From: Periconia sp. R9002
Taxonomy: Eukaryota; Ascomycota; Dothideomycetes; Pleosporales; Periconiaceae
DNA: 64,000 nucleotides
Direction of reading: 5' to 3'
Assembly: GCA_023627715.1 (NCBI GenBank)
Contig: JAMAHW010000017.1
Span: 124,001-188,000 of the forward strand
Shown: piece by piece, positions 1 through 64,000 of the stretch
Layout of the letters: each line of letters opens with the position of its first letter
Position numbering within the stretch: the stretch's first letter is position 1
The notes under the pieces: generated by a model
Database searches by the model: none
Told to the model about the DNA's origin: nothing
Seen by the model: only the letters and a program-made list of their open reading frames with translations
Made by a program: the position numbers and the translations under genes

Positions 1-683
1 TTTGCGAGCTTCTTGCGCTGCATGATGGTCGATTGGCACTCGCTGTCGTGGAAGAAGAGCGCGGGGAAGCTTTCGCCTGCACGTGTGTTGACCACCACAC
101 TCCCAAACCACCAGCCAATGCTGGGCGGACGAACCAATATCGAGTATATCTCACTCAGAGGCACGGCGAAAGCATAAGAGCCGGTTGCAGAGGTGCTTGT
201 CCTCGTAGTGGGCGGGGGCGGAACCAGGTAAGATTGCTTCGGTGGTGACGATGAATCGGAAAGATCGACCTTGACATAGGTATCGTAGGCATCGCCTAGC
301 TGAGACTCGGGCATCCAGGCGAGGAGCAGGGAGGAGGAATGTGTGCTACGGGCGGAGGCTGATGAAGTAGGGCGAGCATCGCTGGGTTGCGTAGCCGACT
401 TTTGCTGTATGAGAGCTATGAAGCCTGGGATGTTGTCTTTCGCAGAGGGAGTAGGGTGTACGTAAACCTATTCATGCGGTTCGTTAGCATCACGTCACTA
501 GGGGAGGAAGGCGTCGGGGGCGATTGGATGTACCTTGCTCTTGGTGTATAGCAACTTGACGCCGCGACCGCTGCTTGAATGCCTAATCGTGTTGTACTCG
601 CCTTCCTCATCGTCGCTTAGGTCGTAGAAAGAGGCTGTTGGAGAGGGTGGACGGCGCGAGTCGTTAGAGGACGGGGAAGCCAT
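1..683 (-). CDS. GYP7-like Rab GTPase-activating protein (TBC1D15/17 type), N-terminal part
   Basis: Exons complement(534..683) and complement(<1..467), joined over a 66-nt GT-AG intron (468-533) in phase 0; the gene runs off the left edge, so only about 205 N-terminal residues are visible. The joined reading gives an acidic start (DLSDDEEGEYNTI), then GRGVKLLYTKSK|VYVHPTPSAKDN and FIALIQQK, which I recognise as the N-terminal domain of fungal Gyp7/TBC1D15-like proteins. The catalytic TBC domain would lie outside the window. I chose the ATG at 683; the frame is open further upstream but has no earlier ATG. Family role: GTPase-activating protein for Rab GTPases in vacuolar/endosomal traffic. 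Identification rests on recall of the conserved block, so the family is likely but the exact orthologue is less certain. Confidence 0.75.
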
Positions 684-1264
684 GCGGGTCGATGCGGGGC
701 AAGGGTAGCTCTCCGAGGCGGGTGAGAAGGCGGTAGATGCCTTTTGAGCACCTGCAGTGGATATCAACAAAGGACTTCTAGGGTAAGGCGGGTTCAAGAT
801 TGGTGGTCGTTATCGATAGAGGTGTGAATGTATGTATTGATGTATACACCGATGGTGTGAGTAGAGGTGGCGGCAGTAGTCATCCGGGCATGCATGACGT
901 CCCGTGTGGCGGGGCACGCACTGCCTCCGCACTACCAACTGCTAAGCTCTCGACATGCTGCAGTCTTCATGTGATCAAGTAATGTTATGAACGTCAATGA
1001 ATGATTCGAGGGAAACCAGGTTAGGTATATGTAGTATTTTCAAAATGCCAGTTCTATCCACCGTCTGAAGCGCTCGCTACATCCGTGTTGCACCCACCTT
1101 GAGCTAATGACGCCAGCCGGCCGTGAGGAATTGCAAAACACGCCCCAACTCCATGCTCCATGTAATGATGACAAAGATCCCAGTGAACTGCCCACGTACG
1201 CCATGCTGAAGAGAGAAGTCCGAAGACGAAAAAAAAGAAGAAAGCCAGCAGGTAGGTAGCTGCA
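684..1264. other. Intergenic, GYP7-like 5' side / MSO1 3' side
   Basis: About 580 nt between two minus-strand genes. It should hold the promoter of the GYP7-like gene and the 3' UTR of the Mso1 gene. I see no repeat, RNA gene or convincing ORF. Confidence 0.6.
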
Positions 1265-2152
1265 TCATCGCATGCGTGGCCCGCTAGGCAGTCCCACGCG
1301 TCTCCCTCCACCAGACGGCTGGGGTGGCCCCGAATTGTAGGACGGGCCGTAAGGATCGTCGTTATCCACCCATGGCGAGTTGGAACCCATTTTGTAGCCC
1401 GAATCGTTCTGCTGCCTGCCCCCTCCTCCCGACCTTCCACCCGAGTATCCTCCACTGCGCTCATCTGGGTACGGTGGCCGTCCGCCGCCTCCGCGCTGGT
1501 CATACGGACTCGATCTACCACTTGAGGGTGCTGGACTGCTCTGCGCCGATGGAGTATTTGAAGGGCTGGACGACCTACCGGACCCCCACAATCTGGCCTT
1601 CAAGCGATCTTGGGCGCTGACGCCAGATCCAGCGCTTGGCGGGGGTGACTGCTCCGCCGGACGGAACCTATCACCACCACCGCCGGTCTGATAGCTGCCA
1701 GCGCGCTGACTGGGAAGCGGACGGCCCTGCATCTGCGGCTCAGGCGAGCGTGACGGGGCTAGGCCCTGCTGTCTTCCGGGTGCCCTCCCCAACTGCGCTC
1801 GTCGCAGCGACATGGGCTCCTGTGGTTGCTGAGGTTGCGAGGGCGCGTCCCAGAGGTCATTGATGGCTGCGCTACCACGGCCGAATTGCTGCTGCTGCGG
1901 GGCTCCCATGTTACCGTATCCTCGCCCGGCGGAGGTAACCATTTGCACAGGAGCGGCCTGCGGGGCTTTTGGGTCGGGTGGCAGCCATGGAGGGAACGGG
2001 CGGCCTTTCTCGGTGTAGTATGCGCGCAGGCCGCGGGAAATGTGGGAGTCGTCTTCGGTGTCGCCGTCTGCTTCGTCCGAGAGAAGCTGCCGGCGCAGGC
2101 TGTTGTAGCGCGAGGTGGTGGTCGTGAGGAGGTTGTTTAGGTACGACGACAT
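1265..2152 (-). CDS. Mso1-like Sec1-binding protein
   Basis: Single-exon ORF of 295 aa. Residues 1-60 (start MSSYLNNLLTTTTSRYNSLR, then LLSDEADGDTEDDSHISR and YYTEKGRPFPPWLPPDP) match the Sec1-binding region of the Mso1 family. The remaining 230 residues are low-complexity Gln/Pro/Ser/Gly-rich and probably disordered, typical of filamentous-fungal members. In yeast Mso1 binds the SM protein Sec1 at exocytic sites and helps SNARE assembly at the plasma membrane; the same role is inferred here from the conserved N-terminus only. The start is supported because the conserved domain begins at the first residue. It lies downstream of and co-oriented with the AlaX-like gene. I see no frameshift or intron. 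Confidence 0.82.
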   Translation of the reverse strand: MSSYLNNLLTTTTSRYNSLRRQLLSDEADGDTEDDSHISRGLRAYYTEKGRPFPPWLPPDPKAPQAAPVQMVTSAGRGYGNMGAPQQQQFGRGSAAINDLWDAPSQPQQPQEPMSLRRAQLGRAPGRQQGLAPSRSPEPQMQGRPLPSQRAGSYQTGGGGDRFRPAEQSPPPSAGSGVSAQDRLKARLWGSGRSSSPSNTPSAQSSPAPSSGRSSPYDQRGGGGRPPYPDERSGGYSGGRSGGGGRQQNDSGYKMGSNSPWVDNDDPYGPSYNSGPPQPSGGGRRVGLPSGPRMR

Positions 2153-3119
2153 GGTGAAGGTTGGTCGAGTACCCAGTAATTGGACCGCTTAGCTGGACGT
2201 TCTTTTGTAGCACGCAGGTCCGCAGGTTGTGACGGTGTCCGGATTGTGGGTTATGTGAAGAAAGGTGTGCGAGATTTGGGCAGTAACGTGGATGACGGCG
2301 ACTAGCTCCAGATGTCCAGTCAGCCCAAGCGAGCCTCTCTCCACCGCAACCACACCAGAGCATGTACTCTATAGCCCCGTGATCAAAACATCGCTCCTCC
2401 AAACACATACCCAGCCAAGTACATAGCCTGACACACTCAATTTACATTACAACAGCCTCCGTCTCTGTCCAATCCACTCTCCCATTCGCTTTATCTCAAA
2501 CACAGACAACCCCACTTAACAGGGCGGCTACTAGATTCGAGACGCCACCTGCAACCGCTATAACTTGCCTACATATACGTCTGTACAAAAACCACATCAG
2601 TTTCTTGAAATTGAATTGAATCCTCGCAGAGTTCTCACACCAATTCTTCACCTACACTTTCCACCTGGATAATGCTGATGTTCTGAGGTAAATTGAGAGC
2701 AGCTGATAGAGCCTAGTATCATACATATCTAAGTAACGGAATCCTTCACCCGTAGATACGAAATTTCGAAATATGTCAAGACTGCAAGTGTCTACGTGCC
2801 TCTCCGTTCTCGTTATGTACGTACAGACATATTCATGGGTGCCTGCCTTACACTAATCAATTGCGAATAAGTAAGCACTTTTAATGGGCGCCTGCATTGT
2901 TGACGTACGCTGTGAGAAATGTAAAGTAATATTTGTGCAGGTAGATGCAAAATTAGTTTAAATGGAGTGTTGTTTATAAGCAGATAACTTAAAATAAAAA
3001 CCAACATTTAAAGTTATAGAACGATACATACACCTATATATCTATCAAACTCTCTATACATTCCCAAATCTCCTCTCCACCAAAAAAAAACTCCCAACCC
3101 AACTCCACCGACCCCCTCA
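2153..3119. other. Intergenic, MSO1 promoter side, AT-rich, with one short inserted element
   Basis: Roughly 970 nt. The MSO1-proximal part should be its promoter. The distal part (2500-3100) is AT-rich, has no credible ORF, and carries the short repeat at 2851-2883 described separately. Confidence 0.55.
2851..2883 (+). mobile_element. 33-nt short dispersed element with imperfect 16-nt flanking repeats
   Basis: The 33-nt core CACTAATCAATTGCGAATAA...GCACTTTTA matches the copies at 26451 and 54195. It is flanked by ATGGGTGCCTGCCTTA (2835-2850) and ATGGGCGCCTGCATTG (2884-2899), identical at 13 of 16 positions, which I read as an aged target-site duplication. No coding capacity. Confidence 0.6.
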
Positions 3120-4076
3120 TCAAACAACATCATACCCAATCTTACTAACCCCCTTCTGCCTCTTAACCCCCCTAACAACCACCCTCCCCAACTCCCCCAA
3201 CCTCCTCACATGCGTCCCCCCACAAGCATAACACCCCAACCCGCCAATATGCACCACCCTAACCCCCTCCTCTTCCCCCTCCTCGCCCCCCAAATTCACA
3301 GCCTCAATCCCACCCACACAAACCCTCCCCGCCTCCTGGCGCCCCAACCACGCAATCCTGACCTCGAGATCCAACGCGACGAGCTCGTCGACTTTGGCCT
3401 GGATGAGGGATTTCTTGTCGCCTGTGATGACGCCGCCGGCGGTGCCGAAGCATTCTACGAAGGCGGCGGAGGGGTAGTGGGAGGCTTTTCCGTCGCGGAG
3501 GTCTGGGGGGAGGAGTGGGGGGGTGGTGTGCGTGAGGAGGTGGATGGCGAGGCCGAGGACGTGGCCTGCGGTGTGGAGGCGCGAGTGGAGGTGGCGTTTT
3601 TGGGCGTCGATGGTTTGGGTGAGGGAGTATGGGGTTGTGGTGGTTGGGGGGGAGAGGGTAAGGGGGAGGGAGACGAGGTGGAGGATTGTTGGGGTGGAGG
3701 GGAGTTTGCGGACTTGGTGGACGGGGAGGTGGTGGTCTTCGTCTTGGGTTGAGGGGGTTGAGGGGGATGTGGTGGTGGGGTTTGAGAGTTTGATGATGCC
3801 CGTGTCGCTTGGTTGGCCGCCGCCTTGGGCGTGGAAGATGGTTGAGGGTGCGGTTAGGATGAAGCCCTGGGTTTGTTGTGGTTCTTTGCCGTTGGGTGAG
3901 GTTTCTGGGATGGGTTTGAAGAGGGCTTGGGTTTCGGCCGGGAAGGACGAGAGGGGCGTTAGGGAGGTTAGGGTTGTGGTGTGCGTTGTTAGGGTGCCGT
4001 CCTTTTGATATAAAGCTTCGGTTTTGGAGAGGGGAATGGGGAAGGAGGTTGGTGGTAGTGAGGTTGTTGTTGACAT
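3120..4076 (-). CDS. AlaX-like alanyl-tRNA editing domain protein
   Basis: Single exon, 318 aa from the ATG at 4076. The open frame extends about 70 codons further upstream, but that stretch does not resemble the family, so I take the inner ATG. Motifs of the free-standing alanyl-tRNA editing family: HAQGGGQPSDTG near residue 82, the zinc-binding pair HSRLHTAGH near residues 164-172, and CGGTH near 285-289. AlaX proteins hydrolyse mischarged Ser-tRNA(Ala) or Gly-tRNA(Ala) in trans; the reaction here is inferred from the intact metal-ligand motifs. The sense strand is C-rich for most of its length and turns G-rich in the last ~240 nt, encoding GGEEGEEEG. The opposite strand has long spurious ORFs because of this bias. 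Confidence 0.85.
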   Translation of the reverse strand: MSTTTSLPPTSFPIPLSKTEALYQKDGTLTTHTTTLTSLTPLSSFPAETQALFKPIPETSPNGKEPQQTQGFILTAPSTIFHAQGGGQPSDTGIIKLSNPTTTSPSTPSTQDEDHHLPVHQVRKLPSTPTILHLVSLPLTLSPPTTTTPYSLTQTIDAQKRHLHSRLHTAGHVLGLAIHLLTHTTPPLLPPDLRDGKASHYPSAAFVECFGTAGGVITGDKKSLIQAKVDELVALDLEVRIAWLGRQEAGRVCVGGIEAVNLGGEEGEEEGVRVVHIGGLGCYACGGTHVRRLGELGRVVVRGVKRQKGVSKIGYDVV

Positions 4077-4894
4077 CTTGAGTGTGGGAAGTTTTCTGGG
4101 GTGGTTTCTGCGAGTATCCTTTCTTTGCCGGTCGGTGAGGGCAGTCAACGTTGATGATGGGTGAGTGGTAGTGATGTACAGTCGTTGAACAAAGTGAGTA
4201 GACCCAACCCGTCCAAATCTTCCTTCGTTGGTTCCCGCGCGGACAAAGCGTAAGTATAGAATATTTCGGTCTCCTCGGAGCATGTAGACACTCAGTCGCT
4301 TTTATATACCCTTCCCTTCCTTCTCTTATCAATCCTTTTATTCTTTTCCCAGCTGATATCCCTCTCTTCCGCAATCTGTCTTCTTCCCTAGCTCTGCCTT
4401 TTCTTCCTTTCTTTGATGGGATGGAACATTCCAGTCGCACACATGTACATTTCCACACGCCCTACGAGCGTGGCCTAATGTTACAAGCCGTCCATTGCGG
4501 GCTAGCTAGATTAGGAAGGTTCTAGTGGACCAAAGTACATTTATTCGAAGGGAAAAGAGTCGATTCAAAGTTAGGTATTGCAGCAGGGGTGTATGAATGG
4601 TATATTTGCATCTTTATCGTAGTGGGCATTTTGACTGGTTCGATGGAGAAGAGTAATGGGATATACAGACTTGGAGTTGGTTTGTTGGTGCTAATTTCGA
4701 GAAATCTAATCTAGGAGTGCTCGACTAAAGGAAAGAAGAAAATACAGGCACAGCCTGAGATAGCATTCAGAGGATGGACATAATAATATACAAGACGCTA
4801 TTCAAGATACAGGAACCGAAGGGAAGAAACGTTACACATCCAAGAATGTCACGGACAATGGTTATGGAGACCCGCTGTACAAACACGTACCTAC
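4077..4894. other. Intergenic, AlaX-like promoter
   Basis: About 820 nt. A pyrimidine-rich stretch (4300-4430, plus strand) lies upstream of the AlaX-like start. No repeat or RNA gene seen. Confidence 0.5.
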
Positions 4895-5970
4895 TCAATC
4901 ACCCTCCCCATCCGCCGCCGTAGGTCTAATCAACGTGAACGGCGCCCCCTCCGCCACAGCATCATCGCCATGCCAGCTAACGTGGACCTCAAACCTCCTC
5001 GGCCTCGTGACCTCTCTTAACGGCGTCAACATCTTCCTCTCGCACCTGTGATCCCTAAACCCATCAAAATACAACAAACTGACCGTTATGAACGTCAAAT
5101 TCGGCATAGAGGCGATGACGCGCCAGGTTTCTTCCCAGGTGGCTTCATCGTGCGGTGGATATAGCGCTGGGGTTGTGAGGAGGAAAGACTGCGCAACGGG
5201 GTCGTAGATGGGCCACGTGAGACACCATGATACGTCGAGGGTGCGGACAAGGGAGAAGCGCGAGGGAAGAATGGTGCAGGAGAAGTAGCGTAGACTATCG
5301 AGGTCGTAGAAGGAGAAGCAGTTCGTGGCGTAGAGAAATTCGATTGTTTCCGAGTAGCTATGCTTGGTCAGCTTTGATGGGAGTTTAGTGGAGGGAGGAT
5401 ACGGGGAGTGGAAACTCACATCTGTCGGCATGATTGGAGAAGAGGAAGGATGTCCCCGTCGGTTTGTTTCGAACTGTTTCCGCCTTTGGGTTGCCATATG
5501 TTTGCGCTGTCCATCATTCCCCAACAGCACGCCCGGCTCAAAGTCCTCCCATTAAAGCCCAAAGGACAGTCGACCGTCTGTGGGGCTTTGCACCGCAGAT
5601 GGCCGAGCTTATTGTTCTTGAGAACAATGTGGAAAGTATTGTCGCCGACAGCGTTGCGCCATATCATCTCTCGCAGCTCGAAGGGTAGCGATAGCAAGAG
5701 TGAGTCCGATTGTTGGAGCGTTCTGCGTACATTCTTCGTTTGGTCGACAGAAGGCACGGGGACAGGTATGGTGAGGGCGCGCTCGGGAGGTCTCACGGCT
5801 AGGGGACGCGGTGCCATGATTTGGCGCCTTTCGAAGCGCTTGCGGTCTTCGGATTCGCCATGGCGTTGGAGCTGTCCCGGGCAGCAACACGAGGCGACGG
5901 CGATCCAGCAGCAGAGGATAGGGCCGCAAAGGATCCCAAGAGCGACGCTCGTAAATCGTGTGCGGCTCAT
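4895..5970 (-). CDS. DUF7730-like fungal protein of unknown function with N-terminal hydrophobic segment
   Basis: Exons complement(5420..5970) and complement(4895..5357), joined over a 62-nt intron (5358-5419) that splits an Ile codon; 337 aa. The join creates LLQSCRQIYSETIEFLY, the hallmark of the fungal DUF7730/F-box-like family (LP.E+R..IW, then CRQ-Y.E....LY..N.F.F.....L). Residues 5-32 form a Cys-rich hydrophobic stretch (ILCGPILCCWIAVASCCC) that could be a membrane anchor. I chose the ATG at 5970; the frame continues upstream to 6186 but without family resemblance. These proteins are expanded in Pezizomycotina and have no known biochemical role. None is proposed here. Confidence 0.75.
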
Positions 5971-6553
5971 CGCCGCCGCCGCCGCTTCGTTTGGTGAATG
6001 AGAGATAAAGATGGACGAGGGGTGAGGGGTAATCAGCGAGCGGATGTGGAAAACATCATGGTAAAAGAAGCGGATGGTGCGACGTGCGACGTGATCGCAA
6101 TCCAGAGCGTCGATGATGTGGTTGAGGTTTGTAGAAACTCGGATCCAAATGCCACTACTCCATGCGGTCTCACGGAAGGCTGACACCCGTAAGCCCGCGC
6201 CGCGGGGTGAGCCTCTGAGGTTGTACCTAGATTACTTGGTAGTTATCGATAAGGCTGGTACCTATCACCGGACGTACCTACAGGGCTACGTGTGTAGATA
6301 ATACTTACAGCCAGCATCACTTTGTGTTTTGCAAGGTAGAAGGTATTACAGTATGTGAATTAATAACTGTACTTACATACATGAAAGAACAGTTTCTGTT
6401 TTTGAACTGTCTGCCTACCTTGAGACTTTGTACCCAGAAAATAAGTCCCCGCCTGGCGCAACTAATGCTGGTATCAATCAATTCCGTCCGCCCCTCTGTG
6501 CTACATTTTTGTTTTGTTTCTCTAATCCATCCCAAGCCCATGAAATCAAAAAC
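5971..6553. other. Intergenic between DUF7730-like start and CSE1 stop
   Basis: About 580 nt holding the promoter of the DUF7730-like gene and the CSE1 3' UTR. Nothing else recognised. Confidence 0.5.
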
Positions 6554-9500
6554 CTACTCCAGGTACTGCGCTAGTGCGCCCTTGGTTTCCGCGTCCAGCC
6601 TCTCCTGCACCAACTTGACGATCCTCCCGCCGTGCCGCGTGTTTCCCTCCTTGATATACTGCCCCACCCACGCCTTGACGTCGGTGATTTCGGGGAAGGG
6701 GTCTTTTGGCGGTCGTTTGCATGTGTTGAGTTGTGTGAAACCGACGCCGAATCCGATTTCGTCAACGTCCTGGTCAGCAATGACATCGTCGGCGGCGGCG
6801 GGGACGGGTGGGTTCACGAGAAGCTCGATGAGGCGTTGAGTGGTGTACGTCCAGCCCTTGGGGTATCTGTCGACGAAGGCTTGCGAGTCGGTCAGTGTCT
6901 TGGTAAAGGAGACTACGGCCGTCTTGCGATCTGTTGTTTTCGATAGTTTCTGGGTTTCGGGCAGGATTATAGTGAGGTAGAGGGCCTTGAAGACGCTAGA
7001 TGTTTGTCAGTATTGGGCTAGTAGAGCGTTAGTTTTGGGGACGACTTACTCATGTTGAACTTGATCGCTGCTGGTGATGAAAAAGTCTGCACCGAGACCT
7101 TTCTCTTGTCGCGCCGAGATGAAGTGGTAGAATGCAATGAATCGTTGTTGGAAGTTCTCCGTCTTCATGTTCGACAGACGCGTGAGCATGAGCTGAAGAA
7201 TGGTAACAAAGTACTGCTGAAGCGCCTCAACAGGGAAGTTCGCGATGACGCACTCAATGAGTTCGAAAGAATAACTCTCATTGACCTTGGAGGAAACCAG
7301 TTTCTGGAAAATACCGAGGATGGGCTCGATCTGGTTCTTGGCAATAATGTTTTGTGCGTCGCGAGGGATCATGGCCGAGATTAATCGGACCAACGCTGGC
7401 ACATTTCCTCGTGACTCCCAGACAGTGGGCATGAGGATGGCGTCGAACAAGCTGCGGTAATAGTCTGGCAACCCTCCCGAAGGATTAGCCTCGAGCAGGG
7501 CAGCGAACAGTTGGAACACATAGGGCACAAACTCCTCCACGTTTTCTTGCAGTATAAGTGAGAAAGGCTCGTACAGCTTCGCCTCAAATGTAGAGCTCTG
7601 CTTGGGAGCAGCGAACCGGACAAGCGCACCTATGCTCTCGAATAAAAAGTACTGGAACCGGGGGTTGCTTGGGTTGTGTCGTATGACCTTGAGAATATTG
7701 ACGAAATAATTCAGAACGAGTTCGGACACGGGAAGAACACCTTCGCGGATGAAGATTAAAACTCGCATGATGCACTTCATCAAGAACTCGTTTTCTTGAA
7801 TCTTTTCGGGGGCGGTTTGTTGAGTGACAAGTTTGAAAAGGTGGGTGAGTAGATCCCGCGAAACACCAACAACCTGCTCCTTGGGAATGACGGAGTTCTT
7901 ATTCGCGTCCGTCAGGTACAAGGCTCGTTCCACCGCGATGGCGGCATATGTGTGTATGACATAGTTTGAATTGCCCAAGTGGTTTACAAGGAGCGGGAAA
8001 GCAGCGCGCCATAGATCGGCAGACAGCTGGTTTCGGAAGCTGTAAAGGAATTTGATAGAGTCTACCTTTAGGATGGGAGCTACATCATCGGACTGCAAGT
8101 CTGAGGCGATGTTGTTCTGGAAAAATCCCAAAACATCCACATTTGGGTTGACATTGATGACTCCTTGCGCACTCGTTGCTGTTCCCTGGGCGGCAATGGC
8201 GGAAAAGAGATAGACGGCGGTATCTTTGGACTTCCAGTTTTCTTTGGTGTTCTTGGCGTAATCCTGTAGATAGGCATCCACGTACGTCTTGGAGGTACTT
8301 GTGACGAGATCCTCGTATCGTGACATGAGCGTCCGAAGGAAATTGGTTGCGGCACGTCGCCTAGTATCGTTGTCCGATCCCTCCAAATCCCGTCGAATAA
8401 ACTCGATGGGCTCGTCTTCGAACAGCTCCACATCAGACTCACGGAGTGTAAGATTGGGCAGAATGACCTTTTCTATTATCTGTACTAGGACCTGCTGGTT
8501 GTTGAAGGCCTCGGCGTGCGACGTTGTAGCGACACTAGTCAAGAATTGGAGGGCTTTGCTGACTAGAATGTCGTACTTTGTCTCCAACCCCACCGACATG
8601 AGGAAGCCCCAGGTCGACTCGACGAATTGGCCAAGCTGGGGACCAAATACATCCTCGTACTTTTGCACGTACAGCATCAGCGCCTCGAATATCCCCGCCT
8701 TGACATATTCCAGAGGCCCCGATTCACTCTCGTCATCGGTGTGCAGGGCGGGGTTATCGTATACGAGATACTTGTGGAATAGTGTGGCGATGGCAGCGAT
8801 GTTGTCTTCGAAGTCAGGTGGCAGGTCCTGGCAGGACAGATCGTAGAAGATTTTGACAATCAGCTCCAGAGTGGTAAAAGAAGCTTTGAGTGCGGCGGGG
8901 TTATTTTGAGAGGCGGAGATCACGCGGTCGGTGTTTTCGAGCAATGTCAAGAACGGCTTGCTGAATTTGGAGAGGACGTGGTTGATTTCGGTGAAGAGGT
9001 CGTCGGAGCGGAAAAGCGGGCGCCAGCGCTTGAAGATGGAGTGGGCGACGCGGAGAACACCGTTGTTCACGACGGCATCATCGGGGGTCAGACGGGAAAT
9101 CAAATCATCGACCAGTGTGTCCCAGCGCTGCCAAAAGTCGCTGTCGGCAATGGCGCTGATGGCTTCGCCGAGCTGTGCCTGGATATTGGGCGGAACCGCT
9201 ACCATCAAGCCAATCAGCTCGCGCTTGATGGCCGTGACCTCATTCTCGGGAAGCTGGTATGTGCCATTCTCGTCGACCCAGTTGCGCTTCACAAAGTTTT
9301 TGAAGTAGAGGGCGCTCGCGAGGCGGATGGTGGGGGGCTTGGATGCGTCCTGAACAATCTGGAGGAGCTGTAGCGAGAAGCCCGGTTGGGTTTGTTTCTG
9401 TGTAATAGCAGCCTCGGCTGTGTGACAGTGGTAAGCATGTTAATTGAATGGGTGGGAGTACAATCAGGAGAGGGGTGTTGGTGATGTTGGCGGCCAAGTT

Positions 9501-9706
9501 GGGGAGGTGATGAAATTCGATTGCCCCTCCATGCCGCCAACGAATGGCTTGTTGACATGCATGCGGTCTGCCATGCCAGCCAAAGGACGATACAAGTACT
9601 GATTTGTCGCCGTCGAAGGAGATTTGCAATGCGTACCTTGCTTGTTATGGCGGGGGTCCAAGCTGGCCTCGAGCAGCTGAGATAGTTCTGCTATGCCGTC
9701 GGCCAT
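6554..9706 (-). CDS. CSE1: Exportin-2 / importin-alpha re-exporter (Cse1/CAS)
   Basis: Exons complement(9637..9706), complement(7050..9417) and complement(6554..6995), with introns of 219 and 54 nt; 959 aa, the usual length for Cse1. The start MADGIAELSQLLEASLDPRHNKQ|AEAAI and the block LASALYFKNFVKRNWVDENG are the importin-beta N-terminal (RanGTP-binding) domain. The rest is HEAT-repeat solenoid with the Cse1 central domain (SPRFQ-type block NPSNPRFQYFLFESIGALVR) and the CAS/CSE C-terminal domain. Cse1 returns importin-alpha from nucleus to cytoplasm with RanGTP. The frame closes exactly across both introns. It is divergent from TSC2 over 1 kb. Essential single-copy housekeeping gene; high confidence. 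Confidence 0.96.
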
Positions 9707-10713
9707 GGTGCGCTAGGCGGCGCAGAGTATGCGAGGGGGGAAGGCGGATGAAAAGGTGGAGGTAAGGCGGCCACACAGATGCAGAGAGATGGCGAGGTAG
9801 GTAAAGAGGTAGGCGGGTGGGAAGGTGGAGAGAGCGTGTGTGGTGTGTAGTTGATGGGGATGGGTTGGTGGGTGGGCGGAGGAGGGACACAGAAAGCAAC
9901 AATAAAACAAAAAAACGAGGGCAAGCAAACAACATCACCACCAACGGGCGCGGCGCAACCACTGGTAACCCAGAGGCAAGCCCACACAAAGCTCGCGCCC
10001 GCCCGCGGCCCGTGTGGAACGAGGGAAAATCAATCCGGGGTCGAAAAGAGCTTGTACAAAGTAGTAAATACTACCAGCTATATAGGTACACGACTTTTTC
10101 TTTTTCTGAAAATGGCGCCAGCTAATTGGCATAGATGTTGGAGTTATGGCTGCAAGGACAGGCATTATCTGCTGTTAGGCGTGCTGCTAGTCTACTTCAT
10201 GTGCGCATAGAGTACCTACATGTTCCTGGCTGCAACTCCAACTTTTTTTCTCTTCATCTCCCGTAGTCTCTTGTCTCAGTCACCACCAGCCCAACCATCT
10301 TCCATAACCTCCCATTCCATCCCGTCCCGTGCCTGACCATCCATCCCATGACCTGCGCCCCCGCCTCGCTTTGCCGCCTCTGCACTATGGCCGCCATGAG
10401 TCCCCGCCTTCACGCCTGATTACATCTTTTTCCATACTACTTACTACTCACTACTTCAATGCAAACCTGCTCTCTGTAAATGGGCCACCACCACCTCCCT
10501 CCTCCTTGTCGCCTTTGCCCTCGGTTCTGCACGCCTTCCTCTGCTCTCATGCCCACCTTCGCGCCCACGCCTACCTCCATAAATGCTCACCATTGCCCAA
10601 CCGCTGCGGCTGCTGCTAGACCCATACGAGTCGACAGGCCCCGCTAACCCTTTGATATCGCCGTCGCTATCTCTCCACCCTCACCTCTACTCTCGACCCA
10701 ACCTTCGAGACAC
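9707..10713. promoter_or_regulatory. Shared divergent promoter region CSE1/TSC2
   Basis: A 1,007-nt gap between divergent start codons. Plus-strand pyrimidine-rich blocks (10220-10330, 10480-10600) precede the TSC2 ATG, typical of fungal promoters/5' UTRs. Short ORFs here look like chance. No defined binding site is claimed. Confidence 0.55.
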
Positions 10714-13700
10714 ATGTCTCCGCCTGCACCTCCAGAGGAACATGGCCCACGCACGCCCGACCGCCGCTCCTCCTCGGCAGCCCTCTTCGGTGCCTTCCGC
10801 TCCCTCACTAGCGGCCGTCTGAAAAGTCCAACCCCGCCGCCCTCCACCTCGTCCGCCACGTACACACCCAGGCCCACCTCGACACCTGTCGTGACGCCTA
10901 CCGCTACACGCTCTGCCTCGGTCGGAGAGTTGGGGGATAATCCCGGGGCCGGTGCTGCCGATGGCTCGCTGCGGCGCATCGCAGAACAGGTCAGGCAGAG
11001 GCATGGCCGTCCTGTCATGGGAGGGCCGCCTGAGTTGCCCGACTTGATCGAGCAGCTGGAGAGTTCGCGTCCCTTTTCAGAGCGTGCGGCCGCCGTGGAG
11101 AGGATAGTAAGCATCTTGTCCGAGTATGCTGTGGAGCACGTGCTGGACTTGTGGGCGCGCGCGAGCGACCTGCTCCTTCCCGAGCAATCAGACGAAATTG
11201 CCCAAGTCGGATACCGCCTTCTCCACGCCTGTGTGCTCCTTCCTAAGCTCTCTGCCCTCGAGCGCAACGTCTTCTTCGATGCGGCTTCACTGCGCAAACA
11301 TGACCGCAACTTTCACAGACGCCTGCAGATCATCTCTGACTTGACCAAAAATGGCCGTGATGTCGAAGCCTGCGAATCTTCCCTACCTCATTTTATCCAC
11401 ATCTCATTTCCCATATGCTTCAGACAGTCCAACGAGGCCCACAAGGCAAATCACCGCAACCCCTCACCAAAATCATCGCAGGAAGCGGACAATCTCGCCC
11501 AGCTTTTCAACTATACCATCGACATTTGCAAATTCAACTCCAAGGTGTTCAGTGACGATGACCTCGATATTTTGATCAAAAGGGCTATTACTATTTGCCA
11601 GATGACAACCCAGCTTCACGATATTCAAAATTGTATTCGCTTGTTTGATACCCTCATCACCTACGTCCATATCCCAAACAAGTCCCTGCGGCCCTGCCTC
11701 GAGGTCCTATGCGCCGTCCATGATAAGATTCCATCCCTCACGAAGCAAACGTGGAACACGTTGAGCAACCTATTCAAATCACATGTCGGTCAGGTTGCCA
11801 TATCCGCTCTTTTGCACACCCTCATCGAAGGCCCCTCTAAAAAGAACCGGGAATCTAGTGCCTACCGAGGAATCATTCGGATCCTCCAATGTCTTCTTCT
11901 TGACGATGGCCGCAATGGATTGCCTGTGGTCCCGCTCGCCTCACTCTTCCCGGCCCTTAAATCATCCATCAGCAAACCCCACAAAACTCAGGAAGAGTTT
12001 GTTATAGGTCTGATCAATGGTATTTTGGGCGAAGATCGACTCCAGCAGCTGCTCATCACCGAAGTCGATTGGAGTGATCTGTGCGACATCATTTCCACGT
12101 GTACTGAGCGGGACGATGAACGACTAAGGGCTAGAGCGGAAGGGCTTCAACACGTGAGAACGAGCTCTTTGAATGGACATGATCTTTTCTCACCTTCAAC
12201 AAACGGCACAGCTAGCTCGTCAGCTTCTACAGATGATCATGACCTTGACACCATCTCCAATCTTGATCTCACATCACCTACTCCTCGCAGCGAGGTCAAT
12301 TATCGTAAACCAGACGATCGCATCTTCAATGTCTACATCAAACTGGACAATATCAGCAAAAGTCTTGACTACATTCAGAAGGATGCTGTCATGGAGCTCT
12401 TCATGAGGTTTGCATATCGTTTGAGTGACTCGACGGTCGAGAGCTTGATCAAGTATTACGCGGAGGAGCGTTACTTCCATCCATCCAATGTTGAGTGGCT
12501 GAGCGTCTGCCGTAGCTTGGTCACTGGGGTGTTAAAGGATAGCTCCAGACCAAGATTTCTTCGGCTCCTGAGTATTAGCACCCTGCGCGAGACATACCAT
12601 ACCGTGGAAACTTTATGCCCTCTAGAATCTGTTCAGGAATGCCAGTCTCTGCTTCTGGATAATATTGAATTTGAACAGGATATCGAAGTCCTCAACGCTC
12701 TTGTCGATTTCGCAGTAGATGTCGCAGATCGAGCTTCTTATGACAGATTCTCTAATACTGTGGAGCTTCTGAATCGGCGACTCGAACGATCTGCTGCCTC
12801 CCGCTCTCCTCTAGTAGAGGGTAGCCATTCCAGCTCTACCTCGTGTTTCCAAGGGAAGAGTGAACGGCCATTGGGGTCCTCTTGCAACGTCATTGCGACG
12901 GCTTTTGTGCGGCTTTTCATACGAAGTATCAAAACATCCGCTCGGAAAACCCGTCTGCTCTACGAGATTCTGCGCGGTATCGCGGGCGCAGACAAGTTCG
13001 AAACGGACTCGCGGCTTACCGTCCTTCGACTCCTTTTTCGCCTACGCGCAGACTCTACCCATGCAGTTACCATCAGCAAATCATCTGAGGGTGAGAGCTT
13101 GGCGGCCGTCTTGTGTAGGACAGTGGAGACCGCAACAATGATGGAAAATGGTGATTTAGCAGCTATCAGCCAGGGAAAGTCTCCTGGAAGCCCTCAACTT
13201 TCTATGAACAGACAATCAGGTCGCTACGCAAGCGTCACCGGACGTATCTCGAAGCCCGTTCCACCTTTATGGATGTATCCCGGTCCAAATGGTCTTCCCG
13301 AAGAGCCGTCGTCCGAGGCTAGTCATACGGTCTTCTCCCACATTGACGCCGGGCAATATCCACTGAATGACGACATCTTGGACATGGAAATCACCCTCTG
13401 GCTCGAATTATGCATTTCTCTGCTGCAGCAATCAACTGACTGGGAAATTTATAGTTATATTGTTGTTCATTTGGGGCCACAATTATCCAATCAGTCACTG
13501 GTGCGCAGTTGCATTCCTCAATTGAAAATGCTTCGCAGTGTGACTTGCGAACGGATCAGGAACTCTTCTTTTCGAGAGCCGCCTCAGTACACATTTCTCA
13601 AAAAAGCCGATGTGGCTGTGTGCTTGTTTCACATTCTCACAGTCCTTATCAGCTACCATGACTACTATGAGAAGAGCGAAGAGGATGACCTTGTCAAGGC

Positions 13701-15567
13701 CTTCATTCATGGTATTGGATCTTGGGATCGAACATCTAAGTGGTGCATTCATGCCCTGTCGGTCTGCTGCCTGGAGGTGCCACTCTCTGTTAGCAAGTCA
13801 TTGGATACTATTGTGCAAAAGATGTCACAGATTGTTACCAAACCAACCACAGCTATCCATATCCTCGACTTTTTGACTTCTATGGCTCGCATGCCGGATT
13901 TGTACAAGAACTTTCGGGAGGATGAATTCAAAATGGTCTTCGGGGTCAGTTTCCGGTACTTGCAGCATATCCGGGATCAGCGAGATCGAGCGTTGGCTTC
14001 AACTCAAACTCAGTCTGGTCATCGATCTCTTCGACATAGTGGCATCGCACGGGAGCAAGCGTCGTCGCCGGAGCTTGGTGTCAACAACAAGAACCCTGCA
14101 GAAGAAGATTTACCTCAATATTTGTATTCTCTCGCTTATCATGTCATTGCATTCTGGTTCATGGCACTCAAAATGGAAGACCGTCCCAAATTCATGTCTT
14201 GGATAGCGCGGAGCCTGCGCTTCACGGACAGTACGGGAAAACAAGCCGACTTGGAAGAGCAAGGCCAAGTCATCGTAGATATGATGAGCTCCGTAGCGTA
14301 CACAGACCGTGACGAGACAACACGCGACGCGAATTTCGCCAACCCCGGAGATGGTGAGATTTGGAAGAAGACGTGGATTGTTGGTCAAAGCCTCATCACG
14401 ATTGAGACAGCAGCGCGCAGTGGAGTTTCACAAATCACCAGCAGAAGGCCATGTGGCACTCGTTACTTCTCAATACGACCACTTCTTGCACCTGCACCAC
14501 GCCACCAAGCCCCTATTACCTTTGGCCTCGCATCGGATGCGTTCTACAGTACAACCTACGTCGGCATCCTACCTGATGATATATTTCAAACATTCTTTGC
14601 CCCCATGAACAACATATCCGATCCACCGATCTCTTTACCCGACGATGACATGACCCGACGTGCCATCACCACTTTTGACCGTATTTCTGCGATCGACAGC
14701 TACAAAGTCGGCGTAGTATACATTGGACAAGGACAAACCAATGAACGGGAAATATTGATGAATGACATCGGCTCACCTGCGTACACCTCCTTCATTAGCG
14801 ATTTGGGCACACTGTGCCGTTTGAAAGGCGCCAAATTCAATACGGGAGGGCTCGATACAAGGAACGACGCTGATGGCGAATTTACCTATGCTTGGCGCGA
14901 CCGGTGCATAGAGCTTGTGTTCCATATCACGACCATGATGCCCACGAATCCAGATGACGACATGACCTATCCGAATAAAAAGAAACACATCGGCAACGAC
15001 TTTGTCAATATCATCTTCAACGACTCCGGACTCCCTTATAACTTCGACACGTTTCCTTCCGCTTTCAACTATGTACATATTGTCATCTCGCCGGAGTCTC
15101 AGGCATCGTTTGTCGACCGCAGGCTAGACTCGGACATTGAAGGCAAAAATCGCTACTACAAAGTCCAAGTCATTTCCAAGCCCGGTTTTCCCGATATTTC
15201 GCCCGCTGCCGAACCAAAAATCCTCGCCGGGAAACACGTCGCCGCTTACTGCCGCCTCATCGCCATCAATGCCTGCGTCTTCTCACAGGTATGGTTTATT
15301 AAAGACGGAGGCGACTCTGTATCCTCCTGGCGAAATCGACTACGAGAAATCAATCGTCTGCGAGAGCGGTACGGCGCCAACGAAGCAGCAAGCATGTCCT
15401 CAACTGTGTCTCCTTCTTCGCCCAGTCAACAGCAAGCGCTCTCCAGCCCTCCATCTCGAGACAACAGCCTCGCGACGCAATTTCAGAGGACCAGCCTTGT
15501 AACGCACGTTAGCGAGAACACGAACCGCAGCAGTATTACCAGCAGCTCTCATGATGCTACGCTATGA
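10714..15567 (+). CDS. TSC2: Tuberin homologue, Rheb GTPase-activating protein
   Basis: Uninterrupted 1617-aa ORF, unusually intron-free for this size. Residues 1-95 are Ser/Thr/Pro-rich. From about residue 105 the tuberin N-terminal solenoid begins (LPDLIEQLESSRPFSERAAA). The C-terminal RapGAP/Rheb-GAP domain spans roughly 1330-1540, with IGSPAYTSFISDLGTL, GLDT.ND.DGEFTYAW, and KKKHIGNDFVNIIFNDSG near 1422, the segment carrying the family's presumed catalytic Asn. The last ~90 residues are a Ser-rich tail. With TSC1, TSC2 inactivates Rheb and restrains TORC1 in response to nutrients; the intact HIGND motif suggests an active GAP. TSC2 is kept in many filamentous fungi and S. pombe but absent from S. 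cerevisiae. Confidence 0.93.
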   Translation: MSPPAPPEEHGPRTPDRRSSSAALFGAFRSLTSGRLKSPTPPPSTSSATYTPRPTSTPVVTPTATRSASVGELGDNPGAGAADGSLRRIAEQVRQRHGRPVMGGPPELPDLIEQLESSRPFSERAAAVERIVSILSEYAVEHVLDLWARASDLLLPEQSDEIAQVGYRLLHACVLLPKLSALERNVFFDAASLRKHDRNFHRRLQIISDLTKNGRDVEACESSLPHFIHISFPICFRQSNEAHKANHRNPSPKSSQEADNLAQLFNYTIDICKFNSKVFSDDDLDILIKRAITICQMTTQLHDIQNCIRLFDTLITYVHIPNKSLRPCLEVLCAVHDKIPSLTKQTWNTLSNLFKSHVGQVAISALLHTLIEGPSKKNRESSAYRGIIRILQCLLLDDGRNGLPVVPLASLFPALKSSISKPHKTQEEFVIGLINGILGEDRLQQLLITEVDWSDLCDIISTCTERDDERLRARAEGLQHVRTSSLNGHDLFSPSTNGTASSSASTDDHDLDTISNLDLTSPTPRSEVNYRKPDDRIFNVYIKLDNISKSLDYIQKDAVMELFMRFAYRLSDSTVESLIKYYAEERYFHPSNVEWLSVCRSLVTGVLKDSSRPRFLRLLSISTLRETYHTVETLCPLESVQECQSLLLDNIEFEQDIEVLNALVDFAVDVADRASYDRFSNTVELLNRRLERSAASRSPLVEGSHSSSTSCFQGKSERPLGSSCNVIATAFVRLFIRSIKTSARKTRLLYEILRGIAGADKFETDSRLTVLRLLFRLRADSTHAVTISKSSEGESLAAVLCRTVETATMMENGDLAAISQGKSPGSPQLSMNRQSGRYASVTGRISKPVPPLWMYPGPNGLPEEPSSEASHTVFSHIDAGQYPLNDDILDMEITLWLELCISLLQQSTDWEIYSYIVVHLGPQLSNQSLVRSCIPQLKMLRSVTCERIRNSSFREPPQYTFLKKADVAVCLFHILTVLISYHDYYEKSEEDDLVKAFIHGIGSWDRTSKWCIHALSVCCLEVPLSVSKSLDTIVQKMSQIVTKPTTAIHILDFLTSMARMPDLYKNFREDEFKMVFGVSFRYLQHIRDQRDRALASTQTQSGHRSLRHSGIAREQASSPELGVNNKNPAEEDLPQYLYSLAYHVIAFWFMALKMEDRPKFMSWIARSLRFTDSTGKQADLEEQGQVIVDMMSSVAYTDRDETTRDANFANPGDGEIWKKTWIVGQSLITIETAARSGVSQITSRRPCGTRYFSIRPLLAPAPRHQAPITFGLASDAFYSTTYVGILPDDIFQTFFAPMNNISDPPISLPDDDMTRRAITTFDRISAIDSYKVGVVYIGQGQTNEREILMNDIGSPAYTSFISDLGTLCRLKGAKFNTGGLDTRNDADGEFTYAWRDRCIELVFHITTMMPTNPDDDMTYPNKKKHIGNDFVNIIFNDSGLPYNFDTFPSAFNYVHIVISPESQASFVDRRLDSDIEGKNRYYKVQVISKPGFPDISPAAEPKILAGKHVAAYCRLIAINACVFSQVWFIKDGGDSVSSWRNRLREINRLRERYGANEAASMSSTVSPSSPSQQQALSSPPSRDNSLATQFQRTSLVTHVSENTNRSSITSSSHDATL

Positions 15568-16906
15568 GGGACGGAGTTAGGAATGGAAAAGTAACGATTT
15601 ATAAGTGTCTTTTAGTTTCATGGGATTGCGTTTTAACATATATACCCCGGGCTTGTATTGCAGGTACTTGCTTCTGGCAGTGTTGCATATTTCACACGGA
15701 AAAAGTTTGAAATGCAAAGGCCTATACAAAAGAATATGGTGTTTTCACTCGTGTGCATTTCTCGGCGTCTCCTACACTGTCACCATCCTCATTTACATGT
15801 ACACAGTGGAAATTGGTGAAAAGGAAACATGAGGGGGCGCGAGGGATAACCGTGTAAAAAGGAGTTTTTTTTTTTTTTCTTTTTGTATGTCTTGGGAGGT
15901 GCGTTGGGGGATAAAGTAAAAGAATAGATTGCGGTTTTAGTTTTATCACTCTTTCTTTATATCTACATATATTGTTTATATCATTGCATGGCGGGGTGGT
16001 TTTCGAAAATCATGACTATATACCTAATGGTGTCCTTTCTCGCTCACGCATCGTATTCTTTTCTTTCTCGGTTTTGCGAGTGTCGATATTTTAATATGTA
16101 CTGAAATCTCTTCACTTAGTTAATTTAAGTGTACCAGATGTGTGTACCGAGCCGTGGTTTGGGAAAAAGAAATGCGTGGTGGGTAGAGATCGTTGTGGGT
16201 GTGGGTCTGATCGATCTGGAATCGATCGTTTAGTGGAGAGTGTGGGGCCGAGGGAGCGATGAGATGAGGTGGAGATGGTAAAGCTGAAGTTGGGAATCTT
16301 TTGTTTAACTAAGCTAGTTACCCTCTTTGGATTTGGGTGGTTCTTGGTGATATAGTCAACTGGTATAGCACGATTGGGCTTATGTTACATATATGAGTGC
16401 GAGTAATACTGATAAGTAATTATTATAAGACTGAGGTATGTATGTAGGGCAGTTTCTTGTTAAAACAGTCATTTACTACGCAGGTACACAAAGACAAAGA
16501 GCAGCATTCCACTTAAACCGTCCACTCATCCTAGATCAAAGAAGTTTTTGTCTCCCCTCTTCTAACGAAGCTTATTCCCTAACTCTTTTTTTATGTCGTC
16601 ATGGACATGTTTGCGCGGAACGCCGTGTGTCCGCCTGCTCCTTCCAGCCTAGGCGAGTTAGCATCATTGGATCAGAACCATCTACAGACGCTAGAATCTT
16701 GAAAGCTTTGATCGCGTATCTGCATTGTCACTGCCTAGTTCGTCAAGTCCTCTTTGTCGAACAAGGTGACGGTTGGTTAGAGTACCCCCTCTTCGGGCGT
16801 CGCGCGTAACCTATATCTATCCAAGTCCCTGCGTTGTGAATGGCGCAACCATCTCCATATACTCACACCCGGTGCGCCGTACGTGTGGGATAACTTTCAC
16901 TCCAGG
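15568..16906. other. Intergenic, TSC2 3' UTR to SV2-like transporter promoter
   Basis: About 1.3 kb, AT-rich, with a T homopolymer run near 15865-15878. A 123-codon ORF at 16438-16809 shows no family features and I regard it as chance. No repeat family member seen. Confidence 0.5.
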
Positions 16907-18730
16907 ATGGATCGTGCAATGAACGGAGGATCCCCCGTTGATTTCGACAACAATGAGAAGAAGAACCCCGTCGACAAAGAAACCAATGCACACCACCACC
17001 CCATCACCGACGACCTCGACGTAGGACCCGCGACCGAGGATCTCTCCCTGGGCGCGATCCTCAAAGGAACAGCCGCCAAGCCGCTCACGCCGTTCGAGAA
17101 GAAGGCCGCGCTCGTCAACCACGAATTGGACAAGTTCGGCATGGGCAAGTACCAGGTCTGCATCTGGTTCCTGTGCGGGTTTGGCTACTTCCTCGATCTC
17201 TCGTGGTCTCAGGGCGTCGGGCTCATTGCGTCGGCCGTCTACCAGGAAATGGATGTTCCGGCGGAGCAGCAGGGCACGATCTTTGCGTGCGCGAATGCTG
17301 GGTTGGCGGTTGGGGCTTTGGGGTTTGGGTTGCTTGTTGATGTGATTGGGAGAAAGAGTGCTTTCACTCTTACCTGTTTGATTACGAGTATTTTTGGGAT
17401 GCTGCTGGTGAGATGGTTCGGTCGTGTGCGGAGCAAAGTGTTGTCAAGTACTAATATTGCTATAGGCGGCTCCGAAGTACAATTACGGCGCCATCTGTGG
17501 AATCTACTTCCTCGCATCGCTCGGTCTGGGAGGCAACATCCCCATTGATGCCACCATTGCTCTCGAATTTCTCCCTCAAAACCGAAGATTCCTTGTATCT
17601 CTCCTGTCCATGTGGCAGCCAATTGGTGTCATAGCTGCGTCTGGAATTGCGTACGGGACCGCTGCAAAGTGGCGTTGCGACGTCAAACTACCGGCCTGCA
17701 ACACTGTACCGGGAGGCGAAGCATGTTGCACTGTATCCAGCAACATGGGATGGAGGTACGAAGTGATTGTTCTGGGAGCCATGACATTGACCGTCTTCTG
17801 CCTGCGCTACTTTGCTTTCCACTTCTACGAGTCGCCCAAGTTCCTCATCAGCAGAGGCAAAGAAGCCGAAGCCATCGAGGTTTTGCACAAAATTGCAAAG
17901 TTCAATAACGCACCGCCTCCACAACTTACTTTAGACATGTTTGCAGCCATCGATCAACACGATCCTCAAGCTGCCCCGACGCTGGACGCTCCACCAGCCG
18001 GTCACGAGACGACCTCTGCAGCGATGAAGCGTGTTGGGAAAGGCTTCGCCAAAGAACTCACCCGCCTCAAAGGCATCTTCACCAGCAAACTACAAACCTT
18101 CACCTTTATCCTCCTCGCCATCGCCTACATGGTACGTCCCACCACTCCCTCCCTCCCCCAACCCACCCCTAACTAACACTCTCCCAGGGCGACTACTGGT
18201 CCTTCAACCTCGCCGGCGCCTTCCTCCCCATCATCCTCCTGCGCAACAACGTCTCTTCCGGCCAAGGCACCGTCTCCTCCACCTACCTCCAATATATCAT
18301 CATCTACACCCCCGGCATCCTCGGCGCCATCCTCGCCCTCCTCTCCATCCAACTCCCCCTCGTCGGCCGCAAATGGTCCCTCGTCTTCTCCGCCCTCTGC
18401 CAGGGCCTCTCCATGGCCATGTACACCCAGGTCTACACCACGGCCGGCTACGTCGGCCTCAACGCCCTCGAGTACATCATGCAGACGTACTTCAACGCCG
18501 TCTTGTACGCCTCCGCCCCCGAACTGTTCGATACCGTGTATAGGGGGAGCGTGAGTGGGATGTTGAGTTGTTTGGGCCGTTTGGGGGGGATCGTCGCGCC
18601 GTTTGCGGGGGAGAGGTTTTTGAGGGAGGAGAGTGCGGGGATTTTGTGGTTGGGGGCGGGTGGGATTTGGCTGGCGGCTTTTGTTATGGTGTTTTTGCCG
18701 GTGGAGATGAGGGGGAGGGAGATGTTTTAG
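16907..18730 (+). CDS. MFS transporter, SV2/NiaP-like
   Basis: Exons 16907..17407, 17466..18131, 18188..18730 (introns of 58 and 56 nt, both phase 0); 569 aa. A ~75-residue hydrophilic N-terminus precedes a 12-TM MFS fold. Visible motifs: GLLVDVIGRKSAF (loop 2-3 motif), NIPIDATIALEFLPQNRR in TM4/5, typical of SV2/NiaP-like organic-ion transporters, and GRGSV-like YRGSVSGMLSCLGRLGGI in TM10-11. The central loop carries a Cys-rich insertion (CDVKLPACN...GGEACC). The substrate cannot be read from the sequence; sugars, niacin or organic ions are possible. Third-position composition flips from C-ending to G-ending near 18540, in the last exon. An in-frame GTG upstream (16883) is not used as a start. 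Confidence 0.85.
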
Positions 18731-19673
18731 AGAAGGGTACGAGTGTGGAGGAGTTAGACCTCTCTTTCGATGTCAGCCTGGTGAAATCATACATCAATAC
18801 AGGTACACACTTGACCTCTATCAATTGATCTCTATAAGCAAACATCAATCAAAAAAATCAAATATCGAAACGATCATCAATCTACCTCTTCAAAGCAGAA
18901 AATTAATACAAATGATGTACCTACACCCTAACATTCCCCCCTACCCAACCAAAACTATGTGGTTTTTGAGGTGTGGGTACTAAGTATGTGGTTGCCAGTT
19001 CATGGGCAATTAGTCACGTGCATCACTCAGTTCCAGGAGACTAGGAGCGTCATTTGTCCTCGTTGCTTTGGATTACCAACATTTTCTTCACCTACTTTTA
19101 AAAAAAAAAGCATCCACTGTTTTACTCCTTCTCACATTGATTCTATGTCAAAATTAACCTCGGCCCATCATTCCACCGACCTCCCCAACGGAAAAATTAA
19201 AAGCAGTTTGCTTTTCAACCAGAAAACACACCATCTTTCCCCACAATGTCGCTACCTCAAATAAAATTACCCCCCAACTACCTTTTCGCACTAGAGAATC
19301 CAGTCTTAGACCCCAAGTAGCAACGTCTATTGCTATATAGGGTAGGAAGATCGCGGAACGAGGCGCGGGATCCCTGCAGTGAAGTGGATAAGGTGTGGTG
19401 TTCACCCCCGCCGGCCGCCAATTTATCCAGCATGCTTAATGGACCTTGGAGAATGGACGCGCGGGAAAAGGAGGGGGATGAACCGATGAGGAGTGGGATG
19501 GGTTGATATGTAAGGTACATTGCGTGCATTGCATATAATAATATAACAGGGCTTTTCCAATCGAGGTACATATATGTATCGAGGGTAGATTGTTCTCCGT
19601 CTTCTCTCAACCTCACAGTTTCCCTCCTGCTTGATCTAAGTCGGGAAGTTGGAAAGGTAGGAACCTAAGTGCC
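18731..19673. other. Intergenic, SV2-like transporter to polysaccharide lyase promoter
   Basis: About 940 nt, AT-rich in the first half, with no repeat-family member recognised. The 3' half should contain the promoter of the lyase gene. Confidence 0.5.
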
Positions 19674-22505
19674 ATGCGAACCCTCGCGCTTGCCCTCCTG
19701 GGCCTCGGACACTTCGCAGCGCATCCAACGCTCGCCGCCGCGGAAAGTACTTCGGTCAATGTGAAATGGATTGATGGAAACCCTACATTTCACACGGGCA
19801 CCACATTTGGGATTCCGTGGGCGCGCGGTCGCCATTTAGCAAACGCGACGACGTTCACCGCAGATGCGGGGACGTTGCAGTCGTGGGTCACGGCGTACTG
19901 GCCCGATGGATCGATTAAATGGTCGGCGCACGCTTTGGGAGGCGAGGAAAGTGCGAAAGACGGGTATACCATTACAGCGAGTGGTGCTGGGAATTCTACG
20001 GCGTTCAAGAGGGGGAAGAGGCAGAGTGCGAATAGTACCGCGATTGAGGTTGAAGATGGTAAAGAGAAAATTGTGGTTAAGACCGGGAAAATCACGGCGA
20101 CGTTTGCGAAGACGGGGAGTGCTCTTGTATCGGAGATTCGAACGAGTGGAGGGAAGGTGGTGGGGAAGAATGGCCGTTTGGTACTACATTCTCAGTCTGG
20201 GGTTCCGGAGTATGATGATGTCTCGACTGGTGTGGAGTATTACAAGTTTGCCAGCAAGATTTCCAACGCGACTGTCACGTCTGATGGCGAGGGCGCTGCT
20301 AGAGCGCTCGTCACTGTTCAAGGGACTCATTCGACACTGGGAAATTCGACAAGCGCTCGTGCGGATTGGCTTCCATTCACCGTGCGGTTTTATCTCTACG
20401 CCAAATCGGACGCTATCCGGACTGTTCATACCATTGTCTATGACGGCGATTCAAAGTCTGATTTTATCTCTGGACTTGGGATCCGCTTCGATGTTCCACT
20501 GGCCGGCGAAGAGCTATATGACCGCCACGTGCGCATTGCCGGTGTTGAAGGAGGTATCTTGCACGAAGCCGTACAGGGCATCACGGGACTTCGACGGGAC
20601 CCTTCTGCGGCGGCGCGAAGCGCGCAGTACAACGGTACCAAGACGCCTAATAAGAACACTTGGGCTACAACCGTGTCTGCTCGGTTGCAATGGATTCCGA
20701 CGTGGAACGACTTCCGCCTAACACAGCTATCTCCCGATGGTTTCAACATCAAGAAGCGCACCGAAGCAGGTCAGAGTTGGGTTAAGATACCAGGAGGCAC
20801 GCGCGCTGGCGGCTTAGCGTACTTGGGTGGTGCTACTGCGGGAGGACTTGCTGTTGGTCTTCGTGACTTTTGGAAAAAGTATCCTACAAGTCTTGATATT
20901 TCGGATGCTGCTGCTGATGTGGGTTCGATCACGCTCTGGCTTTATAGTCCTTCGGCTGAACCAATGGACCTACGGCCTTATCATGATGGATTGGGTGAGG
21001 ATACGTATGCGAAGCAACTCGATGCTCTGGAAGTGACGTACGAAGATTGGGAAAACGGTTACAACACTCCTTATGGTATCGCGAGGACGAACGAGGTCTT
21101 CATATATGCTTTCGATAGCACTCCATCTGCGGATAGGCTGTCTGAACTGACTACCCACTCCAACGAGCCCCCCGTTCTTTATCCTGAGCCCAGCTACGTT
21201 GCAGAGACTCGTGCACTCGGATCTTATTGGAAAACGCCAGATGCTACCTCTGGCTCCCCTGAGGCCGCAAATATTGAATCTCACCTCGACTTCCTCATCA
21301 AATTCTACAACGACCAAATCGAGCAGCGTCGCTGGTACGGATTCTGGGACCACGGCGACATCATGCACGGCTACGACACGGATCGCCATCAGTGGAAATA
21401 CGACATCGGCGGCTACGCCTGGGACAACTCTGAACTAAGCCCGGACCTCTTCTTCTGGAACCACTTCCTCCGCACAGGTCGCGCAGATATCTACCGCCTC
21501 GCCGAAGCCCAGGTGCGACACGGCGGCGAAGTCGACTCCTACCATCTCGGAAACTTCACAGGGCTCGGTTCCCGACACAACGTGCAGCACTGGGGCGACA
21601 GCGCAAAGCAAGCGCGCGTCTCTACCCCCGTCTACCGCAAAACCTTCTACTACATCTCCGGCGGTGACGAACGCACAGGCGACCTCGTCCACGAAGCCCT
21701 CCAAGCAGAACGCGGCTTCTACCTCGTCGACGCCCGTCGCAAGGTCCGCGCCCCAGACGTCGTCTACCACCCCGACCCAGCAGCGCTCTACCTCGACTTC
21801 GGCACAGACTGGGCCGGCGCCGCCGCCGCCTACCTCCTCGAATGGGAGCGCCGCGGACCCCGCTGGCAAGAATCCCGCTCCAAGCTCCTCGAAACCGCAC
21901 GAACCTACCCGGACCTCAAATTCGGCTTCGTGACCGGCGAAGCCCTCTACAACTCCCTCACCGGAACCTGGAGTCCACCACCCACAGACCCATCCAATAA
22001 CGGCACCGTATCCATCTCGCACCTCTCGGCCGTCTTCGGCGTCCTCGAAACCCTCGACCAGCTCTTCGAGCACGACCCGGACCTCCCTCAACCCTTCATC
22101 GACGCCTGGCTCGACTACTGCTACTTCTACTCCGCCTCCAACAGCGAGCAACTCGTGCGGTACGGGGTCTCCTTTGGCAAAGTCAATTTACGCCAGGGCC
22201 ACGCGAGACTCACTGCGTACGCTGCGAACCGTCGCGCGAACGAGTCGTTGGCGCGGAGAGCGTGGGATGAGTTTTTGAACGATAATTCGGCGGATGAGTT
22301 GAGCCCCGATGATCCGTGGAAGACGGTGAGTTGGAATGGAAGTAGTGTGCTCGCGCCTGTTGAGGAGGCGGATTGGATCACGACGAATGCGGCGGCGCTG
22401 TATGGGTTGGCCGGGATTGAGCTTTTGGCGCTTGTGGGGGAGGGTGTGGGTGTTGGGAATTCGACTGGAAGTAACAATGGGACTGTATTGGGCGGAGGGC
22501 GGTGA
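19674..22505 (+). CDS. Secreted YetA/PcRGLX-like polysaccharide lyase (probable exo-rhamnogalacturonan lyase)
   Basis: Single exon, 943 aa. N-terminal signal peptide (hydrophobic LALALLGLGHFAAHPTLAAA, cleavage near residue 23). The start of the mature chain, VNVKWIDGNPTFHTGTTFGI followed by PWARGRH, matches the RIFT-type first domain of the PcRGLX/YetA family. A central beta-rich segment and a C-terminal alpha-rich region (from ~530: QRRWYGFWDHGDIMHGYDTD, then GGYAWDNSE) fit its three-domain plan. The family includes fungal exo-acting rhamnogalacturonan lyase (PL26) that cuts pectin side regions; other members act on related uronic-acid polymers, so the exact substrate is inferred. Several N-glycosylation sequons occur. 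The gene is C-rich at third positions from ~21240 to ~22150, then switches to G/T-rich to the stop. Confidence 0.68.
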   Translation: MRTLALALLGLGHFAAHPTLAAAESTSVNVKWIDGNPTFHTGTTFGIPWARGRHLANATTFTADAGTLQSWVTAYWPDGSIKWSAHALGGEESAKDGYTITASGAGNSTAFKRGKRQSANSTAIEVEDGKEKIVVKTGKITATFAKTGSALVSEIRTSGGKVVGKNGRLVLHSQSGVPEYDDVSTGVEYYKFASKISNATVTSDGEGAARALVTVQGTHSTLGNSTSARADWLPFTVRFYLYAKSDAIRTVHTIVYDGDSKSDFISGLGIRFDVPLAGEELYDRHVRIAGVEGGILHEAVQGITGLRRDPSAAARSAQYNGTKTPNKNTWATTVSARLQWIPTWNDFRLTQLSPDGFNIKKRTEAGQSWVKIPGGTRAGGLAYLGGATAGGLAVGLRDFWKKYPTSLDISDAAADVGSITLWLYSPSAEPMDLRPYHDGLGEDTYAKQLDALEVTYEDWENGYNTPYGIARTNEVFIYAFDSTPSADRLSELTTHSNEPPVLYPEPSYVAETRALGSYWKTPDATSGSPEAANIESHLDFLIKFYNDQIEQRRWYGFWDHGDIMHGYDTDRHQWKYDIGGYAWDNSELSPDLFFWNHFLRTGRADIYRLAEAQVRHGGEVDSYHLGNFTGLGSRHNVQHWGDSAKQARVSTPVYRKTFYYISGGDERTGDLVHEALQAERGFYLVDARRKVRAPDVVYHPDPAALYLDFGTDWAGAAAAYLLEWERRGPRWQESRSKLLETARTYPDLKFGFVTGEALYNSLTGTWSPPPTDPSNNGTVSISHLSAVFGVLETLDQLFEHDPDLPQPFIDAWLDYCYFYSASNSEQLVRYGVSFGKVNLRQGHARLTAYAANRRANESLARRAWDEFLNDNSADELSPDDPWKTVSWNGSSVLAPVEEADWITTNAAALYGLAGIELLALVGEGVGVGNSTGSNNGTVLGGGR

Positions 22506-22601
22506 TGCGGTAGGAAGGATGAGGGAGGAGGTGATATATATATGTAAATAGTGAATATTTGAAATTTCACGTCCCTACTATATACTCTTGCTAGGACTTA
22601 C

Positions 22602-23394
22602 TCAGGCCGGACCCAAGTATTTGAGGTTTACAACATGATCTTCGCCTTCGAAATCGGCATCAACTTCTTCTTTCCTCGCGCTCACTTCGTCCTCGTACCC
22701 CAACAACAAACAATACCAACCCATCTCATCTTTATCAACCGCAAAACCCTCCCTCCTACTACTCGCTATCTTCGACGATCCCGTTACTGATACCCTTCCG
22801 CGCAATTCCTCCCCCATCCCTTCTTTCTCACCCTCACCCTCATCCCAAACGAACAACCTCACCGACGTCTCGTCCAGCATCCCCAACTCCCCAAAATCAT
22901 AATGCCGCACCAGCGGTCGTCCTGGCACAAAGAGCTTGCTGATGGTGCTCATGACGGGGGGAAACCCGGGTGTTTGCCAAAACTCCCAGTGGTCTTGAAT
23001 CTTGTCCCAATCGAGGAACCAGACGAGGGTTGTGGGATCGGTGGCGGAGAAGCCGTAGCTGGTTTTGCGGATACCTATAATTGCGGGAACAAAGTTATTT
23101 AAATGTAACTAGGGTGGTTACAATACATGATCACTGTCTTAATACGCCACGCTACGTGATGTCTCGATAACGAACGACTCTGTACTTAGAGTTCAACGTA
23201 CCTTTCGCAAAGGGTTTTCCCGGCGCCGTCTGCGAGAGGATGTGCGTCTCGAATTCGGCGGCGGCGGTAGCGTAGTCTTCAGCGTAGGTGAAGTTTAGCT
23301 TGAAGATTGAGATTTCTGTGACGGGCTTATTGAGGGATGAGGTGTGTGAAAGGAGTTGTTGCGTATAAGCGGCCATCTGCTCTGCCGTTGCCAT
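22602..23394 (-). CDS. Dimeric alpha-beta barrel (stress-responsive A/B barrel-like) protein interrupted by an introner-like element
   Basis: Exons complement(23202..23394) and complement(22602..23074); 221 aa. The single intron (23075-23201, 127 nt) splits a Gly codon and is a full copy of the ILE family, twice the usual intron length here. Residues 22-70 (ITEISIFKLNF-like start, then AEFETHILSQTAPGK) and VWFLDWDKIQDHWEFWQTP fit a ferredoxin-like A/B barrel domain; the C-terminal third is acidic and variable. Function unknown; such proteins are often small cytosolic stress-related or monooxygenase-like proteins. The stop lies 97 nt from the convergent lyase stop. The join across the ILE is supported by the conserved continuity KGIRKTSYGFSATDP. 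The sense strand turns G-rich in the last ~300 nt. Confidence 0.72.
23075..23201 (-). repeat. Introner-like element copy 1, active as an intron
   Basis: 127 nt, GTACGTT...ATTATAG on the minus strand. It contains the family head AACTCTAAGTACAGAGT (imperfect hairpin), middle GAGACATCACGTAGCGTGGC, and tail segments CCACCCTAGTTACATTTAA and TAACTTTGTTCCCGCAA. Aligned by eye to copies at 41327, 45437 and 52246. It is the only intron of its gene. Confidence 0.9.
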
Positions 23395-23930
23395 GGTTAG
23401 AGATTTGCCGCGTGATTGATCGCGGATTGTGTCTGGGGGAGAACATTGTAATTTGGTACCAAATTATCACTAATAATGGAGTTGGATATAGTTAGTCAGC
23501 TATGTTAAACTTATGCGAAACGATCTGTTCTCACAATACACTGCATCATGTGAGCAGGGGGGAAGAAAAAGCGTTGTCAGTTGGACGTTGTCAGTCAGAC
23601 CCACACTCCAGCGTTTTTTTATCCAGTGGGGGATAGATCACCAGAATTAGCCATGAGATTGGTGTTCGGCGTTCGGATAGCTCAATGCCGAATGCACCAT
23701 ATGGGTAGCATGTAGTACGTATTATTGAATACGTCTATACGATGATACGCCGGTACGGTGAATACGCCAAAGCGCGCTGTAAAAAGAGCAGCACGTGCAG
23801 GTTGTCTAGAACCAAAAAACCACCGCCTTGGCAGGTAGTGTTAAACTCGTCGATCAATCTTTCTTTCTCCTCTTTGCTAATTCCTCCCGTCCATCATTTT
23901 GCTCAACCTTGCCTTAGGTCTCTTTGAATT
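23395..23930. promoter_or_regulatory. Divergent intergenic region, A/B-barrel gene and P450
   Basis: 536 nt between divergent start codons, presumably holding both promoters. No repeat-family member recognised. Confidence 0.5.
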
Positions 23931-26053
23931 ATGGCAACCAACGATACGCAGTTCGGGAGTGTCCCCATGGCCAGCATGCCATATTTACCCTCCATATCTA
24001 TTTATCAACTCCTAATAATCCTTTTCATAGGATACATAACAATCAACAGGTACCAGTATTGGAAGAAAACGGTACGGCCTCCGTCAATCCTAGTTCATGG
24101 AGCAAGCAACTTACGCATAGACGTAGCCTAATGTAAAGCCTCTGGGATATGGACCTTTCCCACTGATTGGGCCTTGGATTGGCACGGTCCGGCCTCTACG
24201 AAATCCTGTGAAACTGGTACGGGAGGGAATTGCAGAGTCGAAGAATGGGTTGATGCGCATAGCAACTTTGCAGGGAGAATACGTGTTGATCGCCGACAAA
24301 GAGAAAGCTGCTGAATATCTAAGAGCTCCTGACGCTGTTCTTAATTCTCAAGATGGAGCGAACGATGTAAGTTCCAAACCAAGCCCATACAACTTCTGCT
24401 AACCCCGCATGTGCTCCACAGCAACAACAAATACCTTATACAATGGGTTATGGAATAGGCCACCGTACATATCATACTCCCGTGATTCGAGGTCCTGTAA
24501 CGCAAAGCATTCCCGCTTGGACACCGCTTTTGGCGGATGAATGCAAACTCGCCTTAGACGATCTGATCGGTAGCCCGAGTGGTTCGTTTAGCAGCTCATT
24601 ACAATAAATACACTCGTTTCATACTGAAATTGTGAGCAGAATACACACCAATCGCACTTTATGATTCTATTGCGATGACAGTGGCGCGTATGGCAAATCG
24701 AGTATACGTTGGCACTGAATTCTGTAAGGCGATAATTGTCGCGGTCCTTATTCAAATATAGACGTCTAACTCAGTTCGCAAATCATCTTTAGGCCGAAAT
24801 GAGGAGTATCTCAAGAACGCAACCGACTATGCTCAATCTGTAGTTATAACGGCAGAATTGATTAGGCCGTTTCCAGAATGGTTTAAGAAGTATGGTTGTC
24901 TATGTCTATATTCCCACACCCGCACACTAGAGAAAATCTAGCTCAAGTATGGCTAACCTCAAGCTAGGATCATCATACGATTCATGCCGGTAATGCGCCA
25001 TAGAAAGCTGGGAGAAGAGTTCCTCCGGCAATATATCCAGGAAAGATTGGATGGGAAAAGGGATGAATTCGGCCAGAAGCCCATTGACCTTGTCCAAATG
25101 CTTATTGACGGTGCGCCTCCGATTGAGAAGACAGTCACACAGCTTGCTGAAAGGGTATGTTCTTCCACGTACAAAGTAGTATCGAGACACCACGTGGCGT
25201 GACGTATTGAGACATTCACCACTCATTGGATCACCCCTAGTTGAGTTAAGCTGACTTCGTACCCGTGAATTTTAGGTCATGGCTCTCAATGTGGCATCAA
25301 TACACACAACTACCATGGTGAGTAAGAAGAAACGCTGATCCTAAGTTGCATTATGTGGCCAGAAATACGTTCAAAAAGCTAATAATGTTCGGTCAAATCT
25401 AAAGACATTTACGAGTGCCCTCTATACGCTTGCAGAGAACCCAGAAAAGTATGCAGATGCGCTCCGAAAAGAAGTATTGGAGAATTTGGAAAACGGCCAA
25501 GTGACGACGAGAACGGTGGCAAACCTTCCCAGAATGGAGAGCTTTTTGAGGGAATCGGGAAGATTCAATAACAACGGACTAAGTACGATCGCTCCAATTT
25601 TTAACACACACCGTTCGGAGTCTTGCGATTTCGAGTGTCACGTCAGCTAACGCGGTGTTGCTAAACAGTGGCGATGCAAAAAAATGCAAAAAAAGATTTC
25701 CGCTTCAGTGATGGCACCCTCATCCCCGCCGGCGCAAAAATCGGCACTGTGACTCTAGCTCTTCACCGCGATCCCAGGGTATACGAGAACCCCGACGTCT
25801 TCGACGGCTTCCGATTCTTCCAACCAGAACCGTCAGACTTGAAACCGTTCACCTTGGTCAATACAGGGGTCAATCACCACGTATTCGGCCACGGACGGCA
25901 TCCCTGGTAGGTCTTATCGCAAAATCAATTGTCGAGCAGTGCTGATGATGACGGATTGATAGCCCTGGACGGTTCCTGGCAGTCCACGAGATGAAGATCA
26001 TATTCGCAAATCTTTTACTGAGATATGATTGGAAACTTGCACCGGGTACATAG
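23931..26053 (+). pseudogene. Cytochrome P450 with late premature stop; one intron is an introner-like element
   Basis: Ten exons: 23931..24071, 24127..24366, 24422..24581, 24640..24723, 24793..24889, 24968..25154, 25276..25317, 25405..25582, 25669..25906, 25963..26053; 485 aa. N-terminal membrane anchor (IYQLLIILFIGYITI). P450 motifs are intact: I-helix segment NVASIHTTTM, K-helix LRESGRF (ExxR), and the heme loop FGHGRHPCPGRF created by the last splice. The frame stops at TAG 26051-26053 right after LLRYDWKLAPGT. Reading on gives 26 more codons (PEPFYIATMFIPDTKLKVLF...) to TGA at 26131, matching the usual P450 C-terminus. So it is a truncated enzyme, or a recent pseudogene. Intron 25155-25275 is an ILE. 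The exon 3 donor is ambiguous (24570 or 24582). Substrate unknown. Confidence 0.75.
25155..25275 (+). repeat. Introner-like element copy 2, intron of the P450
   Basis: 121 nt, phase 0, between LAER and VMALNVAS. It shares GTATCGAGACACCACGTGGC, CACCCCTAGTTGAGTTAAGC and TGACTTCGTACCCGTGAA with the family, and resembles copy 52246 more than copies 41327/45437, suggesting two subfamilies (tail TAAGCTGACTT against TTAACTAACTT). Confidence 0.85.
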
Positions 26054-26340
26054 CCAGAGCCTTTCTATATTGCGACTATGTTCATACCGGATACCAAGCT
26101 CAAAGTGTTGTTCAGGTCTCGGAATACATGATTTGTGGATTTGGATATGTACCAAAACCAGATAGCGGATTACGAACAAGTACATAGGCACGTCATAATG
26201 GCTGTGCCGTTTGTCTAAGTGATTATTTAGGTTATCGAGGGTCACCCAGTCATGCATACGGAAATTTTTAGTGTTAAGCAGGTTTGAATTTTTTTGGAAA
26301 GCCAATGATTGTGTAGCAGCGTATCTGCAAGGCGTGCATG

Positions 26341-26450
26341 GTGAACTCTAAGTCCAGAGTCCTTTTTCATCTAGAATCCACGTGGCGCAGCATCTTTGAA
26401 TATTAACCATGTCTTGTAACTACCCTGGCTGTACATAGCTAACTTTATTA
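26341..26450 (+). repeat. Introner-like element relic, intergenic
   Basis: Begins GTGAACTCTAAGTCCAGAGT (family head with hairpin), continues with CCACGTGGCGCAGCATCTTTG and GTCTTGTAACTACCCTGG, and ends TAGCTAACTTTATTA without the terminal GCGATATAG. No coding exons flank it in either frame, so it is not acting as an intron of a visible gene. Confidence 0.75.
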
Positions 26451-26483
26451 CACCAATCAATGGCGAAGAAGAAAACACTTTCG
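26451..26483 (+). mobile_element. 33-nt short dispersed element abutting an ILE relic
   Basis: CACCAATCAATGGCGAAGAA...ACACTTTCG, two or three differences from the copy at 54195. It starts exactly where the ILE relic stops. I find no clear flanking duplication. Confidence 0.6.
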
Positions 26484-26553
26484 ATAATTATGGAAACGGT
26501 GTCAAGAACTTGAGAAAAACGTCTCTCCAATTCAGGATGACCTTCATGCCCAA

Positions 26554-27553
26554 TTATTTTCTATTTCCCGGGAACTGCAACGCATACAGCTCCCTCGGCT
26601 TTCCCTTAGCATCACAGCTCGCAAACTTCCACCGTCCCCAATGATAAGCACCGCCTACATTCACCAACCCCCAACGGATAGGCGCTGGCATCGGCGGCCA
26701 CGCCGCCCACTTTCCCTCCTCGTACGTGGTATCCATGTTCAGCAACAAGAACGGCACGCCATCTGTAACGCCCGTCTTCATGACTGTTTTCTTCCCCCAA
26801 GTCTTGAACACATTGGCGGCTTGTGTCGCTCTGGCGGAGGATGGCTCGGGTGTGGTGGGGAGGTCGGCGAAGGATGCGATCGTTGCGATTTCGGAGTGGA
26901 AGTGAGTGGAGAAAGGGGTTTGGAATGTGGACATTATTCGTCGGAGTTCCAAACCATCAAAGTCATAGGGTTCGGCAAGCTGGGTGAGATATTCATTGAA
27001 GTGAGACAGATCAGTCAGAAAGGCTTCTGTTGATTCCTCTTTATCAACATGCAGTTTAATGTAGAATAGGGGATCTTACCATGCTCCTTATGCGTGTTTT
27101 CCCAGATTCCTTTTGTTTCCAGGACTTGTTCAACTTGAGGGAAAAGCTCCTGCTCTTCGTCATCATGGTGGCTTTTGACAAAGCGAAACCATGTCTGCGC
27201 ATAGCCTATAAATTCGGATTTGTCTTCGTCTGTCACGTGCGGTGCTTGCTGGTAAATCGAGTTGTAACCGCGAAGAATGGCATTGTGGATGTGCGCCATG
27301 TGCGTTGCGCCTATCGTGAAAATATCCGTCTACACAAAATTAGATATCAGAATTGTCAAATTTGTTAACAATAGCGATCGTTACCAACCTTATTCGTCGC
27401 ATGCTGCGGTGTCGTTATTAGTTGACAAGGGCTGTCTGCCCAAGGTTTAGCGCTTGAGGCGGGTTTGGCGGCCATTTTGGAATCCTGGTTTAAGAAAAGG
27501 GCGAGCACTAGTCCTTGTATGCAGAAAAAAAGGACTGTTTTCCAACGTGGCAT
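26554..27553 (-). CDS. Hemerythrin-like (HHE cation-binding) domain protein
   Basis: Exons complement(27389..27553), complement(27080..27329), complement(26554..27026), introns of 59 and 53 nt; 295 aa. The hemerythrin-like four-helix region covers about residues 63-175: MAHIHNAILRGYNSIYQQAP, FVKSHHDDEEQELFPQVE, ENTHKEHE and LSHFNEYL supply the His/Glu ligands expected for a di-iron or cation site, with a late HFHSEI. The N-terminus from 27553 has a hydrophobic stretch (TVLFFCIQGLVLALFL) that may be an anchor; an alternative start at 27475 (MAAKPASSAKPWADSPC) would give a soluble protein. Fungal members are little studied; oxygen or iron binding is inferred. It converges with the P450 and shares the next upstream gap with the TauD gene 3' end. 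Confidence 0.8.
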
Positions 27554-28033
27554 ATTCTGAAAAGTAATTGAAAGGAGGAAATATGATAGCCTGGGAAGAT
27601 GTTTTTTTTTTCTTTTTGGCGCGACATGCTGAGCCGAAGACATTAGTCTACAATTGACCGTGATGGCGTGGTGGCCTGATCGGTCCACCATGATCAAATG
27701 GCGTGTCCGCGCAAATCATCCTTGGTTCATGTTTGAGAATAGGGGAAATGTAGCTTGGGTTTCTACAAAGCACGCCGGACCGTTTGTTCTTTTCTCCTCT
27801 CTATTTACGTGATATTACATTGATGCGTAGGGTTCAGAACTCGGCGAGCCCCAAAGCTCTGCTGGCACACTATGTTTACAAAAGATTTGCAACATTTTTT
27901 TCTCAAATGATACTCATAACATATGCGGAGCATCTATACTATTTCTCGGGCATGTTTTATTGAACAGAAGAATTGTATACTTTGCAATCATATCTGCTTG
28001 GAGTCGTACGCATATTACGGTGAAAGGGAACTT
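27554..28033. other. Intergenic, hemerythrin-like promoter and TauD 3' UTR
   Basis: 480 nt, both neighbours on the minus strand. No repeat or RNA gene seen. Confidence 0.5.
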
Positions 28034-29423
28034 CTATTGATGTTTCCATCCTTTGCTCCCTAGATCGAGAAAAGGCGCTTCGCCCAAACTGCAAACACGA
28101 TCTCCGCACCGTGCCTCGGCATAATCATACGTTGCGCAATGCCAGTTACTTCGGTTGTCCCAGATAGCAAGGTCGTTGGGTCGCCATTTGAAGCGAACCT
28201 GGGCATCGTGGTTTTGCGTAACGATATTGAAAAGATACGGGAGAAGGAGATCCGACTCGTCTTTTGTGATGCCGTTGATGCGCTTCGTGAAACCCTTGTT
28301 CACATAGACTGATTTCCAGCCGGTCACAGCTGATATTTTGTTAGATGGAAAGTTGGGTTGACCGGAAGTATGACTTACGGTTTGTGCGAATTATAGGATG
28401 TGTGGCGGTCAAATTATCACCTGAATTCAATGGATGACCTCTAATGCCCTTTCTCAGAGGATTTCCTAGTCTTGCCGCCTCATCCAGGAAGAATCTCGCA
28501 TCATGAGTAGCAGTCAACCCCTCCAGAAACTTTTGCATGGCGGGTGATAGGCGGTTGTAGATTTCATACCCGCTCGCCCATAAAGTGTCTCCACCGGTTG
28601 CCGGAAGGGTGTGGATTTTGAGCATTGCATCTGATGTGCCGGTATGAAGTCAGCTTAGGTCAAGAATAAACGAAACGACAAGTAATCAAGATGTCGAAAT
28701 ATGATGTCTCGATACAGCTTTATACTCAAGAAAAACTTACAGTCTGAAGGGACGGGCTCGAAGGAAATATCCGTATGCCATCCTGCAGAAGCAAATCGCG
28801 ATACGTCAGAGAGCTGGTGTGTGAGACCTCCGCCCTTCTTCTGCTTCTCCGAGGACTGAGAATGTAGAGTTAGCACGAGAGAAGAGAGGTTGGTCTTGCG
28901 TCACGAAGATCATACAATTACGGATATCTGGTCGCCCAATTCAGATCCCTCCTCTGTTAGTGGATGTATATGAAGACCCGAGGAAGATGGCTAATCAATA
29001 TTAGTGTCGGGCTCTTTTATACTAATGTCCGCGGACAGCAACGTACACATCCAGCAAGCTCGGTTATACGTAACATTAAATCTTTCATTTGTATCGGTGT
29101 GACATCTTGATCGCGAAGAAAGACAACCCCACGTTGCGAAACTGCCCTACTGTTAGTCTACAAGTTTTGCAAATAACGAAAGTGAACGAACTTATGATTG
29201 CTAAATCTCGGATCATATCATCACCCCATTTGAGGAGATCTGTAACCTGGAGGCCCTCGAATTCCCTCCCAATGACTGGCGTCAGGTCCTGCTGCTTGAA
29301 TCTATCCAAAGTCCCAGAATATGTCAAAGGCTCTAGTAGCCTTGATCGAGCGTCTTCATGGCCGCCTACAATATTCGAAGCACTGTCATCCACGTCTTCA
29401 CGTGCGCGCTTGGCAGAGGGCAT
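28034..29423 (-). CDS. TauD/TfdA-family alpha-ketoglutarate-dependent dioxygenase
   Basis: Six exons: complement(29192..29423), (29047..29141), (28916..28990), (28741..28855), (28379..28630), (28034..28329); 354 aa. The frame closes over all five introns. Facial-triad residues are visible: GWHTDISF (His-x-Asp), and the distal NWHCATYDY followed by GDRV (His, and Arg for 2-oxoglutarate). Also FLRDQDVTP and LPATGGDTLWASGYEIY, typical of fungal taurine/sulfonate or alkylsulfate dioxygenases (Jlp1-like). The family couples 2-oxoglutarate decarboxylation to oxidation of the substrate; the substrate here is not determined. Intron 4 (28631-28740) is 110 nt and is a diverged ILE. The gene is divergent from a Dal5/Soa1-type transporter over 532 nt, suggesting joint uptake and oxidation of a small organic acid. 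Confidence 0.88.
28631..28740 (-). repeat. Diverged introner-like element, intron of the TauD gene
   Basis: On the minus strand the 110-nt intron contains GTATCGAGACATCA and TAAGCTGACTTCATACC, matching the P450 ILE (25155-25275) over 14/15 and 16/17 positions at corresponding places. The 5' hairpin is lost. It looks like an older insertion. Confidence 0.65.
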
Positions 29424-29955
29424 GATGCTTCACAAATCTTGAGCCAGGATATTACCCAAAACAAATATAAGTCTCTGACACGCGCGGTAACGATTGTAGA
29501 ATATCCGAAGAATTCGTATCCGGACGTCTTGACCTTTTTGAGGGATTCGGAAAGGAACTAGGATGTGGCTGCACGAGCGACGAGCACGTCATCGGCTATT
29601 GAACCCCATGCAGACTGAACCCCCCAGAGACCGACATCGTGCATAATCCACCAGGCATGTTGAGAACTAAGAGCGGGGCAAGCTAATATGAGAAATTACA
29701 CCGAGGAAGATGCTTCGGTTGAGGAAGCCAGCACGGTGGTAGCACCGTAGTTGTCGAGATTAGCGATTGTGAATTTTTGGCGACAATTGCGTTTTTACGA
29801 TCTTCAGATGCTATAAACCATTCAAATTCGGTTCCTGGATTGTAATCAAGATAGCTACGAAACCGTATACTTTTCAATCGATCCGACGACGCTTGACCCT
29901 CGTTTGAGTAACGATCCCTCAAGGCTCAGCCCAAAGCCTCACCACCGAGTTTACG
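29424..29955. promoter_or_regulatory. Divergent promoter region, TauD dioxygenase and Dal5/Soa1-type transporter
   Basis: 532 nt between divergent ATGs, the only upstream sequence available to both genes and so a candidate shared control region. I do not assign specific binding sites. Confidence 0.55.
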
Positions 29956-31711
29956 ATGGGCAACGACATCGAAAGTATCACGCAAACGCGCAACCGCATC
30001 AGCGAAGATGCAGGATCCATGAAAGCACCAACCAAGGTTGGGAGGCAAGAGCTCGCCGAGATAATTCCACCACACGATTCATATGAAGGAAGGCATAGAT
30101 TTGATCCTCAGGCCACTTGGACGGAGTCCGACGAACGCAAAATCGTGCGCAAGATAGACTGTTTGCTTCTATCATGGCTTTGCGTGATGATGTTCGGACT
30201 GCAACTCGATCGAGGAAACGTCTCCAACGCGCTGGCCGATTCAATGCTAAACGATCTGAAGTTGACCACGGACGATTATAACAATGGGAATACAATCCAG
30301 CTTCTGGCATTCATGTGCGCCGAGTTCCCGGTTCAACTTCTCACCAAACGTTACGGGTTCAAGAAGGTTCTACCCACGCTGATGTTGGGTTGGTCTGTAG
30401 TATCGTTTGCTCAGGCTTTTCAAAAGGATCGCGCGTCTTACTACGTCTGTCGAGCTCTGATCGGTGGGTTCGAGGGCGGCTTCATCCCGGGTGTTATTCT
30501 GTTTTCGACCTATTTTTACAAGTCAAAGGAGCTTGCTATCCGACTGGCTGCGTTCTGGTCGACGCTCAATGTCGCGCGCGTCATCTCGGCTCTCCTGGCT
30601 GCTGGGATTTTGGAAATGCGAGGAATCGGCGGTAAACCGGGATGGTTCTGGCTGTTCCTTCTCGAGGGGCTCTTGACTTTTGTTCTTGGAGCCATGTCGT
30701 TTCTGTGGCTTCCGCAGTCGCCTACCTCCACCAAGACTCTGCTATGGAGGAAAGGATGGTTCAGCGAACGTGAAGAAGTTATCGTAGTCAATGTGAGTTT
30801 CAGAGGTCTAGATATACAGCATAGGCTAACACCTTGTAGCGAATTCTTCGCGACGATCCCGCCAAAGGTTTGACGGCTATTCATGAGCCAGCAAGTTGGA
30901 AGGATATTCGTGAAGCTTGGAGCGATAGATCAATGTGGGGTTTGTATTTGATCGGGCTCGTTGCGTACATACCAGCCTCTCCTGTTCAAGGATATTTGAC
31001 GCTCACACTTAAGCGCATCGGTATGTTGACTTAGATTCAAAAGAATTATCAAGAACTTACAAACTCGACAGGTTTCAGTACATTCAACAGCAATATGCTT
31101 ACTGTCCCTTCGGCCTTCTTACAGATCATAACTATGTTAGCGCTAGCATATAGCAGCGATTACTTCAACGAGCGAACTCTGCACATTATATTCGGCGAAT
31201 TCTGGATCATGCCGTTGCTCATTGCTCTCCTGACCCTCCCAGATGGCGGTCGTGAGTGGGGCAGGTTCACGCTGATTACTTTGATTTCTGGTACAGTGAC
31301 CTTATTTTGTTTAATTCCAATGTGGAAACTGACCTCGACTACTCAGGGTACCCGTACTTCCACCCACTCGCCTCATCCTGGATCTCCGAGAACACATTCG
31401 ATGTAAAGAAACGAGCAATCACTGCGGCTACGTACAACGTCATTGTCCAGATCGGCTCCCTCGTTGGTTCGCAGATATATCGTCGCTGGGATGGCCCCTA
31501 CTATAAAGTGGGAAATACGGTTTTGGTGGCTATCTGTGCGCTATCATTGGTTGTGATGGTGGTGCAGCGATGGACTTTAGTGCGGCTGAACAAGGAGAAG
31601 GAGAGGAAATGGTCAGCCATGAGCGTGGAAGAAAGGGTCGCATATCAGGCAGACGTTGCTTCGCGTGAGGGAGAGGGAAACAAACGATTGGATTTTCGGT
31701 TTGCAGTGTAA
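29956..31711 (+). CDS. MFS transporter of the allantoate/sulfonate (Dal5/Soa1-like) anion:cation symporter family
   Basis: Exons 29956..30792, 30840..31020, 31072..31290, 31347..31711 (introns of 47, 51, 56 nt); 533 aa. A ~65-residue cytosolic N-terminus precedes RKIDCLLLSWLCVMMFGLQL and DRGNVSNAL, the TM1 signature of the fungal anion:cation symporter family. FPVQLLTKRYGFKKVLP and RALIGGFEGGFIPG follow in TM2-4. The C-terminal half has 6 more TM segments and the tail ends NKRLDFRFAV, the DFR(Y/F) end common in this family. Yeast relatives carry allantoate, nicotinate, vitamins or sulfonates. Being divergent from a TauD dioxygenase, a sulfonate or related organic anion is the most economical guess. 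Confidence 0.88.
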
Positions 31712-32278
31712 TTTCAAATCATCTTATCGGCCAGAGAGAAGCTAAAATGACAGCAATTGTCTGCGTCAATACCCATGGTAGCAATACTCTGTGAGGATTG
31801 ATCAATTCAAACATTAAATGTCATGACAGCAATTGTAACGTGGGTCTCAGATATGGCAAATTCGTACGAATTGCCCTGTCTGGCTGCCTATCATTAACAG
31901 CACTGAGGTCCAAGGGCAAATAGTCGATCACGCAATTTGACCATCGAATGACGCTACCCCGCAGACTTGAACGGGAATCTCCGCAATCGAACTTTTGTGC
32001 AGCTTGTCCAGATCTGGGGTTCCGTCCGAGATCTGAAGCTCCAAGTAAAGCTAGCTTGATGAGGAGGGCATCAAATGCCGCGGCACCTCGGCCTTACTTT
32101 TTTTCTGCAGCGCCTATCCATTTTCATCGTCAGTGGGGGTGGGGTGGCCACCATAGATGGAGGTTCATTGCAGACGGCCACTTCTCTGGCAGAAAGCTAC
32201 AGAGGAATTTTCCATTTTGCGTCGATACTTTGTTTCCTTCGACGAATTTCAAATATAAAGTGTGATCAAAGGAAAATA
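31712..32278. other. Intergenic, transporter 3' region and AKR promoter
   Basis: 567 nt. The left part carries a 62-nt element bounded by 14-nt direct repeats (31761-31822). The right part should be the AKR promoter. Confidence 0.5.
31761..31822 (+). mobile_element. 62-nt short element with perfect 14-nt target duplication
   Basis: ATGACAGCAATTGT occurs at 31747-31760 and again at 31823-31836, enclosing 62 nt that begin CTGCGTCAATACCCATGGTAG and contain TACTCTGTGAGGATTGATCA. The same core recurs at 46878. The head (GTGTCGATACC-like) resembles that of the 54-nt element at 51948. Confidence 0.6.
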
Positions 32279-33508
32279 ATGGCGTGGAAGGAGCCCAGGG
32301 AAACAGGCATGGAGTATCGCCGCCTAGGCAACTCCGGTCTTCATGTCTCTGCTCTGAGTTTGGGCGGATGGCTCACGTAGGTTGTCCGAAACGGAGTCAA
32401 ACAACAACAACATAGTGCTGACCGAACCGTAGATTTGGAGGTCATGTCGAGAATGGTAAATTGGAAACCGTCTAGACACAGAAAAGCAATCGTATATACT
32501 GAAACTTCATTGCAGAGCTCACATTCTCCTGCATGAAGCAGGCGTATGATTGCGGCATCAACTTTTTCGATACAGCCGAATCCTACGCGGGCGGCCAGTC
32601 TGAAATCGTCATGGGCCAGGCCATCAAAAAGTACAACTGGAACCGAAACGACATAGTCATATCTACCAAACTGAATTGGGGTGGCGCAAATGGCGAAGTC
32701 CTCGTGAACAACCATGGACTCTCGCGCAAGCACATTATTGAGGGCTTGAAAGCCTCTCTGAAAAGGTTGGATCTTGAATACGTCGATATCGTGTATGCGC
32801 ACCGGCCCGACCGTCTGACTCCCATGGAGGAGACGGTCCGCGCCTTCAATCACGTGATTGAAGTCAAAGGATGGGCCATGTACTGGGGAACCAGTGAGTG
32901 GTCCGCAGACGAGATTGCCGAAGCCTGCGGAATTGCTAAGCAGCTTGGACTCATCGCGCCTGTTGTGGAACAGCCTCACTACAACCTCCTCGTGAGAAAC
33001 AAGGTCGATGGCGAGTTCCAAAGACTGTACAGCCGGTTCGGAATCGGATTGACGACTTTTTCGCCATTGAGACTGGGTATATTGAGTGGAAAGTACAATG
33101 ATAGCCCGGATGCGCCGCCTCAGGGGTCACGACTGTCACAGGGCAATGATAAGTTCCTGAATTATATGAAGGACGTGTATGGGAACTCAGAGTGGAAGGA
33201 TATGATCGAGAAGGCCAAGAAACTCAAGGTATGCATGCATTCCCTCTTTATATTTCATGCAGATCGAGCTGACACACGTTTACCAGCCGATTGCCGACAG
33301 ACTGGGCGTCACGCAATCTCAATTGTCGCTAGCCTGGTGCTTGAAGAACCCGAACGTATCGTCTGTGATCACCGGGGCATCGCGTCCGGAACAGATTGTG
33401 GAGAATTGCCAGGCGCTGAAAGTACTGGACAAGCTCACCCCCGAGGTACTGAAAGAGATAGATGAGATTGTAGGAAGCATACCTCTTGATCCTGCCCGAC
33501 AGGATTAG
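32279..33508 (+). CDS. Aldo-keto reductase, Shaker-channel beta-subunit-like
   Basis: Exons 32279..32376, 32433..32455, 32516..33228, 33287..33508; 351 aa. Exon 2 is a 23-nt microexon; without it the frame and the conserved TFGGHVENELTF block are lost. The AKR tetrad is present: FFDTAESYAGG (Asp, Tyr), ISTKLNWGG (Lys) and VYAHRPD (His). VSSVITGASRPEQIVEN near the C-terminus is the NADP-binding loop of Kv-beta-type AKRs. The early MEYRRLGNSGLHVSALSLGG is standard for this subfamily. Fungal members are cytosolic NADPH-dependent reductases of aldehydes or ketones; no potassium-channel role is implied. It lies downstream of and co-oriented with the Dal5/Soa1-type transporter, so a joint role is possible but unproven. 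Confidence 0.92.
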
Positions 33509-34335
33509 GAACACTAATTTGGTGTTTTTGGCCCCCAATCTCCATCGAAGTGTTTGGTGGATCTATTCAACCCTATGGAAATGTTCTAAAGAAAAAGATA
33601 TTAATGAGGTCTCGTGGGTGTAACTGCTCATGCATGATGAGATTTCAGTTGAACCTTGGGCTACACAATTAAACAAATCGTCCAGCTTGACTGAACACTG
33701 AGACAGAAATGTCAAACAATGTTATTCTGGCCGCAGTCTTACCTGATTTTGATACTATGACTGATTAAATCAATCGATTGCGAAGAGAAAATTACTTTCG
33801 GCTTGCGATTCTGCTCAAAGATTAGCTCGACATTACCTAGATAGTGATGTAATTTTGGGCAAGGACTCAATGTAGGCGCCTTGGAAGGCAAATCACCGTG
33901 ATCACTGATCGCACATGATTATGTTCTAGTGTTCACTATTTGTGTGGTTTTGCGTTGCCAGCGACGGAGGAATCCTGACGCTAATTTCTTATGCCCACGA
34001 CACGGGCCATTAGGGTAAGCTGACCAGCTCGCTTTAGGGCATGATAACGAAGTTGTAGGTGTTTTCCATAGCTTTAGGTTAGTCTTTACGCAGAGTGCTG
34101 ACCTCTTTATGTTTGATGAAGAGCAGAGATTACTTGCCAATGCTGCTAATCTAACCCTTAGGGGAAGCATGCCACTCAATGCCCAGATTCCAGAGCCCGA
34201 TCTGGTAAATAATGGGAGAAATGCCGTTGGGTTATTTTCCATTTGCTAAATACTGATCCTTCATCCATCTCCATGACACTGCCACTACATTCTTCATCAC
34301 TGCTCCAGTCGCAGAGCGCGTAGCACTCCACCGAC
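33509..34335. other. Intergenic, AKR 3' region to pepsin-like gene
   Basis: 827 nt containing a degraded 54-nt short element (33746-33800). An in-frame ATG at 34273, followed by TAG at 34321, lies just upstream of the next gene. Confidence 0.5.
33746..33800 (+). repeat. Degraded copy of the 54-nt short element
   Basis: TTTTGATACTATGACTGATT...AATCGATTGCGAAGAGAAAA...ACTTTCG aligns over its full length with the copy at 51948, with about ten differences. No flanking duplication is detectable, consistent with age. Confidence 0.55.
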
Positions 34336-36072
34336 ATGGAGGATGTCAAAGGGAGGATACGACGAGATGAGACACCTAAACCTTTCGTTTTCGCGCCGTC
34401 ACAATTCTGGGATGGGAATGATGGTCGCTGGTCCACGTTCCTTGTCCGAGTCGGAACACCAGAGCAAAACTTTCGAGTGTTGCCCTCCACCGCTGGCCAC
34501 GAGACCTTCATACCGGTACCGGAAGGATGCATAGTGTCGGATCCAGCCAACTGCGGACAGTTACGGGGCGCAATGGAATTTAACGGGAAGCAGAGCAACG
34601 GATTCTTGACGAATGCCTCCTCTACCTGGAAACCTGTCGGGTTGTACAGTTTGAACCTCGGCGACAGACTTGGGATAGAAGGGAACGGGATCTTCGGGCT
34701 TGATAATGTCGGCTTGATGCTTCAAAATTCAGGCGGGATGAGCTTAGACGGACAAGTAGTGGCTGGCATTGCGACGAAAGACTTCTATGTCGGTCTTTTT
34801 GGCCTAGGACCTAAACCGTCCAATTTTACGGATTTCGACAACCCTCAAAAGTCATTCATGCGCAATCTGAAGGATTCTAATAAGATACCGAGTCTTTCTT
34901 TCGCATACACTGCAGGCGCAGCATACCGAATACCACAGCTACCGGCTAGTCTTACGCTGGGTGGTTATGATGCCTCCCGCTTCACGCCGAATAACCAAAC
35001 CTTCTCATTCAGCGCGGATGATTCGCGCGTACTTAGTATCGGCCTGCAGCGTATCACCGCTTCCAATACCTTACTCGGCTCGCGCAGCTTCATCGACTCC
35101 TCCGTGCTCACCCTCATTGACTCTACCGTTCCACACATTTGGCTGCCCAAGGAATCATGCGACAAATTCGCAGATGCGTTCGGCCTTACGTACGATTCCA
35201 ATACGGATCTCTACCTCGTCAACGACACCATGCGCTCGAAACTACGAGAGTTACAGCCTGTAGTAACCTTCTACCTCGGAAATGACAACAACATAGCGAA
35301 GGCAGTGACAATTCAACTTCCATACAGCGCTTTCGACCTGCAAGCATCGCACCCTTATTACCAAAACGCAACCAACTACTTTCCCATTCGCAGAGCCGCC
35401 AATGATACACAATATACCTTGGGTCGCACGTTCTTACAAGAAGCATACGTAATTGCTGACTACGAACGATCAAACTTCTCCGTTCACCAAGGCAAGTTTG
35501 CCTCGAAAATGCCCGAACAAGATATTGTTACCATAAACATTCCCTCTAAAGGTGGTAATCCAACTGAGAACAGCAACCAGGGAAATCAGGGTCCGGAGCT
35601 ACCACTTCCAAGCTCAGGCTTATCAACTGGAGCAAAAGCAGGTATAGGCGCTGGAATAGGCGCATTGGTTTTGATCTTATTCCTAATCGCTTTTATCGTC
35701 GTTAGGCGGCGTAAAACCACCTCCAAAGTCCCCAATCAATTGGCGGAGAAAGATGCAAGTGAGATACATGAACTGCATCAACCAGAGAACGAAATGGACG
35801 CAATTGGAATGACCGACAAGCACACCAATCTCATCTCTGACGATGCAGCTACTAAATACCGGTATCTTGCTCAGAGTGAGCTTCCTGCCGATATGCCCAG
35901 ACACGAAATGGAAGGCGAGCAGGGTAAAGGCGATGCGACATCTGGGGCGCGAGGGCAGGTACATGAAATGCCCGCGGAAAACAAATATGCGATATCGCGA
36001 GAGACACAATATGAGATGGATGGAAGCAGTAATATAGTTCAAAGTCACCATGATGAAAAGAGGGGGGGATAA
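34336..36072 (+). CDS. Pepsin-like (peptidase A1 fold) single-pass membrane protein, probably non-catalytic
   Basis: Single exon as modelled, 578 aa. APSQFWDGNDGRWSTFLVRV then GTPEQNFRVLPSTAGHETFI gives the start of an A1-type lobe, but the usual first catalytic D-T/S-G is replaced by PSTAG. The second lobe keeps LTLIDSTVPHIWLP (DST). LGRTFLQEAYVIADYERSNF is the conserved family C-terminal strand. A transmembrane helix follows at about 437-460 (AGIGAGIGALVLILFLIAFI, then VVRRRK), and a ~115-residue hydrophilic tail. No signal peptide follows the ATG at 34336, though the lobe should be outside the cell. An upstream in-frame ATG (34273) is cut off by a TAG at 34321, which could be the 3' end of an unrecognised intron. 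So the 5' end is uncertain. Probably a surface protein, not an active protease. Confidence 0.75.
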   Translation: MEDVKGRIRRDETPKPFVFAPSQFWDGNDGRWSTFLVRVGTPEQNFRVLPSTAGHETFIPVPEGCIVSDPANCGQLRGAMEFNGKQSNGFLTNASSTWKPVGLYSLNLGDRLGIEGNGIFGLDNVGLMLQNSGGMSLDGQVVAGIATKDFYVGLFGLGPKPSNFTDFDNPQKSFMRNLKDSNKIPSLSFAYTAGAAYRIPQLPASLTLGGYDASRFTPNNQTFSFSADDSRVLSIGLQRITASNTLLGSRSFIDSSVLTLIDSTVPHIWLPKESCDKFADAFGLTYDSNTDLYLVNDTMRSKLRELQPVVTFYLGNDNNIAKAVTIQLPYSAFDLQASHPYYQNATNYFPIRRAANDTQYTLGRTFLQEAYVIADYERSNFSVHQGKFASKMPEQDIVTINIPSKGGNPTENSNQGNQGPELPLPSSGLSTGAKAGIGAGIGALVLILFLIAFIVVRRRKTTSKVPNQLAEKDASEIHELHQPENEMDAIGMTDKHTNLISDDAATKYRYLAQSELPADMPRHEMEGEQGKGDATSGARGQVHEMPAENKYAISRETQYEMDGSSNIVQSHHDEKRGG

Positions 36073-36871
36073 CCAAAACGTAATGGTTCGTGATTGATGA
36101 TGTTTGCGCGATTTTGGGGCTTTGTATATGTATTCTTTCCAAATTTTTCAAATGGTAGTCTAGGTATGATAAAACACAGACCATGATCTCAAGAGTTGTT
36201 ATCTACAACCGCGATAGTTCCAACGGGCGTACTGAAAGATTCCAAGAATAATTTGACCGCTAAAGCGTGTTGTTCAATATCAAGACAGCAAGCAGCGTAG
36301 CGTATTGAGATACTAATCATGTCCTGTAACTGCCCTAGTTGTCTTTAGCTAACTTTGTACCCGCAGTATTGGATTGCATTGTGGCAGATCCCAACAGGCG
36401 TGTAATCTAGATGACATATCATCACGGGCTCAACACATACACATTGACAAGCTAAATCATGTGTAAATGCTCGAAGTGCGTTACTAGTCTGCGTCTATTC
36501 AATGGTACGGTGTCATTTATCACCAAGGCATAACATGGCACCACGGATTTAAAATAAGACTCTGGTTATGCACCGTAACATCCCTGCTCTAGTCTCCCAT
36601 AAGTTCAATATTAGCGATGTACGCGTAATCTAGCTCTATAAACAGTATCAATAGGTAAAAGATATCTCCCGAATCCATCAAGTTTCCTCAGTAATTGAAC
36701 GGCACCCATTCTTCCCAACATAGACATCCAATGTTCTTACTCGCGACAGTTTAGCGCTCATAGTCCCCAGGGTTTTCAACGCCCTCAGTGTACTCATAAC
36801 TATAGCCATAAATGCCCTTGTTCACATCCATCAGTTTATAGATCTCTTGCTTCGAATCCAAATATCCAAAG
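36073..36871. other. Intergenic/decayed region upstream of P450 remnant, with ILE relic
   Basis: About 800 nt, AT-rich. It contains the ILE relic at 36269-36366. Earlier exons of the decayed P450 may be buried here but I cannot reconstruct them. Confidence 0.45.
36269..36366 (+). repeat. Introner-like element relic upstream of decayed P450
   Basis: It includes AGCGTAGCGTATTGAGATAC, TGTCCTGTAACTGCCCTAGT and TTTAGCTAACTTTGTACCCG followed by CAG. The 5' hairpin part is degraded. It may once have been an intron of the adjacent P450 pseudogene, in the same orientation. Confidence 0.7.
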
Positions 36872-37539
36872 TCTAACTCGTATGTCAAAGTAGCATTCTG
36901 GCTCGGTGGTTTGTTCAATGACGTGACGGTCCCGTCCAAGGAATACTGTCTCTGTTTCGGATCTTTAGCTTGCCCGGACTCATCGACCAAGTAAGAGACG
37001 AGCTCACAGCGGCGGGCTACCAGAGCCTTGCACCCGCCGAGCTCGTCCAGATCATTCCGTAGAAAGTACCTCTTCTTCGCTCCATCTGGCACGAGACACT
37101 ACGCATGCATAACAACTCTCTGACCGTGCGGGAAGTCATTGCCGATACGCAGGTCATAGGCAAGGACCGAGCATGGTGTCTGCAGAAGGGGAATGTCGTC
37201 ACCATCCCCTGCGGTCTGATGCATTTCGATGAGAAGTTGCATCCCGACCCAGATGGCTACCATCCACACCGCTTCTTAGACAAGGATCTTAGTAGTAAGG
37301 GTGAAGGACATGCCAAGACCACCAAGCCCTTCGGGGGTGGGAGCACCCACTGTCCCGGCAGGGTGTTTACCGAAAAGCAGATGATCGGTCTAGTGGCAGG
37401 TATTTTGATGAGATATGATGTTGAGATTACGAGCCCACCGTACACGATTCCCATGGTCTCCGAGTTTGATAATATCGCCAATCGAGCGCTCATCTATTTG
37501 AGGTTCTCCAAAAGAAAGGATGTCAGCGCCGCTGCTTAG
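36872..37539 (+). pseudogene. Decayed cytochrome P450 (C-terminal half)
   Basis: The plus strand reads as P450 with breaks. An I-helix-like segment (SNSYVKVAFWLGGLF, 36872-36916) is in one frame. The J/K region (LPGLIDQVRDELTAAGYQSL then APAELVQIIP) is in another, and is interrupted by TAG at 37060-37062 before [15 protein letters not shown], the K-helix ExxR. From there an open frame runs to 37539 through [20 protein letters not shown], the heme loop [14 protein letters not shown] and a normal C-terminus. The N-terminal ~300 residues are not found. The TAG could be an intron 3' end, but the shift to the I-helix frame and the missing 5' part argue for a pseudogene. It is a different P450 subfamily from the one at 23931. 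A 113-codon antisense frame (36751-37092) is a shadow. Confidence 0.75.
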
Positions 37540-37969
37540 GCGGAGTTATGCTAGGATATAGACGCGGACGCTTGGTGCGTTAAGGACATGTTAATGCTAA
37601 GAAATTCTCAATAACTCCATAATGAACGAATAACGGCTCGTGACATACATATGTGGTAATAGGTGAATCTTGTGCATTTTGAACAGGGCCGACGAGGAAG
37701 ATCATAGAGATGTCTCAAAAAACCTTAGAAGGGGTGACAGGATACTCGCACTGGTGAAGAAATAGCGAGGGCGGCAATCACGGAAGAGAGCAAGAAAAAG
37801 GGAAATCTTGCATAGAAATTACAATGCCTCGCTATTTCTTCACCAGTGCGAGTATCCGCTTTTCTCTTGAAAGAAACTCCAGCTGCCCAATTACTTGGCT
37901 TGGCCGTAGACATCCTAGTCACAACTTTTTTTTTTCGAACATGAGTCTCTTCCACTGCTCATTCGCATA
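37540..37969. other. Intergenic, RAE1 3' side with 31-bp inverted repeat
   Basis: 430 nt between the P450 remnant and the convergent RAE1 stop. Its main content is the inverted repeat at 37740-37857. Confidence 0.55.
37740..37857. repeat. Perfect 31-bp inverted repeat with 56-nt spacer
   Basis: Arm 37740-37770 starts GGATACTCGCACTGGTGAAG; arm 37827-37857 is its exact reverse complement over 31 nt. It lies 113 nt beyond the RAE1 stop codon and could fold in the 3' UTR transcript. It may be a fold-back element or an inverted duplication. Confidence 0.85.
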
Positions 37970-39127
37970 CTACTTCTTCTTCTCTGAGCCGCGAGGTTTA
38001 CACTCGTCTTCTTGGACCGGATGCAGCATAACTTTCAAAGGATACTGTGGGTTATTGAAGCTATATCCCTTGCTCCAGTCATAGCCAATCCCATAAGCGA
38101 AAATGGTACCATCGGCATTGAAGGCTGAGGCGGTGATGGAGCCCCCAACAGGTTTGAATGCCTTTAATCGCGTGTGCGAATCTTTGTCCCAGAAATGGAA
38201 GGTTCCATCTGCACCTCCGGTGCTAAAGGTGCCGTAGACGGGGTGAAATGAAATGGCGTTGACGGAGTAGACCTTGGTAGTAGCGTTGACAGGAGCTTCG
38301 CGGTGGCATTTGAAGGTGAAATTCAGGCTATGCGATAGATCAGCAAGGAGATGAAGGAGGGATCACGAAGCCTCCCCAATAGATGATGTACCTGGAGTCG
38401 TTGTCGTTGACGTATTGGAACCCGCACCTGCCCTCGACGCTACCGATGGCATATCCAGAAGCGTCGTTGAAACAGCTCACGACCCGTGTCTGCCATTTCA
38501 AGGGGCTCTGCACAGTCTTGTAGATGGTGGTGGGGCTGTCAAGGTTCACAACCTGCAGCCAGCGATCAGCGGTTGCAACGACAAGCAGTTTGGCTTTGAC
38601 ATCCATGGAGTAGATGCGTTCCTTGCACTCGACAGTGGCTGTCGGACTTTGCTGCCGCAAGTCCCAATACTTGATGGTCTTGTCCCACGAGCCAGTCACG
38701 ATCATCTCAGTATTGTTGACCTCAAAGGCACGGATACACTTGATTGGCTCGTCATGAGCGGCGACCTGCTGGGTAACGCCGGTGCCTATATTCAGAAGGC
38801 GGGCCGTTTTATCTGCGCTAGAGCCGACGACGTTGTGGCCATCCTAAGTGTAGCGGTAGTGTGAGCGGGTCGTCCCGCTAGTTAAAAGAGGCGGGGGGCG
38901 TTATGTACCTTCAGCCATTGACAGTCCAACACGGGACCGTCGAACGAGATCAACGCTCTGCCTTGGCCAGTATGCGATTGGGTGAGGTCGTAGATGCGAA
39001 GCTTGGAGTCCCACGACGCGACGGCAAGGTGGTTGGCCGCGGGCGAGAAGGCGAGGGCGCCGACGGCGTCCGAGGGACCGTCGGCAAGTTCGATGTCAGG
39101 TCTTGAGGGCACCGTCAGGGAGGCCAT
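37970..39127 (-). CDS. RAE1: Rae1/Gle2 mRNA export WD40 protein
   Basis: Exons complement(38909..39127), complement(38392..38843), complement(37970..38327), introns of 65 and 64 nt; 342 aa. A seven-bladed WD40 propeller: SDAVGALAFSPAANHLAVAS then WDSKLRIYD; DKTARLLNI; VTGSWDKTIKYWDLRQQSP; a central VECKERIYSMDVKAKLLVVA; VEGRCGFQYVND; and VYSVNAISFHPVYGTFSTGG then ADGTFHFWDKD, all diagnostic of Rae1. In fungi Rae1 docks at the nuclear pore with Nup98-type nucleoporins and supports poly(A) RNA export. The C-terminal Lys run (GSEKKK) ends the frame. This is a housekeeping gene sitting inside the repeat-rich accessory region. Confidence 0.95.
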
Positions 39128-39349
39128 GGGTCAGTCGTAGCATCGCGGTTGGCATACTCCGGGGCTGGGGGGAATGGTTATTTAGCTTCGCTTAGGATTG
39201 ATAATCCGCAGCCTCGAGCCGTTAACCGGGTAGGTATGAACGTACCAATTACCGTCCTGGATTAGGTAAAGTCAATCCACCCATAGCGAAAAACCACCGA
39301 TGCCCCCGCATACTCTATCCAGGGGTATGTCGTACCTAGCCAGCGTGTT

Positions 39350-39539
39350 CATCAACCAAATAACTTACTTGGTTGACATCAGGGCGCTGGAGCACTACAG
39401 TGGGCGGACTAAACTATGGCCAATCACTTCAAGACTATCTGCTTACGTTAAAGCAACCGGTTGAATCGATCGGTCCAGAGGGTCCACATTTGCTTACAGT
39501 AGAGCCCTGACGTCAACCAAGTAAATTATTTGGTTGATG
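39350..39539. mobile_element. MITE-like element with 39-bp terminal inverted repeats
   Basis: 190 nt. The left end CATCAACCAAATAACTTACT(TGGTTGACATCAGGGCGCT) and the reverse complement of the right end match at 36 of 39 positions. Each end also has an internal palindrome (CAACCAA...TTGGTTG). No coding capacity. I cannot define a flanking duplication. Confidence 0.75.
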
Positions 39540-39572
39540 GACACACTGTTAGTATACAGATTAAAAATACAA

Positions 39573-39614
39573 CACTCCGCACTCCGCACTCCGCACTCCG
39601 CACTCCGCACTCCA
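39573..39614. repeat. Minisatellite of 7-bp units (CACTCCG)
   Basis: Five exact CACTCCG units and one CACTCCA, starting 34 nt from the end of the MITE-like element. The small ORFs crossing it in several frames are artefacts of the repeat. Confidence 0.9.
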
Positions 39615-39769
39615 CATTCTGCGCCATCACAAGTTGTACCTCTAAGTTGCACCGCATTTTGTATTTCGCTTTTCATCGCTTCAAACACAGTATCGGCGTC
39701 GGCTTATCCTAATTTAAAGTGAACCTATCAATTGATGCGTATAGTATAAAAGGATACAGCTTAGAAGCT

Positions 39770-39829
39770 ACCTAGAGGGCTTTTTGTTATTAAGGCACTA
39801 CGTACTATAGCGTATTAAGATTCAAACTA
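39770..39829 (+). repeat. Introner-like element fragment
   Basis: TTTTTGTTATTAAGGCACTA and GTACTATAGCGTATTAAGAT correspond to the middle of the ILE (compare 41352-41390). It is truncated at its 3' side exactly where the 54-nt short element begins. Confidence 0.55.
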
Positions 39830-39882
39830 GTGTTGATACCGTGACTGATTTCACCAATCAATTGCGAAGAAGAAGACACGTT
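39830..39882 (+). mobile_element. 54-nt class short element, abutting ILE fragment
   Basis: GTGTTGATACCGTGACTGAT...CACCAATCAATTGCGAAGAA...GACACG, nearly identical to the copy at 51948 for its first ~50 nt. The 3' end is altered (GACACGTTAAGACACGTTAA). Confidence 0.65.
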
Positions 39883-40319
39883 AAGACACGTTAATAGTTC
39901 CTGATAGTCTTAGGGCTATGAATAATACAGGAGTCCTATATTAGCTTCTGTTCGTTGAACTTTCATTTTCTGTTCTCACCTGCCCGGGAAATAAAACTTG
40001 GGTTGAACCACTTGTGCTCATCATAACTGAGGGTGGGCTGGAAGCCTATCATGCACTACGCTGCACATATTCAGTCGTGTGCATACGTGCGACGGCAAAA
40101 AAAAGCTGTCTGGCCCCTTCCCCCCTCTCCGCTGCTCATCGGCCGTTTCCTTATGCGCGGCTATTCGCGACACGCTAGTCTATTCATAGCGTGGCGCGAG
40201 TACTCCACCTTCTGTATTGGGATAACGCACTTGCATGAGGAAGCAACAACTCAATAAGACGATGTAAGCTCTCAACATTTGAAGTGTCGACATTGCGAGT
40301 AATTCAGACCAGCTACGAA

Positions 40320-42005
40320 ATGGAAGAATCAGTTCATCAATCTATGCGTTCTCTTTCACAAGAGCCTAGGTCGGAAATGGAATTCGAGTTTGTTACTATC
40401 AGCCCTTTGGAAAATCAATCACAATCGACCCGGAGACGTATCAGAAGTCGGGCGAGTCGGTATCACCATCAACAAGTCCGTGACCTTAAAAGACAAGGAC
40501 GCCGGAAGATCCGGCAGGATGAAATCGAATTGGATGCGACTCCTCTTCTACTACGGACAACGTCTACCTTTGATAGTCACCTTCCCGAGAGTATTGGAGT
40601 AGCATCCGTAGTACCGAGTGAACAATTAACAATATCTCCTGGATTTGGTCGTTTCGACCCGTTCTTTAAACCCCCAATCCAAATGAACTACAGTGAATAT
40701 GAGCTTTACGATCATCGTGGGTGGCCCTGATTGTCCGATACAGTAACACCGATCTAAAAAGCGCTTAGTTTTTGATCAGTCCTGTGTTATGTTTCTTACA
40801 ATGCAGAACATCGGCTTTCTCACGCTTGCACGAATCAGTTTAGGGTTCCGCCAGCTATTGGCCATCTCATCGTGGCATCTATGCCATCTCAACCAGACTC
40901 GGCCAAGCAATGAGTATCTCAAACTTTCACTATCGGCCACGCAGGAGCTCCAGAACCAGATCAGTCATCCTCTGCACTGCTGCACAGATGATTCTATCAT
41001 TGCTGTCTTGACATTCCTTTGTTGCGCTGTAGGTAATTTCTAGATCTGTATGGTTCCGAACGCATAAGCTAAGCTTTCCAAGAATCTCATACACGATACT
41101 GCAGCTTTCAAAGTTCATCGAAATGGCTTGCGTCTTATGATTAATCTTCGAGGTGGCATACAAACACTGGACACCACTCCTATATTAAGAACAATGCTAT
41201 ATTTGGCAGACGTAAATGGTTCATGCCTTCAAGACATACCCCCGCTCTTTCCAGCCCCGCTACATCTTCTTGAGGACGCAACCAAGGAAGAAATCAGCCT
41301 GCTGACCATGAGGCATGCAGCTCCAGGTATGTTAAACTCTAGGTATAGAGTAGTTTGTTATTAAAAACCACGTAGCGTAGCATACTAAGATACTGATGAT
41401 GCACTGTAACTACCCTAGTTGCCTTTAACTAACTTTGTACCCGCGATTTAGATATCCTTATAACTGGAAATATCCTTTCAACAATTCAACGATTACACAA
41501 GAGAATCATTATTGAGCTGCATCGTCGAAATGTCTGGAAGGATCCAGTCTTCCAAGGAATGCAGATTATACCAATCCTTGGCCAACTCCTAGCTCTTGGC
41601 TCAGTTTCTCCACAAAGAGCTAATGGAAACCCCACAATTATAGAAGCATTTCGTCTAGCAGCGATTCTTCATCTCAACGCTCTTCGGGCAAGATTTGGAG
41701 TGGATACCGTTTACGTAGAACCGGTATATGCAAGGAAACTCGAGCTCATCGTAAGTTCACGATGGTTAGGTCATGATGTTCCCTCAGCAGAATTAGGCTG
41801 GATCCTTGCCACTGCATATACGGCGAAATGCAACGCAGACCAAAAGGAAATTTTCAGAAAAATGCTTCTTGATCATGTGAAAGATTCCGGTGCTTCCAAT
41901 TACACAATGATTCAAGAAAAACTGGAGAGTGTAGCATGGGACAGAACTCTTCTACCGGAACAATCACAAGATTTGGAGAACCTGTTCTCTTCCAAGCTAC
42001 AGTGA
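40320..42005 (+). CDS. Fungal-specific transcription-factor-domain protein without zinc cluster
   Basis: Exons 40320..40716, 40769..41028, 41083..41326, 41452..42005; 484 aa. The start EMEFEFVTISPLENQSQSTR, then RRIRSRASRYHHQQVRD, is the conserved N-terminus of a large Pezizomycotina family that has the fungal transcription-factor middle region but no Zn2Cys6 motif. Later blocks: LTLARISLGFRQLLAISSWH, NLIHDTAAFKVHRNGLRLMI then NLRGG, and TMLYLADVN. The third intron (41327-41451, 125 nt) is a full-length ILE splitting an Asp codon. The exon 3 acceptor could be 9 nt upstream (41074). The upstream in-frame GTG at 40284 is not a start. Function unknown; probably a regulator or protein-interaction factor. 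Its stop is 20 nt from the convergent MDR stop. Confidence 0.72.
41327..41451 (+). repeat. Introner-like element copy, active as an intron
   Basis: 125 nt, GTATGTTAAACTCTAGGTATAGAGT... with a perfect ACTCTA/TAGAGT hairpin, middle CCACGTAGCGTAGCATACTA, then GTAACTACCCTAGTTGCC and TTAACTAACTTTGTACCCGC and a terminal GATTTAG. One of the best preserved copies. Confidence 0.92.
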
Positions 42006-42025
42006 AAACTAGTCTGTACATGTTT

Positions 42026-43021
42026 CTAGTAACTCAAAACCACCAGCTTTCCATTGGCTTCATTTGCTTCCATCATCTTATGTGCTTTCTGTATCTCATC
42101 AAATCGGAAAACTTTGGACGGCTTCACTTCCAACTCTCGACTAGCTACCAGCTTCAAAATTTTCTGGAACGGCACCTCAGAGAGTGGGAAAGCGTCGTTT
42201 CCGATACTAAAGCTTCCGAAAAAACTCAGGTGGACACCACTAACCATCTGCAGCAACGGATTGAAGTCATGGATCGGATCAAGTCCTCCTACAAAGCCAG
42301 CAAGACAAAGACGACCACCTCGGCGCACAAGATTGAGAGACTTCAGCAACGTGGTATTTCCAATAAGTTCAAGCACAGCGTCAAACTTGGTTTCTTCGCG
42401 TAGGTTCAGACGTTCTGCGAGATCAGAGCTTTCCAGCTCGACGGCTTCAGCACCGGCCTCGAAAAGCTGAGAATACCGTGCAGGGTTTCTAGTCGTTCCT
42501 GTGACACGGGCTCCAAAATAGGCTGCTAATCGAACCGCCGCTTGCCCCAGCGCGCTTGTAGCACCCCTCACTAGCAATGTCTGTCCCTTCTTCAGCTCCA
42601 GATTTCCAAACAGACACAGCCAAGCTGTTGCATAAGTCTCCGGTATAGCAGCAACCTGCTCCCATGGCAAGCATAGATCACCTTCACTCTCGGCTAGCGT
42701 GGCGACATTCTGAACGGGCACCACAGTGTACTCGGCGTAAGAGCCATTAATGGTGCGACCCAAACCTCCCATCAAAGCAGCCACTGCGGTGCCAACACGG
42801 AAGGAGTTATCTGGACATTCTTCGACGATGCCGACGCACTCAATTCCAATTATGGGCATTGACTCGGCCCACTCTCCGCGGCGCATGTACATCTCTGCGC
42901 GGTTGAGGCCAAATGCTTTGATTCGAATAAGGACTTGGCCTGGTTGGGGAACTGGTTTAGGGACGTCTTTGATGATTAGGTTGGATGGGGGACCAAAAGT
43001 ATCGACGACAATGGCTTTCAT
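42026..43021 (-). CDS. MDR-superfamily NADPH quinone oxidoreductase
   Basis: Single exon, 331 aa. GroES-like N-terminal domain (KPVPQPGQVLIRIKAFGLNR then AEMYMRRGEW) without the Cys/His ligands of the catalytic-zinc alcohol dehydrogenases. The Rossmann domain has LLVRGATSALGQAAVRLAAY and FDAVLELIGNTTLLKSL. This fits quinone reductase/zeta-crystallin-like enzymes that reduce quinones or enones with NADPH. It is convergent with the transcription-factor-domain gene, with only 20 nt between stop codons, so their mRNAs must overlap at the 3' ends. The long antisense frame (42054-42470) is a shadow. Confidence 0.92.
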   Translation of the reverse strand: MKAIVVDTFGPPSNLIIKDVPKPVPQPGQVLIRIKAFGLNRAEMYMRRGEWAESMPIIGIECVGIVEECPDNSFRVGTAVAALMGGLGRTINGSYAEYTVVPVQNVATLAESEGDLCLPWEQVAAIPETYATAWLCLFGNLELKKGQTLLVRGATSALGQAAVRLAAYFGARVTGTTRNPARYSQLFEAGAEAVELESSDLAERLNLREETKFDAVLELIGNTTLLKSLNLVRRGGRLCLAGFVGGLDPIHDFNPLLQMVSGVHLSFFGSFSIGNDAFPLSEVPFQKILKLVASRELEVKPSKVFRFDEIQKAHKMMEANEANGKLVVLSY

Positions 43022-44089
43022 GTTTGTCGAGTGGTTGTTCAGTAGTAGATGTAAATAAGATCAATCTGATTTTGGGGAAAATATGGTTGAGAAGAAGTTA
43101 GGAAGGGTCTGAAGTTTGAAAGAAATTCAGGCGAGTTTGATGTACGTATTTATACTTTCATATGAGGTGTCTAGGGTCTCAAAACGCGGAATTATATCTG
43201 AACACTGTATCTGTCTGGGGCTTGAGGATGTGTGTTTTGATTCGTCAAGATTGATTATGCATATATGATCGGTCAATACGACGCGAGTGCGTTGCCTAAA
43301 TCAGGATTAGTGGCGCTGGCTCTATAGCTCATAACCACTAGGGAACATTCGAAGAAGACTTTGTTAAGGCTGATACTGCATATGTATTTATCAGCAGATC
43401 AAATGAATGTTTTCCGTAAGCTGTAGACACTCCGGCATTTCCAAGGAGGTACAAAGCTCTTTTGTGAAAAGATCTAGTCGATTTGCGAGAATCACAATGT
43501 ACTTTTGAGTATCTTGAGCCCTGCCCAATGTCCTTCAGGTCAAAATGGGCGTCTTGCCAAGTTTGATTTATTCAATCTTGGCACAATCGGTCCATCATTG
43601 CTCCATTTGCCGTCCGGCTAACACCTTCCCGGGATAGCCTTTATGATATCTCCACCAACTAGTACCGAATTCCCTCACACCCCGGTGTGGAAATAGCCTA
43701 CACTCACAATACTTACTACTTTATATAATATACGTAAAGCACCTCTCCCTCCTAAGATTACAACTTTTTTAGGCGGAAGTAGGATACTAGGAAAGTATTT
43801 CTATTAATAAACTTTACTCTTCTTTGTCTTATTTTACTTGTTCAAGATATAGGGTTTCTTAGATAGATATACTACAGGTCTTTCTGTGAGTGTGGGATAC
43901 ATTGGCACTCGCGCGCCAGGATCACTTGGGTAATAAATCCGTATTCCCCGCAAAATACCCCAACCTTTAACCCGGATGTCGACTGAATACCCATGATCAG
44001 CCCATTCTAAAGCCATAAAGTCGTCCACGCCGCCCAAGTTCGCATTTTGGATGTATTCTCAATTTTAATGCCTGTCAGATTTCGACAAA
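43022..44089. other. Intergenic, MDR promoter and GH92 promoter, with one repeat copy
   Basis: About 1.07 kb between divergent genes. It contains an AT-rich repeat (43684-43830) that is the reverse complement of 49564-49735. No RNA gene seen. Confidence 0.55.
43684..43830 (-). mobile_element. Inverted-orientation copy of the 49564-49735 MITE-like element
   Basis: GGTGTGGAAATAGCC, TTACTACTTTATATA, GCACCTCTCCCTCCT and AAGTAGGATACTAGGAAAGT match, in order, the reverse complement of the copy at 49564. The far end is unclear, so the right boundary is approximate. Confidence 0.65.
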
Positions 44090-46765
44090 ATGCGCCTAAA
44101 TATCCCTTGGTGGTGTACAATACCTATATTAACGTACGCTGCTGAAACGAATGATTACACACAATACGTTGATCTATTCATCGGGACAGAAGGACCAATT
44201 CGTGGAAGTGCGTACAGCAGTGGCAATGTGTTTCCGGGAGCCACACTGCCATTCGGCGCTGTGAAGGTGGGGATTGACACCACAAGGTATTATACTAACT
44301 CCAATAACCCCTTCATAGGCTGACATTTGAATCTCGCGTCATAGATGGGACACATCATTTGCTGCTAATGCAGGCTATACGCCGGATGGGAACGTGACAG
44401 CTATTACAATGCTTCATCAGAGTGGAACAGGCGGAGCTCCGACGGTAAGTTCTCTTGGTCCGGGCCCAGATTGAGTGTCGTTGTGGGGCCTTGATCACCC
44501 AGTGCATCAATCCAAGTTGAATGAAACTAACTTTGTATCCACGAAATGTAGTACGGCATAGTGCCTCAAATGCCCCTGACAAGCTTGGAAGGAGTCGATA
44601 TAATGGATAATCTGACGTATATGCAACCACGGATAGGACCCGATGTCGCAAACGTTGGTTATTACAAGACAAGTCTTCAGAGTGGCGTGGTAGCCGAGAT
44701 GAGTGCAACTCATCACGCTGGGATCATGAAATACACCTACCCTGCTCATGATTCCAAGCATATTTTGGTTGATCTTAGCCATATCATCCCTTCTAAAGGC
44801 AAGAGGGAACAGTGGTACAGCAATGGAGTTTTGGAACGAAGTGAGACGGGGGATCAATACACTGGTTATGGTGTCTGGAGAGAAGGCTGGACCGGTGGAG
44901 GAGACTATCGAGTCTACTTTTGCGGACACTTCGACACGTCTCCTGCTACAGCCAAATTCTTCTCTGGGCCTGCCACTGATCCTTATTGGCCAAACGCGAC
45001 TTTCACGTCGACCACCTTCAGTGACTCAACGTACATGAGTGGTGGTACTGTGGGGTATCAGTACGCCAATCGTGTAGGTGCGCTCTTTGAATTCCCTTCC
45101 AATGCCACCACTGTGGTATCGAAAGTCGGTATATCGTGGATATCGGCAGAGAAAGCGTGTGCGTTTCTTGAAGATGAGATTCCGCACTGGGATCTCGAGA
45201 AGACCGTAGCGGAAGCGAAGACAGCATGGAACACAGAAGTTCTATCCAAAATAGAGATAAATTCCGACAACGCCACTGAGAAAACCATGTTCTACACCGC
45301 CCTATACCATGGTCATCTTCTTCCATCCGACAGAACCGGCGAAAATCCAAACTGGAATTCCAGTGAGCCTTACTATGACGACTTCTACACGCTTTGGGAC
45401 ACATTTAGATGTTTACATAGCCTACATACACTAATTGTACGTTGAACTCCAGGCACAGAGTCAGTTGTTACCGAGACACCACATAGTGTGGCGTATTGAG
45501 ACACTAATAATGTACTGTAACCATCTTAGTTACATTTAACTAACTTTGTATCCGCGATATAGGTACCGCAAAGAATGGTGGATATCATCAGATCTATGAT
45601 CGACATCTGGAGGCACGAACGATTCATGCCCGAAGGTCGAGCACACAATCACAACGGCCGTGTGCAGGGAGGCAGCAACTCCGACAACGTGCTTGCGGAT
45701 GCCTATGTCAAAGGTCTTCCAGGAATCAACTGGAAGGATGGGTATGCGGCCATGAAGACCAACGCCGAGCTCGTCCCCTACAACAACTTCGATTTCGAAG
45801 ACCCATCTGGCAGCACCAAAGAGGGACGGGGCGCTCTGGAAGACTGGAAAAAGTACGGATTTGTGACTCCCTCTTTTGGACGCAGTCTAAGCAAGACTGT
45901 TGAATATTCGCTCAATGACTGGTCCCTTTCTCAGGTTGCACGCGGCGAAGCTCCTCAGGATGTTTCTCTTTATTTAAATCGATCGCAAGGCTGGAAAAAT
46001 CTCTGGGATCCCAACCTTACCTCGCTAAATTTTACTGGATTCTTGGCTCCTACATATGCCAACGGCTCGCATTCACCCCAGAATCCTCTTTCATGTGGCG
46101 CCTGTGACTGGCTTGCCATTGCCTATGAAGGCGTACCGTGGGAATACTCCTGGACGATACCGTTTGATATGGTTACGCTTATTGAGATGATGGGTGGGCC
46201 AGCATCTACTGAGCGTCGTCTCGATGCTATGTTTATTCCGGGTCTATCTAATTCAGACGCAGGCGGCAACAGTGCTGGCACGATGATATTCAACCCGGGC
46301 AATGAACCCAGTTTTATGACGCCTTTTCTGTATAATTATCTGTCCCGCCGGCAGTGGAAGAGTGTGGCCATGGCACGTAATATTACAGACGCATTTTACG
46401 GTAGCGATGCAAGCGGATTGCCCGGTAATGACGACGCGGGAGCTTTGAGTAGTTGGCTCATCTGGACGTGGCTAGGACTCTATCCCGTTGTCACACAACC
46501 CGTGTATCTCTTGCTAAGTCCCCGATTTGATGACATTACTATGAATGTGGGGAACAGCACGTTGAGAATCACCGCAGACAGAAAGGGTGGGAAGGGGATA
46601 TTTGTGCAGAGCGTAAAAGTAAATAATAATACGTGGTACAGGGCATGGGTGCTGCACGAGGACCTAGTTCGGGAGGGAGGGGCTACCATTGAGTTCATTT
46701 TGGGTGAGGAAAAGACTGAATGGGACACGGGCGATTCACCACCCAGCCCAGGCAGAATTGCATAA
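44090..46765 (+). CDS. Secreted GH92 alpha-mannosidase, with one full and one partial introner-like intron
   Basis: Exons 44090..44286, 44345..44444, 44552..45436, 45563..46765; 794 aa. Short signal peptide (LNIPWWCTIPILTYAAE). GH92 features: YVDLFIGTEGPIRGSAYSSG, NVFPGATLPFGAVKVGIDTT, FYTALYHGHLLPS, YYDDFYTLWDTFRCLHSLHT, VQGGSNSDNVLADAYVKGLP, and GLPGNDDAGALSSWLIWTWL then GLYPV. GH92 enzymes are calcium-dependent exo-alpha-mannosidases, mostly alpha-1,2, acting on N-glycan or fungal mannan; linkage here is inferred. Many sequons suggest a glycosylated extracellular enzyme. Intron 3 (45437-45562) is a full ILE in phase 0; intron 2 (44445-44551) ends with the ILE tail only. The joins LHTLI|VPQRMVDIIRS and GGAPT|YGIVPQMPL restore conserved blocks. 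Confidence 0.93.
44445..44551 (+). repeat. Partial/old introner-like intron in GH92
   Basis: The 107-nt intron ends AAACTAACTTTGTATCCACG AAATGTAG, matching the ILE tail CTAACTTTGTATCCGCGATATAG of the intron 885 nt downstream. The 5' two thirds do not match, so it is either a decayed copy or a chimera. Confidence 0.6.
45437..45562 (+). repeat. Introner-like element copy, active as an intron of GH92
   Basis: 126 nt, GTACGTTGAACTCCAGGCAC...CTAACTTTGTATCCGCGATA TAG. It is flanked by GTAC on both sides: GTAC forms the donor, and GTAC directly follows the terminal AG. This may be a 4-nt target duplication. Confidence 0.92.
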
Positions 46766-47606
46766 ATGCAAAGTAAAACCGCGAATAACTGTTTTTTTCA
46801 GCGGACGGGATCGTTCTCACGGCAAACTGAATCTCTGAAAGGACTGCAGCTCGCTATATAATGCTTATCCTTCCTACCTGTGTCGATACCCCGGGTAGCG
46901 ATATTCTGTGAGGATCAAATTCAATTTCATAATGCTTATCCCATACAACCAAAGATTATGAGGAAATTAATACCTGTCTGCATGAACTACGTTCTATCGC
47001 ATGCATGTGTTCAAGTTGTAATACTATGCCGAAAACGGAAAGTTTTCCTCACAACATCGAATTACGGAGTTACATAAATTAACTCCATTTCGTGCTAATG
47101 TATATACTAGTCCTAAGAAGGAAATCTCTTCTACGTTGAGCCAGACTAGGTAGGTATTACGTTGCCAATCTCCTATCTTGCAAGTAATGACGACCTCTAG
47201 GGTTGTCCCGGAGTCATAACCACTAGTTCTATTGGCTCTGGTTCGTCTTTCTACCATGTATTGCACAGCATGTGCTCGAATAACAGACGGAAAAGGCCCA
47301 CTTTCGCCGAAAGAGCAAAAGAGCTGAAACGTAGAAAAACCTCTTCATGGTATTTCAAAGCATTTCATAATGACCATAGAAATTTTATTTATACTATTCT
47401 AATGCTTTCAAATCCAATCTGAGCCGGGATCACCTTCCGTCGAGTGCTGCATGGCAATGGTGGCATCTACTTAAAGCCTCAAGACGCTGCACATTATATA
47501 TCTCGCCATAGCAGCAACTTTTCATCGCTCCGGATTACTTGCCCATTATACATTCTCATTTCACATAGCCTCTTTTACTGCATTGACTCCCGGAATCGTT
47601 CACAAC
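46766..47606. other. Intergenic, GH92 3' region and SDR promoter
   Basis: 841 nt. A short element bounded by 13-nt direct repeats lies at 46871-46928. The rest is AT-rich without recognised features. Confidence 0.5.
46871..46928 (+). mobile_element. 58-nt short element with perfect 13-nt flanking repeat
   Basis: ATAATGCTTATCC at 46858-46870 is repeated at 46929-46941. Between them, CTGTGTCGATACCCCGGGTA and ATTCTGTGAGGATCAAATTC match the 62-nt element at 31761. Both copies lie just beyond the stop codon of the upstream gene. Confidence 0.6.
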
Positions 47607-48612
47607 ATGGATCTTAATGCCTTTACCCTTCCATTTCAACTCACGAAGTCGCTTCGCCGCGAGGTGTATCCTTCCATCGACCCTAAGAACCCAGAACTCA
47701 GCGCCAAGGGTAAGACTATCCTGATTACGGGCGCTACTGGCGGCTTGGGAGGTGTAGGTTCACCAAAAACCCCATTCCTGGACAATGCTGACCCTCTTTA
47801 GGAAGTAGCTCGGGCTTGGGCTACCGCTGGTGCTAAGGCTATCGTGCTTGTGGGACGTAACAAGGCCCTGTTAGAAGAGCCTGCCAGCGCTGTTACTTCT
47901 ATCAGTCCTTCGACCAAAGTGTTAAGCCTCACTGCGGACCTGACCAACGAGACGGAGGTGGAAAACCTTTTCAAGACGTCAACCGCTGAGCTGGGTACTA
48001 TTGATGTCGTACTTCATGCGGCTGGTAGCCTGGCCGGTGGGCCTGCTGGCGACCTTGACCCTAAAACTTGGTTTAGAGACTTCGAGGTGAACGTCAAAGG
48101 ATCGTATATCCTGGCTCACTATTACCTCAAGGCTGTTGAATCTGGAACTCTGATCATCCTCGGGACTCTCGGTGCATCCTTCACAGCTCCCGGGATGAGC
48201 GCCTACTCCAGCAGTAAAATGGCGTTGTTGAAGTTGGCGGAGTATCTCGATGCCGAGAAGCCAAACCTCCGTGTCTTCACGGTGCACCCGGGTATCGTCG
48301 CAGCGACTGAAACGAATCGCGGCATGGTTGTTGATCAGCTCACACCATTCGCTCTTGATAAAGGCATTCAGACCGGTGGATTGTCATTGTATCTTGTTCA
48401 GCCAAAAGCTGACTATCTCAAAGGCTCATTCCTTAGCGTGAACTGTGGGTGACCCGTTCGACTCAATAGCTGCTAGAAACATGTGCTAATATGAAACAGG
48501 GGATGTCGATGAGATGGAGGAACACAAGCAAGAGATCACCGAGAAAAAATTGCTTAAACTCGGCTTCTTGGGTGCGAAGCTTGGCCCAGAGGGTCATCCA
48601 TGGTCAGCATGA
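47607..48612 (+). CDS. Short-chain dehydrogenase/reductase
   Basis: Exons 47607..47753, 47802..48444, 48500..48612 (introns of 48 and 55 nt); 300 aa. Nucleotide-binding motif ILITGATGGLGGEVARAW, restored across intron 1. Then LTADLTNETEVENLF, VVLHAAGS (NAG-like), an upstream Ser region GTLGASFTAPG, and the catalytic SAYSSSKMAL (Tyr-x-x-x-Lys). The C-terminus LSVNWDVDEMEEHK is restored by intron 2. A classical SDR of the fungal type, NAD(P)-dependent, substrate unknown. An upstream in-frame start at 47583 is possible but adds only eight residues. Neighbours are CAZymes, so no pathway link is evident. Confidence 0.87.
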
Positions 48613-49164
48613 CTCGATTCCACTGCTGACACTAAGAGCACTATCACTGGGGCCGCTAAGAATAGAGATCCTTGGTGGAAGATTCTAATCTGCTGGAAAT
48701 GAGAACTGTAGCACATGGATATGTGTAGAGAAATATGAGGGCTTCAGCCATTCAATTATGGGTCACGAGATCTTTTGTGTCCTTTTCGGTGGCTTCAGAC
48801 AAATGTATTTCAATGTCAATCTCATTATCGCATCTTTCAACGCAATAATAGAGCAATGCCCAAAGTCTGACTTTTATATACTTCTCTCTTCATGCACAGT
48901 ACGCTAAGCTGATAAGTATAAATGCTACACACGTCGATGCTTTTGTCACGCACTTGTGATATTCTACAATATCTGCGCAAACTGTTTCCCCCAGCAATGT
49001 TCTCCCCATCAGGCATATTGATAAGCCGGGTTGATGCGAGAGTAGAATTAGGTTTACGGGAGGAAGTGTTGCTTGTCCAATAGGTCCTCTGATTGGGGGC
49101 CATCTTGTGGAGCTTCGATGTGGAAGGACTTATTTGCACGCGCAGCTCTTTACGGCAAGTATAG

Positions 49165-49451
49165 ATGCTTCCCACATATTATAGGATCACCCTAGACCTC
49201 TAAAAAAAGTGAAAATGGCCTATTTTTTAATACATCTATTAGGAGGAAATAGGGCCTAATCCACCTATAGCTAATAAGGATATTCACCTAAGTTATAATA
49301 TCATCTATAATATTAATTTACTAGTAAGTATACTAGCTTATCTATTATATATCCTTAAATATATCAGCCGAGGATCTATATTATAGAGAAATAGATGCTT
49401 TTTCAACTTTTTTTAGAGGTCTAGGGTGGCCCTATAATATGTGGGAAGCAT
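49165..49451. mobile_element. MITE-like element with 46-bp terminal inverted repeats
   Basis: 287 nt. Left arm 49165-49210 (ATGCTTCCCACATATTATAG...CTAGACCTCTAAAAAAAGT) and the reverse complement of 49406-49451 match at 44 of 46 positions. The interior is AT-rich and non-coding. The flanks are TA-rich, so the target duplication is unclear. Confidence 0.85.
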
Positions 49452-49563
49452 TATATTATGCCTGTGGGATATGTTTTCCCGGTAGCATCTCACTAATTCT
49501 GAAAGCTAACTGCTGTTTGCATTGTTTCTTGAAGGCTTTGCAGTGTTAGTGAAGTAGACTCAC

Positions 49564-49735
49564 GGGTGTTAGAATATCCCGCATTTACAAAACATTATGA
49601 GTAAAAATGTTCTATATAAACACTCTCCTAGTATCCTACTTACTTCTAATAGATTTATAATAACAGGAGGGATAGGTGCTTAAAGTATTGTATATAAAGT
49701 AGTGAGTGTTATAAATGCGGGCTATTTCCACACCT
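49564..49735 (+). mobile_element. MITE-like element, second family
   Basis: The ends GGGTGTTAGAATATCCCGCA and (reverse complement of right end) AGGTGTGGAAATAGCCCGCA form imperfect inverted repeats of about 27 nt. It is related in reverse orientation to 43684-43830. Non-coding. Confidence 0.7.
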
Positions 49736-50063
49736 GGATGGTAGACTAAAGATGAGAATGTGTACCAGGCTCGTAATCAGCCGGTGCCTGTCGTGACAAG
49801 GCTTGTGATTCGACGCTCATTGTTACCCCGCGCGCGATGGAAGTCTTCCAAATCCTATTAATACCCTTTGTAGCATGTCAAGGCCCTTTTCCGAATTTTG
49901 AGATGGTTATAGACGTCATGGCGGTACTTCCGAGGGTGGCAAGGGTTGGGAAGCATGGAAATGATAGCGCCAACCTTGAACGCATATAAAGATGTGTTGA
50001 CCATATTCATAAACCGTATGAAGCAGATCAATTCACCAACAAAAATTCTGCAAAGAGTTCAGA

Positions 50064-51908
50064 ATGGGCTCATTCGTACTTAGCGCGCTGTTTGCAGCTG
50101 CGACCCTGCTTGTACCCAGCACAGCACAGAATGTTTCTACGTTCACTAACCCAATTATCCCGGGATTTCATCCAGATCCTACCTGTACCTTCGTCGCCGA
50201 ATTGAACGGCACCTTTTTCTGCACATTTTCTAGTTTCCTTACCTTTCCCGGACTTCCCATCGTAGCAAGTCGCGATCTGGTGAATTGGAAACATATTTCC
50301 AACGCGCTCAGCCGTCCCGAGCAATTACCAGCGCTAGCTTTCCTTCCTCGGGGTGCAACGAGCGGGATTTATGCTCCGACCTTACGTTACCGAGACGGAA
50401 CTTTCTACATTCTTACGACACTGGCGGATCAGTCTCTCTACCCGACCAATTACACCAAATGGGACAATTTCATCATAAAGAGCACCGATCCGTACACTTC
50501 ATCGTCGTGGTCTGATCCAATCCATTTTGACTTCCCCGGAATCGATCCTTCTCCATTCTGGGATGATGATGGTGACGGCCAGGTCCATATCCAGGGTTCC
50601 TTCGACGGAAAAAGCATCCTGCAGGCTCCCATTGATCTCGAAACAGGCGAGATATTGGGACCGCTTCTAGATATCTGGAACGGTACAGGCCTGCCATCTC
50701 CTGAAGCTCCGCACCTGTACAAGAAAGATGGCTGGTACTATTTACTTACCGCAGAGGGCGGTACTCGAGAGCGTCACCGAGCTAATATGGCTCGGTCGCG
50801 GAACCTTTATGGGCCTTATGAAGGTGCACCAGCGAACCCGCTCCTAAGTGGCTACCTCAGTCATTCCTATTTCCAAGCAGTCGGTCACGCCGACATATTC
50901 CCTGATTCCCAGGGCAACTTTTGGGCTATTGCTTTGGCTATCCGAGCTGGATATCCCTATAACTTTGACCCGTACAACTCCATCTTCCCGATGGGTCGAG
51001 AAGGTGTGCTGACTCCTGTGCATTGGCCGACGAATGAGTTTCCCACGTTCCAAAATGTTTCAGGCACAATGAGTGGAGGTTTCACGCTCCCTGCTTCGAG
51101 TCCGGCGACCCTGCCAATTAGGGGTGAAGGCTACTCACCTAGCGGCGACGACAGCATTGACTTTGAATCAGGGAGCACGCTTCCTCCACACTTATTTCAC
51201 TGGCGGCTACCGGTGAGCAAAAACTACGCCATCTCACCTACCGGAGACGCCAACTTTGATAGAACCAACTCGCTGATGCTGCGTTCTTCGGTACTCAACT
51301 TGACGGCTTTTGATGCCGACTCAACGCGAGGTCGCGGACAAACATTCCTTGCGCGCAAACAAGCGCATTCGCGCTTCCGATACAGCGTGGATATATCGTG
51401 GGCGGGTCTTACTCGCTTGGAGAACGAAGTCGGTGTATCTGCATTGCAGGATCAGGCGCAACATTTCGACTTGGGCATTGTGATGCTACCCTCCTCACAG
51501 AATGGAACTGATCTCGAACCGCATCTACGCTTTCGGGGAATTAGCACTTCCACTTACCGTCTTCCAGAGCGGTTCAAATATGTTGACGAAGCGACGCCTT
51601 TTACAAATGCGATGAAAAATGCATCGAAAATGCGATTGCAGATCGAAGCTCTCAACACTACACATTATGCTTTCTCCGCTGGTCCTGTTGCTGATGAGAA
51701 TGTGGATGTTAAAATGGAGGTGCTAGGATATGCCGGGGGGCAGAATCTCATTCCCTATTACTCTGGTGTGGTTGTGGGCGTTTACGCAACTAGTAATGGG
51801 AAGTACGGCGAAGGAGCCTTCATGGCCTATGTCTCGAGGTGGCGATATACAGGGCTTGAGCAGATTATCACCTTTCCAGAAACCCAAGGGCCGGTGGTTT
51901 GGGATTAA
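50064..51908 (+). CDS. Secreted GH43 glycosidase (beta-xylosidase/alpha-arabinofuranosidase type)
   Basis: Single exon, 614 aa. Signal peptide residues 1-22 (MGSFVLSALFAAATLLVPST AQ). The five-bladed propeller of GH43 is clear: NPIIPGFHPDPTC with the general-base Asp, SGIYAPTLRYRDGTFYI, GIDPSPFWDDDGDGQVHIQG with the second Asp, and SPEAPHLYKKDGWYYLL with the general-acid Glu. Residues ~350-600 are a beta-sandwich like the GH43 C-terminal domain of large beta-xylosidases. Family enzymes release xylose or arabinose from hemicellulose; the subfamily specificity is not readable. At least ten sequons suggest heavy glycosylation. It has no introns although the neighbouring GH92 has three. Confidence 0.93.
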   Translation: MGSFVLSALFAAATLLVPSTAQNVSTFTNPIIPGFHPDPTCTFVAELNGTFFCTFSSFLTFPGLPIVASRDLVNWKHISNALSRPEQLPALAFLPRGATSGIYAPTLRYRDGTFYILTTLADQSLYPTNYTKWDNFIIKSTDPYTSSSWSDPIHFDFPGIDPSPFWDDDGDGQVHIQGSFDGKSILQAPIDLETGEILGPLLDIWNGTGLPSPEAPHLYKKDGWYYLLTAEGGTRERHRANMARSRNLYGPYEGAPANPLLSGYLSHSYFQAVGHADIFPDSQGNFWAIALAIRAGYPYNFDPYNSIFPMGREGVLTPVHWPTNEFPTFQNVSGTMSGGFTLPASSPATLPIRGEGYSPSGDDSIDFESGSTLPPHLFHWRLPVSKNYAISPTGDANFDRTNSLMLRSSVLNLTAFDADSTRGRGQTFLARKQAHSRFRYSVDISWAGLTRLENEVGVSALQDQAQHFDLGIVMLPSSQNGTDLEPHLRFRGISTSTYRLPERFKYVDEATPFTNAMKNASKMRLQIEALNTTHYAFSAGPVADENVDVKMEVLGYAGGQNLIPYYSGVVVGVYATSNGKYGEGAFMAYVSRWRYTGLEQIITFPETQGPVVWD

Positions 51909-51947
51909 CGCTTTTTTCATGTGTAGGAATTTATAGGTTTGCCACAA

Positions 51948-52001
51948 GTGTTGATACCGTGACTGATTTCACCAATCAATTGCGACGAAGAAGACACTTT
52001 G
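51948..52001 (+). mobile_element. 54-nt short element with perfect 15-nt target duplication
   Basis: ATAGGTTTGCCACAA occurs at 51933-51947 and 52002-52016. The enclosed 54 nt read GTGTTGATACCGTGACTGAT TTCACCAATCAATTGCGACG AAGAAGACACTTTG. The last 33 nt equal the shorter copies, so the short form looks 5'-truncated. Confidence 0.75.
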
Positions 52002-52245
52002 ATAGGTTTGCCACAAAAATGAACAAAACACGGTTAGGGGTGAAGACGTATGGGAAACAAGATTCATAATTCCCGGAATATACAAGAAAAATCAATGACA
52101 TGAACTTGGGTGAGATTCTGCCTAGTTCTATCGTTATGCTCTATTGCACTAAGAAAAATCTTCTTCGCAATCACAATATATAACGTTATGGCATCGAGAC
52201 AGCATAACGTTATAACGTTATAACATAATTTCAAACTTAATATTA

Positions 52246-52371
52246 GTGTTTTAAGCTCTAGGTATAGAGTTGTTTATTATCAAGACACCACGTAGCATAG
52301 TATATCAAGACATTCTTTACTTATTGTGTCACCCCTAGTTAAGTTGAGCTGACTTTGTACCCACGATATAG
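52246..52371 (+). repeat. Full-length introner-like element outside any recognised gene
   Basis: 126 nt, GTGTTTTAAGCTCTAGGTAT AGAGT...GAGCTGACTTTGTACCCACG ATATAG. It is flanked by GTGT on both sides (its own first four bases and the four bases after AG). Neither flank reads as coding sequence. Closest to the P450 copy at 25155. Confidence 0.85.
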
Positions 52372-52811
52372 GTGTAACAATCGCTGAACGAGATTTAAGA
52401 TATAGCTCTTACGGGGGATCATCGTAAGACCACTTAAGAGTCGCAATATCTATACTAAAAATCATCAAAAACCATGAAGAGTGATATGTAGGCATCAAGA
52501 AGCCGCTAACCAAAAGCAGTCGTAGTGTGCTTATGGAGGCATGCCAGTAGATGGATGACTCTTCAAACGGACGGTCGGACGATGCAAGTATAATTCTCAC
52601 CATTTTAAACTTCTGGAATTCTTCAGAAAAGTCCGGAATGTTTGAGAATATTCGTGCGTATGTTGCTTGTGGATATATAAGGGGGTGGACTGATGTAGTT
52701 ATACGGAATAAAAATACAGCACTTGAGCTTTCAGTTGTCACTCCATCGAGCCAATAACATCAAATCTGTGCATCCCAAGCCTACCCCATTCACTTTCCAG
52801 ATCGTTACAAA

Positions 52812-53978
52812 ATGGATATAACACCCTTCAAAATCGATATCCCTCAAAGCAAGATCGACGACCTGCGCCGCAGAATCGCAAACACCAACTGGGCTCCAGA
52901 GCTCGATAACGATGACTGGTCCTATGGTGTCAACGGTACATACCTACGCGAGCTTATGTCGTATTGGCAAAATCATTTCGATTGGCGAGCGCAGGAATCG
53001 CGCATTAACGCTTTCCCGCAGTATCGCACTGAGATAGATGGGATACCAATCCACTTCATTCACGTCAAGTCAAAAGGGCCGAATCCGACGCCTATCATAT
53101 TGAACCACGGATGGCCATGGACATTCTGGGATTTCAAGGATGTGATCATGAAGTTGGCGGATCCAGCCGCCCATGGAGGCAATTCTGAGGATGCTTTCGA
53201 TGTCGTGGTTCCCTCCCTACCCGGATTCTGTTTCTCTGGTCCGCTGAAGAAGAATGGGGTCGGATATGTCGAAACGGCTGAGCTGTGGGTGAAACTTATG
53301 AAAGGCCTCGGTTATGAGCGTTTTGTTACACACGGTGGTGATGCGGGGGCGTTTATAAGCGCTCGACTTGGACATGCCCATCGGAAATCTATCATGGGTG
53401 TCCATCTCTCATTCCCCATTCTCCCTGGTGTTCCTCACGACGCTGGCGATCCTACGGACTTCACCCAAGAGGAACTTGAGGCAATTGGAGATCAAAAAAG
53501 AGGTCCCGGGGATTTTGTGCATGTCTTGATCAACAGTACCGACCCGCAGACACTTGCTTGGGCGATGCACGACAGCCCCGTAGGACTGGCAGCATGGATC
53601 CTTAAACGGCGACGGGATTGGAGTGATTGCAAAGGCGATATTGAGAACAAGTTCGATAAGGACACTCTACTTACTTATCTATCGCTCTACTGGTTTACTG
53701 ACTGCTTCATTGGCACCGAGTTATTCTGTAGAGCCTCCAATTTTGCCGCGCCTATGGAGTTGACCAACGACTTGAAACCTGAAATCAGTGTACCTACAGC
53801 TGTTGTCATGCTACCTAAGGATTTAATGCATAAGCCCCGGTCACTGGTTGCTGCGCACACTGATTTGCGCCAATGGACATTAGCTTCATCTGGTGGGCAT
53901 TTTGGGGCTGCTGAGGAACCTGAGTTGATGGCCGAGGATATTCGGAATTTTGTTCGCCCTTTGCGCAACATGAAGTGA
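52812..53978 (+). CDS. Epoxide hydrolase (alpha/beta-hydrolase with EHN domain)
   Basis: Single exon, 388 aa. Residues 1-110 are the epoxide-hydrolase N-terminal domain (FKIDIPQSKIDDLRRRIANT NWAPEL, then YWQNHFDWRAQESRINAFPQ Y). The alpha/beta-hydrolase core has the oxyanion motif NHGWPWTFWDF, the nucleophile elbow THGGDAGAFIS (Asp), and a late SSGGHFGAAEEPE with the catalytic His. This is the microsomal-type/juvenile-hormone-type class that opens epoxides to diols. No membrane anchor is seen, so a soluble protein is likely. Substrate unknown; detoxification or metabolite processing are both possible. An ILE relic begins about 95 nt after the stop, on the opposite strand. Confidence 0.93.
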   Translation: MDITPFKIDIPQSKIDDLRRRIANTNWAPELDNDDWSYGVNGTYLRELMSYWQNHFDWRAQESRINAFPQYRTEIDGIPIHFIHVKSKGPNPTPIILNHGWPWTFWDFKDVIMKLADPAAHGGNSEDAFDVVVPSLPGFCFSGPLKKNGVGYVETAELWVKLMKGLGYERFVTHGGDAGAFISARLGHAHRKSIMGVHLSFPILPGVPHDAGDPTDFTQEELEAIGDQKRGPGDFVHVLINSTDPQTLAWAMHDSPVGLAAWILKRRRDWSDCKGDIENKFDKDTLLTYLSLYWFTDCFIGTELFCRASNFAAPMELTNDLKPEISVPTAVVMLPKDLMHKPRSLVAAHTDLRQWTLASSGGHFGAAEEPELMAEDIRNFVRPLRNMK

Positions 53979-54072
53979 TGGGAAGATGCGTTTCAAGGGA
54001 AGAGGTGGCATAACATGCACATATGAGTGTTGTAGTTACTGTTCCAGGTGCCAGTATGAGGGGACGGCCAGA

Positions 54073-54186
54073 TCGCGTAAAAAGTAAATTAAACTTGATC
54101 GGGAAAATTACAGGGCGATGTTATGGTCGCAAAACGCCACACCCTTAGATGTCTCCATAGCGACTCTATACCTGAGGTATAACACC
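54073..54186 (-). repeat. Introner-like element relic on the minus strand
   Basis: The minus strand reads GGTGTTATACCTCAGGTATA GAGTCGCTATGGAGACATC, then GGTGTGGCGTTTTG and TGTAATTTTCCCGATCAAGT TTAATTTACTTTTTACGCG, parallel in order to the family consensus. No coding sequence flanks it. Confidence 0.7.
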
Positions 54187-54194
54187 TCACCCCA

Positions 54195-54227
54195 CACCAA
54201 TCAATTGCGAAGAAGAAAACACTTTTG
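54195..54227 (+). mobile_element. 33-nt short element with perfect 16-nt target duplication
   Basis: ATAACACCTCACCCCA occurs at 54179-54194 and 54228-54243, enclosing CACCAATCAATTGCGAAGAA GAAAACACTTTTG. The duplication overlaps the first bases of the adjacent ILE relic, so the short element inserted after that ILE. Confidence 0.75.
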
Positions 54228-55294
54228 ATAACACCTCACCCCAAGATCACATTTCCGTGTAATTGAAAAGTGATCAAAAACCTAGAAGTTATTACCTAAC
54301 ACGATATTCAAGCGATGGTATGGCACCGTAAGCGTCATAGACTAACTCCTACGGTATACTCATACGGTACAAGACTCATCAAATCAGGCCCGAAACATCG
54401 CGTGCACATATTGTATGTAGTAAAGCACGTACACACTTGTCACAATAGTTCCGACTATCTCCTCAACTGGCTCCAGGTGAGGTGCTGTCTCTTCTCGCTG
54501 ACAGATTGCAATCCCCACGCTAAGAAACAGCCGCAACCCTGTTCAAAATTCAAAGTCAACATCAGAATAAACACAATCTCTCATAGAACGTAACTAAAGC
54601 AATCATAGCCAGTCAGATTAACGCACTCATTTCCTCAAACCCGCTACATTTTACACACAGAAAAGCGGCGTTTTCTCGGTGGCAGGTCCCTGACTTATAA
54701 TAGACCTCGGACCTTTATATCCAAAACCCGTCAGCCTCAACGGAAATCCCATTCGTTGCATTGTTTTACGGCATCTCCACAACAGGTAATCCGAACAAGT
54801 CAAGCACTTCGAGTCAAGTTCGCGCACACGCATCCCTTGGTCTAATTCAAACGACCCCATGGGGCGGCGGCTCTTCGGTCCACAGGGTTCGGTTGGTCAA
54901 ATTTTCTAAGCCAATGTGGGCATCGTCCCACTTACAAACGTCATAGTACAGCACGCTACCCCGTGCTAAAGGGTGGGGACTTGTGCTTGTCTCCTTCCAA
55001 GGTGAGGCAATGAAAGGCAAAGCGAGCACTGGATTCGGTCAGGCTTAGAAGAGGGCTGGTACCGTATGGAGCTTTCCTTGTCGCGTCGTTGAGAAGCTTG
55101 TATAAGTACCAAGGTCAGTTCTTCCAGTGTTGAGACAGCGGTTGGGATTTCTTCACGTCAGCTTTATTTTTTTATTTTTTGTTCAACTACCATTCAAAAA
55201 TTGAAGGCTGGATGAAGAGGTATTTTCGAATCTGAAATTCCACGAAAACAAATCGGTTCTACGAAATCAGTTCACCCATCCTAGAACCGCCGCC

Positions 55295-57369
55295 ATGAAA
55301 AAGTTCTATGGGTTAACGGGAACCAAACTAAACATCGCCATTGCGATTGTTGCAGGGACAGATTTTGCGCTCTTTGGCTACGGTTCGCATTGCAGAACTC
55401 TCTTGCGCGTATAAGTATTCTAACTCATGGAACAGACCAGGGAGTAACGGGCGGTTTGCTCACTCTCGGCTCCTTTTTACGGGTCTTCCCTGAGATTGAC
55501 GTCGCCCATCCGCCTCCAGGAAGCAACTCCAGTCATACATCGAACATCCAAGGTATAACTGTAGGCGCGTACACGCTCGGTTGCTTCTTCGGCGCCGTCG
55601 CCACGATATTTTTAGGGAACCTTCTAGGGCGAAAACGGACAATCTTCTACGGTAGCGTAATCATGGTCATTGGGGCTACTCTCCAGGCATCTTCTTTTGG
55701 GCTTCCTCAATTTATTATCGGACGATGGATCACGGGATTCGGAAACGGCATGAATACTTCTACGTATGTCTACGTCAGTGCGAAGAGACATGTGGTCAAA
55801 GGCTAACATGCTTAGGGTACCTACGTGGCAGGCAGAGACATCCAAGTCCCATAGACGAGGTCAGATGGTGATGATTGAAGTATGTCGTTCGCGCACGCGT
55901 GAACTATCAAATGTGCTTAAGAGCTAACTAACACACTTGGCAGGGTTCACTCATCGTTTTCGGCGTCATGTTAAGTTACTGGCTCGATCTCGGCTTTTCC
56001 TTCCTTGAGCCTAGCTCGATATCATGGCGCTTCCCCATTGCCTTCCAAATAGTTTTGGCTCTGTTTATTTTGGTGGCTATCCCTGGCCTACCTGAGTCAC
56101 CTCGGTGGTTGATCCTGAAGGGTCGCGAGGACGATGCATTGGAAGTCCTATGCGCACTCAGTGATCTGCCGCCTAACGACAAGAAGATTCAGAGCGAGTT
56201 CCAGGCTTGTAAGGATACGGTATTCGAGATGGCGCAGGGCGGCTTCAGAGATTGCTTCAAGATGAATAGAAACCGAAACTTCCACCGCACCGCTTTAGCT
56301 TATGTCAACCAAATGTTCCAACAGGTACGCACCTTACTGTCAAATCAATGTTGCCATTATCATGCTAACACATTCCTTAGATTTCAGGAATCAACATTAT
56401 TGTATGTTTTCTCCAGTATAAATCGCTTTGGAGCACTGCATACTTTGACCCTCCGAATCTTCGATGTTACAATCACAATATTGCTGCTTGATCTCGACTA
56501 ACTCAGTATAACTACAGACCTACTACGCTGCCACCATCTTCGAGCAAAACATTGGAATGTCGCCCTTCCTAAGCCGGCTTTTAGCCGCTTGCAACGGAAC
56601 TGAGTACTGGATGGCGTACGTCTTTCCTGCCCATCCCCTTTACTCCTACTGACATTGATCGCCACAGATCCTGGATCGCCATATTCACCATCGAAAGATT
56701 CGGCCGACGCTCACTCATGATCTTCGGCGCAGCAGGACAGGCGCTCTCCATGGCCGTCCTCGCCGGCACCACCAGCCATGTGTCTAACGAAATGGGCATC
56801 GCAGCTGCTGTTTTCCTCTTCGTCTTCAATTCTTTCTTCGCCATCGGCTGGCTTGGTATGACCTGGCTGTACCCAGCTGAGATCACACCTCTCAGCATCC
56901 GTGCGCCCGCGAATGCGATCTCGACGACGGCAAACGTGCGTTCACCTTCTATTCTTCTCTTAACGTTTTGAGTAGCCGCTGACTGACTTGGTTCTAGTGG
57001 ATTTTCAACTTTCTGGTCGTGATGATTACCCCCGTGGCTTTCGCCAACATTGGGTATCAAACTTACATAATCTTCGCCGTTATTAACGCCTGCATGGTTC
57101 CAAGCGTGTACTTTTTCTTCCCAGAAACTGCGTACCGCTCGCTCGAGGAAATCGACGAGATCTTCCATAAGACGACGAGTCCTTTCGATGTCGTTAAGAT
57201 TGCTTATGAAGTTCCGCATCGCTTTGATAAGAACGGTGATTTGTTGATTGGTTATGAAGAGACAGAGGAGGGGAGGATATATGCTGAGAGAAGGAGAAGT
57301 TCCGTTGCGGCGGCTGAGGCGCAGACCATGGACAGGAAGGATGAAGGGGTGGAGCATCGCGAGAAGTAG
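55295..57369 (+). CDS. Sugar (hexose-type) MFS transporter
   Basis: Eight exons: 55295..55382, 55436..55763, 55816..55879, 55944..56324, 56382..56402, 56518..56615, 56668..56935, 56998..57369; 539 aa. Exon 5 is a 21-nt microexon encoding ISGINII, the QQ-SGxN motif of sugar porters (FQQ|ISGINII|TYYA). Others: FGYDQGVTGGLL (restored by intron 1), LGRKRTIFYG, the PESPRWLI motif with GLPESPRWLILKGRED, ERFGRRSLMI, and PETAYRSLEEIDEIF at the end. All are sugar-porter family signatures; a proton-coupled monosaccharide carrier in the plasma membrane is likely. PETAYRS replaces the usual PETKGRS. The 115-nt intron after exon 5 shows no clear ILE similarity. It could serve uptake of sugars freed by the nearby GH43/GH92 enzymes. 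Confidence 0.92.
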
Positions 57370-59235
57370 GTTGGAGGTTGACAGGGCGATTAGACAAGAC
57401 ATTTAAAAGACGAAATGATTAGATTTAGATGATGTTTAAATCTCGAGATTTGAGCCTATTAGAAAAAGAGAGTAGGTGACCAGTTACTGTCGTATTCCTC
57501 TTATGATACCACATCTACATGATTCTTATGAAAAATGTACAGAACGGTAACGATCATCATATGTACCTTCACACTCTGCTTAGTAACTATCATACGTGGG
57601 TCATTTACCTTGCCCTTATTTATAGATTGAGTACAAATGAGGAGTGGGACAGTTCTCAAACAGTCTCATACGTACGAGTAATCTCTATAGAAAATCACGC
57701 AGTTGGATAAATTAAGGTCTACTATCACAACCTATAGATATGTAAGTGATATGGTTATATTGTTTCAGAACAGCTGGTCCTATGACCTGTAAAATCCACC
57801 AATATACAGAAACCGGCGTAGCGGGAGGACGTCAGGCATCCAAACGCTGCAAGACGAAGGCAAAAAGCCTTATACTTACTTCCAAACGTTGTTCTGCTCA
57901 ACTTTCCATTCAATATGCAATTCGTGACTCTTTTCGCCATCCAAACGAAATCAAAATTTCAGCATGCAAGCGTCGATCTCTTGATGTTCGTCTGATTTCT
58001 CCGAGTCATGCTCCAAAGACTCAGTACACACATATAGACATAATCTCACCTCGCTGCGTTCTCTTTGCATTCGCTTAAACCGGTAGCCCAACTATCCAAA
58101 CGGCATCTCCATTTTGGAAACCTCAAAAGTGAGTAGACGAAACTTTGACCGCTACGAGCAAATAAACTATGTTACGATTCATATAATCGTAGGCAGTTTA
58201 ACGCTTGCTTTTCAGAACAGAAAACAGAAATGCAAGTATACATGCACGTTTCGATATATTAATCACTCTCCAATACTAAATGCAGACAGTTCGTGTTCTC
58301 AACCTCACCAGAATCGCATCACCGATCGGACCAAAGCTGACATCCAATATACAATTATCCACACATGAAGTTCCTCGCTCACCGATAGGTATCACCCATT
58401 CGCGAGAGCAGTCAGCATCGGTCCTGATCTACAAAGAATACCTGCTTTGAAAAAACGTCGCGTGTACGTGCACTCTAGTTCCTATTTCCCTAGGGTAACC
58501 AATTCTATTTCTCTTACCTTATTATTAAAGCCTGAGGTGAAAGAGAAATAAGATTTTGGTAAAAAAACAAGCTCAAATTTACCCAATCACGGGCCGACCC
58601 GAAACCCGACGTTGCGGACACCGAAGTTCACAGCCTAGAGAACATCCCACGTTCGGCTCCCCGCCTTCCCCCTCTATCAAAAAATAGCCCTCCTCATTTG
58701 ATGGTAACTGATCCAATCCACGTCAAGAATGCTGGCGTCATCAATTGTCAAGGTAATATACCTGGAGCGAGTGATTGGAAATGCGGGGAGATTGATATCG
58801 TTTTGTACGACGTAAAGATAACAATGCGGGAACGAGGGCGATAGATGGCATTTATCGTTGCTTTTCGGAAAAAGACATATACTTATCGAACCTGGTGAGA
58901 CCATGGGGTGCACATGTGGGGGTACAGCGGGGCATCGAATACGAGGGGAAAGGGGCCGTATGGAAAGGGACCGTATATATACAAAGAGACCTAGAAGAGT
59001 CGGGACAGCTCGGGGAAGCTCGGGGAGTTCAATACGAGCGAATTCAATCCTCCGAAAGGCTCGAATACATAGACCCGATAAAGATCGGACATATCGATCC
59101 ATTTGCTGTTTTCCTTATTTTCCTTTCGAATCTCTTTCCTCGCGGTCCGTTCCTGCACCAGTCCTTAAACCTCCCAGTTGAACAGTGACGTACAGAACAA
59201 GGTCTAACAAGCTCATTTGAAGGAGTCTCGCAAAA
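57370..59235. other. Long gene-free region
   Basis: 1.87 kb between two plus-strand genes. Short ORFs (57746-58078, 58677-59102 minus, 58858-59188) lack family features. An imperfect inverted repeat of about 20 nt (CCAATTCTATTTCTCTTACC against GGTGAAAGAGAAATAAGA) sits at 58497-58560. No ILE or short element copy seen. Confidence 0.5.
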
Positions 59236-61145
59236 ATGTCCCCCGCTCAGACTCTCCCGCAAGAAGCCCGAGGATGGCAGCATCTCTCCCTCGAAAAACG
59301 CAACGCCGTACGCTCGCTACTCCCTACCCCAACCCTCCTCCCATCCTCCCTCCTCGACACTCTCCCACCCCTCTCCACCGACCCTCTCTCGCCACCACCC
59401 ACGCCGAATCCAGCGCACTCGGTCCTGCACATCCCTTCGCAATCCTCTGTCCTCAGTCCGCACGAACTCGCCATCACTTCTTCATACACAGCCACGCAGT
59501 TAGTAGAGAAGATGCAAAAGGGAGAGCTCAAGAGCGTGGACGTGGTGGCGGCGTTTTGTAAAAGGGCAAGTGTGGCTCAACAGCTTGTGAACTGTCTTAC
59601 GGAAGTAATGTTTGAGGAAGCGATTGAGCGGGCGAAGGCGTGTGACGAGGTTGTTGAGCGGGAGGGTGGAAAGGGAAAGGGACTGGGGAGGTTGCATGGG
59701 CTACCTATTAGTTTGAAGGTGCGCTGTGATTTCTGTCTTGTGTGGAGTGCCTTTATGATTGCATTTTACGGCTTTCATATCGGGGCAAGTATTCAGGAGA
59801 TGTAAGACACGGTGCTAATAGAATCTGGATAGGACTCGTTCAACGTTCGTGGCGCTCACGCAACTATCGGCTATGTTGATTTCCTAAGTCGCCCGGCCGC
59901 AGCAAGAGACAGCAATCTAGTAGCGCTGCTCCGCTCCGAAGGCGCAATCTTCTATTGCAAAACCAATCTTCCGCAGACAATGATGACAGCTGACACGCAC
60001 AATAACGTATTCGGACGCACGTTGAACCCGCTAAATCTAGGGCTCACGGCTGGGGGATCAACAGGCGGCGAAGGTGCGCTGATTGCTATGGGTGGTAGCA
60101 TAATCGGCCTCGCGACCGATATTGCGGGTAGTTGCAGAATTCCGGCGCTTTGTTGTGGACTATTTAGTTTCAAGCCGAGCGCGGGAAGGGTACCATTTGG
60201 TGGTGGCGTGCCGCCCGGAAGATTGGGAAGTCCTAGTTCGATTGCGCCCGTCATTGGGCCTATGGGGAGGAATGTGAGGGATGCGGAACTCATGCTGAGC
60301 ACAATCATCACGGATGAGACGTGGGAGTTCGACGAAAATGTTTTAGCTGTGCCATGGAGAAAAGTCGAGCCTGTCACGCGGTCCTTGAGGTTTGGGTTGA
60401 TTAGGGGTCACCCCAAACGGCCTCTGCATCCGCCGATCGCGAGAGCATTGCACACAGCGGCTACAAGATTGAGAGAGGATGGGCATGAGATTGTGCTTTT
60501 GGATGACTTGATCCCAGATTTATGGGACGTCTGGACTCTAGCGTGCAAGTTCTTCTCATTGGATCCGAAGCACACGGCTATGGAGATTCTAAAGGCTGCG
60601 GGTGAGCCGCTGGTACCGTCGCTTCAAAAGGTGAACATGGTGGATGAAGAGTGGGAACCGACCATAGATGCGCTGTTCGATATGAATATAGCCAAGTGGA
60701 AGGTGGTCAAGAAATTCCACGACTTGATAGTAGATCATAGGCTGGATGCGGTGCTGATGCCTGGCTATCAAGCCACAGCGGTTCCGCATGATCAATACGG
60801 CGAGGCCATATACACTGCGGTAGTGAACTTGCTCAATGTAAGTATCGAACGGCGCCAAATTCAACCAAGACTGACACATCGCAGTATCCATCGGCCATAA
60901 TTCCGTATCTAAAAGCCAACAGGCAGCTAGACGAGCCTTTCTTTAAGAGCGATGTAGCGTATGAGCCTCCTTGTAAGTGAAATCGACTATCGGGCGCAGT
61001 GTACAACAACTGACTAAATCCAGACAATGCCGAACTCTTCGAAGGAATGCCGGCTCATGTGCAAGTCATGGGGAAGCCAATGCGGGATGAAGAGCTCATA
61101 GAGGTACTGAAAGTGGTTGAAGAGATACTAGGAAAGGATAAGTGA
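59236..61145 (+). CDS. Amidase (amidase-signature family, acetamidase/FAAH-like)
   Basis: Exons 59236..59718, 59833..60837, 60885..60972, 61024..61145 (introns of 114, 47, 51 nt); 565 aa. The Ser-Ser-Lys triad is intact: LHGLPISLK|DSF (Lys, joined by intron 1), GGSTGGEGALIAMGG (cis-Ser) and GLATDIAGSCRIPA (Ser nucleophile, with Cys replacing the more common Ile/Val after it). GRTLNPLNLGLTAGGS and LMPGYQATAVPHD are typical of fungal acetamidase-like enzymes. The N-terminal ~85 residues are Pro/Leu-rich. Family members hydrolyse short amides, formamides or fatty-acid amides; substrate not defined. The stop is convergent with the MMTAG2-like gene. Confidence 0.93.
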
Positions 61146-61398
61146 GACTAATGAAAGGGGTTAACTATGGCCAATTCGATATGAATGAATTGTGTCTATA
61201 CCTGGTGCGATTGGATCGACGTGACCTCTTTCTGAAAGCGCCCACTTTCCATCTGTGTTAGACATTTTCAATAATGAGTACTACCTAGCTCGACAATTCC
61301 AAAATATAAAACAGTTCAAGGCCTGCCCTAGACCATGTCGTATCATCGAAATCTAACTCCGGGAAAAACCCAGCCGCTGAAAAGCGCGTTTAACGAAT

Positions 61399-62217
61399 TC
61401 ATGAATATCTTCTCTCTCGTGGTGACCTGCTTCGGAGCCTCCGGTCGTAGTCTCTCGAACGCGAACGGCGGCGGCCGTCATCTCTCCTTCGCTCGTGACG
61501 GTCGTCTCGTCGTTTATGCTCACGACTTCTCGATCTCCGTCGACGTCTCTCGTGATCGTCGTCCCCGCCCCTTCTCCTTTCGCGCGACCGTGACCGTTCC
61601 CGGCGCCTCTCACGACGATCTCTTGATCGACTTCTCGACCGGTGTCGCCTCCTTCGCCCCTTCTCCTCAACATCTCTGTGCCTGTGGGAGTGTGATTTCC
61701 TCTCTCTCGGGCGTTCCTCCTTTTCATCTTCGCCCTTTTTATCCAACGCCTTCGCTACGTCAGCTTCGTGTGCTTTCTCGCCCAAAGGTGTCAGGTTGGC
61801 ATTGGTAGAGGCTCGTTCAGGAACCGGGAGGCCCATGGCGCGGAGCATAGCGTCTTCCTCGGCCTCCTTGATCTTTCTCTTCTCTTCCGCGAGCTTTTCA
61901 GCAGCAGATTTCTCGGTTTCGGCGTCCGCGTCACCTTTGGCGTACCAGTTCAAATCGCGGCCCTGCTGCCAACGGCCCACAGCTGCGTGATGTTAGTACT
62001 AAAACTTTCGCAATGCTTTTTTTAGAAGAATAGACGTACGCGCCATGAGCGAATGACCCAGGTAATTTTCGCGCTGGGAATCTTGCTTGACATCCTCCCA
62101 TTTGAACTCGGCGCGGCCACCGCTGTCAACATGTTAGCTTTTCCCTCATACATGACTCAGTCTTGACGTATCAACTCACCGACTTCCTTCCTTGCGAACA
62201 GTCTGTAGAAGATCCAT
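61399..62217 (-). CDS. MMTAG2-like RS-rich nuclear protein
   Basis: Exons complement(62180..62217), complement(62040..62122), complement(61399..61982), two 57-nt introns; 234 aa. The assembled start [13 protein letters not shown] then [32 protein letters not shown] and DLNWYAKG is the conserved domain of multiple-myeloma tumour-associated protein 2-like proteins. The C-terminal ~110 residues are Arg/Ser/Glu/Asp repeats ([19 protein letters not shown]), suggesting a nuclear, RNA-processing-associated and phosphorylated protein. Biochemical role unknown. Divergent from MED6 over 203 nt, so the promoters overlap. The plus-strand ORF over the RS region is a shadow. Confidence 0.88.
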
Positions 62218-62420
62218 GTTTAGATGTGTGAGTGAGGACGTGTTGAGGAAGTTGCGGAGTAAAGACGGAGGTGCCTAAGTGATTTATCGATAACGCATTT
62301 GGCGTGGAGCTTGGGCCACCTCCACTCCACTTCATCACTTCCTTCTGTCCCCAACCCCACGACAAAACTTCAAAGCAGTTCCATCCACGTACCATCAGCA
62401 ACCCTTCAGTCGCAATAATA
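62218..62420. promoter_or_regulatory. Compact divergent promoter, MMTAG2-like / MED6
   Basis: Only 203 nt separate the two divergent start codons, so both promoters must share it. The frame upstream of the MED6 ATG stays open but is not conserved. Confidence 0.65.
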
Positions 62421-63509
62421 ATGCCACCCGCGATACCTCCCCTCGATGAACAAGTTTTCGAAAGGCCCGACATCCTCGCCGGTCTTCCCGGCGGCAATAT
62501 CAATGCCGACTCCATCCTATGGTACTTCATGAACAGCCCTTTCTACGACCCGGCCTCCAACAACAGCGCCCTATTCAACCAGTTGCGCAACGACCCAAAC
62601 GGTATGGCCATCATGCAAGATCGACGCGCACTCGAGGAGCGCCTACGCACCGGCTTTCCCACGGGCATCTCGTACGTCGTGGCCGCGGAACCCTCATCGC
62701 CCGAGGAACCCTGGGTCATCCAGCGCCAATTCGTCGCCGTCAAGGGCGGCCCCGTGCAAATCCAAGGCACCTACTACACAGCCGGCACCAAGATCCTCAT
62801 GGCGCCCAGCCTCCTCGACATCCTCCGGAGCCGCATGCTCAGCGTGAGCACCCACATGGCCGAGGTCTTCGAGATGAGCAAAGAACTGAGCCACTTCGCC
62901 CCGGCCACCAACCACTCCTACCTACCAGCCAACTACGACGCGACAGGCAGAGCAGCAACCGCCAGCCGCATAGGCAGCCGCATAGGTAGCCCGACTCTCA
63001 CCGCCACAGACCCGGACGCCGCGCCTCCGTCCTCTCAATCACAGCAACAACAGCCGTCCGCGACCGCCTTCTCAGACGCCCTCTTCATGTCTTCAATGCA
63101 ACTCACCAGCAGCTACTACCACGAGTTCATGGACGAAAACCCGCTCACGGGCGAACCGGGCGCGTTCGTCTACAACAAAACCTACGACGCCGTGCTGGCC
63201 GAGCAAGCCCAAGCGCGCCAGAAACACGAGCAGAAGCAGCAGAAGCAACAGCAGCAAATCGCCGACGCCGTCGCGGCCGCGACCAACAACGCAACAACGG
63301 CGAAGACAGAACCCAGGAGCACCACTAACTCGGCCGCAGCGACTCCCCGGACAGGCCCCGTGGGCACACCCGTCCCGGTCGGTGTCGCGGAGGCGCATAG
63401 TCGCAAGGGAAGCGTGTCGGGGGTGGGGAAACCACCAAAGGAGAAGAGGAGGAAGAGTAAGGGGTTGGGGAGTCCGGTTACGCCGACTGCGGGACAGGCG
63501 GGGCTTTGA
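62421..63509 (+). CDS. MED6: Mediator complex subunit 6
   Basis: Single exon, 362 aa from the ATG at 62421, chosen because MPPAIPPLDEQVFERPDILA begins like other fungal Med6 proteins; an ATG 39 codons upstream (62304) is less likely. NADSILWYFMNSPFYDPASN N is the signature block of Med6. FVAVKGGPVQIQGTYYTAGT and ILMAPSLLDILRSRM complete the conserved domain (residues ~10-160). Residues ~180-362 are Gln/Ala/Thr-rich and end in a basic Lys-rich stretch (KEKRRKSK). Med6 is an essential head-module subunit linking Mediator to RNA polymerase II. The last ~110 nt switch from C-rich to G-rich on the sense strand. Confidence 0.93.
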   Translation: MPPAIPPLDEQVFERPDILAGLPGGNINADSILWYFMNSPFYDPASNNSALFNQLRNDPNGMAIMQDRRALEERLRTGFPTGISYVVAAEPSSPEEPWVIQRQFVAVKGGPVQIQGTYYTAGTKILMAPSLLDILRSRMLSVSTHMAEVFEMSKELSHFAPATNHSYLPANYDATGRAATASRIGSRIGSPTLTATDPDAAPPSSQSQQQQPSATAFSDALFMSSMQLTSSYYHEFMDENPLTGEPGAFVYNKTYDAVLAEQAQARQKHEQKQQKQQQQIADAVAAATNNATTAKTEPRSTTNSAAATPRTGPVGTPVPVGVAEAHSRKGSVSGVGKPPKEKRRKSKGLGSPVTPTAGQAGL

Positions 63510-63914
63510 GTTAGAGGACTTTTCTACCTTTCTCTTCTCTGCTCTTCTTTTTCTTCTTTGGCCGGCGGGTCGTGCTGTCTGTCACCAATTGCTCATCGTT
63601 TCTGTCTCCTCTCGTACCTTGTGATACCCCCAAAATAATCTCCTGATTTTTCTCCTCTTTTTGCGAATAGAACCTTATGACTTGTTTATTTGGATAAAAA
63701 AATAAGATGGCATCGGCGTACGACTCATCTACTTACCTAGGCTATCCCTCTTGCCCAGCCCAGACCACTAGAAAATTGTGATTCATATAGATTGACAGAC
63801 AGTGAGAAAAGGTAAAAAAAAAAAAAAATCAAGTTCATGATAGGAACTCGTGCAAACATTATGTATCATCGCAGCGTACTTGGATTTATTCGCGGTCACC
63901 ATCAGTACAGGTAT
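63510..63914. other. Intergenic, MED6 3' region
   Basis: About 405 nt between convergent stops. An A-run of 14 is at about 63815-63828. No repeat-family copy seen. Confidence 0.5.
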
Positions 63915-63981
63915 TCAAGGCTCGTTGAAAAACGTCGCCACGGTGCATGTGGTCTTTCCACCGGCAGCCGCTTCAATCCAG
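63915..63981 (-). CDS. Possible last exon of an unidentified gene running off the right edge
   Basis: On the minus strand, a 3' splice site (CATAG at 63982-63986) is followed by an open frame, WIEAAAGGKTTCTVATFFNE P, ending at TGA 63915-63917. It has the look of a conserved C-terminus, but only 22 codons are visible and I cannot name the family. Could be chance. Confidence 0.35.
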
Positions 63982-64000
63982 CTATGTATATTCGTAGTAA

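Follow-up and report, generated by a model that had tools for sequence, protein, structure and literature searches.

A 123-nt introner family in a filamentous ascomycete with a probable target-triplet duplication at most copies and a splice donor probably borrowed from the target

Introner-like elements (ILEs) have been described from the Dothideomycetes Zymoseptoria, Fulvia and Dothistroma (PMC4457414), and the Periconia family reported here resembles them, as they appear in the parts of that article used here, in that unrelated genes harbor hundreds of mutually similar introns, that these fall into several subfamilies, and that pairs reach up to 98-99% identity, with a similarity that fades with age. 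The duplicated triplets, borrowed donor and non-intronic copies of the present family set it apart from the ILEs as described in those same parts. In the dinoflagellate Symbiodinium microadriaticum, introners with terminal inverted repeats (TIRs) and 4-bp target-site duplications (TSDs) obtain their 5' splice site from the TSD (PMC9860276, Fig. 2B); as in our family, the element supplies the 3' site and the duplicated target the 5' site, and splicing restores the original sequence. The Periconia family differs from that system in its 3-bp duplication, its ascomycete host, and an inverted repeat that is restricted to 10 nt located 11 nt inside the element ends. Ascomycete introner families such as that of Alternaria alternata are stated to have no TIRs or TSDs (PMC9860276, Fig. 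2A); they share with the Periconia family a host in Pezizomycotina, including the probable order of the present host, but lack the 3-bp TSD found here in most copies. Other proliferating ascomycete introns are the sister stwintrons and cropped sister introns of Hypoxylaceae and Xylariaceae, some of which carry NTIRE-10 (PMC8469720, PMC12403724). In the excerpts available from these two articles, 288 stwintrons have no TSD but do have 10-nt near-terminal inverted repeats (PMC12403724) and sister stwintrons have no flanking duplications (PMC8469720); the sister stwintrons are seamless twin introns, whereas the Periconia copies are single introns with a duplicated triplet. Ascomycete introners have thus far been an outlier, without duplications or inverted repeats in the portions of PMC9860276 and PMC12403724 drawn on here. 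TSDs are not reported for fungal introners in the titles and abstract openings of the open-access records that were listed, and the 3-bp insertion mark in ascomycete introners looks new. We regard the family as a new variant of introner because most copies bear a mark of DNA transposition together with a donor borrowed from the target.

The window (the whole stretch of DNA that was analyzed, 64,000 nt) was searched with a profile derived from an alignment of 47 sequences from across the genome, two of which are the window copies at 45437 and 23201. The profile gave 11 matches with E values up to 0.0016, and neither the reversed nor the complemented window contained a match at E ≤ 1; a more diverged twelfth copy scored E = 0.08 with the first profile (Table 1). 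An earlier note on this DNA had counted about eleven copies, and the four introns that it named (23075-23201, 25155-25275, 41327-41451, and 45437-45562) proved to be mutually alignable; it had overlooked two further introns, 44446-44551 and 28631-28740 (-). The note also gave all four introns an AACTC..GAGT head, along with shared middle and tail modules. The middle and tail are present in 25155-25275, but the head is absent from this intron, which is a member of a diverged subfamily (GTATGTTCTTCC...). On the basis of open frames, six of the twelve copies are predicted to be spliced as introns, and two of them (44446-44551 and 45437-45562) lie in one GH92 gene. When the other six copies were removed, the 600 nt tested contained open spans across the site of 72-303 nt (+) and 84-339 nt (-), so these copies look non-genic. 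The non-genic status of 26336-26448 (303 and 339 nt) is less clear-cut.

Table 1. Copies of the introner family in the window; splicing of the GT..AG introns is predicted. Triplets are given as 5'/3' in the orientation of the copy.
Position	Strand	Profile match start	Feature	Flanking triplets	Basis
23075..23201	-	23201	Introner copy, GT..AG intron, ABM-type protein gene	TAC (23198-23200) / TAT (23071-23073)	Profile; named from homologues
25155..25275	+	25163	Diverged-subfamily copy, GT..AG intron	TAT / TCA, non-identical	Profile; open frame after removal
26336..26448	+	26338	Diverged copy, 3' end unreadable, short repeat adjoining at 26450		Profile
28631..28740	-		Most diverged copy, GT..AG intron	TAA / TGC	E = 0.08; open frame after removal
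36267..36369	+	36269	5'-truncated copy outside long open frames		Profile
36504..36586	+	36504	Copy fragment		E = 4e-5
39769..39824	+	39769	Copy fragment, short repeat adjoining at 39826		E = 0.0016
41327..41451	+	41327	Introner copy, GT..AG intron in 270-aa open frame	TAT (41328-41330) / TAT (41453-41455); A precedes 3' triplet	Alignment
44446..44551	+	44466	Diverged copy, GT..AG intron, GH92 gene		Profile match 44466-44547
45437..45562	+	45437	Introner copy, GT..AG intron, glycoside hydrolase family 92 gene; element = 45441-45563	TAC (45438-45440) / TAC (45564-45566)	Pfam GH92 spans junction
52246..52372	+	52251	Second-subfamily copy outside open frames	TGT (52247-52249) / TGT (52373-52375)	Open span 75 nt (+), 216 nt (-)
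54073..54184	-	54184	Diverged copy outside long open frames		Profile

The gene contexts of the predicted introns were examined individually. The junction of 23075..23201 lies in a K^GIR motif whose G occurs in 30/30 homologues among those listed. Judging from motifs, the gene around 25155..25275 presumably encodes a cytochrome P450 and that around 28631..28740, a copy whose 5' module is shared with other diverged copies, what we take to be a TauD-type dioxygenase; Pfam gave no match for a 73-aa piece of the former gene or for the 270-aa frame at 41327..41451. Removal of 44446..44551 leaves the frame GGAPT^YGIVPQMPL open, and the GH92 junction of 45437..45562 aligned without an indel to PDB 6f8z.

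The family extends through the whole assembly (42.9 Mb, 267 contigs), in which the head, middle, and tail patterns (≤3 mismatches) had 156, 211, and 100 matches, respectively, counts that overlap and are not additive, compared to 0 matches for the reversed patterns. The genome search that the earlier note had proposed thus placed the family genome-wide with controls of 0, and its term introner-like element suits a set of similar introns in unrelated genes with 156-211 matches against a control of 0. Chance similarity of the copies is ruled out by the zero control matches. The genome-wide profile search yielded 191 hits, which were reduced to 140 unique copies by merging those with identical internal sequence, and both ends were present in 119. 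From these, 108 copies were used for triplet correlation, 117 for end classes, 115 for phase, 109 (≥85 bits) for triplet identity, and 108 for cluster shuffles. The 110 copies that were aligned differ from the consensus by a median of 9%, and their median pairwise identity is 83% over 123 nt, with the most similar pair being 99.2% identical. These levels of identity, together with copies that lie outside genes and inside other repeats, speak against ordinary ancestral introns that are similar by chance and contradict this reading for the conserved subfamilies; we consider it scarcely credible. Donor frequencies in the set are biased because the copies found by the head pattern begin with GTAY by design; in loci chosen by the tail (n = 30), G precedes the triplet in 23/30. 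A brief look at decay in the copies revealed 970 transitions and 435 transversions, with C>T highest in CpG.

The copies were assessed as introns by coding phase, codon usage, and protein alignment. GT and AG termini were found in 78 of the 117 copies with both ends. After exact removal of the copy, the left and right coding phases agreed in 53/76 GT..AG copies, and the agreement fell to 9-14/76 when the acceptor was shifted by 1 or 2 bases; the corresponding value was 9/25 for copies without GT. Phase alone is modest evidence because 71/137 random unspliced sites agree too. Counts of open frames were likewise weak, control sites being open in 123/224, and codon scores were adopted for this reason. 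Sense scores above 5 were obtained for 19/76 GT..AG copies, 0/39 other copies, and 14/137 random sites, and antisense scores above 5 for 1/76 GT..AG copies. Homologue alignments cross the junction without an indel in six proteins, namely, RPA2, a ketosynthase, an aldehyde dehydrogenase, a GH92 protein, an FSP1-like oxidoreductase, and an ABM-type protein. The junction in RNA polymerase I RPA2, NQSPRN^MYQCQ, is identical in yeast and two other chains, and its TAT triplet predates the insertion because the tyrosine that it encodes occurs in all three aligned chains. The ends of these copies therefore lie at predicted splice sites and the frame is kept on removal, as in introners. One copy (L004) begins with GC rather than GT.

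When the letters that precede GTTGAAC and those that follow ATATAG were listed, they were found to agree copy by copy. Most copies have an identical triplet on both sides, usually TAT and in the second subfamily TGT or TGC, with other triplets being rare. Identical triplets occurred in 61/108 copies compared to 42.9-45.1 expected (p 1e-4) from shuffles confined to 2-12 clusters of copies grouped by internal sequence, a stratification that is coarse because one cluster (79-89 copies) holds almost the whole main subfamily. In the flanking tetranucleotides of 108 copies, positions 2, 3, and 4 were correlated between the two sides (p 5e-5 each) and position 1 was not (p 0.46); the main subfamily alone exhibited the same pattern (p up to 2e-4), and for a subset of 14 second-subfamily copies position 4 alone gave 10 agreements with 7.9 expected (p 0.15). 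The letters agreed at 75% in register 0 and at 5-46% in the 11 other scorable shifts. By end class, identical triplets were present in 47/73 GT..AG copies (30.6 expected), in 11/25 copies without GT (3.5 expected, p 1e-4), and in 4/11 copies without AG (2.5 expected, p 0.11).

The position of the duplication relative to the donor was deduced from these correlations and from the base preceding the 5' triplet, which when not G was T in 10, A in 8, and C in 8 copies. Changes of G inside the element are G>A in 71% of cases and the pre-triplet bases differ from this pattern (p 2.8e-5), so we read the base before the 5' triplet as target since its non-G spectrum is unlike that of a decayed G. From the correlation and the base spectrum together we assign the 3' G to the element, a length of 3 bp to the duplication, and 123 nt to the element, and we accordingly read the mobile unit as GTTGAAC...ATATAGG (GTTGAACTCCAGGTACAGAGTC...CTAACTTTGTACCCGCGATATAGG). 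A 4-bp duplication that includes the G is not supported, given the uncorrelated first position and the non-G bases unlike a decayed G, and neither is an element that itself begins and ends with GTAT, since non-TAT triplets also match and phase is kept. The element lacks a donor GT of its own, the G being provided by the target and the T by the duplicated triplet. It does contain the acceptor ATATAG as well as a CTAAC that is presumably the branch-site motif. Most copies thus bear a target-site duplication with a constant length of 3 bp, and a minority (15/73 GT..AG copies) lacks it.

These features make it quite probable that the mobile unit of this introner family of a filamentous ascomycete is a 123-nt non-autonomous DNA element that duplicates a target triplet. 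A staggered cut at the target would leave the same triplet on both sides, such that insertion at a G-TAT target would generate G-TAT-[GTT...ATATAG]-G-TAT. GTATGT would then serve as the donor, and removal of GTAT...ATATAG would give the original G-TAT again, leaving the protein unchanged because splicing restores G-TAT. An insertion behind A, C, or T would have no GT donor and would remain a non-intronic insertion. We infer that the cutting and joining enzyme is supplied by another element and that the copies are spliced as read here. The copies behind A, C, or T do lack a donor and have flanks of lower GC content (0.425 for copies without GT, 0.495 for GT..AG copies; p 2.6e-6 for GT..AG versus all other copies), and their triplets match as given above.

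Triplets other than TAT bear on how the repeats arise. Where the 5' triplet was not TAT, 14/43 copies had identical triplets compared to 3.4 expected (p 5e-5). The 19 second-subfamily copies included six TGT/TGT and four TGC/TGC pairs and no TGT/TGC mixture, and further identical non-TAT pairs were TAG/TAG, TAA/TAA, and ACA/ACA. Site-specific recombination of a circular form is the Crypton-like mode of integration, in which a circle bearing the triplet would recombine with a matching target and yield direct repeats with no cut-and-fill duplication. The repeats are indeed short and sequence-specific (TAT; TGT or TGC), and copies with a 5' TAT and a different 3' triplet, of which 14 kinds are seen among those listed, would be explained if the core were the element's on one side and the target's on the other. 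The TGC, TAG, TAA, and ACA pairs and the absence of TGT/TGC mixtures fit a copied target better, however, and we view circle recombination as improbable, slightly more so than the RNA route considered below.

The minority without matching triplets was examined for another origin. At most one of the three triplet letters matched in 15/73 GT..AG copies, and of these 15 a G follows the intron in 14 and phase is kept in 10. Mutation does not account for the mismatch in L007 and L012, which belong to these 15, given that both differ from the consensus by 4% and that L007 shares 98.4% identity with L003, a non-intronic copy. Nothing was gained or lost at the junctions of L014 and L055, and in the diverged subfamily identical triplets were found in 0/4 copies, with 2, 1, 1, and 1 of 3 letters matching. 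The 15 non-matching copies, the junctions of L014 and L055, and the diverged subfamily would suit a purely RNA-based origin, in which reverse splicing or repair with intron RNA places GTAT...ATATAG seamlessly and the GTAT that follows reflects only a preference for G-TAT sites, and the published fungal cases are likewise reported without TSDs in the portions of the articles cited above. Such a route does not predict the copy-by-copy agreement of triplets, nor matching triplets where A, C, or T replaces the donor G, and as the sole explanation we judge it unlikely. The non-matching minority alone may enter seamlessly, by either of these two RNA-based means. We therefore raise, tentatively and as somewhat less probable than its negation, the view that one family uses two routes, a DNA jump with 3-bp duplication and seamless re-insertion of intronic copies. 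The DNA jump would hit genes and noncoding DNA alike and produce an intron only behind G, and the seamless re-insertion would take place in front of an exonic G, in the manner of an RNA-based route. If true, a two-route family would unite in one element two kinds of introner, the DNA transposons of algae and the apparently seamless ones of fungi.

Empty sites were sought by joining the flanks of copies. Of four joined-flank searches, the one for L135 alone yielded relatives that span the junction, at 14/16 other places; the joined flanks of L095 had relatives across the junction at 8/8 places. In both cases the relatives of the surrounding repeat have the site without the introner. The letters of the empty site were compared for five relatives of L135 and eight of L095, with L118 and L085 added to the comparison. 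Relatives of L135 favored one triplet in two cases and two triplets in three, with one tie, and those of L095 favored one triplet in six cases (four by one point) and two in two, with one tie. The scores are therefore mixed and do not favor either outcome, the sites being rich in TATATA. A single GTAT at L135 would be compatible both with duplication and with seamless insertion before GTAT.

For the preferred reading of a DNA element that duplicates its target, the question of how fungi gain introns would become directly testable, by way of the cutting enzyme and of a possible second route for seamless copies. What would make such a test possible is the combination of subfamily-specific 3-bp duplications, copies in noncoding DNA, and a composite donor. 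A duplication hidden in the donor is easily overlooked when surveys equate intron ends with element ends.

The very ends of the 123-nt unit have no terminal inverted repeats. The near-terminal pair, GGTACAGAGT and ACTTTGTACC, agrees in 9/10 letters and was equalled in 1/5000 shuffles. A conserved RNA stem between these repeats was rejected, with 988 paired cells compared to a shuffled mean of 992. The consensus folded at -29.6 compared to -26.9 (SD 3.5), and folding of the alignment displayed one small hairpin. An inner CCACG/CGTGG hairpin had 10 double changes in 544 cells. The copies do not have the GGT start and split donor of a [D1,2] sister stwintron but are single units that start with GTAT, GTGT, etc.

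The earlier note, which had proposed ongoing or recent intron gain by the introner mechanism, did not mention that most copies have a 3-bp target duplication, that some copies are non-intronic, or that the donor is borrowed. For active gain, the pairs of copies that are 98-99% identical are the one observation in favor. As to the host, among the best 120 matches listed an encoded aspartic protease was closest to Periconia digitata (69%) and then to other Pleosporales, which makes a dothideomycete plausible, but the ABM-type protein was nearer to Xylariaceae (69%) than to Neoarthrinium (65%) or Periconia (63%). From its encoded proteins the host is a filamentous ascomycete, likely of the Pleosporales, the order to which Alternaria belongs.

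A short repeat distinct from the introner, GTGTTGATACCGTGACTGATTTCACCAATCAATTGCGAAGAAGAAGACACTTT, was also scattered in the window, and five copies are listed in the table. Some copies were 5'-truncated, and two were apparently bracketed by direct repeats of ∼15 nt (ATAGGTTTGCCACAA and ATAACACCTCACCCC); this combination of truncation and flanking repeats looks like the pattern expected of a retroposed element. Three copies immediately adjoined introner copies. A further dispersed repeat, CTGTGTCGATACCC.GGGTAGCGATA.TCTGTGAGGAT, was located close to several introner copies, and those of L003, L022, L044, and L108 (loci of the whole genome) also adjoined it. Complementarity was 77-90% across the three longer, imperfect inverted repeats of the window.

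Dispersed and inverted repeats in the window
Feature	Position	Second arm	Description
GTGTTGATACCGTGACTGATTTCACCAATCAATTGCGAAGAAGAAGACACTTT repeat	26450-26487
GTGTTGATACCGTGACTGATTTCACCAATCAATTGCGAAGAAGAAGACACTTT repeat	33742-33798
GTGTTGATACCGTGACTGATTTCACCAATCAATTGCGAAGAAGAAGACACTTT repeat	39826-39882
GTGTTGATACCGTGACTGATTTCACCAATCAATTGCGAAGAAGAAGACACTTT repeat	51944-52000
GTGTTGATACCGTGACTGATTTCACCAATCAATTGCGAAGAAGAAGACACTTT repeat	54194-54231
CTGTGTCGATACCC.GGGTAGCGATA.TCTGTGAGGAT repeat	31761-31798
CTGTGTCGATACCC.GGGTAGCGATA.TCTGTGAGGAT repeat	46878-46915
Inverted repeat	37740-37770	37827-37857	perfect; 31-nt arms, 56 nt between
Inverted repeat	39341-39388	39501-39548	imperfect; 48 nt
Inverted repeat	43678-43819	49599-49740	imperfect; 142 nt
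Inverted repeat	49165-49227	49389-49451	imperfect; 63 nt

At three whole-genome loci (L116, L087, and L022), introner copies directly followed one another, and the GTAT behind the ATAG of one copy was the start of the next copy or fragment, as though each later introner had taken as its target the triplet duplicated by its predecessor. The introner copies L147 (105) and L153 (222) had good bodies and tails, with 5' ends of GGTGAGCTT and GGTAAGCCC, respectively, rather than GTTGAACTC; these ends possibly represent a changed donor. The G000 contigs C88 and C89 are both listed at 187280 bases, and their introner copies were not the same.
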